Of a DNA stretch of 64,000 nucleotides, positions 1 to 64,000 are shown in pieces; position 1 is the stretch's first letter, and each line of letters starts with the position of its first letter. The DNA is from Deuterostichococcus epilithicus (lineage: Eukaryota > Chlorophyta > Trebouxiophyceae > Prasiolales > Stichococcaceae). A program made the translations under genes and the position numbers. The notes under the pieces were generated by a model that searched no databases, had not been told where the DNA came from, and worked only from the letters and a program-made list of their open reading frames with translations. The stretch lies in contig JAVTLE010000003.1 in assembly GCA_033439295.1 (NCBI GenBank), forward strand, positions 1,550,001 through 1,614,000, written 5' to 3'.

Positions 1-229
1 AGTGCGACGTCAGGTCCAGCGATCTGGCGTTGACGCGCGGGCCTGCGCATTGCAGCGGCAGGCGTCAGCAGAGCCGGCGCGGGGCATGCCGTAAAGTGGT
101 CAAGCTCATGGCTGCATCCTGTCGTCGAATCTGCAAGTCGTGAGTGATTTTGGCCACCTCCACCGCACAACGCTGCGCCCTCCATCGAGAACATCCGCAG
201 AGCGGGGCTTTGCTGGTTCCCAGTACCTG

Positions 230-1770
230 CGGACTGCTGGTCGGCTGCGGCCTGCAGCGCACGGCGGTGGTGCCCCACGACGGCCGCGAGGTCGCTGGCC
301 ACCAGCGACTCACCGATCGCCAGGCCAAGCGCCGCCAGCTCCGCCCACGCCGATGTGCTGTGCGGCCTGCGGCCACCAGCATGCTGTATGGAGACTAGGA
401 TTGGCGCACTGCCAAGGATTTCCAGGACTAGGCCTTTTGTTTGACGCTGCATCTGTGGGGCGAGACAGTGTCACTTGCAGACTGCAACGATGCTGCCACA
501 AGAGTGGTCGGCCAGCCAATCGTCCGAAGCCCACACCTGTTTTGGCCCGGGAAGAAAGGCGCTGGGGACGGCAGCGGCGACGGCGACGGCGAGTTCCAGC
601 CACCGCCACGGCGCGAGGAGCGCGTCAGGCCGCCCAGAGCTGGCAGTGCCGCGGCCGGTCCTGGCGGCAGCACCAGCTTTGGGACCGGTGCCAGCTGCGC
701 AGCCGCATTCGTTCCAGCGCCTGCATTGGCATCGCCGTCCACGCCAGCTGCATTGCCGCCGTGCGGCCGCTTGTCGGGGCTCACCGCTGCCAAGAAGCCA
801 GGGGTGCGGATATCTGCGGCACAACCAGTCGTCCTCCATCACAACAGAGCGGGAGAATGGAAACCTGGTTTGACATGACGTTCATCTGCATGATTCGCTC
901 AGCACGGCTCTGCTGCAAGCAGGCATCTGGGCCAAGCCTTGCTGCAAAGCGACAGGTGACATGCCTGGCGAGCGGCACAGGTTGTCGCTCGGGCCGGCCT
1001 GTAGCAGCGGGCTCGGCTGCGACCCGCCTGCCTGCTGCGGCGCCAGCAGCTGCACAAGCTGCTCCAGCAGCACTCCCTTGAAGCCCTGCTCTGCCGCCAC
1101 CTGAACAGCTTACAAAGTCAGCAAAATCGCATGGAAGCAGTGACACTGAGTTGCCAACATGCGCTCGGTAGTCAGTGGCGGTCCTCTGACACGGCGTCAT
1201 GGTTGGTGCGAACGAACACCAGCACCAGCATGCATGCTAGTGTCCTGCACTTGTCCACAGCGCAGGCAATGCGTGCAGCGAACGTTTGTGTGCAGCAGCA
1301 CCTTGCAGGTTATGGGCAGGTCCAGCGCCGCGATGAGCAGCTGGTACACCGCCGGGCCGATGGCCTGCGGGCCCGAGCCCTCGATCGCGGCGACGGCCTC
1401 CGCCAGCAGCTCGGCGGCCGCGGCCCCGCCGGCCGACCTGTCCCGCAGCAGCAGCGCCAGCGCCCGGAAGGCGAACGCTGCCTGCTGCGCCGCCTCGGCG
1501 GGGGTCGCCGCCGCGGTGCCGGCGACAATCGCACGAACTGCGNCNGNGGCCACCCANGAGCGGGCCCAGCCCGGATCCGCCCGCCATCGGCGCCCNGCAT
1601 GCGCCAGGTGGAGCAGCGCCCGGCAGCGCGCGGCGGCGGACGGCGACCGCAGCTCCGCCACTGCAGCTGGCGTCGCGGCATGTGCACCTGTGAGCGTGCG
1701 TCCGAGGATTTGCCGTGTCTCAACAAAGCAGCATGACCACAGCACGGCACGGATTGAAACGGACGAGCAT
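230..1770 (-). CDS. Helical-repeat-like protein, 3' part only (partial)
   Basis: Several minus-strand exons are visible. The best, about 1765-1300, is Ala/Leu-rich and reads as amphipathic helices (for example VAELRSPSAAARCRALLHLA and LLAEAVAAIEGSGPQAIGPA), which suggests ARM/HEAT-type repeats. Smaller exons follow at about 1105-1035 (GFKGVLLEQLVQLLAPQQAG), about 790-545 (Pro/Ala/Gly-rich linker) and about 365-230 (AELAALGLAIGESLVASDLA, ending at a CAG|GTACTG donor). The stop codon was not found and may lie beyond the left edge. Five ambiguous bases fall inside the large exon, so its translation is interrupted there. No family was recognised; the helical-repeat reading is inferred from composition only. 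Confidence 0.4.
1543..1596. other. Cluster of undetermined bases (N)
   Basis: Single N bases occur at 1543, 1545, 1547, 1557 and 1596, in a very GC-rich coding stretch. They mark low sequence quality, so small indels nearby cannot be excluded. Confidence 0.95.
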
Positions 1771-2441
1771 GCGCAGGTCCAGCAACTTGACACCTGCAGA
1801 GCATCACATGGCATTACATTCAGGACGAGAAAGCGCATTGCCGAACCTGCGGCCGCTTTGCTGGCATCGTCTCCCTGCTCGGCCGACTGCTGGTTCCCCA
1901 TGACAGCTGAATCGATCGAGAACCGAGGGTCAGGCAGGATCGATCAGGTGCGCTATCGCCATGAACGATTGCTGCCAACTGCAGTGCTGCGCCCTCGTTG
2001 ATGCGAACTTGGCCATGGCTCAACTTTTTGCAGCTGCATCAGGCTGCCCCACCCCCACAGCGATCGCAGCACCGCTTACTGCGTCCTAATCTCAGGACGC
2101 TCAAATTACAATTTGTGAAGCAGGCTGCTCGCCGCTGCGGCACGCAACGCCTGGGGTTTGAAAACGCAGGGGGTGATTCGTCTCGGAAGCGAAGCAGGAC
2201 CTGATTGATAATGCACGCGCAGCTGCACGCACCACTCGTAACGAATGCAGCGCCGTCGGAGAGTTTCCGAGGCCTATAAGCCGCCACATCGGCGAGGCGG
2301 CCCCGTTGACACCCTCAGCAGAGATCTGGAAGGATTGCACCTGGGCAGCAACCTCCTGGTGCGCAGTTTGTGCTGGATATGCATTGCTGCATGCATGTCT
2401 ACACTATGATTGCATCATATTCAGCTCGCTGCGGATCGCAG

Positions 2442-3867
2442 GTGCAAGTGACGGTCTATCGCGACACGGATTGGGGCACACGTCCCTTCAATGCGACGGG
2501 CGCCGCCGCCGCAGACGCCGCCATTACCGACAGTGCCAAAGATGCAGACACGACCACCGAGCAGGTACTGACGCTCGCTTCGCTGCATAATATGTTCTTT
2601 CTCAAATGTGCTCGATCACGGTGACGACTCAAACCATTGACCCACCTGTTTCTGCGGCGTACGGTTCATGTGCAGGCGCCTCCCGTCTACTGTTGCAGGT
2701 GACGAAAGTCCTGACATTCCCAGACTCAGACGAATTCGCCGAGGAGCTGCTGACCTGGTTCAAGGGATCTGCAGAAGTAAAGACGGCGGCACCAGCAGAT
2801 AAGGACAGGCAAGCAATGCGAATTGCTCACTCATCAGTGCAAAATCAGCCTTCAGCATTGACGGGCTGAGCGCTTATGTGGCCCCACTTCAGGTGCAGGA
2901 TTTGCCTGCCGACCACCCTCAGCAAGGAGCGTCGCAAAGCCTGGCACAGGGCAGCTGCGCGTGCTGGCCTGCAATCCTGCTCCCAGGTGCGCTCTGCAGC
3001 TCAGACAGGGTGGATACAGAAATGAGCGACTTCGGCAATGCACCCACTCTGCAGCAATGCACGCCACTGTGAAGTACAGACACAGGTCACCAGCTCTGGC
3101 ACATACCCCTGACATGGTTGTCGAAGTCGCAGGGTGTTGGAGCAGGACGGCATCTGCAGATCGGTGTGCGCGGATCGCTGGGCGCAAAGCCCAGCATGTC
3201 ACGTGAGACCAAGCGGCTGTGGGTGCTGGCCCAGGACGCAGGCGGCGCCGCTGCTCAGCTGAGCCTCAGCGAGATTCAGACCATGCTTGATACGAAGACT
3301 CTGTCACCGCTGCTGCTCGAGCTGGCGAAACAGAGGTGCGCCAACATGTGTGTTGCCCCGGCCCCGGTGCTGCTGCATGACCTCGGACTGGTTCCGGCGT
3401 AAAGAGTTGCCTGTGCTGTCACCTTAGGGTCAAACAGCGGCTTGATATGTGCCTGTGCTGAGGCGCAGTGAAATGGCGGCGGCCGTCGTGGACGCGCTCA
3501 GACGCGGCGATGGCGATGCCGCCCTGCGGCTGATAGATGCAGAGCCGAACCTGCTGTGGGAGCGCATTGCCCCTGACGGCGAATATCCACTCCACGAAGC
3601 GTGCCAGCAGGTACTGAGTTGGATCTGGTTTTCGGGAATGAAAGGTGTGAATGCTGTTCTGTCTCTCGATCCGACTTCTTGACCTGCCATTTGCAGGGCA
3701 TGGCAGATGTGGTGGAAAATCTGGTAGCCCGCCAGCCCAATATCATCGAGCAGCGCAGCAGAAAGTACAATTCTGCCATGGCCATTGCGCTAGATCATAG
3801 TGATGGCGCCGTGCGCAGAAGGCTTGTGGTGGCTCTCGAGGTATCGCAGGTCATTGACGGCAGCTGA
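2442..3867 (+). CDS. R3H-domain protein with C-terminal ankyrin-type repeats
   Basis: Six exons join in frame: 2442-2564, 2699-2808, 2893-2986, 3133-3335, 3463-3610 and 3697-3867 (stop). The start exon upstream was not found. Across exons 2-4 the product reads FPDSDEFAEELLTWF, then LPTTLSKERRKAWHRAAARA, then GVGAGRHLQIGV. This matches the R3H fold, a single-stranded nucleic-acid-binding domain with a conserved Arg/His pair. Exons 5-6 encode two ankyrin-like units (YPLHEACQQGMADVVENLVA). The join 2808/2893 only keeps frame with a GC donor (AG|GCAAGC). The role is probably RNA or ssDNA binding with a protein-interaction tail; this is inferred from the domains. R3H plus ankyrin is an uncommon pairing. 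Confidence 0.7.
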
Positions 3868-4224
3868 CACAGCCGTCGTTGTCAGGCTCCTTGTGACGTA
3901 GCATGAGCGGATATAATGTTGACCGAATGCAACGCGCCCTTCAAAGACAAGCTTCGTTTCAAGACACCGCCTAGCATCCAAACAACGTGCTCGATTGAGA
4001 TTTGGTTTCTCTTTCCAGTCGTACTATGGAAACGACACATGGCTAAAAAGCAATGCGGAGCAAAGCCCCCCCCCCTCCCCTCCCCGGGGGATTTTTGGCT
4101 CCTGCCGTCGCTGCACTGAAGCGGAAGCTGCCGGCCAAAGCCAACAGCTCTGCCACATCCTGCGATTGGTTTGCTTCCTCTGCCGAAACGACGGTGCTGG
4201 CGCCTCTGAGGAAGCTTTTCAGGG
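3868..4224. other. Convergent intergenic gap with C-tract
   Basis: This spacer lies between the ends of two convergent genes. It holds an almost pure C tract at about 4066-4085 followed directly by five G (4086-4090), which could fold back on itself. No coding signal was accepted here. Confidence 0.6.
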
Positions 4225-5476
4225 TCACCGGACCTCCTTCCAGTCCACATCAATAACCCTGCCACCGCCATCACCGCCGCTGCTGCTGCCAGGGTCCACA
4301 TTGATGCGGCCTCCGCTCGGCAGCTCGACGTAGATATTGACATCGTCGCCTTGCTGCTCCACGACTGCTTCTGCAAAGCCACGCGGACCAACGACAGGCA
4401 TCCGCACTCGCACCTGCAGATGGGTTTGGGTTTCGATCCGTGGTGAGGATGCACAGGGCGACGAGTTGAAAGCTTCAGGTTCATGCGGCTCCAGTCAAAA
4501 TTTCAGTTGGGTACGCGCCTGCTGAGACGTGCGTCCGTTCACGCTGACGGTGGAACTCTCTTGCGAGAAAGCTTGCTGCACGTCCACCGTACCGCCAAGC
4601 CGCTGCCGGACCTCGGCGCTGCTCTGGATGGCCAGTGCTGCCTACAGCCGCAGTGACGGATTGCTGATGTGCTAGCCAGCCAGCACTGATCTCAATACAT
4701 CTGCTGGCATGTGCAGGCAAGGGCGCGGTGTGGCTGACACCTGACAGAGGTCTCAGCACCAAGCGAAGGCGAGTTAGAGGCTCGGACTCGCCTGCTGCTG
4801 CAGATCTTGTGCCGCCTCCATCTGCTGCTGCATGCTCTCCACTACCCCGCCGAATGCGCGCTGCACTATGCCGCCCATGAGCCTACCCGCGATGCCGCCG
4901 CCAAAAGCATCTGCACAAAAATCCGGCAACTGACATGCAAAGAGCATGCAAGCAACTGCCTCCTTTCTGCCTTGAGCATGCTGCTAAAACATCTATGTGA
5001 AAGGTCACGCGACACCGGTGCGATGGTCTGTCTCGGGCACTCACCCCTGACTGCGGTGTGCAGCTGCACATCTGGTGGATCTTCCCGCACCACGTGGGCT
5101 TGACGGCTCTTGCCCGTCTGCGCTGGGCTGCTGATTGCGCCATCGTCCGTGCTGGGAATGATGCGGCTAACCGCGCTCTTCAGCGACTCGCCCACCTTGC
5201 CGGCGACATCCCTACCGCAAGCACAATCGGTATTGACGGGTGCACAGGCTAGAAGGCTAAGATGCAGCCATGCATTTGGTCATGCGTCTATGCAGCCGCA
5301 ATGCACCTGCCAAGGTCGGCGGCGGACGACAGCAGCTCCCCCCAGCTCTTGTCCTGGCTGCTGCCGCTGGCCAGGCAGCGCAGCTGGTGCTGCCGCACGG
5401 GGATGTGCGGTTGCAGATGATGACGCAGAGGCCTGCTCATCCCGGCTCGGTGCTGCAGAGACCTGAGCCCCTGCAT
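4225..5476 (-). CDS. Organelle-targeted conserved protein of unknown function
   Basis: The ATG at 5476 opens an Arg/His/Leu/Ser-rich leader (MQGLRSLQHRAGMSRPLRHH) typical of a plastid or mitochondrial transit peptide. The mature part reads SWGELLSSAADLG, splices in phase to RDVAGKVGESLKSAVSRII (exon about 5225-5060), then to GGGIAGRLMGGIVQRAFGG and VESMQQQMEAAQDLQQQ (about 4900-4780), then SSAEVRQRLGGTVDVQQAFS (about 4635-4515). It ends with FAEAVVEQQGDDVNIYVELP and a Gly/Ser linker, stopping at 4225. The Gln-rich middle is probably coiled coil. I do not recognise the family; the C-terminal strand-rich module looks like a small beta domain. Confidence 0.6.
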
Positions 5477-5983
5477 GTTGTTCCTGACGCACTGGATGTC
5501 CGCCAGCATACGCAGCCTCGCAGGTTGGCAAGGTCGGGTTCCGGAAGTTTCGAAGCCGCAGTTGCCACCAACGAAAGGGTGCTGCAGCGCGCAGGTCACG
5601 GCGCGAAGGTGACAAGATACATCAGCGCTGTGATCGTAGCTGAGAAACTGCATCTGTGCAGGGATGAGCACGGGCAGCAAGGCTTATTGTGCACGTTCCG
5701 GAAATCTGGAGGGCACGTGCCCCGAGAATTCGAGGTGCAGCCTGCTCAGCTTCAGTTTCCTGCATTATCGTTGCTATCCCTGTCGCATTGAAGGCCAAAT
5801 TCTTCCAGCATCTTACTCTGGTGACGTTGGACCAACAGCGGACTTGAAGGGATTGCAAACCTTTGCAACTGGCTTCAGCAGCTCGCAGTTCCGCTATCAC
5901 GCATATGTCGGCGGTGCGAAGTACTCCTCGATCAGATCTCGTCGCCTGACGGCCGAGCCCGCAGTTTCCCACGGCTTGACAGG
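5477..5983. promoter_or_regulatory. Divergent promoter region
   Basis: About 0.5 kb separates two start codons on opposite strands (5476 minus, 5984 plus). It must hold both promoters and 5' leaders. No specific motif stands out. Confidence 0.5.
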
Positions 5984-7675
5984 ATGGCCAGCACGCTGCT
6001 CGGCGTCGTGCTAGCCGCTCTTGCTGCATTCTTCAACGGCACGTTCGGTGTCCTCCCCAAGTTTGACGCTGTTCACAGAGCGGACGTCAGCCCGCTGCAC
6101 TTCAATTTCTGGGTCTCATGCGGTCTCGTCCTGAGTTCGCTGCCGCTGCTGGCGGTACGGCAGGTACATAACACATGCAGGCCATGCCATGCATCGTTGT
6201 GGGGGGCATTGACGTGGGTGCGGGCGCTTTGGAGACGACGCGACGGCTGAATGAGCGGTGACGACGGTCTGCCACCGTCTTCCCGGCCACCGAATGCGGA
6301 AACGGCAAAACAACTTTGACTCCGTGATATCCGAGCAGGTGTTCACGCCGTGGGGCATGCTGTCAGGCGCGCTTTTCGTTATGTCAACCGGCTGCACGTT
6401 TTTTGCCATCGACAAGCTCGGCATCTCGGTGGCCAGTGCCATGTGGTGCGGCACCGCCATCATCGCGTCCTTCACGTGGGGCATCCGGTGAGTTGGTGGC
6501 ACCTGCGAATTGAGTGCTGCAGTGTGTTCTCACCATGCCAAATTGGCGGCCATCCTGCTGCAGGGTGAGCGGCGACGAGCTGCAGCACCCCGGCTTCTCG
6601 GTGCCCGCATTGCTCCTGTTGGTTGGCGGCCTGGCGGGAATCGCGGTCAATGGCCGCTACTCAGAGGCCATCAGAGAGCACAAGGAAGAAGGTGGTGCCT
6701 CGTCCGCCTTGGACAGAGCACTGCTTCAACACTGGCTTCGACCGTGACCTTTGCAGTGCTAGCTTCAGGAAGATCGACACACGATCTGCCACGTGTGCCT
6801 TTGCGCAGCGGATGTTGACGACAGAGAGGCCTTGGACGAGCACCGTCGCCGTCTGGAGGAGGAACGGATTCTTGACCCGATGCATGCGCACGACGACGTC
6901 CCGAAGGGGCCGCGACAGTATGGCAGCGGCTGCGTCGCTGCCATCGCCGCCGGGCTTTTTGGTGGTGGGACACTGAGCACCAAAATCCTTTCGTCTGACC
7001 CTCCAGTCTGCAGGCTGCAGCATTGTCAAGTTCGACTTCAATGTTTGATGGGCGCCACTGCAGGACTGGTGCTGGCGCCGAAAACATTTGCACCACATGT
7101 CCGCGGTTTGACATACATACCGTCGCTGGCGCTCGGCGTCCTGGTGGCATCGCCCATACTCACTGTCGGGGTGGCCAGACTCAATGGCGCGAGGGCCCTG
7201 CCTAGCAAAGAGAGCCTGAAGGTGCCACAGCTGTTTGCAAGCCGGAAACCTGCGGCAAACCCTGTGTTGTGCCGAACTTGCTATTTACTTGAATGGCGCT
7301 TTAATGCTTTTGTGCTCTGTCCACAGACCGCCGCTCTGTATGGCATAGCTGCAGGACTGATGTGGAACATCGGTGGGTGTGATGCAGCTCGGCAAATCCT
7401 GCTGTTGCATTTGATGTGCATGCGTGATGTTGGCCCTGACAGTGGTCGTATGACATGCTGTCGATGGACGATCTGCAGGCAACGTCCTCAGCCTGCTGGC
7501 GACGGAAAGGATTGGCATTGCGATCGCGTATCCAATCTTCCAGTGTGGCCTGCTCGTCGCGGGCCTGTGGGGTATTGTTGTCTTCGACGAAATCGAGCGG
7601 TCATGCGTCCCTGCATATCTCCTGAGCGGGATTGCCCTCATTTCTGGCGCGACATTTCTGGCGCTGTCGAAGTGA
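5984..7675 (+). CDS. TMEM144-like multi-pass transporter
   Basis: The ATG at 5984 starts with a membrane helix (LLGVVLAALAAFFNGTFGVL). Exons at 5984-6163, 6339-6487 and 6564 onward join in frame. Further helices include GMLSGALFVMSTGCTFFAID, LLLLVGGLAGIAVNG, GSGCVAAIAAGLFGGG, YIPSLALGVLVASPILTVGV, and NVLSLLATERIGIAIAYPIF plus CGLLVAGLWGIVVFDEIE near the end. The last segment, SGIALISGATFLALSK, stops at 7675. Order and motifs match the TMEM144 family of the drug/metabolite transporter clan (about ten helices). The Arg/Glu-rich loop HRRRLEEERILDP between the two helix bundles is cytosolic by inference. Its substrate is unknown; members are thought to move carbohydrates or other small molecules. 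Confidence 0.8.
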
Positions 7676-7815
7676 CCGTCTTCAGGGCTGGGTCATCAGC
7701 ATCTTTGCACCAAATCGCACAGCAGTTTTGTTGCATTTCATTGGTCACTGTGCTGTTGACAACGTGTCCATAATCGGGGCTCAAGTTGCCGACACAAGGT
7801 CTGTAACCTCGACTG

Positions 7816-8829
7816 TCATGCGGAGCCAAGCTTGTGGCCCTTGCCGCGTGTGCCCCACGAGTCTTTTGATTGTCCACCGCCACTGCCACCACTGGGCCTC
7901 GTTGGATTCTTCGCCATAAAGTCCCTCACGAAGTCGCCTGCCTGATTGAGCCCTGCACCGCCCCCGCCGCTGCCTGCGCCAGCCGCTGCGCCCGGAGGCG
8001 ACGGCGAGCTGGAGTTGACTTTGAAGACCACGACTGCACAAAAATGCAAAGTCAGCAGGTAAATTTGTATCGAAGAGGGTTCCTCACATCGTGTGCACCA
8101 CAGATGATCACGAAACGAGGAGAGGTGATGATAGTGCGCACATAGAACAGCCAGGAAAATGAGCATGCGCCAGCCGAAGAAGACGGTGAGCGCGGCTGCG
8201 ATCAGCAGCTGCTGTGCTGTGATGTGGAAGCCGAAGACCTCGGCGTCCGGCACCGGCAGGCCGTACAGCGGCGGGACATCATGCCGCAGCCTGCAAGGTC
8301 AGCAGTCCATGCCGCGAGGTCGTGTGTTGCAGAGAAGCTGTCGGTCGAGCATATGTCGGTGCAATGCGCGGCTTGCAGTAGTTTGCCATTGCGCCACTGC
8401 AACGTTCATAGCAGATCAGAGTGATTGATGACATGATTTATGGCTCACTTGAAAGGCGTGCGCTGCCACCATGGCTCTGAAGCCTGCGGCGCCGCACGCG
8501 GCTGCTGCCTGCCACTTTGACTGCAAGTCCCCAAACAGGTAGAAATTCAAGTTAGAGAACCAGCCGTCCCGATAACACCAGGAGTGCTGCATAAGACGGC
8601 GCATGGGCTTCAAACAGCAAAGCGCCAAGCGCCGTTTCGCACCCGAATGCCAGTGGCGCAGGCTTGCTGCTAGCCTGAGGATTCTTGTCGTCTTCTGCAG
8701 CGCATACGATGTGCGATCAGAGACGATGGATTCTTCATGATGTGTATTCGCGATGTGTATGAACCACACAATGCGTCAGCGCATGAGGGCCGACGCACCG
8801 ACAATTTCTCCGTTGACAATGCGGACCAT
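7816..8829 (-). CDS. Small single-pass membrane protein, possibly FAM241 (DUF4605)-like
   Basis: A short first exon starts at 8829 with MVRIVNGEIV and ends at a G|GTGCGT donor. This resembles the N-terminus I recall for FAM241 proteins (MVRI-NGEIV). Later exons encode PPLYGLPVPDAEVFGFHITA, then a hydrophobic helix QQLLIAAALTVFFGWRMLIF (about 8300-8140). The last exon (about 8030-7816) has a Gly/Ser/Pro linker, GDFVRDFMAKNPTRPSGG and a basic tail GTRGKGHKLGSA. The middle exon near 8525-8450 could not be joined in phase with confidence. The protein is probably tail-anchored in an endomembrane. It converges with the transporter, the stops lying about 140 bases apart. Confidence 0.45.
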
Positions 8830-9308
8830 CACAGCCGCCCCAAGCGCCTATTCTGGTTCGGGTCCGAGGCAGAGAGGCGATGCCGCGTCAATGGCACGTC
8901 AGCACGTTGGATTCGGAGTGATTGTCACAGTGTGTAGGGGCCGTTGTGGGTTGTTGGGTCTGAGTGTTGAGTGCGAGACACGCAATCATTTGCCAGCTGC
9001 GAACTGCAAATGGTGCCCGTCTGACTGCAGCTGCAACTCCAAGTCTTCGACATGCGACAAGCACAAACCTTGGACTCGCCAAATGAACGACTTGCTGTCG
9101 TGAAAGGCACTGAGCAGCATCAACCTGACACAATGTGCTCTGGCTCCGTCCAGCGACCTGAGCTTTGCTGCCACAAGGCTCGAACTGCTTCTGGAAAGTG
9201 ATCTGCAGGCTGATCTCCGGCGGTCTAGAGCACCGTAGTCACATTTTGCACATGGTCAGTGGAAGTTAGCAGACTCGATAACTACAGAGCTGGCGGAGGT
9301 GCAACACC
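8830..9308. promoter_or_regulatory. Divergent promoter region
   Basis: About 480 bases separate the start codons at 8829 (minus) and 9309 (plus). Nothing distinctive was seen beyond mixed-composition sequence. Confidence 0.45.
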
Positions 9309-12300
9309 ATGCGATCGGTGGCGCGCTTCGCCACATGGGCCATTTCCCTCCTGTGCTGTGCCCTGGCGGTGCTCGCAACAGCTGCTGCGCCTGAGGCGAC
9401 TGCGGAGACCCAGCCCTCGCAGCAGCAGCCCACGATATGCCTGGTTGTGCGGACGTACTGGGGTCACAGCGGCGACACTGCGCTGCAGCAGCGGCAGGGC
9501 CTGCGGCGGCTGCTCACGTCCTTACGGCAGCAGTCCAATCCCAAGTAAGGCATTTGCGCAGCGACTGGCACCGGAAAGTACACAAATTCGATCGGCCTGC
9601 ATGCTTCACTCGGCCTTTTCTGCCTGCTCTGTGTCATGGCCTCATGCCATGTTCCTTGGGCGGCTGATCACCACCTGCCGCGGGGTGCGCAGCTGGGAGG
9701 CGGTTCTGGTGGTGATGGACAGCGAGCCATTTCGGGACCTGCACTACATCCTGCAGGACCTGAATGACGACCGCATCTGGGTGTTTGCAGAATGGGTACG
9801 GCGGCCTGCGAGTTGCCCACATGTGACGATCTGGGACCGCTTTGCTCAGAGCAGCGGTAGCACGGAATGCGATGGCTTTGCACTTTTGGCTTGTTGTTGC
9901 TGTGGAGTGAGAATGTACATGGACTGACAATGCCACGTTCTGGCGCCATCAGGTCGGCAAGGATTACACGCCCAAGCAGCAGGGCCAGTGGACGGCGGGC
10001 TATCATGAAAAGCTGTACAACCTCACGGACGAGGCCATCAGAGGTGCTGCGCAGTGCCACGGCAACTGCTTCTGATGGCGGTCAAGAGCAGCGTGTGAGC
10101 ATGCTCTTCCAGCCTGGCTCGCTTGAAAGTCAGACCCGGTGACATGTCTCCCGCCTGTCCTGCTGCAGCCTGTCCCGCCAACACAGAGTGGGTGGTGGTC
10201 ACCAACGGCGACAACGACTATGCGAAGACGTTCTTCAGCCGGATCGGGGCTGTGAAGGATGCCGACCTTATCGCCTTCGACTTTTACAGCCGCTACCACC
10301 GCGCCACAGGTGCCAGCCATGTGCACGGGAAACTTCCAAAGAACGATCGTTGCTGTGCACGCGGTGTGATCGGACAGGCTCTGACTCGACTCACCTGAGC
10401 ACGACTGTGTGCTGGCGGCTGCAACGAAGCCACCGCACTGCCACTCAGGCATCATCCACCCTTGCGCCCCTTCGCACCGCAGGCGTGCCCTGCGAGCGGT
10501 TTGGGCAGCAGAAGGGTGCACCGACCTGCAAGCTGAACAAGCTGCGGTGGTGCCACACCGACCTGGGCGCCAACGCCATGCGCTGGCCGCGCCTGATGGC
10601 GGAAAACAGGCGCTTTGGCGCGCTCAATGCCCTGTGAGACTCTCATGGACAGCTGCAAAGTGCTTGTCTCCCGGACGGCTATTAGTGAGATGCTGCTCCG
10701 CCCGCTCAGGCGCATGCCTGCCTGCCTACTTGCTCGCATCCCAGCTCAGCGCAAAAGGGCTGCATTGCCATGCGACACTCCTGGATGCCAGCTTCTGCGA
10801 CGCTGCACCAGCAGGCAGCCTGTGCATGGCTTGCCCGCACTGCCCCCGGGCTCACCCGGGCCTGGTTCGATGTGCAGGACGAACGGTCTGGCGGCGGAGC
10901 ACTTTGATGGCATCATGGCTCAGGCGCTGGTGGCCGACTGGCCGGTGGAGCATGTGCACGACTGCCTGTACGACCACAGCCCGACGCCGCAGGTTTGAAT
11001 TTTAGGGTGTAGGGTTCGGCGCTCGACAATCTCGAAGGGGCGGTGTGGCCAGCTGAAGCCTGTACATCTTTGGCCGGTGCTGTGCAGGCGCCCTTGGTCG
11101 TTGACCTTTTCTGACAGCGCAACGGTCCCTGCGTGCACCTCGACTGTGCTTCAAGGGGTCCACCTTGTGGGCCGGCGGCCAATGCCACAAGACAGCATAG
11201 GGCTGCCGTTCTTTCGTCGTTATCGAAGCACCCGTGCACCTGCTGCATAACGCCACCAGCCGTGTGTTGCCGTGTGTCACTGCAGCGTCCCGACGCCCGC
11301 ACTGCCACACTGCACAGCGGTGCGCTCGGCTGGGCGGCATGTTGCGTGACGCCATCAGCTGCCGTCGCCGTGGCGCCCTGACGCCCGTGTCGCCATGTTT
11401 GGCAGCAGTGCACGAGGCTGGGCGGCGCGTCATGTGAGGCTGGGCGGCGCGTCACCAAAGAGGCCTGACGTCCTCGCTGCATTCCGTGTGCAGCGGTGCG
11501 CGCGGCTGGGCGGCGTGTGGGACGACTCCGACATGGCGCCGTCCAACATTGGCGGCCGCTGCCTCAACTCCTGGCAGGCCAGCAAGCGGCTGAAGGACGG
11601 GCGCGGCGGCGTGCAGGAGGTTGTGGTCAGCCTCGCCCACGACGCCCACCTCGCAGGTAGAATTTCCCAGAGGGTTGCATCAAACGATCAGATGTGTGCC
11701 AGGGCTGTGCAGGAGGTGGTAGTGAACCTCAGCCGCAACGCCATTCTGGCAGGTGCCGCCCAATAAGGGTTGTGGTGTCACAGCATGCGACAGAACTGAG
11801 GCTCGCCAGTTTCTCGCATAGGGGCTGCGATGGACTCTCTGTGGCTGTAGAGAGGATAGTGTGCAATTACCACTGAGCTGTCATGCCCACAGCTGAGGCG
11901 CAGGTGTGATCGAAGGGAGACGGTGGGGCCGCAGATCTTGCCTTGTGTGACAATACCCCCCAATCGTATGCAGGCTTCGAGGACGAGGGGGAGGCGGGTG
12001 CGACCGCGATGCGATGCCTGCGGCAGACGGATGCCACGCGGCAGCGGCACGAGCTGATGTCGTACTTTGGCGAGGCATGCTCCGATGACGTGGACCTGCC
12101 CGCCTTCCAGGACCCCGTCTACAAGAAGGCAATTGTGCCTTTCTGCCTATGGAAACCAGCTGACCGAGTGGGCATGCTCCGATAAAATGAACCTGCCCGC
12201 CACCCAGGTTCCCACCTACAACCAGGCAATTGCATGAAAGGCTCCCTTTCAGCCTGAAAGACAGCTTGGAAGGGCACGTGACTGAAACGGCGCAGTCTGA

Positions 12301-12760
12301 AACGCTGCATGATATGGGGTGGTGTGAGAGAGATTGGAGGCGATGAGGGAGAGGCATCGTGTACCGAGCACGTGGGGTTGCAGGAGAGTGTCTCCGGTGA
12401 CTTGCATATACTCTTCTGCGCTCTGGATCAGCTACATCTGTGCTTACTGACGGCAGGCCGCAGAGGAGATCAAGAGGCAGATCGAGGAGGAGGCTGCCGC
12501 GGCTGCTGCAGCAGCGAAAGCAGCAATGCCGCAGCCGCCCGGTCCGCCAAAGTAAGCCCGACTGCCGCTGCGCAGCGCTGTGTGCTCTTTGCCTGTGCAT
12601 GTTTGATGCCCTTGTGCTCCCGAGGAAAGTTTGCTGGGGGCGACGCCATCCCTCGCATGCAACAATGTCCAAGCAGACTGACGCACATACAGCGCCTTTG
12701 TGCAGGACCGACGACGCATCCGGCACGGCGGCCTTCAGGGAACTGGTCACCGCGTCGTGA
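9309..12760 (+). CDS. Secreted or Golgi glycosyltransferase-like protein
   Basis: The ATG at 9309 opens a clear signal peptide (hydrophobic run ISLLCCALAVLATAAA). The N-terminal domain begins PTICLVVRTYWGHSGD, followed by EAVLVVMDSEPFRDLHYILQ, QQGQWTAGYHEKLYNLTDEA and NTEWVVVTNGDNDYAKTFFS. The last contains a DxD-like metal/nucleotide-sugar motif (GDND) and precedes DADLIAFDFYSRYHRATG. Cys-rich parts follow (VPCERFGQQKGAPTCKLNKL, RWCHTDLGANAMRWPRL), then EHFDGIMAQALVADWPVEHV. After a repeat-rich intron region come VWDDSDMAPSNIGGRC, GFEDEGEAGATAMRC, an acidic coiled coil (EEIKRQIEEE) and the end FRELVTAS at 12760. The GT-A assignment is an inference from the signal peptide, fold-like start and GDND. 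I do not know a named family for it. Confidence 0.55.
11316..11520 (+). repeat. Four copies of an acceptor-proximal motif
   Basis: The core GCTGGGCGGC recurs at about 11329, 11418, 11439 and 11506. The first and last copies share the longer context CAGCGGTGCGC-CGGCTGGGCGG, which includes a TGCAG-type acceptor. The last copy is the genuine exon start (VWDDSDMAPSN follows). Confidence 0.75.
11611..11755 (+). repeat. Tandem duplicate of an exon end and donor (96-base period)
   Basis: 11611-11659 and 11707-11755 are related copies. Both start GTGCAGGAGGT and end at a CAGGT donor. They translate to QEVVVSLAHDAHLAG and QEVVVNLSRNAILAG. The period is a multiple of three, so the second copy could serve as an additional or alternative exon. 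Confidence 0.75.
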
Positions 12761-12972
12761 CGGGTGTTCTGTATGCTGGGGGAATCAGTGGAAAGATTTC
12801 CATTGCTTGCTGTCCGTTGTGCAGCTTGATTTGCGACACTTTGCGACACTCTAGATACACAAAACACGAGCATCTGCCGTATCTAAAGCTTTCTGCACAA
12901 TGGACTGCACTCACAGACGGAGTGATTTTGACAAGGAAGCGGCCGCTCCCACGATGCTATCCGATCGCTCAT

Positions 12973-13076
12973 GGTGCATCACCGACCACCGAGGCCTTCC
13001 CGAAGGCGCACGGCCGTGCTCGCAGCGGTGCATCACCGGCCACCACGGCCGAGACCTCCGAACGGGGCGCGGCCGC
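12973..13076. repeat. Imperfect tandem duplication (54-base period)
   Basis: Two copies begin GGTGCATCACCG at 12973 and 13027 and continue with related GC-rich sequence ending near CGGCC. The stop codon of the minus-strand gene lies at the boundary in the second copy. Confidence 0.6.
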
Positions 13077-14890
13077 GCCCCCGGCCGCGCACCACCCGGT
13101 GCCGCTGCCGCTCCGGGATGAGATCCTCGTCTTCAGGCTGTGCATTGTCCGGCTCCTCGTCCGAGTCGCCACCTTGCGAGCCACCAGTGCGAGAAGACTA
13201 AGATCAGGGGTTACCCACACACTCCGGCCGGTTGGCTGCGCACCTCCACTGCAAGCAGGAGCAGGGACGCAGCATTGACCTCCGCTCCGGCAGAGCCAGT
13301 CGCATGCCACGCGCTTCGGCTCACCGCGCCCATGTCTGACGAGGCTGGCTTGCAACTGCCATCAAGGACATGCGTAGTCATCAGGAACATGCTTGGAGAC
13401 TGTCTGCGTGCAGTCCGACACACCTGCGCCGTTTCCCGTGGCTGGCTGCTGCGACTGGGAGGCCGACGTCCTGCCGGCCGTGCGCGCCGCCTTCTGCGAG
13501 TACGACTGTGACGGGCTGCTCAGCGGCTGCTGCGGTGAGGCCGGCGGCGTCCTGCCGGCGCCCGCCGAAGCGCCGGATGCCGCGTTCCTCCGGCCTGCCT
13601 GCGGCCGTCGCAGCAGTGGCCTCGGTGCGGCAGCAGCTGGAGTCGTTCAGGAAGGCGAGAAGGTCGGCAGCAGAAACGGCACGCTGCTGCTCCATGCAAG
13701 CGCCGTCATCTCATCTCTTCCCATATCATGCAAGCTGCAATGCTGGACGCACCCGGCTCTCTGCCTCCTGCAGTCGCTGCCGCATCTGCTGCACCTCGTC
13801 ATACAAGGCGAGGCCCATGCCTGCATGTGGCCACAGACTTCTGATCCCTGAAACCTCCTCAAGGGCATTTTGATGCTTATGGCGCGGCCCTATGCACATG
13901 CGCAGATGGCGACCAGTGCTACCTGCAGAAATGTCTTCCGCGTCCTTGCCGCTGGCTCTGTTCAATGAACCCGATGGGGGGAGCCTGCATGTGACACGCA
14001 GCGCTTGTTGTGCGCAGGCGAGTGGCAGAATGCGCCCGGGCAGCATTTTACAACAGCACTAGAGACACGCACGCACAGGACCTACCTGAGGGTCTCCGCG
14101 CCTTCCACTTCAGCCTCTATCCATGCCTCTGCGCCAGATAGCATTGGTCGCTGGCGTGTGATGTGCGGGTCCAGAAACCTTGCTGATCGACGCACACTAA
14201 GGAGTACGCTGCTGCAGGGCACAGTGATGCGCACTTGTGCCCTCCTGCTTGAGCTGCACTGTAGGGTTTGAGGGCAGCGCTGACAGCCACCCCAGCAGGT
14301 CTTCAACCTCTGGCACCAGTTCATCCTGCATGGGGCCCACCTCACATGAGCAAGCCCGGACCTTGCAACTTTGCAGCATGCACCACCAGGACTGGTATGC
14401 AATCCGCACTCACGAAGGAGTTTTTCAGGGACTGCAGTGTGAAGGAGCTCTCCCATGCGCCGCCGGATGGTCGAAAATCCGTGACCTCGATGACTCTGCG
14501 GCAGATCAGTTGATGGAATAACCGCATGCCTGCTATGTGTTTCAGGACGATCATGAACAACAAGTTTGAATGGTTGTTGATGCTCAGCAGTACATAGATC
14601 GCATGGCAGACTGGACGCACGATCAACTGCCGCAGCACAAGGTGCGGCAGGAGCTCACAAATTGTACTTGTTGCTGCCGAGCTGGCCGCCATCGATGCGG
14701 AACAGGCGATCCTCTCGGAGTGTACCGAACACCTGCAGCGCTGGAGGGGCCATGACGATCCGCACTGATACTTGCTCTCGGAAGGTGGGCCGGGACTGAA
14801 GCTCGGACGATCTGAAGGTTGCACGCTTTCCTCGGCAAGAGCGAGGTCGAGGATGACCTCCGTAACGCCAGCACTGATCGCTTGTGATCC
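13033..14890 (-). CDS. Unidentified coiled-coil protein with low-complexity acidic/RG-rich tail
   Basis: Minus-strand exons can be followed from about 14880 (SAGVTEVILDLALAEESVQ), through 14760-14660 (VFGTLREDRLFRIDGGQLGS, donor at CAACAA|GTACAA), 14510-14420 (RVIEVTDFRPSGGAWESSFT), about 14345-14240 (VPEVEDLLGWLSALPSNP), about 14180-14090 (GAEAWIEAEVEGAETLR) and 13820-13740 (LYDEVQQMRQRLQEAESRVR, a coiled coil). A Ser/Pro/Gln-rich exon follows at about 13570-13430. The last exon (about 13195-13033) is acidic then basic (SDEEPDNAQPEDED, then RGRGRGRAPFGGLGRGG). The start codon and some junctions are unresolved. No known family was recognised. Confidence 0.4.
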
Positions 14891-15579
14891 TTTTGCAATG
14901 CGTCGAATCTGACTTCAGAGCTGCTGGATGCCGTGACTTGCTTGGGAGTACGACACCAGACCATGTGCTGCAGGGCGGGCAGAAGATGTCCCGCCAGGTT
15001 TTCCGCAGCTGCTTAACGTTCAATATTTGTTCAGTTCGCCGCAAAGGGTATTGGATACGGCTAGGCTTAACACAACAAAAGAAGGCAGCTACGAGTATAG
15101 CTGAGGCAGGGTCGGGCTGACCGGAGGTGGGGTGTGTGCGAAAAGGCGGGCCGCTGAAGACGTACCATCAGGGGGTTCAAGAGAGTCAAGCGAGTCAAAC
15201 TCAGTCAGGCGGCATGCTGTGCACCGAACGCCCTTCTTCGAGTATCAATCTCAAGTTTCTATATACTGTCAGAGCATAGCACGCTGGCAGCGAGGGTGCA
15301 GGCAGGGTCGTGAGGCATTAGCACGCAACGGCGTGGGTGACCAAGGTAGTGGAAGCTTGCAGTAGGGATCAGGTCGTGCGGCAGCTGGACTCGTAATTGT
15401 GACAGGAGCGCCCGCAAACGCCTTATCAGGCTCTGCGTACCGGGTGCACTTCGACTTGCAACTGAACCCGATGTCAATGGGTGCCGGTGGCGGTGGCGCC
15501 GCCAGGCTATTCACAGGCAACAAGAGCGCGGAGTACTGAAGTTTGTGGCAGTCTGTCAATGATGCACATCCGGCTGGCA
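14891..15579. other. Gap between two same-strand genes
   Basis: This interval holds the upstream end of the unidentified gene, possibly including a missed first exon, and the 3' flank of the dehydrogenase gene. No open frame here could be tied to a family. Confidence 0.4.
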
Positions 15580-17607
15580 TCATGCCTTGAGGTTCACCAT
15601 CTCGGCGCTCAGGTCCCAGAACTGCTTCGCAATCTGCATGCACCAATCATGCCGATGAAAAACGCATATGCTACGCCTCTGCCATACACGGCATGTGTGT
15701 CCATGTTCATTCATTGAGACGTCTGCCCCAACCATGCCACGTCTGCCATCGTTCGAGCAAAGTGGTCAGAAGCAGCAGTTCACCTTCTGATCATAGCTCT
15801 CCTCGCTGGTCGTCTTCGGCTTGCAATCCGCATAGTATTTCCCGCTCACATTCTCAACCTCTGGGCTGGTGGCCAAGTAGATTGAAGTCTGCGCGCCCTG
15901 AATGGGCGTCTTGGTGACCGCCTTGGAAACCAGCTGAAGAGGCTTCTGCAGAAGTCCTGGAAGATCGGGAAAGAGGTACCTGCCGCGCACTCAGATGCAG
16001 CAGTGAGCACCTATGTTTTGATAAGGCTCAGCCCACGCCTGTCAGTAAGCATGCTAGGATCGAGACCATGACACGATAGCGAGTTTGCCCTTACCTCCCC
16101 AAGTTTGTCCCGACGATGCCGGGGTGCAGCGTGTTGGCTGTGCAGTTGTCATCCGGCTTGAGCCGCCGTGCCAGCTCGTATGTATACAGCACATTCGCCA
16201 GCTTGCTCTGGCCTGTCAGTAAGTCAAGCGTCATGTCAACTCTGTGGAATTAGTGTTTGTAGCAAACACGCGGCAGCTTACATACAAAGCAAGGAGAATT
16301 AGGAATGCGAGATGAGCACCATAGGCGCCCCAGGGCGTGTAGATGCCTTTCATGTTGATGTTGTCGAAGTGTATGTGGCCAAAGGAGTGTGCCGAGCTGC
16401 TGACGTTGATAATCCTGCTGGGCCTGCACGAACCATCATTCAACATTGGTCAGGTCTGCTTTGAACGAGGGCTCAACCCTCTCTGGTGGGGCAGGAGCTC
16501 CGTGGCCAGAGATGGAGTGTGGTTGACACTGAACATGGAAAGCTTACCTGTCGCCCGTGAGCAGCGGCATCAATGACTGGGTCAGCAGGAAATGGCCTAG
16601 GTGATTGGACCCTGGACGCACAAGTCAAGCGTCGCCAAAGACTGTGAACGGACATAAAACACACAAACATGTGCGAAAGAGTCGATCTCATTAGCAGAGT
16701 AGATACCTTACCTAGCTGGTACTCGAATCCGTCTGCTGTCTGCATCTCAGGACATGCCATGACGCCTACAGCAAAACGCAGACGGATTGTGCATGTCAGT
16801 GTGCCAAGCGTATCGCATTCTCAGCGGCAACAGGTAATTTATTCCGGCGCCCCTCACCGGCATTATTGAGCAGGACGTCCAGTTGATGCCCAGGAAAGGC
16901 CAGTGCCCGCTCTGTGAAATCTCTGATGGTCGACAGGTCAGCAAGGTCGATACGCTGCGTCTCCAACTTCGCGCCTGGCGTCTCCTGCCTGCCATGCGCT
17001 CACACATCCTGATCTCGCTGACGGTAGTCAGTGCGCAAGGCAGGAACAGGCAGCCTTTGTTGCAGGTTTCAGGTGTATGAAACTCACAGGATCCGGGCTT
17101 TGGCCTCCTTTGCCTTCTGCAGGTCGCGGCAGGCTCTGTGGGCGAGAGAAGCAACGTTGTTCTGAAGTCCGCTACTATGGGGCACTCGCATCAACAGAAA
17201 CAGAACAGTTACTGACGACAGCTCGTGTTCTCACAGCACTGTGTTGTAGCCGCGCTTCGCCAGTTCACGTGCACACTCGAACCCGATGCCTGCATCACCA
17301 GGACGCCGGTCATCAACTAGCCTGTATGTAGTCCACAGGTTTCCGGCAGACCAAAGGGAATTGGCTCGGAGGTAGCTGCTTTGTATCGGCTGCTGCTGAC
17401 AGCATTGAACCTCAGAAACACAAGGGTAATGCCTGAGTTGGCGCCGGTGATAAGTGCTGTCTTCGTGTGCCCGTCCGCCTGGCAGCTGATCATGCGGTGC
17501 CGCATACTGCGCCCGGCTCTGATGCCGCAGGCGCTTCGGAATGCCCGTGTGCACGCTCTCGACGGCGTGCTCATCCTCTGCATAGAGCATGCACCACCGG
17601 CGCTCAT
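15580..17607 (-). CDS. Plastid-type short-chain dehydrogenase/reductase (Tic32/retinol dehydrogenase-like)
   Basis: The ATG at 17607 opens a Ser/Arg/Ala-rich leader ([20 protein letters not shown]), a likely transit peptide. The Rossmann start [12 protein letters not shown] is split by an intron before [19 protein letters not shown]. The next segments are [29 protein letters not shown] (the NNAG motif), [18 protein letters not shown] and the catalytic exon [20 protein letters not shown]. The active-site Tyr and Lys lie across an intron as Y|GQSK (about 16330/16215). [20 protein letters not shown] and [13 protein letters not shown] follow, then [20 protein letters not shown] and the end [13 protein letters not shown] at 15580. 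This is an NADP(H)-dependent classical SDR. The subgroup also includes Tic32-like and WW-oxidoreductase proteins, and the substrate is not readable from sequence. Confidence 0.8.
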
Positions 17608-17896
17608 CCCAACGCTCAATCTGCAGCCCGGGTGCAGCGTGATGATTAGGAGTGTGAAACGCCGAGCCAGCCTATGTAGAAGTAGACCAGCGGAATAAAG
17701 AGCGTTCTGCAGGTAAGAGAAAATGATTGTGAAGCTGGCGTGCGGGGCTGCACCTCCAAAGTGCAAAGTGCTGATGACGTGGTGCCGTGCTGGCAGGGAG
17801 CGGCTTAGCGCACAGGCAAGCGGACAGCAAGATGGACGAGGAGTTGTAGCGCCGATCGATTAACCGTGGTTCAAGTGCTGATCCTGTATCCATTGA

Positions 17897-19945
17897 GTGG
17901 AGTTCGAGCCGGCATCGATCTGCACCTCTGCGAGGAGCATGGAGGCAGACAACAGCGCTGAGGTGCTGAGCCGCATCGCAGAACGTGATGCAGCACGGAA
18001 AGACCGGCTGGCAGAAGCCGCTGCCGAAAGGTGTGTTGAAGTGCGTGTGCGTTCGCATTTTTTACCGATCCATGGTGGCGCGGCAGCTGATGCAATGATC
18101 TGGCGCTGCAGGGACGAGGAGACGGGGCGAGATGCAGCGGATGTGCAACGGCAGCTTGACAGCATGCAGCAGGCGATGGATGCCCAGCTGGGGTGACTGC
18201 TGAGCTGAACCCTCATACTGCAATGCCGTGTTGCTTTGTGTGGCGGACTTTGATCAAGAATACGAGTTCACCCTGTACGATCTGGCGCTCGACCAGTGAT
18301 CACGCTACCCTTTCTACCCTTGCAGAGCAATCAGTGACGACGCAGCAGCCGATGCTAGGTTCGCGGATGTTACAGCCCAGCTCGACAGGCTGCAACAGGT
18401 GCTTGAGCTGCACAGCTGGGCCAAATAAGTACGACGAGCAGCATGTTGACAGTGCAGTTCACAGGCAGCGAGGGTGTCACCAACTCACCTTACCAATGTG
18501 TGCCTGCAGTATCTTTCGGCCAACGCCTGGCTGTTGACGCCATATGCGCTGCGGAAAGGAGAGGACTCTGCCGCGGCGCTGCGGCAGCGGCTGGACGCCG
18601 CCCAGGCAGCCAAGAGGCCCAAGAAGAAGTTCGGCTTCTCGGCCAGGTCAAAGCCCGCAGCAGCAACGGCCGCGCCCGCTGCATCGACTGCGGCAGTAGG
18701 ACAGCAATCAGCGGCCGGTGCTCAGGCGGCCTCGGCGCCTCAGCCCGCGGCAGAGCCAGCTCCGGAGGAGGCATCAGACAGGTCAGCATCTCGGAAGACT
18801 GCAACGGTGACTTCGCATGATATGACTGTTGCAGCAGGACAAGGGGAGGCTTGGCTCAATGGCCCAGGGCTGGTCGTTGGGCAGGGTCTTCATTTCTGTG
18901 GATGCAGAAACTGGTACACAGACGGCGCTCGCCCGAGTGAACCTGCAACTCGACCTGCAACTCGACAGCAGTATAGTGCTCAGGTTCCTAATATCTTTGA
19001 GTGCAGAGTGCTGCGGGGTCTGCGGGGAGAGACGCTTGTGAGACGGGATACCGGTCTTGGTGGCGGCGACTTCAGCGTGGCGGACGCCGAGGGCTGCACA
19101 CTGTTGCTGCTGGGGCGCATGTCGGCGCTGCGGCTGCATGGCGTCAGGGATTGCTGCATCGTGGCCGGGCCTGTGGACGGTGCCACGTATCTGGAGGGTG
19201 AGAAACGGGGCTCCCTATGTGCTTCTAACCATTTGATTTCAGCTCACGCTTAGTCAAGGATGAGAGCATCCGCCTGTTGTGAACATGCATGTTCTTGAGT
19301 TTCACCTGTGTTTATCTGCTTTGTTGGCAGCTCGGCTGCCCACAAGCTTGCTTACAGCACTAGGAGCTGAAACCTAGCTACAAATAAAGCTATTCCGGCA
19401 TGCAGATGTGCACGACAGCACGATGGTGCTGGCGGCCCACCAGGTGCGGATACACACATCAAAGGCATCACGCCTATTCCTAGACGTCGGAAGCAACCCC
19501 ATCGTCGAGCACTGTTCCGGCATTGGCTTTGGCCCGCTGACCGGCGAGCAGCGAACACTGCTCGGCCTGCCGCCGGCGACAGACGCCGCTGCTGCCAACC
19601 ACTTCGACAACGTGCAGGACTTCAATTGGCTCAAGTCGACGCCATCGCCAAACTGGTGTGTTTTTGCGGGAGGTGGCCACTTCGCTCACCAGTTGCCCTC
19701 ACAGCTGCACCGCTGGCCACCTGCTGCCCCTTAGCTTGTGCTGATCACTCCTGCAACATTTTGTTTTGCGATCCTAGGTCATGCCAGACTCATCACGTGC
19801 TGGCGTGCAATGTATGAAGGTTCACGCTTAAGAAGCCATCACTTCCTGATCTCTCTACGCCCTGATCCCGCATCCTGCTTGCAGGCGCCTACTGTCCGAG
19901 CAGGACATCAGCGCTGCGCCGTGCCCCATTCCCGATGACCGCTAG
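17897..19945 (+). CDS. TBCC: Tubulin-folding cofactor C
   Basis: The start is the ATG at 17939 (MEADNSAEVLSRIAERDAAR); no ATG was found at the in-frame 17897 boundary, which is only the open-frame limit. The N-terminal third is coiled coil (DVQRQLDSMQQAMDAQLG; ADVTAQLDRLQQVLELHSW). A Lys/Ala-rich linker follows (AAQAAKRPKKKFGFSARSKP). The C-CAP/cofactor C beta-helix begins VPNIFECRVLRGLRGETLV and continues CTLLLLGRMSALRLHGVRDC, CCIVAGPVDGATYLEG, ADVHDSTMVLAAHQVRIHTS and NPIVEHCSGIGFGP. It ends with the family signature NHFDNVQDFNWLKSTPSPNW. The stop is at 19945. TBCC acts with cofactors D and E as a GTPase activator that releases alpha/beta-tubulin dimers. The coiled coil is the usual spectrin-like N-terminal domain. 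Confidence 0.85.
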
Positions 19946-20133
19946 AGGACATTGGATCCGAGAGGCAGCCTTGGTCTAGAAAATCACAGCCCTGTGGGCG
20001 GTGGCCTCATGGGATTCCGCCGTCTGCTACACGAGAGAAGACAATGACAACAAGCAGCGGAGAGATCAGCATCTCTTGTGAACTTTCGTGATCAGAATCC
20101 GGCTGTGAGTGGCTTCCAAGTAGTGCTGTCAAT

Positions 20134-21996
20134 TCAGTAATGCTGTGGTCCGCAAGGATCACTGCAGGTGCAGTGATCCTTGCGGACCACAGCACCCAAG
20201 GATGCCCTGTCAGCATTCATGCTTGAGGAACAAAGATGTGCCGCACCCTCAGGTGAAGCTTCAGACGCTGCCTCGGTCAGCACCCTAAGCGGCATGAAGC
20301 TGGGCATATCTGACACGAGCTGGGTCTGTGCCGCTGCCGCCAGCAGTGGCAGCATGCTGGGCTTCGTTTCGCAGCTCGCTGCAATGCAGCTGCCGACGCT
20401 GCATTGGTCGTCTGCCAGGTGCAGCCAGGCCACGGCCGGCTTGGCGACAGTGCTGCCCTGCGCGCTGGGGCTGCGTCCACGGCTGCGGGTCCGCTCGCGG
20501 CTGCCAGCTGAGCCATGCTTATGATCACCAGCTGCATTACGCTTGTGGCTGCGGCGACTGTTTGTCTGGCTGCGGCTGACTCGCCCCAGGTCTGGCATCG
20601 CATCGCTGCACGGCCCGCCTGAGTGCCCTCCGCGGCTGACGCTGTGAGGTGCAGTGCGGCGGCAGCGACCGCTGCTCCTGCTCTGGGCCGGCAGCACATC
20701 ACTGTGCAGGCCGTTGCCGTACCCGCTGCGGCCGAAGCTGCGGGCGGCATTGTTGTGGCGGCTGTGGCGGTGCAGGCTGCATGAGCGAGGGGATACGTGG
20801 TGGTGCTGACGGTCGTGGCGGTGGTGGTGGCGTGGTTTGAAGGCAGGTGCCAACGCGGGGGATGGACTGCCGCTGGCGGTGCGGGGCCGGTCGCGGCGGC
20901 GCAGCATAGGGGAAGGCGATGATGGGCTGTAGGTACGCGGGCTGTAGGTAGGTGAGCTGCGGCGGCGGCGGCGCAACACTGGGCTCGTTGACAGCGAAAC
21001 CTGGCGCGAGATCCTGCTGCGGCTCCGGTGGCGCTTGGTTGCGCTACGGCGGTTGGAGCGACCGCGCTTGTGGGGCTGGTTTGAGGAGCCACGGCGGCCG
21101 CGGCTGCGGCCGCAACGGCGGCTGCGGCTATGGCTGCGGCTGCGGCTGCGGCCACGGGCAGTCTGCAGCTCGGGGTCCCACTTGCTGCCCTGCACAGCAG
21201 GGAGAGGGGGCCATTGCAAAAGGACGTCAGCAGAATTCGTGCGGAAATTGTGCGACTCTTTTCTTGGTACCACGACTGTTCCAAAGCATGTGGAAGCTCT
21301 TTGACGCACGGCACCTTTCCGATACTGAAGAAGGTTGCCCAGCAGAGTCGCTCAGCATGCTTCTGGCGCCTTCTTGTCATCAACAAGATGGACAGCAGGC
21401 ACGTGTTCTCACCAGGTACTTGAGCTCCTCCTCGTGGTTGCGGCCCTCGGCCTGCCACATGCCCCTGTACTCGGCTTTGGCATCCGTATCGATGTGCGGC
21501 TCCCAGCCATCGCTGCGCAGGCAGGGGCCATGGTCAAAGATTCGAGCCTCTGTACTCCTGTGCATGTGCCAAGCATGCAGGCAGCATTTTGCAGTGATAG
21601 CATGCAGTCAGGCACCTGCCGCCGCAGGGCTGGTCGTCCGAGCAGTCACCCTCGCCCTGAGTACCCGTCAGAGCAAGCGTCAGCAGCTGCGGCAAGCACC
21701 TCCACCGGTGTATACCGAGTCTTGGTTGACATATGCAATCCGAGTGCAGATACGCAGCGGCATGGTGTCCACATGTTGCAGCAGCATGGTGTCCACATGT
21801 TGCGGCGCAGCTTGAGGAAGCCGCTCAGAGTAAAGACCTTCGTTTACATCCTAGACACCTGCACTGCCAGCCAGTAAGATGTTGTCGTGACCGCCGCGCC
21901 GCCGTCCTGCAGGATATCTGCCCGCAGCTCCGTGCAGCGCTGCTCCGCAGCTTCCCGTCGCTGCTGCAGCACAGGGTCGTTCCTGCCCACGAGTAG
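20134..21996 (-). CDS. RS-rich nuclear (splicing-type) protein, C-terminal part
   Basis: The last long exon (about 21170-20134) encodes a dense Arg/Ser region (GRSRSRSHSRSRRCGRSRG; KRHRSRSRISRQVSLSTSPV) with SP motifs (SSPTYSPRTYSPSSPSP), typical of SR-family or SR-related splicing proteins. A less biased tail ends at 20134. Upstream exons in the same direction are about 21560-21425 (RIFDHGPCLRSDGWEPHIDT, AEYRGMWQAEGRNHEEELKY), a short Cys-rich one at about 21660-21615 (GEGDCSDDQPCGG) and about 21990-21875 (LLVGRNDPVLQQRREAAEQR). No RRM is visible in the window, so this may be an SR-related rather than a classical SR protein. The last about 18 codons run through the inverted repeat, so the true stop may lie elsewhere. 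Confidence 0.55.
20141..20194. repeat. Perfect 26-base inverted repeat (2-base loop)
   Basis: The left arm 20141-20166 and right arm 20169-20194 are exact reverse complements separated by GG. The DNA could extrude a cruciform, and any transcript would form a 26-bp hairpin. It sits between the convergent ends of TBCC and the RS-rich gene, inside the apparent last codons of the latter. Confidence 0.95.
21764..21807. repeat. Direct tandem repeat (21-base unit)
   Basis: The string GCATGGTGTCCACATGTTGC occurs twice in succession at about 21760-21803 inside an intron of the RS-rich gene. Confidence 0.75.
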
Positions 21997-22429
21997 CGTC
22001 GCGTCTCCGGCATACCTATTGACAGAGATGATGGTATGTGATGCTTTCATATCTGTATGTAGGTATTGACAGACACACGAGACTTGCCAACATGGCTGCT
22101 CTCACGGCAAAAGCACAGGGAGGCATTCAATGCCGGCTGCTCCGCCGTCCGCAAGCAGCGCAATGCCGCGCACAAGTCAGCTGTGTGGCGACATCCTGTC
22201 TACCGGTGCGTGCATCTGAATGAGCAGTGCCGCGCAGGGCAGCCCGATGACTGGTGCAGAGGGGATGCCGCGATCTCTTGCGGGGCACACGGATGGTTGA
22301 AGGAGCACGCAGCGCCTGCGTCACCTGATGATGAAAACTTCGGAAAAGCTCATATTGCAATCAGGTACTCCGTTTTCTTCTCCGAATCAAAACTTTGGAG
22401 AAGTCAGACCAAGTGCACCTGCTCCACTG

Positions 22430-23330
22430 ACGGGCGATGTGGGCACGCATGCTGGCGCAGGCCAGGGCGGCACGCTTCAGCGGCGGCCGATGGCCAGAGG
22501 CAATCGCTGCGCGCACAGCGGCTGCCTGCGCCACGCGCGGGGGGACGGCGCCGAAATTCCCAGCCTTCAGCACCGCCACTGAGCCGTCCTGTAGACAGCT
22601 GATCCTTCAGGCGTCTAGAACTGGATCTTGGGGAGGCTGACACGAGGTCATCGTCCCCAGCATCCCCATGGCGAGGCGGGTCAGGCCACGTACAGCAGCA
22701 ATGGCTGCTGCTGGCTGCTGCGCAACGATGCTCATCCAGTGGCCCTGCCGCGAGATCGATGTATGCGATCCTGAATCTGTATGTGCTGGCCGCACACACA
22801 AGGATTACCTGCATGGTCACGCGCCCATACGTCGTCGGCTTGTCCGCGACGCCGGGTGCGCGAAACTGCTTGATCTGCGGAGTGTCTACATCAATGAATT
22901 GGGACGCCGCAGAAAGATGGTGATGCACCTGTAGATGATGCCGGAGCAATTTGCAAGGGAGTGTGCCAAATCTGCTCTGGACGATAGCAATGTGCCTGAG
23001 GTGGGCTCTGACAAACTTACCTCCGACAGCCTGAAGGCCGGCGGCTGCGTCACGAATATGCCATGCAGAAAGTCACAGCGTTTGGTGATGCCTGCAGAGT
23101 CAGCAGAACTGGTTATTCAGGCCAAGCACGCAGGCAGCAGCAAGCATTCACTGAGGCAGCGTGGCCATTCAGACAATCAATGGCAGACGCGCTGGAGATC
23201 TGGGAAACAAGGCCGAAATCTTGCCTTGTCGCAGCATCTCGGTTTGGAGGGCGGCCAGGCTGAGCAGCGCGCCCTCTGGCAGAAACACCAGCTTGACATT
23301 GTGCAGTGTCGCTGGCGCCCTGTGATGAGT
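22430..23330 (-). CDS. Unassigned minus-strand exons upstream of the RS-rich region
   Basis: Three convincing exons read on the minus strand. These are about 23305-23185 (TLHNVKLVFLPEGALLSLAA, LQTEMLRQGKISALFPRS), about 22920-22813 (QFIDVDTPQIKQFRAPGVAD, ending YGRVTMQ|GTAATC) and about 22575-22430 (VLKAGNFGAVPPRVAQAAAV, RAAIASGHRPPLKRAALACA). They have clean frames and splice motifs. They may be the 5' part of the RS-rich gene or a separate gene. I could not join them or match them to a family. Confidence 0.4.
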
Positions 23331-23437
23331 GTCAGTGCCTCTCTAAGCATGGCAAGTGTCGGCCATTGCTGCTGCAGCGGAACTTCCTGACTGCACAGCA
23401 TCTTGCATGCACAGGCAATGCAGCTGTCACTTGAGGC

Positions 23438-24549
23438 TCACTCCAGGGTGGGGTCGCCCAGCGGCGCTGCCGGGTCTGGGCTGCTGGTTGCAGCCGTCGG
23501 CGCAGGCGCGGCAGCGGCAGCCGTTACTGCCATCGGCGCGCTGGAGGCTGCAAATGCTGGCGCCGCCGTCTGCAGCGAGGGGGGCATGAGATCTGGGCCG
23601 CAGCCAACAGTTGGCGCTGTGGCGGCTGGCAACAGACTGGGTCCAGCAGGCGTTCGGCTGCTGGGACCTACTGCACCATGCGGCAGCGGCAGCTGCACGG
23701 GAGCCGCCCATTGGGACTGCTGCGGCGCCACGGGGCGCGGAGGCGGCGCCGCTAGTGGCGGCAGCAAAGATGGCGGCAGCGGCAAAGGCGGCGGCGGGCG
23801 CGAAGCTGGGCCAGGGGGCGCCGGGGGCGGCGCTCGCGGCTCGAGGCCGCAAAATCTGCCTGGGTGGCGCTGGGGAGGTTCTGGCTCTGGCACCGGCTTG
23901 GCAATCGGGCGGTACGCCGCTTCATAGTAGGTCTGCTGCTGTTGCCGTTGCAAGCGCACACGGTGCAGCTTCGCATCATCCACGAACATGGGTCCATACT
24001 CGCGGCCCACCTTGGCGCCCTTGCCCAGGTGCAGGTTGGGGCACACCGTGTTAGCAGCCCCGCCGCCACGGGCTGCTGGCTGGGCGGACGGAACGGGCAG
24101 TGGCCAGGGGAGGCCGTCACTGCTGTTTTGGTTGCCGCCGCAGCCGCCATGGAGGTAGCAGCCATCTGGCATGGCTGACGACTCCCAGGGACTCTGCGAG
24201 GCATTGCAGTAGTCCTCGCCATTGTCGCCGGGTGCGGGCGCAGAGTGGGCTGGGGGATGCCGCATCTCCTGCGCCATCAGCATTCTGTTACGCTCCGCGG
24301 GCGGGAGGCGCTGAAAGTATGCCTGCAAAGACACCATTCGTGTTTCAAATCGGAGCGCAAAGCAATGATGGCGAGCTTGTCGTTCAAACGGCAAGCAAGA
24401 TGAGCATGCAGCACGGCCATCAGTCCGTTCACCTCATGGACATCATCCGGATCAGTGGGCGGACGCTTGAGTTTCTCCAGGATGGACGCCAGAGGCGCCG
24501 TGCAGCATGCGCGATCTCTCGTCTGCTGGCCGTAGGCTGACATGCTCAT
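23438..24549 (-). CDS. Proline-rich protein of unknown function
   Basis: Two exons were found. The first starts at the ATG at 24549 (MSMSAYGQQTRDRACC, then LASILEKLKRPPTDPDDVHE) and ends at a GAG|GTGAAC donor. The second begins AYFQRLPPAERNRMLMAQEM after a TTTGCAG acceptor (about 24325) and runs to the stop at 23438. Its middle contains the ordered motif YGPMFVDDAKLHRVRLQRQQ and TYYEAAYRPIAKPVPEPEPP. The last 120 residues are almost all Pro/Ala (RPPPPLPLPPSLLPPLAAPP). The N-terminus could be a short interaction domain; the tail is probably disordered and may bind SH3/WW/EVH1-type domains. No family was recognised. Confidence 0.65.
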
Positions 24550-25163
24550 TACAAACTCTACACAGTCAGGTGCAAAAGCTCGATCCTTTCTCACTCATGC
24601 AAGTGGATTCAACCCTTACTATCGAAGCCCTGATCACCTGAGGCGCCTATGCAGGCCAAAGAGCAGACCTGAATGCGATGCGCGGCCGGGACTCGGTATG
24701 GTCGGCAAGCTCCTGCTGGCTAAATCCACTGGAAATTTCATCGGCGCTCCGACACGCTCCGACACCGCACCTTCAGCACGCTGTGCAGTCGTATGGGACC
24801 GGGCCAGCTCCCATAGTGCAAACCATGATAAATCAGCTTTGGATGCCGATTGTCCTTTGTGGACTGTCGTGATGTCGTGTTATCATCAGATCGTTATTCA
24901 CATTCACCCGTTGAAAGGCTCACATTCACCCGTTGAAAGCAACGCTTGCAAATTTGCTGTCAAGCTGGCCCTACGTTGCATGCAAATACGTCCGGCGACG
25001 TGGTGCACAGCGCATCAGCTGCACACCTGGATGCGGCTGCGTCCCGGGCAATTTGTTGTGCATCCATCAGTGGCCAGCGCAAACCTGCAATAGCTGCTGT
25101 CCAGCAGAGGTATTCAGACATCGCATTGCAGCGAGCCTGTCGGTGTCTCCGACAGCAGAAGAA
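24550..25163. promoter_or_regulatory. Divergent promoter region with a 20-base direct repeat
   Basis: About 610 bases lie between the starts at 24549 (minus) and 25164 (plus). The sequence TCACATTCACCCGTTGAAAG occurs identically at 24898-24917 and 24920-24939 (22-base period). Paired sites of this kind in a bidirectional promoter could bind a dimeric regulator; this is inference. Confidence 0.5.
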
Positions 25164-28076
25164 ATGATAACGATCGTGGACGGTGAGTTTCTTGCGGACA
25201 TCCTTGTGATACCGCTTGCCGATATGCCTGGCGCTCCTATTTTTGGCACTGTGCAACCCTTGCTTCGCACGATAGCGCGCTACTTTGGAAGTGAACCTGG
25301 TCCAAGGAACATCAAACATCAATGCTGCAGGCAGTCAGCTGGAGGGTGGAGGGCAGATCCTGCGCAACGCTGCCGCGCTGGTGCGGATGAGTGTTGCGGA
25401 TGCCGCGCGATCATGCAAAGGACGAGCATTGAATGAAGCAAGCAGCCCCGTCCGTCCAACATGGTCATGAGGTTCACTCTGATTGCCTTTTTGCAGGCAG
25501 CGATCATGGGCGCACCCCTGTGCATCGAGAATTCTGTCCAACACGGTCATGAGGTTCAGTCTGATCGCCTTTGCGCAGGCAGCAATCACGGGCGCACCCC
25601 TGTGCATCGAAAACATCCGCGCTGGCAGGTCTAAGCCCGGGCTGCGGCCGCAGCACATGACGGGGCTGCGCCTGATCCGCGACTTGTGCGGCGGCGAGCT
25701 GCAGCAATGCGATGTCGGCGCGACGTCCGTGTCGCTGAGGCCTGGCACCCTGAGAGCGGGGCGATTCGTGGCAGACACAAAAACGGCTGGCAGCTGCATG
25801 CTCATGGTCCAGGTAGCATGTATGAAAAGAACAGCCAACGCAGTGTGTTTTCCAAAGCGCCAAGTGCATTCTGATGCGTGCGCCGCCACTCATGCTTCTG
25901 AGTCCTGCACAGGCTCACCTCACTGGATGCGTGCCACGACGCTGCGACCTCCGTGCAGGCGTCACTGCCGTGCGCTCTGCTGGCAAGCGGGCAGCTGGCG
26001 GCCTCAGCCGCCGGCGCTCACAGCAGCGGTGCTGCTGCTCACTTCACGACAGAGTTGGAGCTGCGGGGCGGAACGGATGCCGCCATGGCGCCGCCGTATG
26101 GCTACAGCCAGCAGGTGCTGCTGCCGACGCTGCGCTACCAGCTGGGCCTGCAGCTCGACATGACATGTCAGATGCACGGCTTCTTCCCAAAGGTGAGTGC
26201 AGAGTGGCATGAGTGAGAAGCGTTGCAGAGAGCCCGATTGACATCGTCCGCTTGACATCGTTCCTCCTGCCGGACTGACAGTCCCATCAGGGGTTCGGTT
26301 TTGTGAACGAAACATAACCCGAAAGTGTTCCTTGCCAGGGCGGGGGCATAGTGTCGCTTAGAGTGGCGGGCCTCTTGGCCGGCACATGCCTGCCGCCAGT
26401 GCGGCTGACTAATCGCGGTCAGGTCACATCTGTGTCCATCGAGGTGAGACCTACCATTGTTCTCACTGCCGGTTTCGTCTGCTGGTCGTCTGAGTAAGTT
26501 GGAGACATGAAAGATATGACCCATGCTTGCCGTTGTAGCGGTGTCCTGGTGAGGCATTCCGCCAGACACAGGCGCATCCACGGCATGGGTCTGCAGCAAA
26601 TGGCTGCCACAAGCAGCAGCACACTGTTCCACCATTCATTGTGCATTCGCGTGCCTTCCAGGCGATTGCCTGCGGCCGCATTGATGTGGCAGTGGCGGAG
26701 CGCATGGCCAGCGCGGCGAAGAAGGCCCTGACTAAGGTGGGGTCTGCTAGAGCACTGGCACCATCGCACTTGCAGTGGTTATATTTATCATGGCTGTCGC
26801 TGGAGACCTGCTTTGAGCAGCAATGCGTCAAGTACATATGACATGATGTGATGTGTTGTGATGTCCAGGGTGACCCAACGTTGCGCGAAGTGCCCATCGG
26901 CACAAACTACTCGCGGCCACAGGGCAAGGACACTGGCGGCAGCATCGTACTGGTCGCTGAAACAAACACTGGCTGCATCTTTGGCGCGTCAGGTGCCAAT
27001 CAAAGCCCCACCAAGCACTCTGCTTTCCATCTGCGCTTCGCCTCTAAATATATAACTCGTTCAGCAGTCAAACAACCAGCTCAACCATTTCCGTGCACCC
27101 TTTGCGTGCCTGCCCCCCAGCTCCCTTTGCGACCAGTCGTTGGGCTGCCACAGCATTGCCGGGGACTGTGAAGCACATGGCTTGCATGGCACCTGCGGGC
27201 CTGGCGGAGGATAGCATAGACAAGAAGCGGAGGTAATCTGGAGGTGGCGCAGCATACACTTGCGTGACTGCGGCCATGAGACACCCTTCAAATCTTCAAA
27301 CTGCAGGCCTGACGGAAAACGGCGGCAAGGCGGAGGTGTGAAATGCATTGCGGAAGAGGCGCTGCTGGCGTGCATCAGTGAATGATCAGTCTTAACCAAA
27401 AGCTTCGCACGGCACCCGCAGGCCTGGCCGAGAGGGGCGTCAGGGCGGAGGACGTGGGCCGCATCGCTGCCGAAGCGCTGCTGGACGCCCTCGCGGCCGG
27501 CGGCTGCGTCGACGAATGGCTGCAGGACCAGCTGATCGTGTTCATGGCGCTGGCGGAGGGCAGGTGTGCAGTCCTCAGCACCCGCTTGACGTGCGCCTGC
27601 TCTCGGTTTGCGATACTGCCTGAAGGGGATTTCTGCTCATGTGTTCATGTTGCTGGTAGAGTGCAGGTATGCAATTGTCAGCGAATGACCGACAGACGAC
27701 TGCTCTCGATGAGCGAGTCTCTCTGAACTCATAAGATTTGGTTTCTGCTCGTGGTTTGCATGGCGCTGCCGGAGTGCAAGCGTGCAGCACCAAGCTGTTG
27801 CTGAACAGGCGCCTATGGTTTGTCTTGATTGCGGACAGCTCTGATGCGAGCGCCTGTGTCCGGTCATTGCACAGTATCTGGGGTAGGAAGCTCAAAAGGG
27901 GATGTCGACACCTTGATTGCGGATGCAGGTCGCAGCTTTTGTGCGGGGAGCTGACGCTGCACACGCGGACGGCGATTGCGGTGGCACAGCAGCTGACAAC
28001 TGCAAAGTTTCGGGTGGAGCAAAGCGGCGAGCAGTATCTCGTCACCTGCGATGGTGCAGCATTGCCTGCGCGGTGA
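25164..28076 (+). CDS. RTCA: RNA 3'-terminal phosphate cyclase
   Basis: A tiny first exon, 25164-25182, encodes MITIVDG and splices at G|GTGAGT to 25331. This rebuilds the family start [20 protein letters not shown]. The next exon, entered near 25577, gives [40 protein letters not shown] and [10 protein letters not shown]. Later exons encode [40 protein letters not shown] and [20 protein letters not shown], then [60 protein letters not shown], and [20 protein letters not shown], ending at 28076. The enzyme converts RNA 3'-phosphate ends to 2',3'-cyclic phosphates via an adenylated His. The His in a terminal-domain position corresponding to HTRTAI fits, though it was not aligned. Length and domain order match full-length RtcA. 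Confidence 0.9.
25454..25611 (+). repeat. 82-base tandem duplication spanning an intron acceptor
   Basis: 25454-25529 and 25536-25611 are near-identical copies. Each starts GTCCAACA and contains a pyrimidine stretch, TTGCAG or TGCGCAG, and the first codons of the next exon (GGCGCACCCCTGTGCATCGA). The second copy leads into the real exon. Confidence 0.9.
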
Positions 28077-28319
28077 TTTGCTTGTTGACATGAGAGGCCA
28101 AACCCCAGAGCTGCATGTTGTGGCCGCTGTGGCCTCTGTTCAGCATTGCTAATTGTTGCACACGCCACGGAACGTAGACCCGCAACAGCATTTCAGTACC
28201 CCTCTAAGGCACATGCAATGCTGCACGCAACCCAGTTCAGCAACCTTAATGGACCGTGCTGTTGTACATTGGCCCCATCATACGACCGCTCGTACATACT
28301 AGGCGCTGTGCCCGCCGCT

Positions 28320-29735
28320 TCACAGGCCAGGGCGCTGCCCCTTGTATGGGACACCTTTCACCTCGAAGTCATCAGGCGGCTCGCATTCCTGCAGCAGTGG
28401 CAGCAAGAACGTGATGACCATGCGCCACCAGCTTCAGCCATAATCATGTTTTGCAGTTGACATTGTTCAGTCAGCGTCAAACCGTGCGCAATTACTGATC
28501 CTGATAACCTCCAGGACTGCCATTGTAGCACTGCCATCCCTGACCTCCCTGTAGTAGGTGCAGTCTCGCCCTGCAGCAGCACTCTGCATTGTGTCAGCAG
28601 GCACCCACCTCCAACTCCTCGACAAGCATCTTCGTGACACAGACTTTCCTGCTGTCTGCGAGGCTGATCTTCCATGCACATGTGCAGTCCAGCTTCATAT
28701 CCCGTTTGCAGTGCGGAAAAAGGGCACAGACGAGTGCTTGCCTCCGTGTACATCATATGGCGGACAGAGGACGTCCAGCACCGCTGTGTCTGAGATGGCT
28801 GTGAAGGCGTGCATGTTGCCGTCTGCGTCTGGTCTCAAAACAGACGGGCCGTCACCGGCTGTGACCTCCCGGTCTGCCACCAGTGCAGCTCTCCCCCGCT
28901 GCTTGTCTACCCAGTCGAAAGAGCGCACTTTCAGGGCGCCATACAGCACCCTGCAGTTGACAAAAAAAGTGCAAGACATCAGGTCATGCACACGACGAGG
29001 CACTCCAGATCAGAGCACGCCTCCGGTTGCGGTTTGCCCATGCTGATGCCGACAAGACAGGCATACACTTTTCACCTGGACAGCACGTGCATGCCGGGGT
29101 GGTCATGCAGTGGCAGCGCGGCGTTTGCGCGCAGGGCAAAGATGCCCAGGCTGACATGCCTGTCCTCATATCTGAGACATAGGCAAGGAACGAAGGTCAG
29201 AAGTTGGGCACAGAACCGTGGCTGCTTGAGGGTTGTCGAACTGGTCTGGCCTGTAGCAGCAAACAGCTAAAGACGCGCTACATGCTGCAGCTTGCGCTAC
29301 ATGCGAGCGGACGAGGTCTCTCACATGTGCTGATAGGCAATAGGATGTGGCCAGCGGTGAAAGCAGCTAGTGGCTGCTGTTGGCGTGTCAGCTGCCTGGC
29401 TGCTGTGCCCGTCAGGTCGGGGTTCAGAGGGAAGCCCCAAATCCTCCAGAGGAACCTCCGCTGTTAGGTGCACTCAATCTTCAACGAGCAGCATCAAACA
29501 TAGGATGCGGCATGCCATGCCTGCTACTTGCATAGAAGTCGATACAGCGTGCTGTGCAGAAGCACGGAGACAGCGTTTGCACTGAACCTTGTATACACAG
29601 CTCACCAAGCGCGGCCTCGACTCCCCTCAGGGCCTCATTGCTCGGCTGCCGGCTGAATCTTGCGGCGGCGTCCAGCAGCCGCTGCAGCTTGCTGGATTTT
29701 TGCTGGCGGCTGAAGCTGGGCCAGCCCCACCCCAT
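28320..29735 (-). CDS. PCO: Plant-type cysteine oxidase (PCO/ADO thiol dioxygenase)
   Basis: Exon 1 (29735-29606) gives MGWGWPSFSRQQKSSKLQRL and FSRQPSNEALRGVEAALG, the helical N-terminus of the family. Exon 2 (about 29460-29400) gives AEVPLEDLGLPSEPRPDG. Exon 3 (about 29175-29085) carries two iron ligands in LPLHDHPGMHVLSR. Exon 4 (about 28955-28745) reads LYGALKVRSFDWVDKQRGRA, then LRPDADGNMHAFTAISDTAV with the third His, and ends LDVLCPPYDVHGGKH. Exon 5 holds DCTYYREVRDGSA. The last exon, VITFLLPLLQECEPPDDFEV then KGVPYKGQRPGL, stops at 28320. PCOs oxidise N-terminal Cys to the sulfinic acid using O2, marking proteins for the Arg/N-degron pathway. All three Fe ligands are present. Whether this alga has Cys-N-degron targets is not shown here. 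Confidence 0.87.
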
Positions 29736-30519
29736 CGTTCGCGACCGTTCAGCAGTTGTGGCAGGTGGGCTTCGCAGCCCGCCGCGGCCGTGAGCGCCGC
29801 GACAATGCCGCTGCCAGGTTGACGCAAGTGATTGCAGCGCGTGCGCGTCGAGTCTGCAGCGCGGCAATGTGGGCAGCAGCATGCGGCTTGCTTGTCTGCT
29901 GCGCAGCGTTTGCAGGGCTTGCAGAGTGTTGCTGTCCAGGGGGATGCAACTCAGAGTGTCGCGGGGAAAGGGCAGGTGTCTCGCCTCAACAATTCTGGCC
30001 ACTGAAAATGTACTAATCGAAACCGATCTGAAGCGCCAAAACGTTGTCGACGCGAGTGTACTTGGCGTTTGTGCATGTTCCTCCCTCGCCAACAAGAAAC
30101 TCCGAAACCCCCTTGCATCGAGACGTCCGAGCTCAGCCTCAGCGCCCCTTCGCGCCATGCTTCGCGTCGCAAGAGTGGGTTACATGCAGGGAGTTCGGCA
30201 GAACCCGAGCACCGCGCCTCTTTCGATCGCAGCAGCGAATTCGAGTTATACAGACCGCAGTTCCCAAACAGACGTTCGTGTCTGACAGCCTAGACAAGAT
30301 CGCTACATCACAGCGTCTTCCCGGGACGTTTCTCAGACGTATGGCGGCATCCTGAGGAGGAACGGCCGTCTTTCAAATTCTTCAGTCCTCAGATGCCGGA
30401 AGCTACCCGCTGCTGAGTGCAAGCTGCAAGCAGCAGCAGCCTTTTGAAAGGAGGGTGCAGAAACAAGCTGAAAAGCGCACTTTTGCACAGCGCGGGTAGA
30501 GCCTTGCACCTCCTGCATC
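29736..30519. promoter_or_regulatory. Divergent promoter and leader region
   Basis: About 780 bases separate the cysteine oxidase start (29735, minus) and the dynamin start (30520, plus). Open frames here on both strands lack family features and proper splice contexts. A short CAG run lies near 30431-30440. Confidence 0.5.
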
Positions 30520-33500
30520 ATGGCCGGGGCGCGGCCTTCTGCGCTCGGCGACGTCATTGTGCCTGTCATCAACCGCCTCCAAGACATCTTTGCCCAGGTG
30601 AGGCAGACGGTGACGAATGTGCGCTACAACCTGTGCGTCCTGGGCATCGGGGATCGCCACACATGTTCCTTCCCTCGGGCCACGCAGGTGACAACCGACT
30701 TCAAACTTGAGCTGCCACAAGTGGCGGTGGTCGGCAGCCAAAGCAGCGGCAAGTCTAGCGTACTGGAGAGTCTGGTGCGTACGGCCTTTGGAATGGCAAC
30801 GACCTCCGCACGGAACAGTGCATCAACGACACCTGCAACGCGCCCAGGCGGCAAGCCTACTGGAGCTGTGACAGCGCTTTTCAATCCTGTCTCGGCTGTT
30901 GCCCCCAGGTGGGCCGCGACTTCCTGCCGCGCGGACCTGAAATCTGCACCCGGCGGCCGTTGGTGCTGCAGCTGGTGCGCCCCTTGCCATCGGCGGCTTC
31001 CTGGATGGTTTATGCATTATCGTGAGGCCTGATCTCAGCACCGAGGCCTATGCTGAGGTCAACCGCACTACGGGCAGGGCAAAGTAGCGTGCTGACATCC
31101 GAATTCGCAATCGGCCAATGCTGCAGGTCAAGTCGTCGCCGGGGCCAGGCGGCGCGCCGTCGCCAGAGTACGCAGAATTCCTGCACTGCCCCAGCAAACG
31201 CTTCTTCGACGACGAGCGCATCCGCGAGGAGATCCAGGGCGAGACGGACCGCCTGACGGGCACCAACAAGGGCATCTCCGACCGCCCGATCCGCCTCAAG
31301 ATCACCAGCCCCCATGTGCTGTAAGTCCTCCTCTACCCTCCTGACCTGCTGGCCGCCCCTATCAGCCTCAACGTCGCCAGGTTCCCTGTGCTGTCAGTCC
31401 CCTTCACCCCTTAGTGGAAGTCGGCCTCAATCAGCAAAGCCCTGCGTGACCGGCGGCCACAAGGAACCCTGCCTCAGTTGCACTGGTCTCCCACCCCTGC
31501 GGTGGCGCAGGACGATGACGCTGGTGGACCTGCCGGGCCTGTCCAAGGTCCCCGTCGGCGACCAGCCGAGCGACATCGAGGCGCGCACCCGCGCCATGAT
31601 CCTGGACTACATCAAGCACGATACCTGCATCGTGCTGGCGGTGTCGCCCGCCAACGCCGACATCGTCAACTCGGACGCGCTGGAGCTGGCGCGCAGCGTC
31701 GACCCCAACGGCCATCGCACCATCGGTGAGCCCTTTCATAAGCGGGCCCGGCATAGGTTTTCAGGAGCGCCAACGCCGGAAACCCGCAGCATTTCAGATG
31801 TTCAGCCGCGGATGTTCATATTTCCTCGAGTCGGTGTCCTGCGGCCGGGGTTGCACGGATTGTGTGAGGCGCATTCAACACGGGTGCACGGTTGAACCCT
31901 CTAATACAACACCTTGAACATCAACATAGGCCTGCTGACTGTGGGCAGGCGTGCTGACCAAGCTGGACATCATGGACCGGGGCACCGACGCGAGCGCGGT
32001 GCTGCGCAACGAGTCGGTGCCGCTGCGCCTCGGCTACATTGGCGTCGTCAATCGCTCGCAGCACGACCTGAACACGGGGCGCGGCATGGCGGACGCGCGC
32101 GCCGCGGAGGCCGACTTCTTCGCCTCCATGCCCGAGTATGCCGATGTGAGAAGGTCGCAAAGGCTCCCGCGAAAGTCCAGCCCATAGATATCCTGACTGC
32201 GTCGGCCTCCGCGACTTCTTCGCCTCCATGCCCGAGTGTGCCGACGTGAGCAACAGCTGTGCTCGCCACCCCGCCGTGTGCATGCCACGGCTGGAGGCCG
32301 CGCCACGAGGTTGCAGCCTTGCCCCAAGGTCCCCTTTCCCCCTTCGCGACACACACTCATGGGCGAAGGCAGGGCCTTCAGTGCCATGCACGACCTCGGC
32401 ATCATACACCCTTCCTCACATGGCATGGGGTCAGTGGCAGGGCGTCTGACCGGCAACTCGCCTTGGCTCGCTGTGTCCGCAGGTGAAGGGGCAGACGGGC
32501 ATCGGCGCGCTGGCGCTGCGGCTGAACCACATCCTGGTGGAGCACATCCGGGCGCTGCTGCCCAGCCTGCGGGCCCACCTGGAGGAGGCTGCAGAGCGCC
32601 GTGCCAAAGACTTGAAAGTCTATGGCGCCATGCCGCCCGGCAGCACCTCCGCCGCCAGGTGCGTCTCATATGAATTTCACTGTTGATGTAGGGATTCTGG
32701 CACTCCTTCGGTGAAATTGGACCTCAAAAGGCCACGGCGCCATGCCGCGCGGCAGCACCTCAGCCGCCACGTGGCGTTGTGACCCTGATTCACCGTGCCG
32801 TGGGGCAGGGCTTTGGGGACGTCGAGTCTGCTTGACGCTATGCTTAGTGGCACTTCCGCCGCCAGGTGGCCGCCGGTCGTGACCCACTGCAAATAGTATT
32901 CTTCTCACCTTTCATTTTGTGGGACCAAGTGCGTCAGGGATGTCGAGCCCTGCAAGGCGCTGCGCAGCGGCACTGTGGCGCGAGGGCTGCAATGCCTTTG
33001 TGGCATGCCGTGCACCACCCCGAGCTCCTCTGAGCACCATTTGACATCATCACCTGGTGAGCGATGAGCTCATCGCTCGCGAACTCTTCAACACGTGCAG
33101 GGGCGCGCTGCTGCTGCAGCTGCTGGACAGCTACGCGACGCGGTACGCGGAGATGCTGGATGGCCGGTCCGAGGCGCTGCCGGTGAGTGAGCTCGCCGGC
33201 GGCGCGCGCATCCGCCACATCTACCAGGACATTTTCGTCAAGGGCCTCGAGGAGCTCAACCCCTCTAGGTAGGCCTGCTGTCTTGTTTCCTGCGTGCTCG
33301 TCCGCTCTCGGAGCCCACCTTGCAAGATGTGTGGGTGTATGTCAGCTCTGGACGGCTTGACTATGGGCTGCTCGAGCGAGCACTCCTTGTGTGTGTTTGT
33401 GTCGTCTCGAGAATGAGCACATCCATGTCGCACCCCTGTCGCAGCGAGCTCACGGACGAGGACGTGCGGACGGCCATCAAGAACAGCGGCGGCGTCAAGG

Positions 33501-36500
33501 GCAGCCTCCTCATCCCCGAGGCACCCTTCGAGCTGCTGGTGCGCTCTGCTATTGGTGCCGCTGGCAAGGAGCACAGAGCAGTCAGCCTTGGCCGGATGGC
33601 GATGCGTCCGGCACGGCGACATCGAATCGAATGGCACAAGATCATGGTATCCAGCGGCGTCGGTCTCATGTCCTGCTCGTCTTCCGCAGGTGAGGCGGGC
33701 AATCAGCCGGCTGCTGGCGCCGTCGCTGCAGTGCAAGGAGTTCGTGCACGGGGAGCTGCTGCGCATCGCTGGCCAGTCGGCGCCCGCCGATGTCGCCCGC
33801 TTCCCCGTCCTGCAGGTGTCCACTCCTCCCTGCGCAGCCTCTAGCAGCGCACAAATTCCACTGCAACGTGTACCAAGCGCACACCAATTGCTGAGCTGCT
33901 ACGTCGGACCACCACATCATATCTATCATTTCAAAAGTGTTCATTGCGTCCTTTGGTGCTGTTGATGACTGCTTTCCCACACAATGAACGCAGCGACGGC
34001 TGATGACGGCGGTGGAGGACTTCATCAATGAGGGCGCCGCGCCGGCAGAGCGCATGATCCGCGACCTGGTGGCCTGCGAGCACGCATACATCAACACGGA
34101 CCACCCCGCTTTTGTCGGCGGTAACCGCGCCATTGCGCACGTAAGTCGAAAAGCCAGGGTGGCTCTTGTTGCAACACAAACGGGCATGGCAGCAAGGGGA
34201 GAGCCGTTGTGGCAGGACTTCCGTCCAGCAGAAATTCGCTCTACCCCACTTGCAGAACATTTAACGGAACGTGCTGCTGTGCAAACTGCAGGTGCTGGAG
34301 CGGAGGTGCAGCTCCAGCCAGAGCGGTGGCAGTGACGACGAGATGAACGGCAATGGGAGCGAGGTGCCACATGGCCGCTCGAAGTCCACAGGTGCCAGTC
34401 GTTCCGAATCTTTGTCGGAGACTGTCCAGCCGGCTTGTTCTCGATTCGGTGCCAGAGGTGAAACACTCAGCATGAGCACCGCAGTTCATGTGCGTCGGCG
34501 TCGCCAGCTTTACAGATGCAGGTGCAGCTGGCAATGCTCGTCGCTGACTGCGTGCCGTGGGCTTGCCCCTCTGCAGGCAGCCTACAGCAGCAGGCGAACG
34601 GCGCGGCGTTGCACAGCCGCCATGGCAGCCGCGGGCAGGCGCAGGAGCCGGCCCCCGCGCCCAGCCGCAACCCCAAGGTGGGCGACGCCATTCTTGCAGG
34701 CGCCACACCCTTCCCCATGGGATACTGAGTCCACCCAAGTTGGAGTTAGTATTCCCTGCCTTCCCCAATGTCCAACGGCGTGTCTGCATCACATGTTATG
34801 ATCATGTAAGTCGCCGGCATCAGCGCAGAGGAGTCCCGCTGATAAGCAGAAGAGTCTTGCTGATAAGCAGCAGGACGTCAGAGCCATACACTCCTGTCAA
34901 CATGCACAGACACACAGCTGCAATTCAGTACTATTCTGTGTCAAGGTGCACATAAGCAGCGGCATGTCTGCCGCCTGCATCAGAGTAGAAAACGTCCGCA
35001 ACAGAGTAGGGAACTTAAAATCAGCAGCCCAGATCAGGCATGTTGTCTGCGCGCGGGCGCTTCTCAGCAGCGGCGTGCTGGGCGGCATCTCCGGAGCGGT
35101 TGCTCTCCAGAACAGTCGCACACCCCAGACACATGGTACACAGTTTTGATTTGTGCGCAGGTGCAGCTGAGCAACGGCGTGGCGGGCGGCATCATCCCAG
35201 AGCTCTTCCGCCCTGAGGACCTTCTGGGCGCCTCTATGACTTCCTCCGCTCAGGCACGCGCTGCGTCAGCTTATTTGGCAATTCAAACAGGCCTGGCGGC
35301 AGGGTTGCCGCAGCAACTGCTACATGTGTATGCATTGGATGATGAGCACTGTGTCAGAGCACTGTCTCACAGTCCCCTTCCAGCATCCGAGATCGCGCAG
35401 GTTCTGTCGGCCCTTACTTACTGTTCTGGTGCTGTTGGCGCAGTCAGCGGCAGCCGCAACCTCCGCCGCGGCCGCCGCGGCTGCCGCGCCGCGGTCGGAG
35501 GCGGACACAGAGGATGCCCGCTCTGGTAGCTGGCTCACCGGCTGGTTTGGTGGCTCGGCGCCGCCGCCGACGCCGGCGCGCCGCGGTCAGCGCAGCAAGT
35601 CCTCCCTGCATCAGCCGCCCTCGGTGCGCTTATACCCGGTGCCACCATGCAAATACGATCGCCTTTCCCTCTCCAGGCTTTCACATTCAGACTCGGGACC
35701 AAGACTGCTCCAGGAGGTGTGCCAGCTGCAGGCACTCGCATTCCGGCTGGAGCTGGCTCGATCAATGCGGCTTCCACCTGCCATGGCAGCAGCTCGACCT
35801 GCTCAGTCAGGCGCCGGCCCCTTCGCGCCGCACGAGGTGGACTCGCTCACAGGCTGCCTTTCTGTCTTGACCCCCGCAGACGCTGCGGGTGCCGACTAGC
35901 ACCACGGAGCAGGAGGAGGTGCAGGTGGAGGTGACCCGCGTGCTGGTGGAGTCCTACTTCGACATCACGCGCAAGAACCTGCAGGACGCGGTGCCCAAGG
36001 CTGTGATGCACTTCCTGGTGCGCCGTCCCCCTGAATGGCCCGAGCGAGTGATGTGGCTTGTGTTGTGCGCTCGTCCTGTCTGTCCGTGTCCGTCTGTCCA
36101 GACGGACAAACGACAGACGGACATTCAAGGGGAAAAGCCCCGTCTAACCGTGTCTCCGCTCCGCAACGCCTATCGTGCTGCCCTTCGTGGGGCTGTCCTT
36201 CGGCCCTGCTGCGGCTGTGAGGGCGGGGATGCAGCCGGCGGATGTGCCGGATGCTGCGGGCAGATGTTCCAGGTGGAGTGCGCCGCGCAGTCTAGCTGCC
36301 TTGTGCTCGGTCCAGCCACCTGATCAGCGAAGGTAATGCCTGCAGGTGGGCGCCGTGCAGCGGGGCATGCAGCAGCACCTCATCCATACCCTGTACCGGT
36401 GAGTTCTCGACCTGCAGCGGCATGTGCAGCAGCTCGACGCACATCCACACCCTGCTGGGCCGACAAGCTCACCCTGCAATGCAAGGCACGGCGCTCGGCG

Positions 36501-36681
36501 TGCCGTTACCGAGGCGCATTCTCTCCGCAGGGAGGACCTGTTTGAGGAAATGATCAAGGAGCGTGCCGACGTGGCGACCAAGCGGGAGGAGTGCCGGATG
36601 GCGCTGCGGGCGCTGAAGGAGGCGCTGTCTGCCCTGGAGTCCCTGCCTGCCGACCTCATCAGCCGCATCAATGGTGTGTGA
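30520..36681 (+). CDS. DRP3: Dynamin-related GTPase, DRP3/DNM1L class
   Basis: The ATG at 30520 begins [26 protein letters not shown], typical of organelle-division dynamins. The GTPase domain has the P-loop [19 protein letters not shown], the switch region [34 protein letters not shown] (G3), [34 protein letters not shown] (G4) and [17 protein letters not shown] (G5). The middle/stalk exons include [60 protein letters not shown] and [21 protein letters not shown] variable Ser/Pro/Ala-rich insert B lies at about 34300-35640, where DRP1/DRP3 proteins carry it instead of a PH domain. The GED follows ([40 protein letters not shown]), ending at 36681. The protein constricts mitochondria and peroxisomes. 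No PRD or PH domain is present. Confidence 0.9.
32112..32250 (+). repeat. 100-base-period duplicate of exon end and donor in the dynamin gene
   Basis: 32112-32150 (exon end plus GTGAG donor) and 32212-32250 (in the intron) share 37 of 39 bases. The two differences are A/G and T/C transitions. The intronic copy keeps an intact GTGAG donor. Confidence 0.95.
32606..32868 (+). repeat. Second splice-junction duplication in the dynamin gene (three copies)
   Basis: The exon end and donor at 32606-32663 (GGCGCCATGCCGCCCGGCAG, then CCGCCGCCAGGTGCG) is repeated at about 32718-32775 with its donor altered to CACGTGGCG. A shorter third copy (CACTTCCGCCGCCAGGTG) is at 32851-32868. Confidence 0.88.
35060..35203 (+). 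repeat. Decoy copy of an exon start in the dynamin gene
   Basis: About 35067-35093 (AGCGGCGTGCTGGGCGGCATC core) resembles the genuine exon start at about 35168-35195 (GCAACGGCGTGGCGGGCGGC core). The period is near 102 bases. Identity is moderate, so this one is less certain than the others. Confidence 0.5.
36088..36122. repeat. Nested short inverted repeats in a dynamin intron
   Basis: GTCCGTCTGTC at 36088-36098 has an exact reverse complement at 36112-36122. An inner arm CAGACGGAC (36099-36107) also pairs with 36088-36096, allowing two alternative hairpins. Confidence 0.85.
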
Positions 36682-37836
36682 ACCTGAACCTGCACGCTCA
36701 GCCAGCCAGGCCCGCCGCAAGGTCGATGCTCGAGGGTGACGCTCGAGTTTTTAGTGTCTCTGGCGTCAGCTTCAGGCGCCAGGGGAAAGCATCCTCCCGG
36801 CCCTAACTTCGGCGGCATTGGCACGCGGAGGGCGCAGCAGGCCGGCTAGGTGGCGAAACGGCCGGCATCCGCTTTGAGAACCGTCTGGCCTGGCTGCTCC
36901 ACTCGATCCGTGTGCTGCTACGCAGCTGCCGGCGTGGCGGAGTCGGAGCCGGCAGTGCCCAGGCGGGCACTCGGCACCAACAGCTCGCAGTTTGTGGTGC
37001 GAACATGCCACCCTCGCATGTTGCACGCCTCCTGGGCTCCAGTCCTGTGGAACGCCCGTCATGCACTGGCGCTCGCCACTTTGCAGACCTTTGCAATGCC
37101 AGCAGCCCAGACGTGTCACAGAGCTTGGCTAGTCGCTTGCAAGTGCTTGCATCGCGAGGAGCGAGCTGAGCATCAGCATGAGCCGTCAGCATTTCTGCTG
37201 CCCTCTGGTGGGAGACACTGTGTAAACGCTGTGGTTTCTGTGTTCCAGGTGCGAAGCACCAGCGGCGCTCTCGCGCGCATGTCGTCAACCATCCTCCCAT
37301 CGTCCATCCCCTCTGCAGCCACATGGGCTTGAGGGTGTGTGCATGAGCAGCAGTCATTAGACGGACGCTTTGCAATGGTGGCGCCAGCAACTCACCCTGT
37401 CATGCGCAGCATGAAGCGGCGGAGGTGCGGCACATGTATGGCTGTTCTGTGTAGCGTCGGCGAGCACTATGTTCCTGTGATTTCGGTTTGTACTGAACTC
37501 CTTCAGCGCTTACGGGCGTCATTTGCTTCCGAGTGCCCACCCGGTCCTTACCTTTGGTTGAGCGCTGCTACCGCTGAGGGCATGCAATGCTACAAGCGGC
37601 TCACAGTCACTCATGTAACATATAGAGGCTTGCAGCTGGGGAGAGGTGGCCAGGAGTCGCGTTTCCCAGTACTGGTGAACCATTGCTGTTAAAAATTGCC
37701 TGGATGCCCGGTCCCGACAGGCAGGCACGTGCACATGAAGCATCAGCGTCTCATCTGGCGCAGAGCGCACACTGCCGAGTTTCCAATCTCACGAAAGCAC
37801 GTCGGTTGGGGCTACATTGCTCATCAATTGCAAAGC
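36682..37836. other. Intergenic region without an accepted gene
   Basis: About 1.15 kb lies between the dynamin stop and the GST-like start on the same strand. An open stretch at about 36855-37000 (TAGIRFENRLAWLLHSIRVL) looks protein-like, but no flanking exons fit. It may be UTR or an unrecognised small gene. A TGTAA sequence occurs near 37221. Confidence 0.4.
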
Positions 37837-40800
37837 ATGTTGTGTCGTCTGCAGACTTCAGCACCCCTGCTGGGGATTCGACACCACCACCTTGCAGCAG
37901 CTCGCCCGTTGTGGGCGCCTTTCACGAGGCACAATCTTCGTTCCATGTCCACGGGGCGTGCACGCAAGTCCAGCAGCGCCGCGGCCGCGCAGGGCAACGC
38001 TCTAGATGCGCTGAAGAAGGCGTTCGGCATGGGCGGCACGGTAAGCATCACGAGGCTATATGTTGTTCGCTTACCGACTGACCACGCCCAAATATCATAG
38101 GGGCAATCGAGTTGACACCTCCTGCACATAGGAATATGTGCTTCAACACTGCGTATTGACGGGGTCTTGCGCAGGCGTCCGTGACAGCCATGTCGGTTTG
38201 TGCCTGCGTCACGGCGCCGACAACCGACCTTTGCCACAGGCATGATCGACTTTTGTTGTGTTGCACGGTCCGCAGGCATACGAGCAGGATGCTGGGCAGG
38301 AGCACCAGGTTGAGACCGGCACCTACTTTGTGGACAATGCACCGAGCTGGTCAGAGCTGCAGCAGCTCGTGGAACAGCGCATGCAAGAGACAGGTGCCCA
38401 CATCAATGAACATCCGGCTCACCATGTTTGATTGGCAATGCAGCGATGCTATTCCAACCTTCCTCTAGCCGCGGCAGGGGGTCAGTGCTGCGTTGCTCAG
38501 GTTGCGCCGTTAACTGAAGCTCACCGCACTGCCTCAACGTGCCACCGATTGCATCCTGCACCTTGGCGGCAGGGACCCAGCAGCTGGACGCGGATCTGGA
38601 GAACGGTCCGACCAATGCGCGGTCCCTGCGCCGCATGTTCGGCCACTCTGGGGAACCGAAGCTCAAGCTTTACAGGCGCGTGCAGTACTTTTCACAATGA
38701 ATTGGCGCACTCTTAGTGCATCATCGCCAGCATGCTGTGGCAGACTTCTGGAAGCCGTGATGCCCTGATCTGAGGTTCCCACAAGTAAAGTTTCCACAAA
38801 AGACAGGATGATTTTCTGCGGGCGGCAGGTTCTGTGCGCGTTCAACACGAGCAAGATCCTGCCAGGGCTCCCGAGCCCGCAACCATCACGACGTTCGTGG
38901 GGGATGCTTCCCTGCAGGGACAGCGCGGCGTGGTGCCCCTACTGCGAGAAGGTGTGGCTGCAGCTGGAGGAGAAGCGCATCCCATATGAGATCGAGAAGA
39001 TCAACATGCGGTGCTATGGCTCCAAGCCCAAGCATTACACCGACAAGGTGACCAAACGAAATGGAGTCGCCCTTGATTAGTACGGGGAGTGCGTGGCAGG
39101 CGTCCTGGCGCAGGAAATGTCTTGCGTGCTGTTGCGGCTGCTGTTCCAATCATATATGTTTTTCTCCGAATTCACTGATTCGTACGCCTGCAAACTCTCT
39201 AGCTCGTGCCACCAGGGCTGCTGGTAGCGCACAATGCGCCCTGCGCCGCTACTTGCTAACAGGTTTCACTGTAGGGTGTCGGCACCAAAGCATTAAGCGT
39301 CTTCTGGCAGGTGCCGTCAGGGCTGCTGCCGGCAATGGAGCTGAACGGGCGGCTCATCATCGAGTCGGACGCCATCATGGCGGCGCTGGAGGCGGAGTTC
39401 CCGGACTTTTCTCCGCTGCTGCCGCCCGCTGGCAGCCCTGCCGCGAGCCGCGTCAAGCCGCTGCTGCGCCTGGAGCGCCGCCTGTTTGGCGACTGGCTGC
39501 GCTGGCTGACCTCCGCCTGGTGAGGCTTCCTTGGGCTGGAGGGTTCCGGGGTTCCAAGCAAGTGACCTGGTGCTCTGGAGGGTGACCCGGTGCTCTGGAG
39601 GCTCCCTCTTCCTGCCTGGCTGTGCCGCTCTCGCGCTGGGCCTCTGACACTGCACCAGCTGCGGCAAGCTGCTCAAGGGTGGTACAGTGGGACGGCTGAT
39701 CTGGCATGGCCCGTGTGATCCAGCTCGGGCTCGTTCCTGACAGTCGCCCCCTCGGTGCTCGTAGGAGCAACGATGCGAACAGGCAGGGCTTTGAGCAGAC
39801 CATGGACGCTGTGAATGCAGCGTTGGCGGAGCAGGAGGGACCCTACTTCTTGGACGACTTCTCCCTCGTCGACTGCGTCTTTGCGCCCTTCCTGGAGCGC
39901 ATAGGTGAGCACGGTGGGCTGTGTACTCGCAGTGATGCTGCAGGCCTCGGTGCAGCATATGGAGTGTTGCTGCACTGGGCGCTGTGGGTGTTGCAAGTGG
40001 GGGGAAGGGGTCGGTGGGAGCACATCTTTCTGGCTGGGAATGGACATTTTGGTATGGGACACGGCCATGATGCGCAGGCGGCCGCACGACCTGGCACAAT
40101 GACGCAGCAGTCGGACGGAGGCGCCTTCTGAAAGGCGCCGTGCCGTGTCTTCCGCAGTGGCATCCGTGCTCTTCTGGCAGACTCCTAATGACATTCAAAC
40201 ACTCACATTCAAACACTGATCTCCCGCGCAGCCGCATCAATCCTGCACTACAAGGGGCTGGCGGTGCGCGGCCAGGGACGCTGGCCAGCGGTTGACGCCT
40301 GGTTCAACGCGATGGAGACCCGCGACACGTACCTCGGCATCAAGTCGGACATCTACACCCACGTGCACGACCTACCGCCCCAGATCGGCGGTATGCATTT
40401 GTCTACGTACTGTGGCATGTCTTGGACCAGTGACCATTGGAAACTGGTTTAAACTGCCCGGCCAATGCACTGAACGCGGCTGTATCGAACACTGCTGCGC
40501 TGCTGCGATGCGCAGGCTGTGTGCTGCTGCCGGAGGCGGAGGGCATTGCGGCAGCTCTGGACGGCGCGGACGGCAGCAGCTGGCGCCTGCCGCTGCCGCC
40601 CCTCGGCCCCACCTCCAGCGCCACCTCACTCGAGTGCCATGCCCCAGGTGCTACTCTGACGATCCTTCCTGGCGAGGGCTGCCTCCGGCAGAAGTCGACT
40701 GCAAAGGGCGTGGGCTGGGTGTTCTGCAGGCTTTGTTCTTCAGAGCGTAAGGTTCGCGCTGCTGTTTTCAGGCTGCTGTGGGAGTTTACAGGCCGAGATG

Positions 40801-41877
40801 CGAGCTGATGCAGTAGTAAGCAAACACCGTGCACCAGCTGCTGGACCCGAGCTACTTCACTTGCAGCCATTCAACTCCAGGCCAAGTGAATTAGCTATCG
40901 CATCCGAGGCCACGGTCCGGCTAGGGGTCGCAAGGCGCGTCTCCAGCCGGCACGCTGTTACCCGCTCCAACCCATTGTGTCACATGGTGTGACTCGAACT
41001 TCTCCACGTGGCAGGCGAGGAGCCGGTGCGGGACGTGCTGCACGCGGCGTACCGCCTCATCAGCAACCACGAGGCGGTCGTGAAGTTCAGCCTGCGGGGC
41101 CCCGGCACGCCCGGGCAGCCGCCGGTGTCGGCGCCGTTGGCGGACCCAAACGCGCTGGCGGCCACCCAGTACCATGACGCCGCCGACGCGGGTGGGCAGA
41201 GTGTTTCGTTCAAAACGACAAGGCCCTCCACTCTATCACAGGCGTGGCAACATGCACACATGCAAGCATCGAAACTGCCTCTCTCTGGTGGCTACCTGGT
41301 CCACGACGCTGCCGACCCAAGTGAGCAGCACAGCCTTTTGTGTCATCTCGAGACATGGCTGTGGCTTTGTCTCTGGAATTGTTGCCCCGCACAGTCAGTC
41401 GGTCGGCGATTGCACTTCGCAGGCCTGCGGCATGTGGCGCACGCGCTGCTGCTGGGGCCGGATGCCAAGCAGGCCGGCGGGCAGCCGCTGCGGGTGTCTG
41501 CCAGCCGGCCAGACGGGGCACCTTCCTTTGATGCCGGCGCCGTGCAGCTGGCGACAGGTCAGTAACGAAGAAACACTCCTTGGGGCACGGCTTCACGATT
41601 CTGTTGTGGTGCCCTGCTTTGGGGCTGCGCTCTGGCCCAACCCGTTGTCCCGATGACACCATGCAGGGACTGCACGGCTACTTCGTTCTTTCATACCACC
41701 CACACAGCATGCGCGTGACGAGTTTGGCCTGTGCATTGCGCGGCTCAGCGCAGATGTTTGTGCTCTGCCGCAGGATACCTGCGGGCACGGGTGGGTGTGC
41801 CGCGGGACCTGACGCTGCCCGCCGCCCGCCAGCTGCGCGCACACTGCAGCTGGCTGATCGATAGCCTTGACGGTTAG
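37837..41877 (+). CDS. Transit-peptide-bearing glutathione S-transferase-like protein
   Basis: The ATG at 37837 opens an Arg/Ser/His/Ala leader ([36 protein letters not shown]) consistent with plastid targeting; 37945 is an internal ATG. Next come [34 protein letters not shown] and [17 protein letters not shown] thioredoxin-fold GST N-domain follows, with the redox motif [20 protein letters not shown], then the cis-Pro/ESD region [20 protein letters not shown]. The helical C-domain includes [40 protein letters not shown] and [20 protein letters not shown]. An extra C-terminal region of about 250 residues ([40 protein letters not shown]) ends at 41877. The CPYC pair suggests glutaredoxin-like or dehydroascorbate-reductase-like chemistry. 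This is inference; the extension is beyond the usual GST length. Confidence 0.78.
41169..41328 (+). repeat. Duplicate exon end and donor in the GST-like gene
   Basis: 41169-41199 (GTACCATGACGCCGCCGACG then GGTGGGCAG) and 41299-41328 (GTCCACGACGCTGCCGACCC then AAGTGAGCAG) are related, with a period of about 130. They would translate as HDAAD followed by a donor in both cases. Identity is moderate (roughly three quarters). Confidence 0.6.
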
Positions 41878-42128
41878 TGATTGCGACAAGGGATTGCACG
41901 GCATGAGGTACCCGTCCCGCTATGCATCTTTCGCGCACCGCAATACTTCAAGTTTTCAGGCACTTCGGGCAGCGAGAACCTAGATACCGTAGGTGAAATC
42001 ATTTCAGGATGCTTCAGATTTTGTGGGCGTTAAAGGGACCCAATCGATTGTATTGCAGTTGGTGTAACACGTTATGACTCCTGCAGTTGGCCAGGTAAAG
42101 CCCAGCCTTATCGGTCGCTTGACTGTAA

Positions 42129-45100
42129 CTAACAGATGACGGAGTCCAATTCGTAGCGACAGCTCTGCCCCTCCTTCAGCGGTATGCGCTCATGCGGCGC
42201 CTCTGACGCATCCACAATGAGATGAACCCGCGCCACGGTGCTGTTGTTGTCCACCTGTCAATAATGTGATCCGAGTCACAGCTAGATGTCACCATTGCGA
42301 CGGCTATGCAAGACGGTATGGCACTTGCCAAAAGCGAGTCTGGCTGGCAGAATGCATTGGGCCAACCTTGTGGACGGTCAGTGGCTGACTGCCCTTGACT
42401 GGGCCCTTAACCACAGAGGAAGCCATGGCGTGCAGAGAAGAGCGTGTCAGCCACCTTGTGCGGCAGGTTGTTGTTGAGTTCAAACACCCGCCCCTCCTCC
42501 AGCGCCACGGGCCAGCAGTTGTCTGGTCCCACTTTGGCGCCAGCGGCGTCGCCATGTCGAGAGAGGCTTGCCCTGCTGTGTCCCAGCTTGCCGCCCTCAG
42601 GGCACACCTGCGGGCGAAGGGTGTAATTTCAGGCGTGCGCTTGTGCAGAGCACGAGACAACATCTATCTTCTCATGCTGCTCACTCCTCGGTCGCACCTT
42701 ATGTCGAACCGGTACAACTGTAGGCAAGATCATCTCATGGTGGGCCAAGTGCAGCACCACACCATTTCAGGAACCCTTTCCGTCAATGCGCACCGCAAAG
42801 CCGACGCCAGGCGCAACGGTCACGGGGATGTGGATGCGGTGCGAGCCGGATGCCCACTTCCCCATGTCCGTGTGCGGCCTTATGCGGATGCCCGGCCGCA
42901 TGCGTGCAATCTGCATGCGGATGATCTTCGGCAGATCCGCCTCACCCAGCACCTGCGGCGGTCGGGCAGCCTGAAGCCTGAGTCGCAGCCGCGCGCAAAA
43001 CCTCATGTGTTGCATTTGGTATGATGAACATTGTGGCCCACTGACCCGGCAGTCCACGGGCGAGTGTCACGGGCGAGTTCGTGAAGCTCAAGCATCGTGC
43101 CACAGTCTCTGTCGGCAGTTTAAAGCTGCAACGACATCCCAGCCTGCGCGCCTGCTGTAGCAGCGGCTCCAGGACCGCAGCAAAGCGGCGGTACCAGGGG
43201 AACGCGTACACGTTTTCTGCCGCCCGGTCGGAGAACAGCAAAATGATGGTCTCGACGCCCGGCTTGAACTTCTGCATGTTGCCCAGGCGGCCATCGAAAA
43301 ATGCGTTGGTGCGCCGCTGCTCCTCCTCGTGCCAAATCGCCTCCCCCTCAGCTGCCAGCGCGTCCTGGGACCACAACAGATGGAGTTGTGAACAACCCCT
43401 CGGCTGCCAGCGCGGCCTGGGGGCAAGACAAATAACCTGCGGTAACGCCGCAGAGTTGCCTGCAGCAGACCTTTTTTAGCGGCCCAGTGTTTCTGAGCTG
43501 TGGCACAGGCCGGGGTGGTGGAAATGATTCAGCAGAATTGCACCTCCCTTACATCAGGCCCGGCCGAGCGGAGGCCATCGCTCTGTTCAGGCATGCGCTC
43601 TCACAGGATCTCCACAGGTGCAAAGCCACAAACGCACCCCGGCTGTTCGTGACATTGAACGGACCTGCAGCGGCTTGACGTCCACCTTGAGGAGGTTCAG
43701 CTGGATGCCTGCTCTGAGCGGCTGCTGGCGTTTCATGCCTGCGTTTATGAAGGGCTGCCCGCTGGCCCATTTGCCACCTAGCACCGCCGGGAACTGCGGT
43801 GGCAGAAGATGGGCAGCTGAATTAGTTTTCGGTTTCGAGGCGTGGATGGTGAGCAGATTTTCCTTTGGGTGGCCCCTCCTGCCTGCCGAGGCAGCACACA
43901 GGTGGCCCATCCGTTCACAGCCAGCAGCTGTGGCCAGAAGGGCGACATTTCACCTACCTCTGCCAGCGTCCTGGCTGCAGTCCGGCGTCCACTGGCGCCC
44001 CCCGCCACTCCGCTGCCGGCCTGCTGCACGCCACCTGCTCCCGCCACCGAAACCTGGCATGTCATGATTGTTGGGTTTGGTGTGTGCAACAGGTGTCAGA
44101 TAAATTTTGAACAAGGCACCTGTGGGACTCCAGTATGACTACAAGTTGCGAAACAATGACCAGTGATCGCACACACACAGCTGCTGAGGCGTCTGTAGCG
44201 CACAGGCGGAGGAAATTGCACCAGGTCCTTCTTTGGGCGCAGAAGGCCCGGCTCCAGTGCCCGGTATGTTGACGCAATGGCGAGGTGCGGCGCCGCCACC
44301 ACGTTCAGTAGGCCGTGCGTCGGCACCTGAACGGAAAGTGAGCTTGTTGGTGGCTTGTGGAGACGCGAGACTTGCGGGCCTAAACCCGACTCCTGACAGC
44401 AGAAGCTTGCCCTTGCACGGAGACTGCTGGTGGTAGTGTGAGCAGCGCATCGAGGGTTGCACTTCAGCTCTGAGGGATTTGGGTCCCCGAAAGCTTAGGA
44501 GCTCACCTCTCGCCGCCACAGCAGCGTCTTGCCGCGTAGGCAGAACGCCGCCAGCTGGCTGTCGTGCGCCAGATCGCCGCGGGCGGCCCGGGTGCTCCAC
44601 ACCGACACGCCGAAGAATGCGATGTCGTCGATGACGGACAACCCCTTCAGGAACTTTCCGCGTTCTGGCACCTGTCAGGGCCATATTTGTTCTGATCACT
44701 CATCTGTTGGGGTTCAAAGGGGTGTGGAGCATACGATCGACCAGAGCACTTCGAGTGACCACAGCCACATGTTTCACTCTGCCTCGAATTGTGGTTCATG
44801 AGAAAGAGTGCAGACGGGATTGGGCGTCACGCACAGCCGAGCGCCATGACAGCATCACAGCCAAAGCAAATGGCTCTGAACCTCAGCGGCATCTGCCGCC
44901 AGCAGATGCTCGCCTTCCACAGCGCCGTCTCGAAGCCGTCGCATGGGCTTTACAGCTCATAGCCGGGCTATTATGCCTCAGCCACTTGCCTGATACAGCG
45001 TCGTGTGGGAGCCGTTGCGCGGGCTGACGCGCAGCAGCCCGCCGTTTTGCGAGTCCAGCACCAGCAGCGAGCCGCGCCAGGCGACGATGGCGTGCGCCTT

Positions 45101-47226
45101 TGTGCCAACATTTGTGAAGCGCTTGGTCACGGTCGCTGTCTTGAGGTCAACCCGCACCAGCTCGCTCTGCGCAGGCAAGAAGAGCATCAGCCTGAAGCTG
45201 AAAAACAATGATCGAGAGCAGTGAAGGGGGCCGGCATGATTTGGGAGACCCGCGGCAGTATGGCGCTCCCCCAGCATGGACAGGTGGTGAGGGTGTTGTG
45301 ATGATGCACACGAAACCAACGGCCCATGCATCACGGGCATCACATGCCGCAAGGAGGGCCACGCTTGTGCGCCCCGAAACACTGGCTGGTGTGGGATGGC
45401 ACTTAGAGTCATCGCGCACAGGCCACACCTGGCCCAGGTTGTGGAGGATGGCCCACAGGGCATTCGCCTCCAGTGGCGCCACCGAGTTGAGGTGCTCCTC
45501 CCGAGTAAACAGCTCCATCTTGCGAGCCTGCAGCGGCGACAGGACAGATCAGCAATCAGGTGCATCGTGCGACGGTGACTGTGCCCAGCACTAGATGCTG
45601 TCCGGGGGAGGGAGGATCAGGGCAGCACTGCATGCTGGCGCGCACGCCACTACGATATGATGCGACTGAAAACATCAGACATCTGGCAGGATGATAGGCA
45701 GCCTGCCGATCACCTGCTTCAGGCCGGGCAACGCAAGCTCGAGAATGGCGCCCTGCTCTGTGCTGCAGGCGTACACCTTGTCGCCCCTCCTTGCCTGCAG
45801 CGTCGCGCCCACACTGTCGGTTGCTGCACACGCATATGGTCCCAAAACACGGCTGCAAACCGTCGTCGATTGCAGTGGCAGGCTGGTCTTGCTGCCACAT
45901 GTGGTGCAGAGCAGCGCGCAGCTGTGTAGATGCAGGCCGGCCTGCAAATTACCCACCACATCGTGCGTGAAGCGCGAATCTAGTTGGACCGTCCCCAGCT
46001 CATTGCCTGCAGCACAAGACCGTTCATGAACATCAGGCTTGCCAGCGCACCTCAGCATTGTGACCATGAATGGAGCAGCATGAACCTCGGTGTAGAGGCC
46101 CTCCCCCGTGCACTTGCAGAGCTCTCACATGGCGAAGCCTGCAGACACTCGTGTCACATCAGCAGTCGTGCTCGGCGCCGCTTGCACCGATGTGCCCCCT
46201 CCCGCCAACAGGCATCCCACTCACCGTTGATCGCTGCACTGGCAAAGGAACGACTGCAGCACTGGCCAGAAGGACCTGCAGGAGGAAGGACCTGCACAGT
46301 TCCAGACAAGCAGGCGGCACCTGTTGTCATGTCGATCTCCAGCAGCTTCTCCAGGGTGGATGTAGGCTTCCAGTTGTGCGGCCGGGAGACGACCCACAGC
46401 GACGTGGGCCGCCCCTGCCCGTCCACCCGGGTGCCCGGGAAAGTGCCATAGTACACGCCCTGCAACGAAGCACCTTTGGCTCCTTGGAATTTGAAACCGT
46501 CACAAGGAGTCATGCTGTCACTGCTGCAGCTGGTCTTCTGCTGAGTAACATGTCAGGAGGCGTCCAGCGCAGGCCCGGTTTATGGCTCCTGGCGGTGTCT
46601 TATGGCTGTGCAGAGCATGCAGAATGACGGAATACCTGAGTTTGGGTTTGTCACCTCACCTTGCCCTCGTGCAAGACATCCACCCGGCCAGTGGTATAGT
46701 GGTACCACAGCAGCCGGTTGTGGCTGGCCAGCAGCAGCTTGGCGTCCTCGGCGCCGCGTGTAGCGGGAAAGGTGCCGGCTTCGTTGCCGCTGCTGAAGCG
46801 CAGGGAGCGTGGCTGCGCCTCTCGCACCTGCCGCTGGTAGATGTGCCGGTGAAATCCATACTCCTGCAGAGCTGACATGTTGGGTCAGGACTGATCAGTA
46901 CGCTCCCCAAGTGATGGCGCGACTTCCCAATGGCGCAACCGTCTCATCCTGAGATCCAACTTTTTGCGGCAGGTTGAGGGCCCTGGCCTGGAAGTGGCAC
47001 GCTGCAGAGGGTCACATGCATCGGCGGTGGAGGCAGCTTGCCGGCACACCTGCGACAGCTGCGGCGAGGTGGACACGAAGTAGACGTACGCCGCGCATAG
47101 GGCCACCATGAAGAAGAGGCCCGCCACCTGCAGCGGCGTGAGCTTGTTGCTGCGCCGGCGCCGGTGCCCATGCAGGCCGCTGCCGGGCGCCGCTGTCATG
47201 ACGCCATGGCCCCGCGGTGGACGCAT
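42129..47226 (-). CDS. Membrane-anchored beta-propeller/aspartyl-asparaginyl hydroxylase fusion
   Basis: The ATG at 47226 gives a basic cytosolic tail (HGHRRRRSNK) and a signal anchor LQVAGLFFMVALCAAYVYFV (type II). Exons down to about 44180 are rich in strands and fit a beta-propeller: DAKLLLASHNRLLWYHYTTG, TSLWVVSRPHNWKPTSTLEK, GDKVYACSTEQGAILELALP, MELFTREEHLNSVAPLEANA, SELVRVDLKTATVTKRFTNV and AWRGSLLVLDSQNGGLLRVS. After NMQKFKPGVETIILLFSDRA (about 43300) the Asp_Arg_Hydrox (PF05118) 2-oxoglutarate/Fe(II) domain reads IIRMQIARMRPGIRIRPHTD, MGKWASGSHRIHIPVTV, VGFAVRIDGKG, EEGRVFELNNNLPHKVADTL and VARVHLIVDASEAPHERIPL. It ends at 42129. The HxD pair, distal His and the Arg of RVHL are all present. 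This suggests a lumenal or secretory-pathway hydroxylase whose propeller selects substrates. Confidence 0.75.
43344..43422 (-). repeat. 52-base-period duplicate of an exon start in the hydroxylase gene
   Basis: 43344-43370 (minus-strand exon start, coding DALAAEGEA after its acceptor) is repeated at 43396-43422 in the upstream intron. There are about three differences over 27 bases, and the CCCAG acceptor is retained. Confidence 0.88.
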
Positions 47227-47900
47227 GGCTGCCCAACTAAGCTGGTATGCCGCTACATGGCACAGCTGTATCAGTATGGCTGGTGCAACGCCGGCTAAGC
47301 CAATGCCGCCCCTTGCGGTGCTGTCCGTTCTCTGGACGGACGCATGGGCACGCGCCGCGGCTGTCACAGGGGTTGCGACGCTGTGAATCGCAAGGCTGAA
47401 TTCGATTATCCTACTGGGTTGCAAGCAACTGCGAGAGAGCAGCAACTATCGGTACCCTTCCTGACCGAGACGTGTGGTCCTTCCATCCCTTCGGTCGCGA
47501 ACCAAAGAAGACGTCTCGGAAAAAGGCACGTGTTGCCGCCTCGACCCAAACAGTCTTGGATTTCCGTATGGACTGCGCGGAATGCTCTGGTGGATGTTCG
47601 CCAGCCGGATTCCTGCCCAGATCACCGTCGATGGGAAGTTGCAGAGCCTGACTGTCAGATCCAGCAGCGACGGTCGCGCACTGCAAGCGGTGAACGAGAT
47701 CTATGAAGACCAGATCTGGGCATGCGCACACAGCGATTCAGTTCTACTACTTATGTCTACAGTGCTCCACTGAAGCCGCGACTTGGTGCAGCGGCGGTGT
47801 AATCAGCGGTTTTATCTGGATCTGAATCTGGAGGTGTTTGCGAGCTCCACTTTGCCTTCCCAGTGTGTTGCCTTGGACCACCCACACTCAATCATCAGGG
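47227..47900. other. Upstream region of the hydroxylase gene, coding status unclear
   Basis: An uninterrupted plus-strand frame at about 47474-47773 (GLRGMLWWMFASRIPAQITV; SSSDGRALQAVNEIYEDQIW) has natural-looking codons. The opposite strand over the same bases (VFIDLVHRLQCATVAAGSDS) is also open. I cannot decide which, if either, is coding, or whether the minus frame is the last exon of the small gene at 47.9-48.4 kb. Confidence 0.3.
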
Positions 47901-48381
47901 TCCCACACTCACCTACTTCACCGTGCCGAGCCCATTGCCGCCGCCGCACAGTGGCAAATGCTGTGAGGCGGTGGGCATCGGTCGTCACGTCTTTAAGTCG
48001 GCCAAACTCCTTCTCTGAGAGTCGACACCTATTCGGGCCCATTCTCATCTATAGCGTTGCTTTGTACCTTTCGCGCTCAGGTGACCACCTGAAACCCGCA
48101 AATGTCGGGCTTACCATCACTGCGGCTGCGGCCGCGCTGCTTGTCACCGGAGCAGGCCTCGCTTCACATGTGTTTTCGAGATCTTCAACACTTAGATGTC
48201 GTAGCTGGCCACGGGACAGAACAGCCGACGATGCGAAACCGTGGTGTAGAAGGTCAAGGACATGTGCGGCTAGGCGGTATGCGCGCAGCGCAGATGTGAG
48301 CAGCATCATCATTTCACGGTCCATGAGTGAGACACTCTGCTGAAACGGCGCCTTAGAAGCAACCAAGTCTCCAGGTTCCAT
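47895..48381 (-). CDS. Small hypothetical protein
   Basis: The ATG at 48381 starts MEPGDLVASKAPFQQSVSLM, followed by LLTSALRAYRLAAHVLDLLH and LSRGQLRHLSVEDLENTCEA, ending near SPTFAGFRWSPERE at a GTACAA donor (about 48070). After a very short intron comes KEFGRLKDVTTDAHRLTAFA, ending at GTAG|GTGAGT (about 47915), so at least one more exon follows. Helical N-terminal character is visible, but no family is recognised. It lies just downstream of the VPS51 stop on the same strand, with only about 110 bases between the VPS51 stop and this ATG. It could alternatively be VPS51 3' UTR. Confidence 0.35.
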
Positions 48382-48493
48382 CGTGCACCGTAAGTCTGAA
48401 GACGGCAAACGTAGTGCACATTCTTCGAGACTGCATACCAAAGCAGAGGCGATGGCCGATGAGCCAGTAAGCCGGTGACTAGATTCTCGTCAG

Positions 48494-51400
48494 TTAGGCC
48501 TGCATCATGCTCTCAATGACGGACGGCGTCAGCAGCGAGGGGTCAACGGCTCGCTCGGCCGCCGTTATGAGCACCTTGTCCAGCAGCCCGAAGGTTGGCG
48601 CCGCGGCGTAGCTCGCCAGATACCTGCAGATGAAGCCGCAAGTTGGCGTGTCAGTGGTCACCTCATCCGAGTGCAGCCGCCCAAAAAACACTGAATTATA
48701 ATCTGATTATATAAATCAGTCTCGTTGAAACCATTCGACAGGACCGTGCCTGTGCCTTCTGCAGACCCCACAGTCTCTGCAACCCGTCGCAGCACATGCA
48801 GAGCCTGTGGCTGTCGCGACTTCTCACCAGTTGGATCCAACAATATAAAGTGCGCACCTGAGCAGCGTCTGGCGGATGGCGTGCACGTCCAGCTGCACCT
48901 GGTGCAGGCCGCCGCGGCCGAGCGTCTGCAGTCGCAGCAGCTCTATCAGCGCGGCCACCGCCGGGTCCAGGATGCCTGCACATACAACTTCGAGAACCTG
49001 AGTGAATACACCGTCGAGATTGAATGCATATAGGCTTGACAACCTCCCGGGCTGCAGCCTCTGAAAGTGTGCAGGCCTCAGCGCGTCCCGACTGCGCTTC
49101 GCAGCAGCGGGGCGGCCTGGCTGCAGCCGGCAGGCTGCAGCCGCCATGTGCAGCAGGGGCCACAGCTGCTTGCCTGGAAGCACGGCGGCGACGGTGAAAG
49201 GCGACTCAGCCTGCTGCGACAGGCCGCCAGGGACTGCCAGACTCAGGTCTCCTGCGCTCCAGCCGCTCTTGCGCCCCAGTGGCTGCGGCACATCCTCTGC
49301 AGCAGCGCGCAGCGGCTCCGTCAGGTTGGCTGGCAAGGGCGGCGCAGGTGCGAGGGCTGTGTCGAAAGTTGAGGGCTACATTGCGAGCAGCATCTGAAGG
49401 CAGACCACCTCCAGGCAGTGAGTGCATCACCAACACCCACCAACAGCATCGCCCTAGGCGCAGCTGTACCCTCTCTGGCTGCTGCTGGCACTCATTGACG
49501 AGCCACTCCTGAGTTTCACCAGGCAGCGGCAGCATACCGAACCGTCTGCATTTGATTCAGTCGCACTGGTACACCCTGCAAGTCCGCTACAACCCACCCA
49601 GGAGCGCTGTGACCTCCGCCTTGGCCGTCGCCAGGACTTCCGCCCATGATGCACAAAAGGGCCGCGCGGCCCGTGGCTCCTCGTTGTCTGTCGGCTGCCG
49701 CCCAGAGAGCCCGGACCGAAGCGCGTCAATCATCGTGCCGCTGTGCAGCTGGAGATAACGCCCCAGCAGGTGCGTGCGCGCCAGGTCCAGCACTCTGCCA
49801 GATGATATGGATCCCTCAAGATGTACTACAACTATATGTATGAGAGAGAGAGGTAACACTCGTATTCGCAGCAATGAATACATCGAGGCTGCAGGGCGTC
49901 ACGATGTCGCTGCCGGCGGGACGGGGGGTGGCTGCGTGTGCAGTAGATCCGTATCGACTGCCCCAGGGAGGCGACTTCGACTTGTGGTGCAAGCAGCTGC
50001 ATCACATGGCACCTGAGAAGGGATCGAATCAGGCCGCTGCTGCGATTCGAGCCAGCCACAGGCCAGTGACACCCCGGCAACCTTCGTGTGCACGGCTGCA
50101 GCAGATCTCCATTCTGACAGATGGGGGGTGGGACGGAAGTGTCGAGTGTGCACCTGGCGAGCATCGCGGCGTCGAACCACATGCCGGAAGGCGCCGGGCG
50201 CTGCGACAGGAATGCTGACTCCAGCAGGCCGGTGATGTGCGGCACCGCGGCGTCATGCAGCTGCAGACAGAAGGCCGCCAGGAGCAGCACGCGCGCCGGG
50301 GCCGGCCGCTCGCCAAGCGTGCCCCTGCATTGCAGTAGGAGGCGCATGGCGAGGTGCCCAGCCTACGGGGCCCTGGGAGTGAGCGCTTGGGAAGTGGGCA
50401 TGCACGGTGGCCAGGAGCACTGGAAGAGGCCGGCAGCGCGACGCGCAGGGTTGAAGTGGCGCGACAAGGGGTGGACCGCGCACGTGTGGCTGGTGGGCGC
50501 CTGTTGGGCGGCAGAGGGTGCCAGCGCGTGGATGGGCTCAATGACGCCCGTCACGCCCAAGTCCTGCAGGTAGCCAACTGTGTCAAAGCCGACACTCCTT
50601 GGCATGCCCCGCAGCCGTAAGACACCCAACATTGCAGCGCCTGGACGGCTTCACGACCGCTTGGGTAAAGCATCAAAAGGGCGTGAAAGTGGCCCTGTGC
50701 CTGTTGAGACAGCCCAGCCTTCGCAAGGCGACCTGATCGTGGGAAGCAGAGCATGCAGGCCAACATTGCACTGTATTCATGGCGGAGCTCGATGAAGTTG
50801 TTGAGAGCAGTGACCACCAGCAGGTTTCCACGGGTCAGCCACAGGCTGCACCTGTAGGTCGATGCCAGAGGCGGTCAACATCAGCTGCACCAGCGAGACC
50901 AGCAGCCGCTGCAGGCTGCTCTGGAGCAGCTCAACGAAGGCCTCGCGCCAGGCGGTGGCAGCGGCGGGCTGTGCCGCATAGCCCTTGAGCGCCCGCAGCA
51001 GCGAGCCGGCGCCGGCCGCCAGCGCAGTGCCCGTCTGCTGCTGCAGCAGCACCGGCCGCTTGTCCGCAGGGGCGCCTGAAACAAGTAAGTCACATTAGGA
51101 TTTTGCAGCTGGTAGCAAATATAGCTGTAAGCATGTGCTGGCATGCCCAGACTCCGTTGACACTTGGTGTGCGAAAAGGGTTTCCTGTCGCTCAAACCTG
51201 GCGCAGCAGTACCACATGCATGAGGACCTCGAGGGGACAGGGTCTGCACCAGTGATGATGCTCCACACGGCGTCCCGCAGCGCCAGCACACTGGCGTCTA
51301 TGTGATGCCGCACGCACTTTTCCGAAATCTCTGCAGACCTGCATATTAGAGACCTTCTGCGTCAAAAGAGACCTTGTGCATAGGCTTATGAGACCAAGAC

Positions 51401-54259
51401 CAAGCATGCAAGCGGTGCTAGGTTGCAGCAGTACCAATCTATGCTGCAATCAGCGCTGGCTCAGCTGCATGTGGGCAGCCGGGCTCGACCGTCATCTGAG
51501 CGCCAGCAATGGTTTACTGGAAGCCCGCAACACTCGTGCGGCAACAGCCCCTGCTCACTTGTCCAAGAGGTTCAGCTCCGGCAGCAGGCTGTGCAGCTTT
51601 GCCAGGTCTGCCACGATTAGCTCGAGGGCGGCCGCAATGCGCCCAGAGCCCCAGTCGCCATGCTCCGCCGACGCCGCCTCGTCCGCCTCCGTGATGGTTG
51701 CGGCTGCACGGTGCCGGGGAAACCTTCACGACTTCAAAATTTCGTTGTCTCTGTTGCTGCATTGCATTCCATTGTTTGTGTCGCTGGTTTGGAACAGAAG
51801 CTTGGCTTGGCAGCAAATGGTGCGAGGGTGCACACAGGCTGTGTGGTGCGCCGCAGCACTGTGAGGTATGCCCCAGCACAGTGCGATGGCGCACCTGCCG
51901 CCTGGGCGGATGCTGCTGCCACCGCCGCCAGTATCTTCTTGACGATGTTCTGGTAGTCGCCAAGCACCTCACGGCACACCTACGTGTAGACAGTCAATGA
52001 GACTTCGGCTCGTTTGAGCTTGATCTGAGGGTGGAATCAACTGGCCGCTGCGGTGTTTTTTAAATGGCCAGATACGCTCACGGGTGCAGCATTAAAATGC
52101 ACCACTGTGTTTGCAAAACAACACAGTGCGGTGTGTGCACACCCTGATAAGCGCCGGTCGCGCACTGCGCTCAAATAGCTCGGCGAACAACTCGGTGTTG
52201 CGGACCAGCTCGGGGAAAAACTGCTGCTGCAGGCTCCTCAGGGCCTGGTCCGCCGCCTCAACGGCACCTGCGGGCCATGGGAACGTATTGCTGTGCTGTG
52301 CTGCAGAGAGCCTGAAACATGTGTTGCAGAGGAAGCTTCGTTGCAACACCAACAGTAAAGTGATCCAGATGCTGCAAACCACAATCGGCTACCGAGGCTC
52401 CTACATGATACACACAATAAAAGAGTGTGAGAGTCGACCTGCACCTGCATCGCCGGTGCGCTCCGGCAGCTCGCTGGCGACGCCGAACGTTGTCCGCACG
52501 CTGGCCTTCATGGCCCGCAAGAACTCGTCCTGCCGCAAACATCGATTGTGCAAATTGACTTTGCAGCAGATGCATTGTTACTTGCAGCGCAAGATCTTCA
52601 CAGCAGGCCAAGCCGCTAGAAGGCATCATCAAACCGTGTCAGCTACGATCAGGGCGCTCTTTTGACTTGCCTGGAGGTCGGCGACCGGGCCGCCGAGGCG
52701 GCGCATGAGGCCGATGCACTCGACAGCGTCGGCAGCCTGCGCCATGACCCGCTCCTTGAGCAGCGCCGTCAGCTCCTTTATGAGCACCTCCACTTCCGCT
52801 GCCACCCGCCGCAGCGTGCCCTGCGCAGACAGCAACGAGCTGAGGTCTCTGGCAGCTATGTTCACACTACTTGACAGTCCTGACGATGGCGATTCACGGG
52901 AACGAACCTCTGCACTGCTGCAATACGGCTTCATGGCAGCGGGCGGCCGCAAGCGGACAGGGCCAGAGACCATAAACCGATGCAAACTGACATAACATGC
53001 TCTATACATAGCTCGCACCTTGTAGCCGGCGCGTTTGAGCACGGGGCGCGCCCCGATGTAGGCGTCCACCGCCAGCGTGTACGCTTTCGCGGCGATGGCG
53101 ACCCGCAGCCGCGCTGGCAGCTGGAACACCGCCTCCAGCTTTGACAAGAGTGCCTGCACCTCGTTCAGGTCGGACACCTGCGACTGCCGCGCCGCCAGCT
53201 TCGCCTTGACAGCCTCCCGGCACCGCTCAATCTCCTCTGCATGCGCAATCAACGCAGATCGGTTGATTATGTCTTGTTTTGTGCGCCACCCTGCCGCGCA
53301 GCCAGCTTCGCCATGACCGCCTCCCAGCACCGCTCAGTTACGTTTTCCTCAACGCGCAGCAGGGTCAGGCCTGGTGATCATTGGTGTCTTTCCAGGCATC
53401 AACGGAGCTGGTCGGGTCCAGCTAATGCTAACGCCCTGCTACTTATCCTCTATCTCGACAAAATGACGCGGTGCAAATGGGATTGGGCTTTGATGAATCT
53501 CTTGAAGCTTCCCTTTCTGCGACGTGTACAGCTGCCCATTGCCACATGCAACATCATTGCAGCTTTGACACGCACCTGAGGTGTCGTGCAGCTGTGTCAT
53601 GGAGGGGCTGGCGGCATCGATGTTGGATTTGAGGTCACGGATCGTGTCGGTGGCGGTAATGAAGCGGTTATAGTTTTCGTACACCAGGCGCTGCATGTCG
53701 GCGTCCAGGCTTTTGATGTCGCCCGACATGGTGGTAGAGGAGGCCAGGAGCTTGTCTAGCCGCGCATCCCGCAGCAGCGCCGCCAGGTACCTGCGCAATC
53801 AAGAGAATGTTCAATGCAGCGCTGTGGTGGTCACTGGTCCCAAGCGGCGATCAGTGTCCGTGTGCTTGATGTCCCGGACTTGCGTGCAGGCAAGGAGGAC
53901 GCCAAAGCATACACAAACCATGATGTGCAGCGGCTCGGTTGGTGAATGCCTGCATGTGCTGTCGACATCTGGCTGCCTTCGGCACACGGTGAAACGTGTC
54001 AATATGCAATCTGGGACAGAGACGAATGGCACCTGTCGACGCTGAATTCGCTGGAGTCCAGATCGGTCAGTGCCGCAGACGCAGTCGGCTCTGGTGCCCG
54101 ATGCGGCGCCGGCCGCTGCTGCTGCATGCTGCCCAGCGAGTCTGGCTCCGCGCCGTCCTCGCCAGCGTCGCCATAGTAGTTACTCAGCAGCGCCTTCACG
54201 CGCGCGGCCTTCTCGTCATCGCTGTGGCCGGGCCGGCCGCTCCCATTTGGCGGCGCCAT
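48494..54259 (-). CDS. VPS51: VPS51 subunit of the GARP/EARP tethering complex
   Basis: The ATG at 54259 gives MAPPNGSGRPGHSDDEKAAR then VKALLSNYYGD, the usual VPS51 opening. The next exon (about 53790-53610) carries the signature YLAALLRDARLDKLLASSTT, SLDADMQRLVYENYNRFITA and TDTIRDLKSNIDAAS. Coiled-coil and CATCHR-like helical exons follow: EEIERCREAVKAKLAARQSQ, VQALLSKLEAVFQLPARLRV, EVEVLIKELTALLKERVMAQ, EFLRAMKASVRTTFGVASEL, LRSLQQQFFPELVRNTELFA, CREVLGDYQNIVKKILAAVA, AALELIVADLAKLHSLLPEL, FVELLQSSLQRLLVSLVQLM and EVLATAKAEVTALLGGL. The last exon, YLASYAAAPTFGLLDKVLIT ... SVIESMMQA, stops at 48494. VPS51 holds VPS52/53/54 together and binds SNAREs for endosome-to-Golgi tethering. Length and order fit a full-length protein of about 15 exons. 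Confidence 0.88.
53187..53339 (-). repeat. 107-base-period duplicate of an exon start in VPS51
   Basis: 53187-53232 (exon, minus strand, coding ERCREAVKAKLAARQ) recurs at 53294-53339 in the upstream intron (ERCWEAVMAKLAARQ) with roughly seven differences over 46 bases. Confidence 0.88.
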
Positions 54260-54639
54260 GTTGGTGGTGGTGATGTCCCAGCTGCTGCCCACGTGCAGTA
54301 GGATCAGCAGCAAATCGGCAGTTCCTATCAGAGCCTGCGCCCTGCTGTCAACTTGGTAGGTCTGATTGTAAAAAAGTAGTCGATCCGAACAGTCACTTGC
54401 CCTCTGAAACCTCCGATGTTTGACGATCAAGCGAGCTCGGACCGCGTTTGATAGATCACCGACCTGCCTTTCTACAGCTCCACATCGACGGGAAGTGTGT
54501 TAACGGAGGGAGTGAAGGGGTCTGGCGCTTGCTGGAGCAGTTGAACGGTTTCGTGAGTCGTGAGTAAGATTCTGCCCGCCCTACAGCAACGCATGACCCG
54601 TTTTCTTGTGCATGGCGCGTGCTGACGTCCACATTCAGC
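54260..54639. promoter_or_regulatory. Divergent promoter region
   Basis: About 380 bases lie between the VPS51 start (54259, minus) and the NIT1 leader (54640, plus). The sequence is of mixed composition and has no recognisable element. Confidence 0.45.
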
Positions 54640-56551
54640 ATGATTGCAAGTCGCATTTGCCAAAGGTTTGCGTCCCTCTCGCACGGTGGGTGCTCACTAC
54701 CTCGATTTGCAAGTTTAAGCCGAGGTCAAGACATCAGCTCGCGCGCGTCAAGGCAACGTCCTCAGATCTGCGCGAGCATGGCAGCAGATGCAGCAGCAGA
54801 AAGTACAACGTGTAGGGTTGCGGTGGCACAGATGACCGCTACAGGTGGGCTGCCAGTCCTGCCCACGCTGCATGGTGGTGCATTCAGCATTGATGCCGCC
54901 ATGACGGCATTCGACTTCCGACTTGTGAAGCAGGAAGTCAGGAAGCAAACTTCGAGGTCTGCAAACAGCTTGCTGAGGTGAGGTGAGTTTGCCTTTCGTG
55001 AGCCTCCACCTGTGTACACCAAAAGAATTTGAGCTGGCATGCCCGCCGTAAATTCAGTTGGTCAACGTGGCGCACAGGAGGCGTCTGGTGCTGGCTGTAG
55101 CATGCTGTTCCTACCGGAATGCTGCTCGTTCATCGGCGAGAACGCAGAAGAGGTACTGAGAATAACTACACGCCCCACTTGACCGACTGATGGTTCAGTC
55201 GGATGCTAGTGGTTCATGCACCCACCTGCGGCATGCGAATCGCAGCAGCCGGCCTCTCAACCTTCCCCTGCTCGTCCCCCAGACTGTGCGGCATGCGACG
55301 CCGCTGCAAGGGCCGGTCTTGGGTCGGTTTCGCGACCTAGCGGCTCGCCTGGGCATCTGGCTGTCTCTGGGCGGCTTCCAAGTGGGTTCGTGGCTCAGTC
55401 TTTCGTGTACAGCACCCACTGCTCGCATGCATGGACCCACGATTCTGTTGCTGGATCCGAAGCGCCGCCATGACACCATTTGACATCATCTTCCAGGAGA
55501 CATCGCCGGACCCCAACAAGCTGTACAACACGCATGTCATCCTGGACGGCGGCGGCGGCATTGTAGTGCTGTATCGCAAGATTCACCTGTTCAATGTAGA
55601 CGTTCGCGGCGGCCCAGTGCTGATGGAATCGCGCAGCACCCTGCCGGGCCGCGAGGTACGGTATTTGCATTCGCAATTTTGAACCTGGTGGCTGTCTCTT
55701 CTTGTTCAACACCCTTTACACCCTTTCGTTCGCTCGCAGTTCGAGAGCTCACAGTTTGCCGTCCAGGTGGTGGACTGTGACACGCCAGCCGGGCGCTTGG
55801 GCCTCATGACCTGCTACGACATCAGGTTTCCCTGGCTGTCGGATCTGCTGCGTGAGCGCGGCTCGCAAATTTTAACATACCCATCTGCGTTCACAGTGAA
55901 GACAGGTGCGGTTGTCTCAAATGTGCCTGCTCCCTGCACCTTGCCTTGCGCTACTGGGTTGAATTGAGCATCGCAATCGGGCGAGCTTTTGCTGCTGGCA
56001 GACCTTTTCGTTGGCAACCTGACAAAGTGAGCCATTGGCACCAGGGGAAGCGCATTGGGAAGTGCTCCTGCGAGCGCGAGCCATTGAAACACAGGTCCGT
56101 CAAGTTTGCAATGCACACGCAAAGTAACTGTCGAGGTTCAGCCAACCGGCCTCACAACCGCCTTCCTGACGACATGTCACCGCCATGCAGTGCTTCGTCA
56201 TTGCAGCAGCCCAGGCCGGGCAGCACAACAGGCGAGGCTCTGACGCAGTCATGATCTTTCGGAATCATGGACGTGATTGGCATGTAGAGCTGTTGGTGTA
56301 ACCAAGCCGGTGGCTGCCCCAGTAGTGGTATCATCACATGTGCATTGTAATGTTGCAGGAAACGACAAAGCTACGGTCATGCCATGATTGTGGATCCCTG
56401 GGGCGAAATTATCGCCAGACTGGACAATCCGCATGCCACTGGCATTGCAATTGCAGAGCTGGACATGGAGCGGTTGAATGATATACGTCTCAAAATGCCG
56501 GCGGCCGCTCACAGAGCAGCAGCGCGAGAGCTTTGCCAAATCCAGTATTGA
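54640..56551 (+). CDS. NIT1: NIT1-type amidase (deaminated glutathione amidase)
   Basis: The ATG at 54640 adds a mitochondrial-type leader (MIASRICQRFASLSHGGCSL); the ATG at 54778 (MAADAAAE) could give a cytosolic form. The nitrilase-fold order is complete: CRVAVAQMTATG, EANFEVCKQLAE, SMLFLPECCSFIGENAEE (catalytic Glu), FRDLAARLGIWLSLGGFQ, KLYNTHVILDGGGGIVVLYR then KIHLFNVDVRG (catalytic Lys), FAVQVVDCDTPAGRLGLMTC YDIRFPWLSDL (catalytic Cys), EAHWEVLLRARAIETQ, CFVIAAAQAGQHN, and KRQSYGHAMIVDPWGEIIAR to the stop at 56551. NIT1 hydrolyses deaminated glutathione, a metabolite-repair reaction. The join before KRQSYGHAM needs a GC donor (56231|56232). The two start options suggest dual targeting, as in other NIT1 genes; this is inference. 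Confidence 0.88.
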
Positions 56552-56625
56552 AATACCATTGCAGTGCAATTTGCGTTGCTGTACAATAAATGATCCGCCT
56601 ATCCAAACGAATTGTCGTATGGGTC

Positions 56626-57799
56626 TCAGCCAAAGAACCGAGGCGGGCCATCTCGCAGCGCCTGTGCAGAAGTATGGAGCCGATGGAAAAGAGCCCGAAA
56701 ATCTCCTACACATTCCATCCGTCACTCGACAGCATGAACTCACATCATGCACACTCGGTGCTCACCACGAGTGTGTCTCCACGTATATCGCGTGCACAGC
56801 GAATGCGATCTCCCAGGTACACAGATTCGAACCTGAGAACGAAAGCCTAGGAGTCATCTCATAAACAACTGCAAGAAGATGGCAACATGAAGGAAAAGTA
56901 CAGGGGAACCTGCACAGGGATACATGTGGAGTCTCACCATCCTTTGCCGAAGGGCGGAACCGGGAACTTTCGAAGGTTCACACGCAGGGAGGCCGCCTCG
57001 AATTTGAAGTTAATCCTCTGGCTGTCTGGCTCGGGGTCGATGCTCGACTCCACAAGGAACTCGCCGCTGGGCGGGAAGAGAATAACATTTTGAAGCCTCT
57101 TTTGCTGTGTGTCTATCACCTGTCGGCAACAGCACGGAACTGAGTACAGTGTATGCGCCAAGGCGCCTTATTTGGTGCACAGACCTGGGGGCACCAAGTC
57201 CATGGACCTGCCTGGTAGATTTCTCCGGCCTTCGTCCCAAAGATGCCGGCGTTCGATACGATAAATTGTGTCTCCTGCGGCAGGCGTCGTACCATTGTGC
57301 ATCAGCGATGTGGCGGTGTCTTTTCGAGGGCCTGTGCATCAGTCGGCTGGCAATGTAGACAAAACATGCACCAGCTGCACCTTTTCTGTGGACCAAAGCA
57401 GCTTCCATCTGGCGTCAATTTCAGTGCCAGTGGTCGGCCGGCCAGCTTGGACCTTCTCCAGGGCGTCGACTGCGAGCCGCATGCCATACCAACCCATTGA
57501 GGTTGACGTCGCTCACGCACGCATGCCATGCGGACGCATGGTGCAAATGCCAATGCTGCCAAACTCAGAAGCTCACCTGCCTTCATGATGAGTTCCTGCT
57601 GCTTCGAGCCGGTCCGAGCCCCTCGGCTTGTGTCTGCCGTGAGAGACAGCAAATCATCAATCGGACCACTATTGGCATCAGACGCCCTCACCGCGATCGG
57701 ACGCCGCTGCAGCGTGTGGCGCTGCCGTCTGAAAGGAGCATGCTGCCAGCAGGGACGCAAGTCCGCCTCGCTGATCGCTGCATGCAATGACGCCTGCAT
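56626..57799 (-). CDS. Fibrillin / plastid lipid-associated protein (PAP domain)
   Basis: The ATG at 57799 opens a transit peptide (MQASLHAAISEADLRPCWQH, RRPIAVRA). The PAP_fibrillin domain starts PIDDLLSLTADTSRGARTGS KQQELIM. Exon 2 (about 57475-57375) gives AVDALEKVQAGRPTTGTEID and ARWKLLWSTEK. Exon 3 gives ETQFIVSNAGIFGTKAGEIY. Exon 4 (about 57115-56940) gives VIDTQQKRLQNVILFPPSGE then INFKFEAASLRVNLRKFPVP. Exon 5 gives FESVYLGDRIRCARDIRGDT LV. The short final exon, ALRDGPPRFFG, stops at 56626. Fibrillins are lipid-binding lipocalin-like proteins of plastoglobules, thylakoids or the stroma. The ending RDGPPRFFG matches the family C-terminus. The 3' end is 75 bases from the convergent NIT1 stop, so the transcripts probably overlap. 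Confidence 0.87.
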
Positions 57800-58139
57800 G
57801 GCAGAACTCTCGGGCCTGCGCCAAACTGGGTGCCGCTAATGAGATCAAGCAACACAGTCGCGACAGTCCTTCAGCTGCGTTACAGCGAGTAAAGAAAGAA
57901 GTACTTCGATCCTCAGTGTACGCGTGCAAGATAGCAAGTGAACAATACAGGCAAGCTGGATGTGAGTACACTATCGTAAAAGGTAGATGGGTTTTCAAGA
58001 GCGAGGTCGAGCAATGGCCAGGATTCGCCTCCTAATCGTTCCTGCGCATGATTTCAGGACTTCTTGCAAACACGCACGCGTTTGATCCGCACGCCAATGC
58101 ATCTCTAGCAGACACATCTGCCGGATCACTGTCGTGAAA
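57800..58139. promoter_or_regulatory. Divergent promoter region
   Basis: About 340 bases lie between the fibrillin start (57799, minus) and the DUF819 start (58140, plus). The two genes may be co-regulated plastid proteins, but no motif was identified. Confidence 0.45.
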
Positions 58140-60503
58140 ATGCTGTCAAGCGTGAAGCATGCAACACCAGTGGCAGCATTGCGCACATGTCATATACACA
58201 AGTGCCTGGCACACGCCAGCATTGTGCCATTATCCGCTCAGTTTCATGCCCTCCCTGCTCTTCAGCAGCAGCGCATGGCCCAGGCATGCCCGCGGCAGAG
58301 GCAATCTCGCAGGCAGTCGCGACCGATGTGCTCTGCGGCTGCAGTGGCGACGCTCGGCCAGGCGAGCAGCGCATGGCGCATCTGGACGGCGCTGACTGTT
58401 GCAGCCGCTCTGGGGTTTTGGTGCGTCCGGTTTCCCGTGTCGAGGGAACATCGAACTGCCAGAGGGACAGGAAGTGAGACGAGCGGATGATGAGGTTTGA
58501 CCGATGCTCACTGCAGGTCTGAACGCACACGGGTAGGCAAGGAGCTGAGCGGGTGAGCTGGGAGTCTGGGTTAGCGGATGACTGTGACCGCTGCTGGATG
58601 TTTCTCAAATTTATCATCTGTGAAAGCATCATAAAACCTCAAGCTTTACTATCCGCCGCGGCAGGCCGCTAGTGGCGACGCTGATCGGGCTGCTGCTCAG
58701 CAACTTTGGCACCATTCCCAGCAATGCGCCGCAGTATGGCGTCGTCAATAAATTCTTGCTTCCGCTGGCGGTGCCGCTGCTGCTGCTCACAGCTGACCTG
58801 AGGTGTGTGATGCTGAGCGAACAAACGAGGATTTTGTCTAGATTGTGTCTATATGTGAAACCAAAAATCAGTCAAATCTCGGGGCATTCGTGTCCATCTT
58901 TTTTTCATACAGGCGGGTGCTGATGGACACTGGCAAGCTGCTGTTGGTGTTCATCCTTGGGAGTTTCGCGACCATTGTCGGCACGCTGGTGGCGTGCAAA
59001 GTGTTTCCGTTGACAGCACTGGGCGCAGACGGCTGGAAGGTGAGCATCAGGCACTCTGTGTAACAACAGGCCATGAGGCATCAGCATTCTTGGTGTTGCG
59101 CTGCGCTGCAATGCTTACAAGAGTGCTATGCCTCTACCAGTTTCTCATGTAAATGGCATTCTCTGCTGGCAGGTCGCGAGCGCTTTGGCTGCGAGGCACA
59201 TCGGAGGCGCAGTAAACTACGTCGCAGGTGTGTTGGCATGCCAATGCAGGCTCATATTGGCTTTACCTGGCAGCTACAGCAGCTGAAATTTTCCCAGAAC
59301 GTGCCTGGCCCGAGCTCCATTCATGCGCCGTGCAGTGGCGGAGAGCACAGGCATGAGCCCCTCAGCCCAGGCAGCAGGCCTGGCGGCAGACAATCTCATA
59401 TGCGCAGGTATGATATATATTTACATCTGCCAGCGAACCTGCCCCTGTCACAGCTCGCCCTGCTGCTGCTTCATTCGTGCACCTTCATCCGGTTACCGCC
59501 AAGATGCCTGACCTGTTGTGCTGACTGTGCCCGGCAGTGTACTTCACGACTGTGTACGCTCTGGCACGGAACATACCGCCTGACGCGCAGTCGGTGGACA
59601 GTGACGAGGCAGGAGCCGGCAGCCCTGGCAGCGGTATCCAGGTAAGAATATCACACCTGAGTCGCTGGATCCATGTCAGCTCTCGTTCAGATTCTGTCTC
59701 GATGCACCTAGCCCCGTCTGGGCCGCTCTGTCAGTAGCCTCCAGATTCGGTAGCAAACTCGATTCGATTGTGGCCCAGGTGCTCACCTCGAACATTGGCC
59801 TCAAACACGTGCGATGAACCAGGTGCTGGAAGGCGCTACGGCCGTGGCGCTGTCGGCAGCCATCTGCTACCTGGGCGTCCTCACCGAGGCGCAGCTGCAG
59901 CTGCCCGGCACGCTGATCCCCGCCGCCACCGCCATCACCGTGGCGTTTGCGACTCTCGCGCCGCGGGTGCTTGCGCCGCTGGTCACCAGTGCGGAAGGCA
60001 TTGCCGCAATCCTGATGAACATATTCTTTGCGACGGTGCGCCTGGACGTGCTACCTCGCCTTGCAGTGAGGGCCGCGCCGCAGCCGCAGGTCCACTTGTG
60101 ATGACACCATCATCATCACAGTAGGCCACCGCGGCCTGCCAAGTCCGTGAAGCTTCAGCGACTGAACACCTCGAGTCGCGACCCTGTGCAGGTGGGGGCC
60201 AACGGCAGCGTGGCGGCGGTCATCCAGACGGCGCCCACGCTGTTTGTATTCTGCCTGCTCCAGATCGGAGTTCACCTGGCAATCGTGTTGGGGCTCGGCA
60301 ATCTGTTCGGTTTCACGCGGCGCGATGTGCTGCTCGCCAGCAATGCTAATGTCGGCGGCCCGACCACTGCTGCCGGCATGGCCGCTGCCAAGGGCTGGCG
60401 GCTGTCGCTCACGCCCGCCATCCTGGTCGGCACATTTGGATATGCGACGGCAACGTTCATCTGTGTGGCACTGGGCTACAAGGTCCTGATTCACATGATG
60501 TGA
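58140..60503 (+). CDS. DUF819 family multi-pass membrane protein, probably plastid-targeted
   Basis: The ATG at 58140 opens a long basic/Ser/Gln leader (MLSSVKHATPVAALRTCHIH; RQRQSRRQSRPMCSAAAVA), then a first helix WRIWTALTVAAALGFW. Later exons carry the DUF819 pattern: RPLVATLIGLLLSNFGTIPS, NKFLLPLAVPLLLLTADLR, DTGKLLLVFILGSFATIVGT, ASALAARHIGGAVNYVA, STGMSPSAQAAGLAADNLIC, VYFTTVYALARNIPPDAQSV, GATAVALSAAICYLGVLTEA, LPGTLIPAATAITVAFATLA and SVAAVIQTAPTLFVFCLLQI. The conserved end reads LASNANVGGPTTAAGMAAAK and LVGTFGYATATFICVALGYK, stopping at 60503. The family is conserved in bacteria (YjcL) and plants; its substrate is not established. The N-terminal leader suggests the plastid envelope or thylakoid. 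The exon around 59760-59830 contains an ATG that must be internal. Confidence 0.82.
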
Positions 60504-60687
60504 GCGGGGACTGTGGCATGACACGCATTTGGTCTCTGTGGGTATAAAATACCGATTGGGAATGAAATCAGTTCGGCCTCCTTCATCATACCTACCTAAA
60601 GGTGCAGCCACCCATCTGAGTGGATACCTCTGACCACACCCAAACGGCACATGCCACGCTGCCTGTCTGATGCCCCAGCAATCAAAT

Positions 60688-63600
60688 TCAGCCTGGATGT
60701 CTGTGCTGCTGCGTCTGGCAGAACCAAGTGTAGTATTCTGCGGCAAACGCTTCCAGCTGGTAATAGCGCACCAGCAGCTCGGGGCTGAGCGCAATACCCT
60801 GCTGCTCGTGCGCTGCACCCCTGGCTTCTGCCGCACGCGCTTCTGCTGATGGCCCTGGCGGCTGCGGCGCCGGATTGTAGGCTGGCTGCCAGCCAGCGCA
60901 GGCATCCGGCACTGCAGCAGCGAAGGCATCTGGCTCTGCAGCAGCTTGACTCTCGCCTGCTGAAAGCGCCGCATTTTGTGCCGGCGCCGACCGCGCATTT
61001 GTTTCTGCCTGCTGCGCACCCGGTGCCGCAGGCTGGCTGGGCCAGCTGCCATGCAGTGGCGGCGGCGGCGGCGCCCACAGCGATGTGCCCAGGATGGCTG
61101 CCGCCACATTGCTGTGCGACTGGTGGCCGCCGGATGCTGCCGCCATTGCTGAGGTGCTGGCGGCCTGGTTGTTCGAGGCCACCTCTTGGCGGGCGTCATT
61201 GCCATCAAAGCCGGCACTGACCTCGCTGTAAGCCTCCTCGGCATGATAGGCATCCTCTTCGCCATCAGTTTCCTCGTCGAAGTCTCCCTCATTGCCGAAA
61301 GCCGAGTCAGCATCGCTCCCCAGGGAGCTGTTGCCGCGGGTCCACACCGGCTGCGCCGTCGCGGCTGCTGCGCGGCCCCAGTGGCCGCTGGCAGGCTGGC
61401 TTCTGTAATGGGATGCCGCCGCGGTCTCAGAGCCAGCCTGCTGATCTGCAGTGTGTAACACTCTCAAGTTCAGCACCCTAAGTGATTGCCATCGTACACA
61501 TGTCGAGACCCAGCTCGTCCACTCTGTGAGGCACAGCCTAGAAGGCGAGGGCAGGCGACTGGCTGAGCGTATGACCGCCACTACTATTAATCGTCTCCAT
61601 GTTCTGTCTGCGGACTCGGATGGCGATCTGCTCACCGCTCGAGGCGCAATGCTGCTGCCAGGGCGCAGGCGCAGCGGCGCCCACCGCCTTGCCGCCCGCA
61701 TGGCTGGCGTACAGCTCCTCGGGTAAGGTGTCTGGGAGCGGCTCCATCTGCAGGAGTTGACAGCTGACGGCTCGACAATGACGTTCAATTATGTGTATGA
61801 AACCCTTCTCGGTGTCATGGGTGATGGCTGCCGCCATCCCACAGCGGCTGCAACTGTCCTGGGCGATGAGGAGCGAAGAGCCTTCTACCCGTCACACTCA
61901 CCAGCAGGTCCCCAGCCGCACAGCAATGCATCAGGGGAGCTACCCCGTGTGCACCCTGTGTTGGCCAGGGACAGCAGCTCTCAATGTAGCATGGCATGCA
62001 TCAGCTATTCAGCCAGCAGCGATCAGAACCATCTTCCAGCAGCAGTAACCAGCAGGACAGACAGCTGCCCGCCTGGCCGCCGGCAGCGTCCTGCAGGAAG
62101 CCATGCAGGTGGCGCAGCTCCCCATCGTTGGGACAATGCGTCAGCAGCAAAGTTGATTCATCTAGCAGCAACATCCACACCAGTTTTGGGCATTACTACT
62201 CACCTGGCCACCGGCGACGTCCTGAAGAAAGCCGCGCAGGCGGGCCAGCTCTGAAGGCATGGCGAACGCAATTGCCACGCCATGCGTGCCGAAGCGCCCG
62301 GTGCGGCCGACGCGGTGCATGTAGGTCGCCGCATCATAGGGCAAGTCCAGGTTCGCCACCTGTGTCATGTTTTGCCACCCATTGGCTTTTACTCAAGGCT
62401 GTTTCGCTCCAGTGTCACAGCAACTGACACGCGGTTTGGATCATGGCCAGGTGGTTCGGGCCCTGCCATCGCAATGCCGCCACTAGAGCGCCGTGCAACC
62501 TACGAGCGCGGATGGGCAAGGGCACACCAGATTGACGTTGGCCATGTCCAGGCCGCGGGAGGCGAGGTCTGTGGCCACGATGACGCGCACCCGGAAGTCG
62601 TGCACCGCCGCTATGGTGTCCATGCGGTCCACCTGCGCTGCACGACAAGGTGATTGCATTACGTTCATCCCTGCACCTGACTTGCAGCGTCCCATCAGAA
62701 GCCAGCCTGGACCATGAACAGCGCCAGGGGACGCATTCGGACGATGCCAGGAGCGCTGACAGCGACGCTCCAGTAAACATGCTTTGCTCCACAGGCCACG
62801 CACCTGAAAGAACCCCAAAGGTACTGCAGGCAAATGCTTCACGGCCTCGTGGCAGTCATTGCGCACCTGGGCGTGGGCGCCAGACACAAAGGCAGAGGGG
62901 TAGCCGAGCGCGCACAGGCGGTCCGCCAGCTCCTGCCCCTCGGGTTGCCCATTGTAAAACACAAGTGCCTGCGACCAGTGTGACCAGTGTTCCCAGATGT
63001 TCGGCTCCAAAACCGCATGAGTGCTGATGGGTCGTTGGCCATTCGCATTTGGAGCAGCAGCTGTCTGCTGAGGTCATGACTCGACAGCGAAGCAGCAGGG
63101 ACATTGAGTGGGCAGGATCGCAGACAGAGCAGATCATGGGCGGTCTCACAGAACGCGGCGATGCGGCGGCCCCACCTGGTGGAATGTCGTCGTGGACAGC
63201 ACCCGCAGCAGCTGCTGCACCTTCGCCTCCAGCAGCTGTTCAGGACCCAGCTCATCTGCTCATCAGGCGCCCCAGACTTGTCAGGCGCGTCGCCAGGATT
63301 TTAAACGCATCGTCTGCCACAGCACACAGCGGCAGACGCCACAGCTGCATCGCTGACCATGTGCTGTATCTGCCCCGGCATGCCTCAACCATGTGAGTCC
63401 TGCGTCCCGTCCTATCAGGCGCAGCTGCGCACACAAATTAGGCTCAAAACCCTAGAGCTTGGCAGGGATGCCCTTGTGTGGCTCACCCAGCAGCTTTCCA
63501 CAAAAACATGGCTGGTGCCCAGCACCGGAACCCCAAACCCCAACAGCCTGGCAGGCGCCCTGTGCGATTCACCTGGCAGCTTCCCGAAGAATGTGCTTCA

Positions 63601-63804
63601 CCTGACAACTCCACGGAGAACGCGACTCACCCGGGAGCTCCACGAAGAACTGGCTGACGCCCAGCAGCGACACCGACTCCGGGCACAGCATGACGTGGTG
63701 CGGCTGGACCATGAGCCCGTCCAGCTCCGCCAGTAATGCCGGAGAGTAGGTCGCCGACAGCGCCAGCACCTGCTTCCGCGCCGGCAGTACCTCCTTCGCC
63801 ACAT
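60688..63804 (-). CDS. DEAD-box helicase, DDX20/Gemin3-like (5' end outside window)
   Basis: Only the second half is in the window. From the 5' side: [20 protein letters not shown] (motif III, SAT), [70 protein letters not shown], then the RecA2 domain: [47 protein letters not shown] (motif V), [24 protein letters not shown] (motif VI) and [16 protein letters not shown]. After it comes [20 protein letters not shown], which resembles the segment after the core in DDX20. The last exon is a Pro/Ala/acidic tail ([20 protein letters not shown]) ending at 60688 with [20 protein letters not shown]. Motifs I and II lie beyond 64000. The DDX20 assignment rests on [10 protein letters not shown] and [10 protein letters not shown]; other DEAD-box subfamilies remain possible. 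Confidence 0.75.
62072..62251 (-). repeat. 131-base-period duplicate of an exon end in the helicase gene
   Basis: 62203-62251 (exon end, coding [16 protein letters not shown], followed by a GTGAGTAG donor) recurs at 62072-62120 in the downstream intron ([16 protein letters not shown]). About 40 of 49 bases match. The intronic copy has GCGGGC at the donor position. Confidence 0.88.
63483..63656 (-). repeat. About 29-base minisatellite of an exon-donor junction in the helicase gene
   Basis: Diverged copies start at TCACC near 63483, 63569, 63598 and 63627. On the minus strand each reads as an exon end (for example FFVELPG) followed by GGTGA/GGTGAGT. The 63627 copy is the genuine junction. Spacing is 29, 29 and about 86 (three units) bases. 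Confidence 0.7.
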
Positions 63805-64000
63805 ACCTGCAGGCTAAAAGGTTACGTCGGGTTTTGCGGCCACAGCTGCCCCATTCTGCCCCATCCTCTGCGAATGTAGGGCGGTTGAGTGTATACTGCC
63901 ACGAAGCCCGCAGCATCCAGCCGCAATTCCAGCCATGTCCAAGTGGCTGGCACTGTTCGCCTTGGCCGTTGCCGCAAGCCGGGCACTTGGCCCATGGCTT

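Follow-up and report, generated by a model that had tools for sequence, protein, structure and literature searches.

Exon-edge copies and the apparent growth of introns by ~100-base steps at their exon junctions in a trebouxiophyte green alga

What makes introns grow, and by what units, is largely unexplained. The 64-kb window considered here (the whole stretch of DNA from which the work started) raises this question for the nuclear genome of a trebouxiophyte green alga, whose dynamin is 72% identical to that of Coccomyxa. An earlier note had claimed that, in unrelated genes of the window, a piece covering an exon edge and its splice site is duplicated in tandem into the adjacent intron. Growth seems to have taken place where intron meets exon, by roughly 100 bases at a time, and the question is what kind of event could add such a step.

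Exon-edge copies in the window

Direct repeats are present in all ten intervals that the earlier note had listed, and seven further edge-copy cases were found in the window, one of them weak. Among ungapped local repeats with a score of at least 16 in the window and 200 kb of another contig, 56 are direct, 5 inverted and none mirror or complement, so direct repeats exceed chance. Recurrence in unrelated genes and on both splice sides was borne out, donors and acceptors being affected alike.

On the forward strand, an acceptor with its exon start occurs in three copies (11315-11353, 11403-11441, 11491-11529) at 88-nt steps at 11315..11529, previously given as 11316-11520. The earlier note labelled this gene glycosyltransferase-like; a 283-aa stretch of it gave no Pfam match. 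At 11611..11754 an exon end plus GT has a copy 96 nt away (11611-11658 / 11707-11754), and at 12074..12232 a newly found donor edge, 12074-12128 plus 7 intron nt, recurs in the intron at 12171-12232 (spacing 97). The RTCA acceptor at 25451..25613 is a true 82-nt tandem duplication in which the intron part (46 nt) and the exon part (35 nt) are both preserved, and a donor edge of the RTCA gene (27538..27787, exon end 27563; new) has copies 103 and 216 nt off. Dynamin has three donor edges with copies: 31285..31411 (exon end 31320, copy 72 nt off; new), 32112..32250 (edge 32112-32150 with exon end 32145, copy 32212-32250, spacing 100) and 32615..32868 (exon end 32658, copies at 112 and 207 nt; earlier 32606-32868). 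Three more new forward cases are an acceptor edge at 35048..35193 (exon start 35161, copy upstream, spacing 104), a donor edge at 36351..36433 (exon end 36398, copy ~60 nt off) and the weak case, an acceptor edge at 39198..39328 (exon start 39311, copy upstream, spacing 105, empirical P 0.008). They are followed by the donor edge 41155-41191 with its copy 41284-41320 (41155..41320, spacing 129; earlier 41169-41328).

The reverse strand carries an acceptor edge and copy in a hydroxylase-like gene (Pfam Asp_Arg_Hydrox) at 43344..43421 (spacing 52), a new donor case at 44914..45025 (edge 44990-45025, copy 44914-44949, spacing 76) and an acceptor-side exon edge and copy in VPS51 (Pfam VPS51_Exo84_N) at 53184..53336 (spacing 107, 91%). 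A further donor edge at 62073..62251 (edge 62204-62251, copy 62073-62120, spacing 131) lies in a gene that, by the earlier label and by its motifs, is probably a helicase. At 63483..63656 a donor edge forms a 29-nt array (63568-63650) and is copied once more at a distance of 144 nt.

The gene models are ab initio. Alignment with homologous proteins supports the junctions of dynamin (three that have copies), of RTCA (against solved RTCA) and of two further genes that lie elsewhere in the genome; the other junctions follow from the gene model. The outer junction is intact, with protein homology running continuously across it, in dynamin and RTCA as well as in a polyprenyl synthase and a TBC protein, and the outer site is probably the one used in RNA. 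At 11316-11520 and 11611-11755 the splice sites of the model fall within the repeats, with an exon start inside the 11315..11529 array, so that any of the copies may be the one in use there. Intron gain was considered for some short introns of the gene model that end in an edge copy (c1:22137, c1:113879, w:62090) and rejected; we read these as gene-model errors caused by decoys.

Junction bias, spacing and intron length

A wider sample of 344 kb with 730 predicted introns comprises the window and samples of three other contigs. Here 64 introns have a strong direct copy of the adjoining exon edge with its splice motif. Matched against their own introns, exon edges recur more often than controls: exon-edge 40-mers did so in 59 of 1440 tests, compared with 6 of 1262 for intron 40-mers beside the junction (edges ~9x commoner, P = 7e-11) and 6 of 1092 for exon-internal 40-mers (P = 2e-9). 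Contig 15 supplies four of the six exon-internal matches, and copies are longer there.

The earlier note had also argued that tandem duplication at random would be expected to fall more often within introns. By our own reasoning this argument is weak, since for ~105-nt events in ~210-nt introns placements spanning a junction should be about as common as interior ones. The bias rests instead on a comparison at matched spacing: once introns with edge copies are set aside, not one intron-intron pair of spacing 80-170 reaches a score of 20, compared with 30 edge pairs. The bias goes beyond tolerance, both in the 40-mer counts and in the placement about the junction, which differs from uniform (KS P = 4e-8; 59 of 78 matches used, and then 45 of these 59). 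Tolerance also plays a part, the outer splice site staying intact. Inverted edge copies were rejected as a candidate (0/586 at either splice side, with 1 and 0 in the null). When 20 nt from each side of the spliced junction were joined into one query, 16/586 matched, which we read as the two halves of the query matching edge copies.

The median spacing is 107 nt, with ~44 nt of exon and a spacer of ~61 nt. Spacings are mostly not multiples of three, as had been stated earlier, but this is only what chance gives (15/56 are multiples, P = 0.32 against one third; this analysis and the codon analysis of the youngest copies used 56 of the 78 matches). Copies acting as in-frame alternative exon ends were rejected as a reading, multiples of three not being in excess.

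Both the lengthening of introns and the seeding of decoy splice sites, claimed earlier, were supported: copies carry the splice motif of the exon edge, and each goes with ~110 nt of extra intron. The slope of intron length per copy was +113 +/- 12 nt at score 15 and +102 +/- 11 nt at score 14 (708 of 730 introns, those <60 or >1000 nt being excluded). Introns with a copy have a median length of 364.5 nt, compared with 207.5 nt for those without; subtracting the spacing gives 237 nt, so that intron length minus spacing is a normal intron length. Steps between same-side copies measure 86-131 nt in 12 of 13 cases and 401 nt in the other. Among introns of 330-800 nt, 36% carry an edge copy.

Decay of the copies and their possible origin

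The copies decay neutrally. Using 39 of 67 matches, with one donor copy not scorable, the splice dinucleotide is kept in 13 of 20 scorable donors and 11 of 18 acceptors; GT/GC or AG is lost in 14 of 38, and retention is at the level predicted by ~80% identity. Identity by codon position is 0.81/0.83/0.74, and in the ten youngest copies divergence is 0.08/0.12/0.10, a pattern that fits exact self-copies decaying without coding constraint. A mosaic with a diverged homologue was rejected, as it would give mainly synonymous differences in young copies. So was copying from spliced mRNA, in which the GT and AG motifs held by the copies are absent, and so was clustered, error-prone copying, mismatch clustering being slight (lag 1, 129 vs 119.9 +/- 5.4; lag 3, 126 vs 113.6 +/- 5.6).

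Selection for the copies as competing splice sites or regulatory pseudo-exons would explain that they are exon-like enough to mislead the gene finder and that one gene has them in 11 of its 19 introns. Since splice dinucleotides disappear roughly as fast as under neutrality, the first and second codon positions diverge freely and in-frame spacing is not preferred, we consider such a function very improbable. An artefact of assembly or haplotype merging is more improbable still. It could be suspected from a spacing close to short-read length and from clustering by gene, which was not significant in the window and contig 1 alone (P = 0.52) and reached significance with contigs 10 and 15 included (0 of 3000 shuffles). 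However, copies that are 3-30% diverged, show non-coding decay and have lost splice sites are unlike a second functional allele; the sampled contigs are 1.6-2.6 Mb, and copies are found at both donors and acceptors; the window and each of the three other contig samples contain them, one of these samples only sparsely.

Tandem duplication, the term used in the earlier note, does not hold as a general description, since the intron part is mostly not detectably repeated. Flanks were tested in 52 of 56 cases. In a banded test, in-register homology at P <= 0.01 was found in 9/52, where ~0.5 is expected by chance and simulated neutral tandem decay gave 44/52; when the test was unbanded and gaps were treated more loosely, 8/52 passed the P <= 0.01 level, part of the alignments being out of register. 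The whole period is alike in RTCA (25451-25613) and at c1:155822-156221, but not in the class at large. Clear full-period cases include these two and the array at 63568-63650, whose short head-to-tail units (29 nt) are not typical. Among the ten youngest copies the unbanded flank test gave P <= 0.05 in three and only RTCA is plainly intact; c15:8669, also one of the ten, shows clear flank homology in the banded test. The dynamin copy at 32112-32250 is 95% identical over 39 nt, yet its flanks are unrelated.

One scenario is random tandem duplication that is tolerated at junctions, with ordinary neutral decay hiding the intron half because there two neutral lineages diverge instead of one. It accounts for full tandem cases such as RTCA, for the longer visibility of junction-spanning copies and for spacings without frame bias. 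It is already disfavoured, and we regard it as improbable, in view of the gap between observed and simulated flank signal, the non-uniform placement and the scarcity of flank signal in the youngest copies.

The best explanation as a whole, to which we assign a probability of about 0.38, combines a tandem origin with re-homogenisation of the exon part only. Local duplications of ~105 nt would recur with splice junctions near their centre, taking in ~44 nt of exon and ~61 nt of intron, and would be tolerated because the outer splice site remains intact. Each would add ~105-110 nt of intron and leave a copy of the exon edge, decoy splice site included, which would then decay neutrally. The exon half can still be recognised, but the intron half disappears much more quickly than point mutation permits. 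The likeliest cause would be short-tract gene conversion from the selected exon, which may re-homogenise the exon-derived block alone, with the neutral intron halves meanwhile drifting past recognition. For a tandem origin count the full tandem cases, the 9/52 flanks and the neighbouring spacer pairs within arrays, of which 4/11 reach z >= 2.6. Against the explanation count the 44/52 expected from simulation and the unrelated flanks at 32112-32250. Re-homogenisation should moreover favour large exon parts, but an exon share >0.6 occurs in just 4/45 cases. Occurrence is also uneven: the held-out contig-10 sample (40 kb) gave 1/72 donors and 0/72 acceptors at the frozen threshold, a scarcity that likewise counts against it, and 3/73 introns with copies under a looser rule.

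Alternatively, the exon edge and its splice motif alone could be copied and inserted with ~60 nt of new spacer, for example by staggered-break repair, at an R-loop end or in an RNA-templated step at the junction. We regard this as a little less probable than the tandem explanation with re-homogenisation. It agrees with a fall in identity just past the splice motif on both sides (39 of 67 matches): in donor copies mean identity drops to 0.23-0.32 from +8 onward (random 0.26), and in acceptor copies it goes from 0.74-0.79 at -4..-1 down to 0.44-0.50 at -10..-5. Neither exon reach nor spacer length varies widely, and the two are uncorrelated (rho -0.12, compared with -0.55 expected under uniform placement), and the matched-spacing comparison points the same way. 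So do the spacers. All-against-all comparison of 42 revealed no mutual relation (best score 12.0, shuffles 11.5), and four searched in the whole assembly (window 32151-32212 and 32662-32726, and two on contig 1) matched only themselves. This also led us to reject organelle DNA as filler, the assembly containing mitochondrial and plastid contigs (COX1, Photo_RC genes). Where an intron has several copies, the one closest to the junction outscores the farthest in 8/12, which leans to stepwise insertion over re-homogenisation. Against bounded copying, the related flanks and spacer pairs indicate that some cases are tandem in origin, and of 42 spacers compared with the adjoining 800 nt, 5 exceed the null's 99th percentile on one side and 2 do so on the opposite side. 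We know of no enzyme with such specificity. A somewhat less probable extension couples the copying to the splice junction itself through R-loops, spliceosome-bound RNA or junction-specific breaks; growth in ~107-nt steps with new spacer would then make many long introns and sometimes sweep most introns of a gene.

Whichever mechanism applies, a substantial share of the longer introns bears a visible and datable mark of lengthening, for which the exon is a conserved reference. Steps of intron growth, and the handling by the spliceosome of a near-perfect decoy ~100 nt away, become directly testable. Annotators should be aware that edge copies may be mistaken for exons.

Comparison with known systems

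In full-text searches of open literature we recognised no published description of the edge-copy pattern. Like introners, the process is genome-wide and alters intron content. Unlike introners and transposons, it showed no common inserted element among the 42 spacers compared with one another or in the assembly search with four of them.

In intron gain of the Rogers type, splice motifs near exon ends are likewise duplicated, but the resulting intron is bounded by two repeats with AGGT in each, whereas the copies in the alga lie wholly inside longer introns. The earlier note had linked the pattern to this origin of introns by AGGT duplication. The link was not upheld: no case that was examined shows an intron as long as a single repeat, its donor lying in one copy and its acceptor in the other.

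In Daphnia, introns are reported to be gained where staggered double-strand breaks were repaired, leaving direct repeats on either side (PMC3443670). Most of the alga's cases likewise have direct repeats with unrelated filler between them, but here the repeats measure ~50 nt, lie at junctions that already exist and are not the borders of an intron. Staggered-break repair would also be expected to give events untied to splice junctions, in contrast to the 30 edge pairs and the absence of intron-interior pairs of matched spacing outside introns with edge copies.

Another parallel is potato RdRp, where, according to Ma et al. 2016 (PMC4974935), a single tandem duplication across an intron-exon boundary, with ten differences between its copies, created a new intron. 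There, as in the alga, the block that was duplicated reaches across a splice junction, so that a second splice site is present afterwards. In the alga, unlike in potato as described there, an existing intron grows, cases number in the dozens, and the intron half of the block is mostly unrecognisable.

Sample and gene models

The assembly containing the window comprises 46.8 Mb in 21 contigs, with the window on contig C3 (1550001-1614000). The dynamin from the window is 72% identical to that of Coccomyxa subellipsoidea, the best among the 120 matches listed, and the host is therefore a trebouxiophyte green alga. Since COX1 is found on one contig and Photo_RC genes on another, organelle genomes are part of the assembly. 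On contig C20 the COX1 matches fall into three pieces, two with in-frame stops, suggesting introns in this organellar gene or a non-standard genetic code.

The sample covers 344 kb (0.7%) of this one genome; the window was selected for the finding, the other three stretches (contigs 1, 10 and 15) were not. A simple ab initio gene finder, trained on the window and 200 kb of contig 1, predicted 594 introns there (median 217 nt) with the consensus CAG|GTGMG at donors and YGCAG|G at acceptors. About 11% of the predicted donors in these 264 kb have GC instead of GT. The contig 10 and contig 15 samples (40 kb each) were scanned with the model frozen. Predicted junctions match homologous proteins for dynamin, RTCA, solanesyl/geranyl diphosphate synthase and a TBC protein; those of the remaining genes are ab initio predictions.

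Recurrence of exon edges in the adjoining intron

The repeats described in the earlier note at ten intervals in seven genes are present in every one, and the window holds seven further cases of an exon edge repeated in its adjoining intron, one of them weak. Direct local repeats are well above controls (56 at score 16 versus 5 inverted, 0 mirror and 0 complement), and the repeats are real. The copies resemble exons closely enough for the gene finder to predict exons or micro-exons within them (window 11359-11752 and 62073-62090; contig 1 22134-22137).

In the window and contig 1, the last 40 nt of the exon recur in its own intron in 25/586 cases and the first 40 nt of the next exon in 20/586, against 0 and 1 in random introns. 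Intron 40-mers just inside the junctions recur in 2/507 and 2/507 cases (null 0 and 0), mid-intron 40-mers in 1/339, and exon sequence 40-80 nt from the edge in 0/442 and 2/444 (null 1 and 1); at 80-120 nt none recurs (0/300 and 0/302). Reverse-complement edge copies are absent from these stretches (0/586 and 0/586), and edges were found in the next intron in 1/546 cases and in the previous one in 0/546. Recurrence is 1/72 and 0/72 in the contig 10 sample and 8/62 and 5/62 in that of contig 15. Pooled, exon edges recur in 59/1440 cases versus 6/1262 for adjacent intron and 6/1092 for exon interior, which bears out the proposed junction bias. A tiling search within introns of the window and contig 1 gave 21 pairs of matching intron segments with a score of at least 16; at spacing 80-170 and a score of at least 20 there were none outside edge-copy introns, versus 30 edge pairs. 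A genome-wide total of the order of ten thousand copies would be a rough extrapolation, because the samples differ strongly.

Anatomy and origin of the copies

Fifty-six of the 78 cases are well anchored. Among these, exon edge and copy lie 107 nt apart (quartiles 93-123; 112 for donors and 105 for acceptors), the repeat extends 44 nt (37-56) into the exon, and the spacer measures 61 nt (49-70). An ungapped identity profile, averaged over 39 of 67 cases, gives about 0.8 in the exon beside the junction. At donors identity drops between +2 and +8, and the positions past that show 0.23-0.32, where random sequence would give 0.26; at acceptors it starts from 0.74-0.79 in -4 to -1 and declines to 0.44-0.50 in -10 to -5 and to 0.30-0.41 farther into the intron. 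In 45 of 59 anchored cases the exon is no shorter than the spacing; the exon share there has a median of 0.40, where uniform placement would give 0.58 (KS P = 4e-8), and it exceeds 0.6 in 4/45. Random duplication with a fixed period would make exon reach and spacer anticorrelated (expected rho -0.55), which they are not (observed rho -0.12).

Identity between copy and exon is 0.81, 0.83 and 0.74 at codon positions 1, 2 and 3, and the ten youngest copies (identity at least 0.88) diverge by 0.08, 0.12 and 0.10. Each copy therefore seems to have begun as an exact duplicate of its own exon and to have decayed without constraint since, whereas changes in the real exon fell mostly at third positions. 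The splice dinucleotide is kept in 13/20 scorable donor copies and 11/18 acceptor copies, near the neutral expectation.

At the neutral pace set by copy divergence, a tandem duplication should keep its intron halves alignable. In a banded flank test, flank homology at P <= 0.01 was found in 9/52 real cases, with 0.5 expected by chance, versus 44/52 under neutral decay simulated with an assumed indel to substitution ratio of 0.15. RTCA (25451-25613) and contig 1 155822-156221 are complete tandem duplications, and in arrays 4/11 spacer pairs show relatedness (z of at least 2.6). Tandem duplication is thus the origin of some cases at least; as a general description, the tandem duplication claimed earlier is not supported. 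The clearest case without an intron half is the dynamin donor edge at 32112-32250, where 39 nt match at 95% and the flanks are unrelated. In the remaining cases the intron half was either removed or never copied. Removal could follow if tandem duplication came first and exon-anchored gene conversion then acted on the copies, a reading that we hold tentatively, at a probability of roughly 0.4. Copying bounded by the junction itself would also explain the missing half; the nearest copy outscores the farthest in 8/12 arrays, which leans this way, and we hold this explanation to be nearly as probable as the first.

Intron growth, clustering and known systems

Median intron length is 214 nt without copies (634 introns), 338 nt with one (58), 428 nt with two (15) and 722 nt with three (1), a slope of 113 +/- 12 nt per copy at score 15. 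When a copy on either side with an empirical P < 0.01 is counted, for which chance alone would give about 2%, 3/102 introns of 60-130 nt carry one, 18/345 of 130-260 nt, 18/124 of 260-330 nt, 48/132 of 330-800 nt and 3/17 longer ones. Same-side copies are set in steps of 86-131 nt in 12/13 instances. Short-period (42-64 nt) tandem repeats, distinct from the edge class of about 105 nt, occur in contig 1 introns at 161857-163786, 170925-171214, 23654-24043 and 11526-12043, and a duplication at contig 1 25753-25870 (spacing 78, a multiple of three; 40 nt at 95%) lies within predicted coding sequence.

Strong copies occur in 64/730 introns (donor 35, acceptor 33, both 4), and their gene-wise clustering is above all 3000 shuffles; in the window and contig 1 alone it is not significant (P = 0.52). 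On contig 15, an LMBR1-like gene has strong copies in 11/19 introns and the adjoining short-chain dehydrogenase gene has copies in 3/7; the five other genes there with at least four introns (32 introns) have none. At empirical P < 0.01, 12/15 middle introns of the LMBR1-like gene (808-816 kb) carry an edge copy; its copies are mostly one-sided, with identities of 0.69-0.91, which suggests a single burst of events in this gene.

Searches of an open-licence literature library turned up no genome-wide class of copies by which existing introns grow while just the exon edge persists, which does not prove its absence. A duplication across a splice junction is known from potato RdRp (PMC4974935), and splice-junction duplication has been proposed as a model of intron gain (PMC3443670). 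The potato case is a single event, whereas the alga has dozens of cases; the intron-gain model concerns new introns, whereas in the alga existing introns are lengthened and mostly only the exon edge is recognisable.
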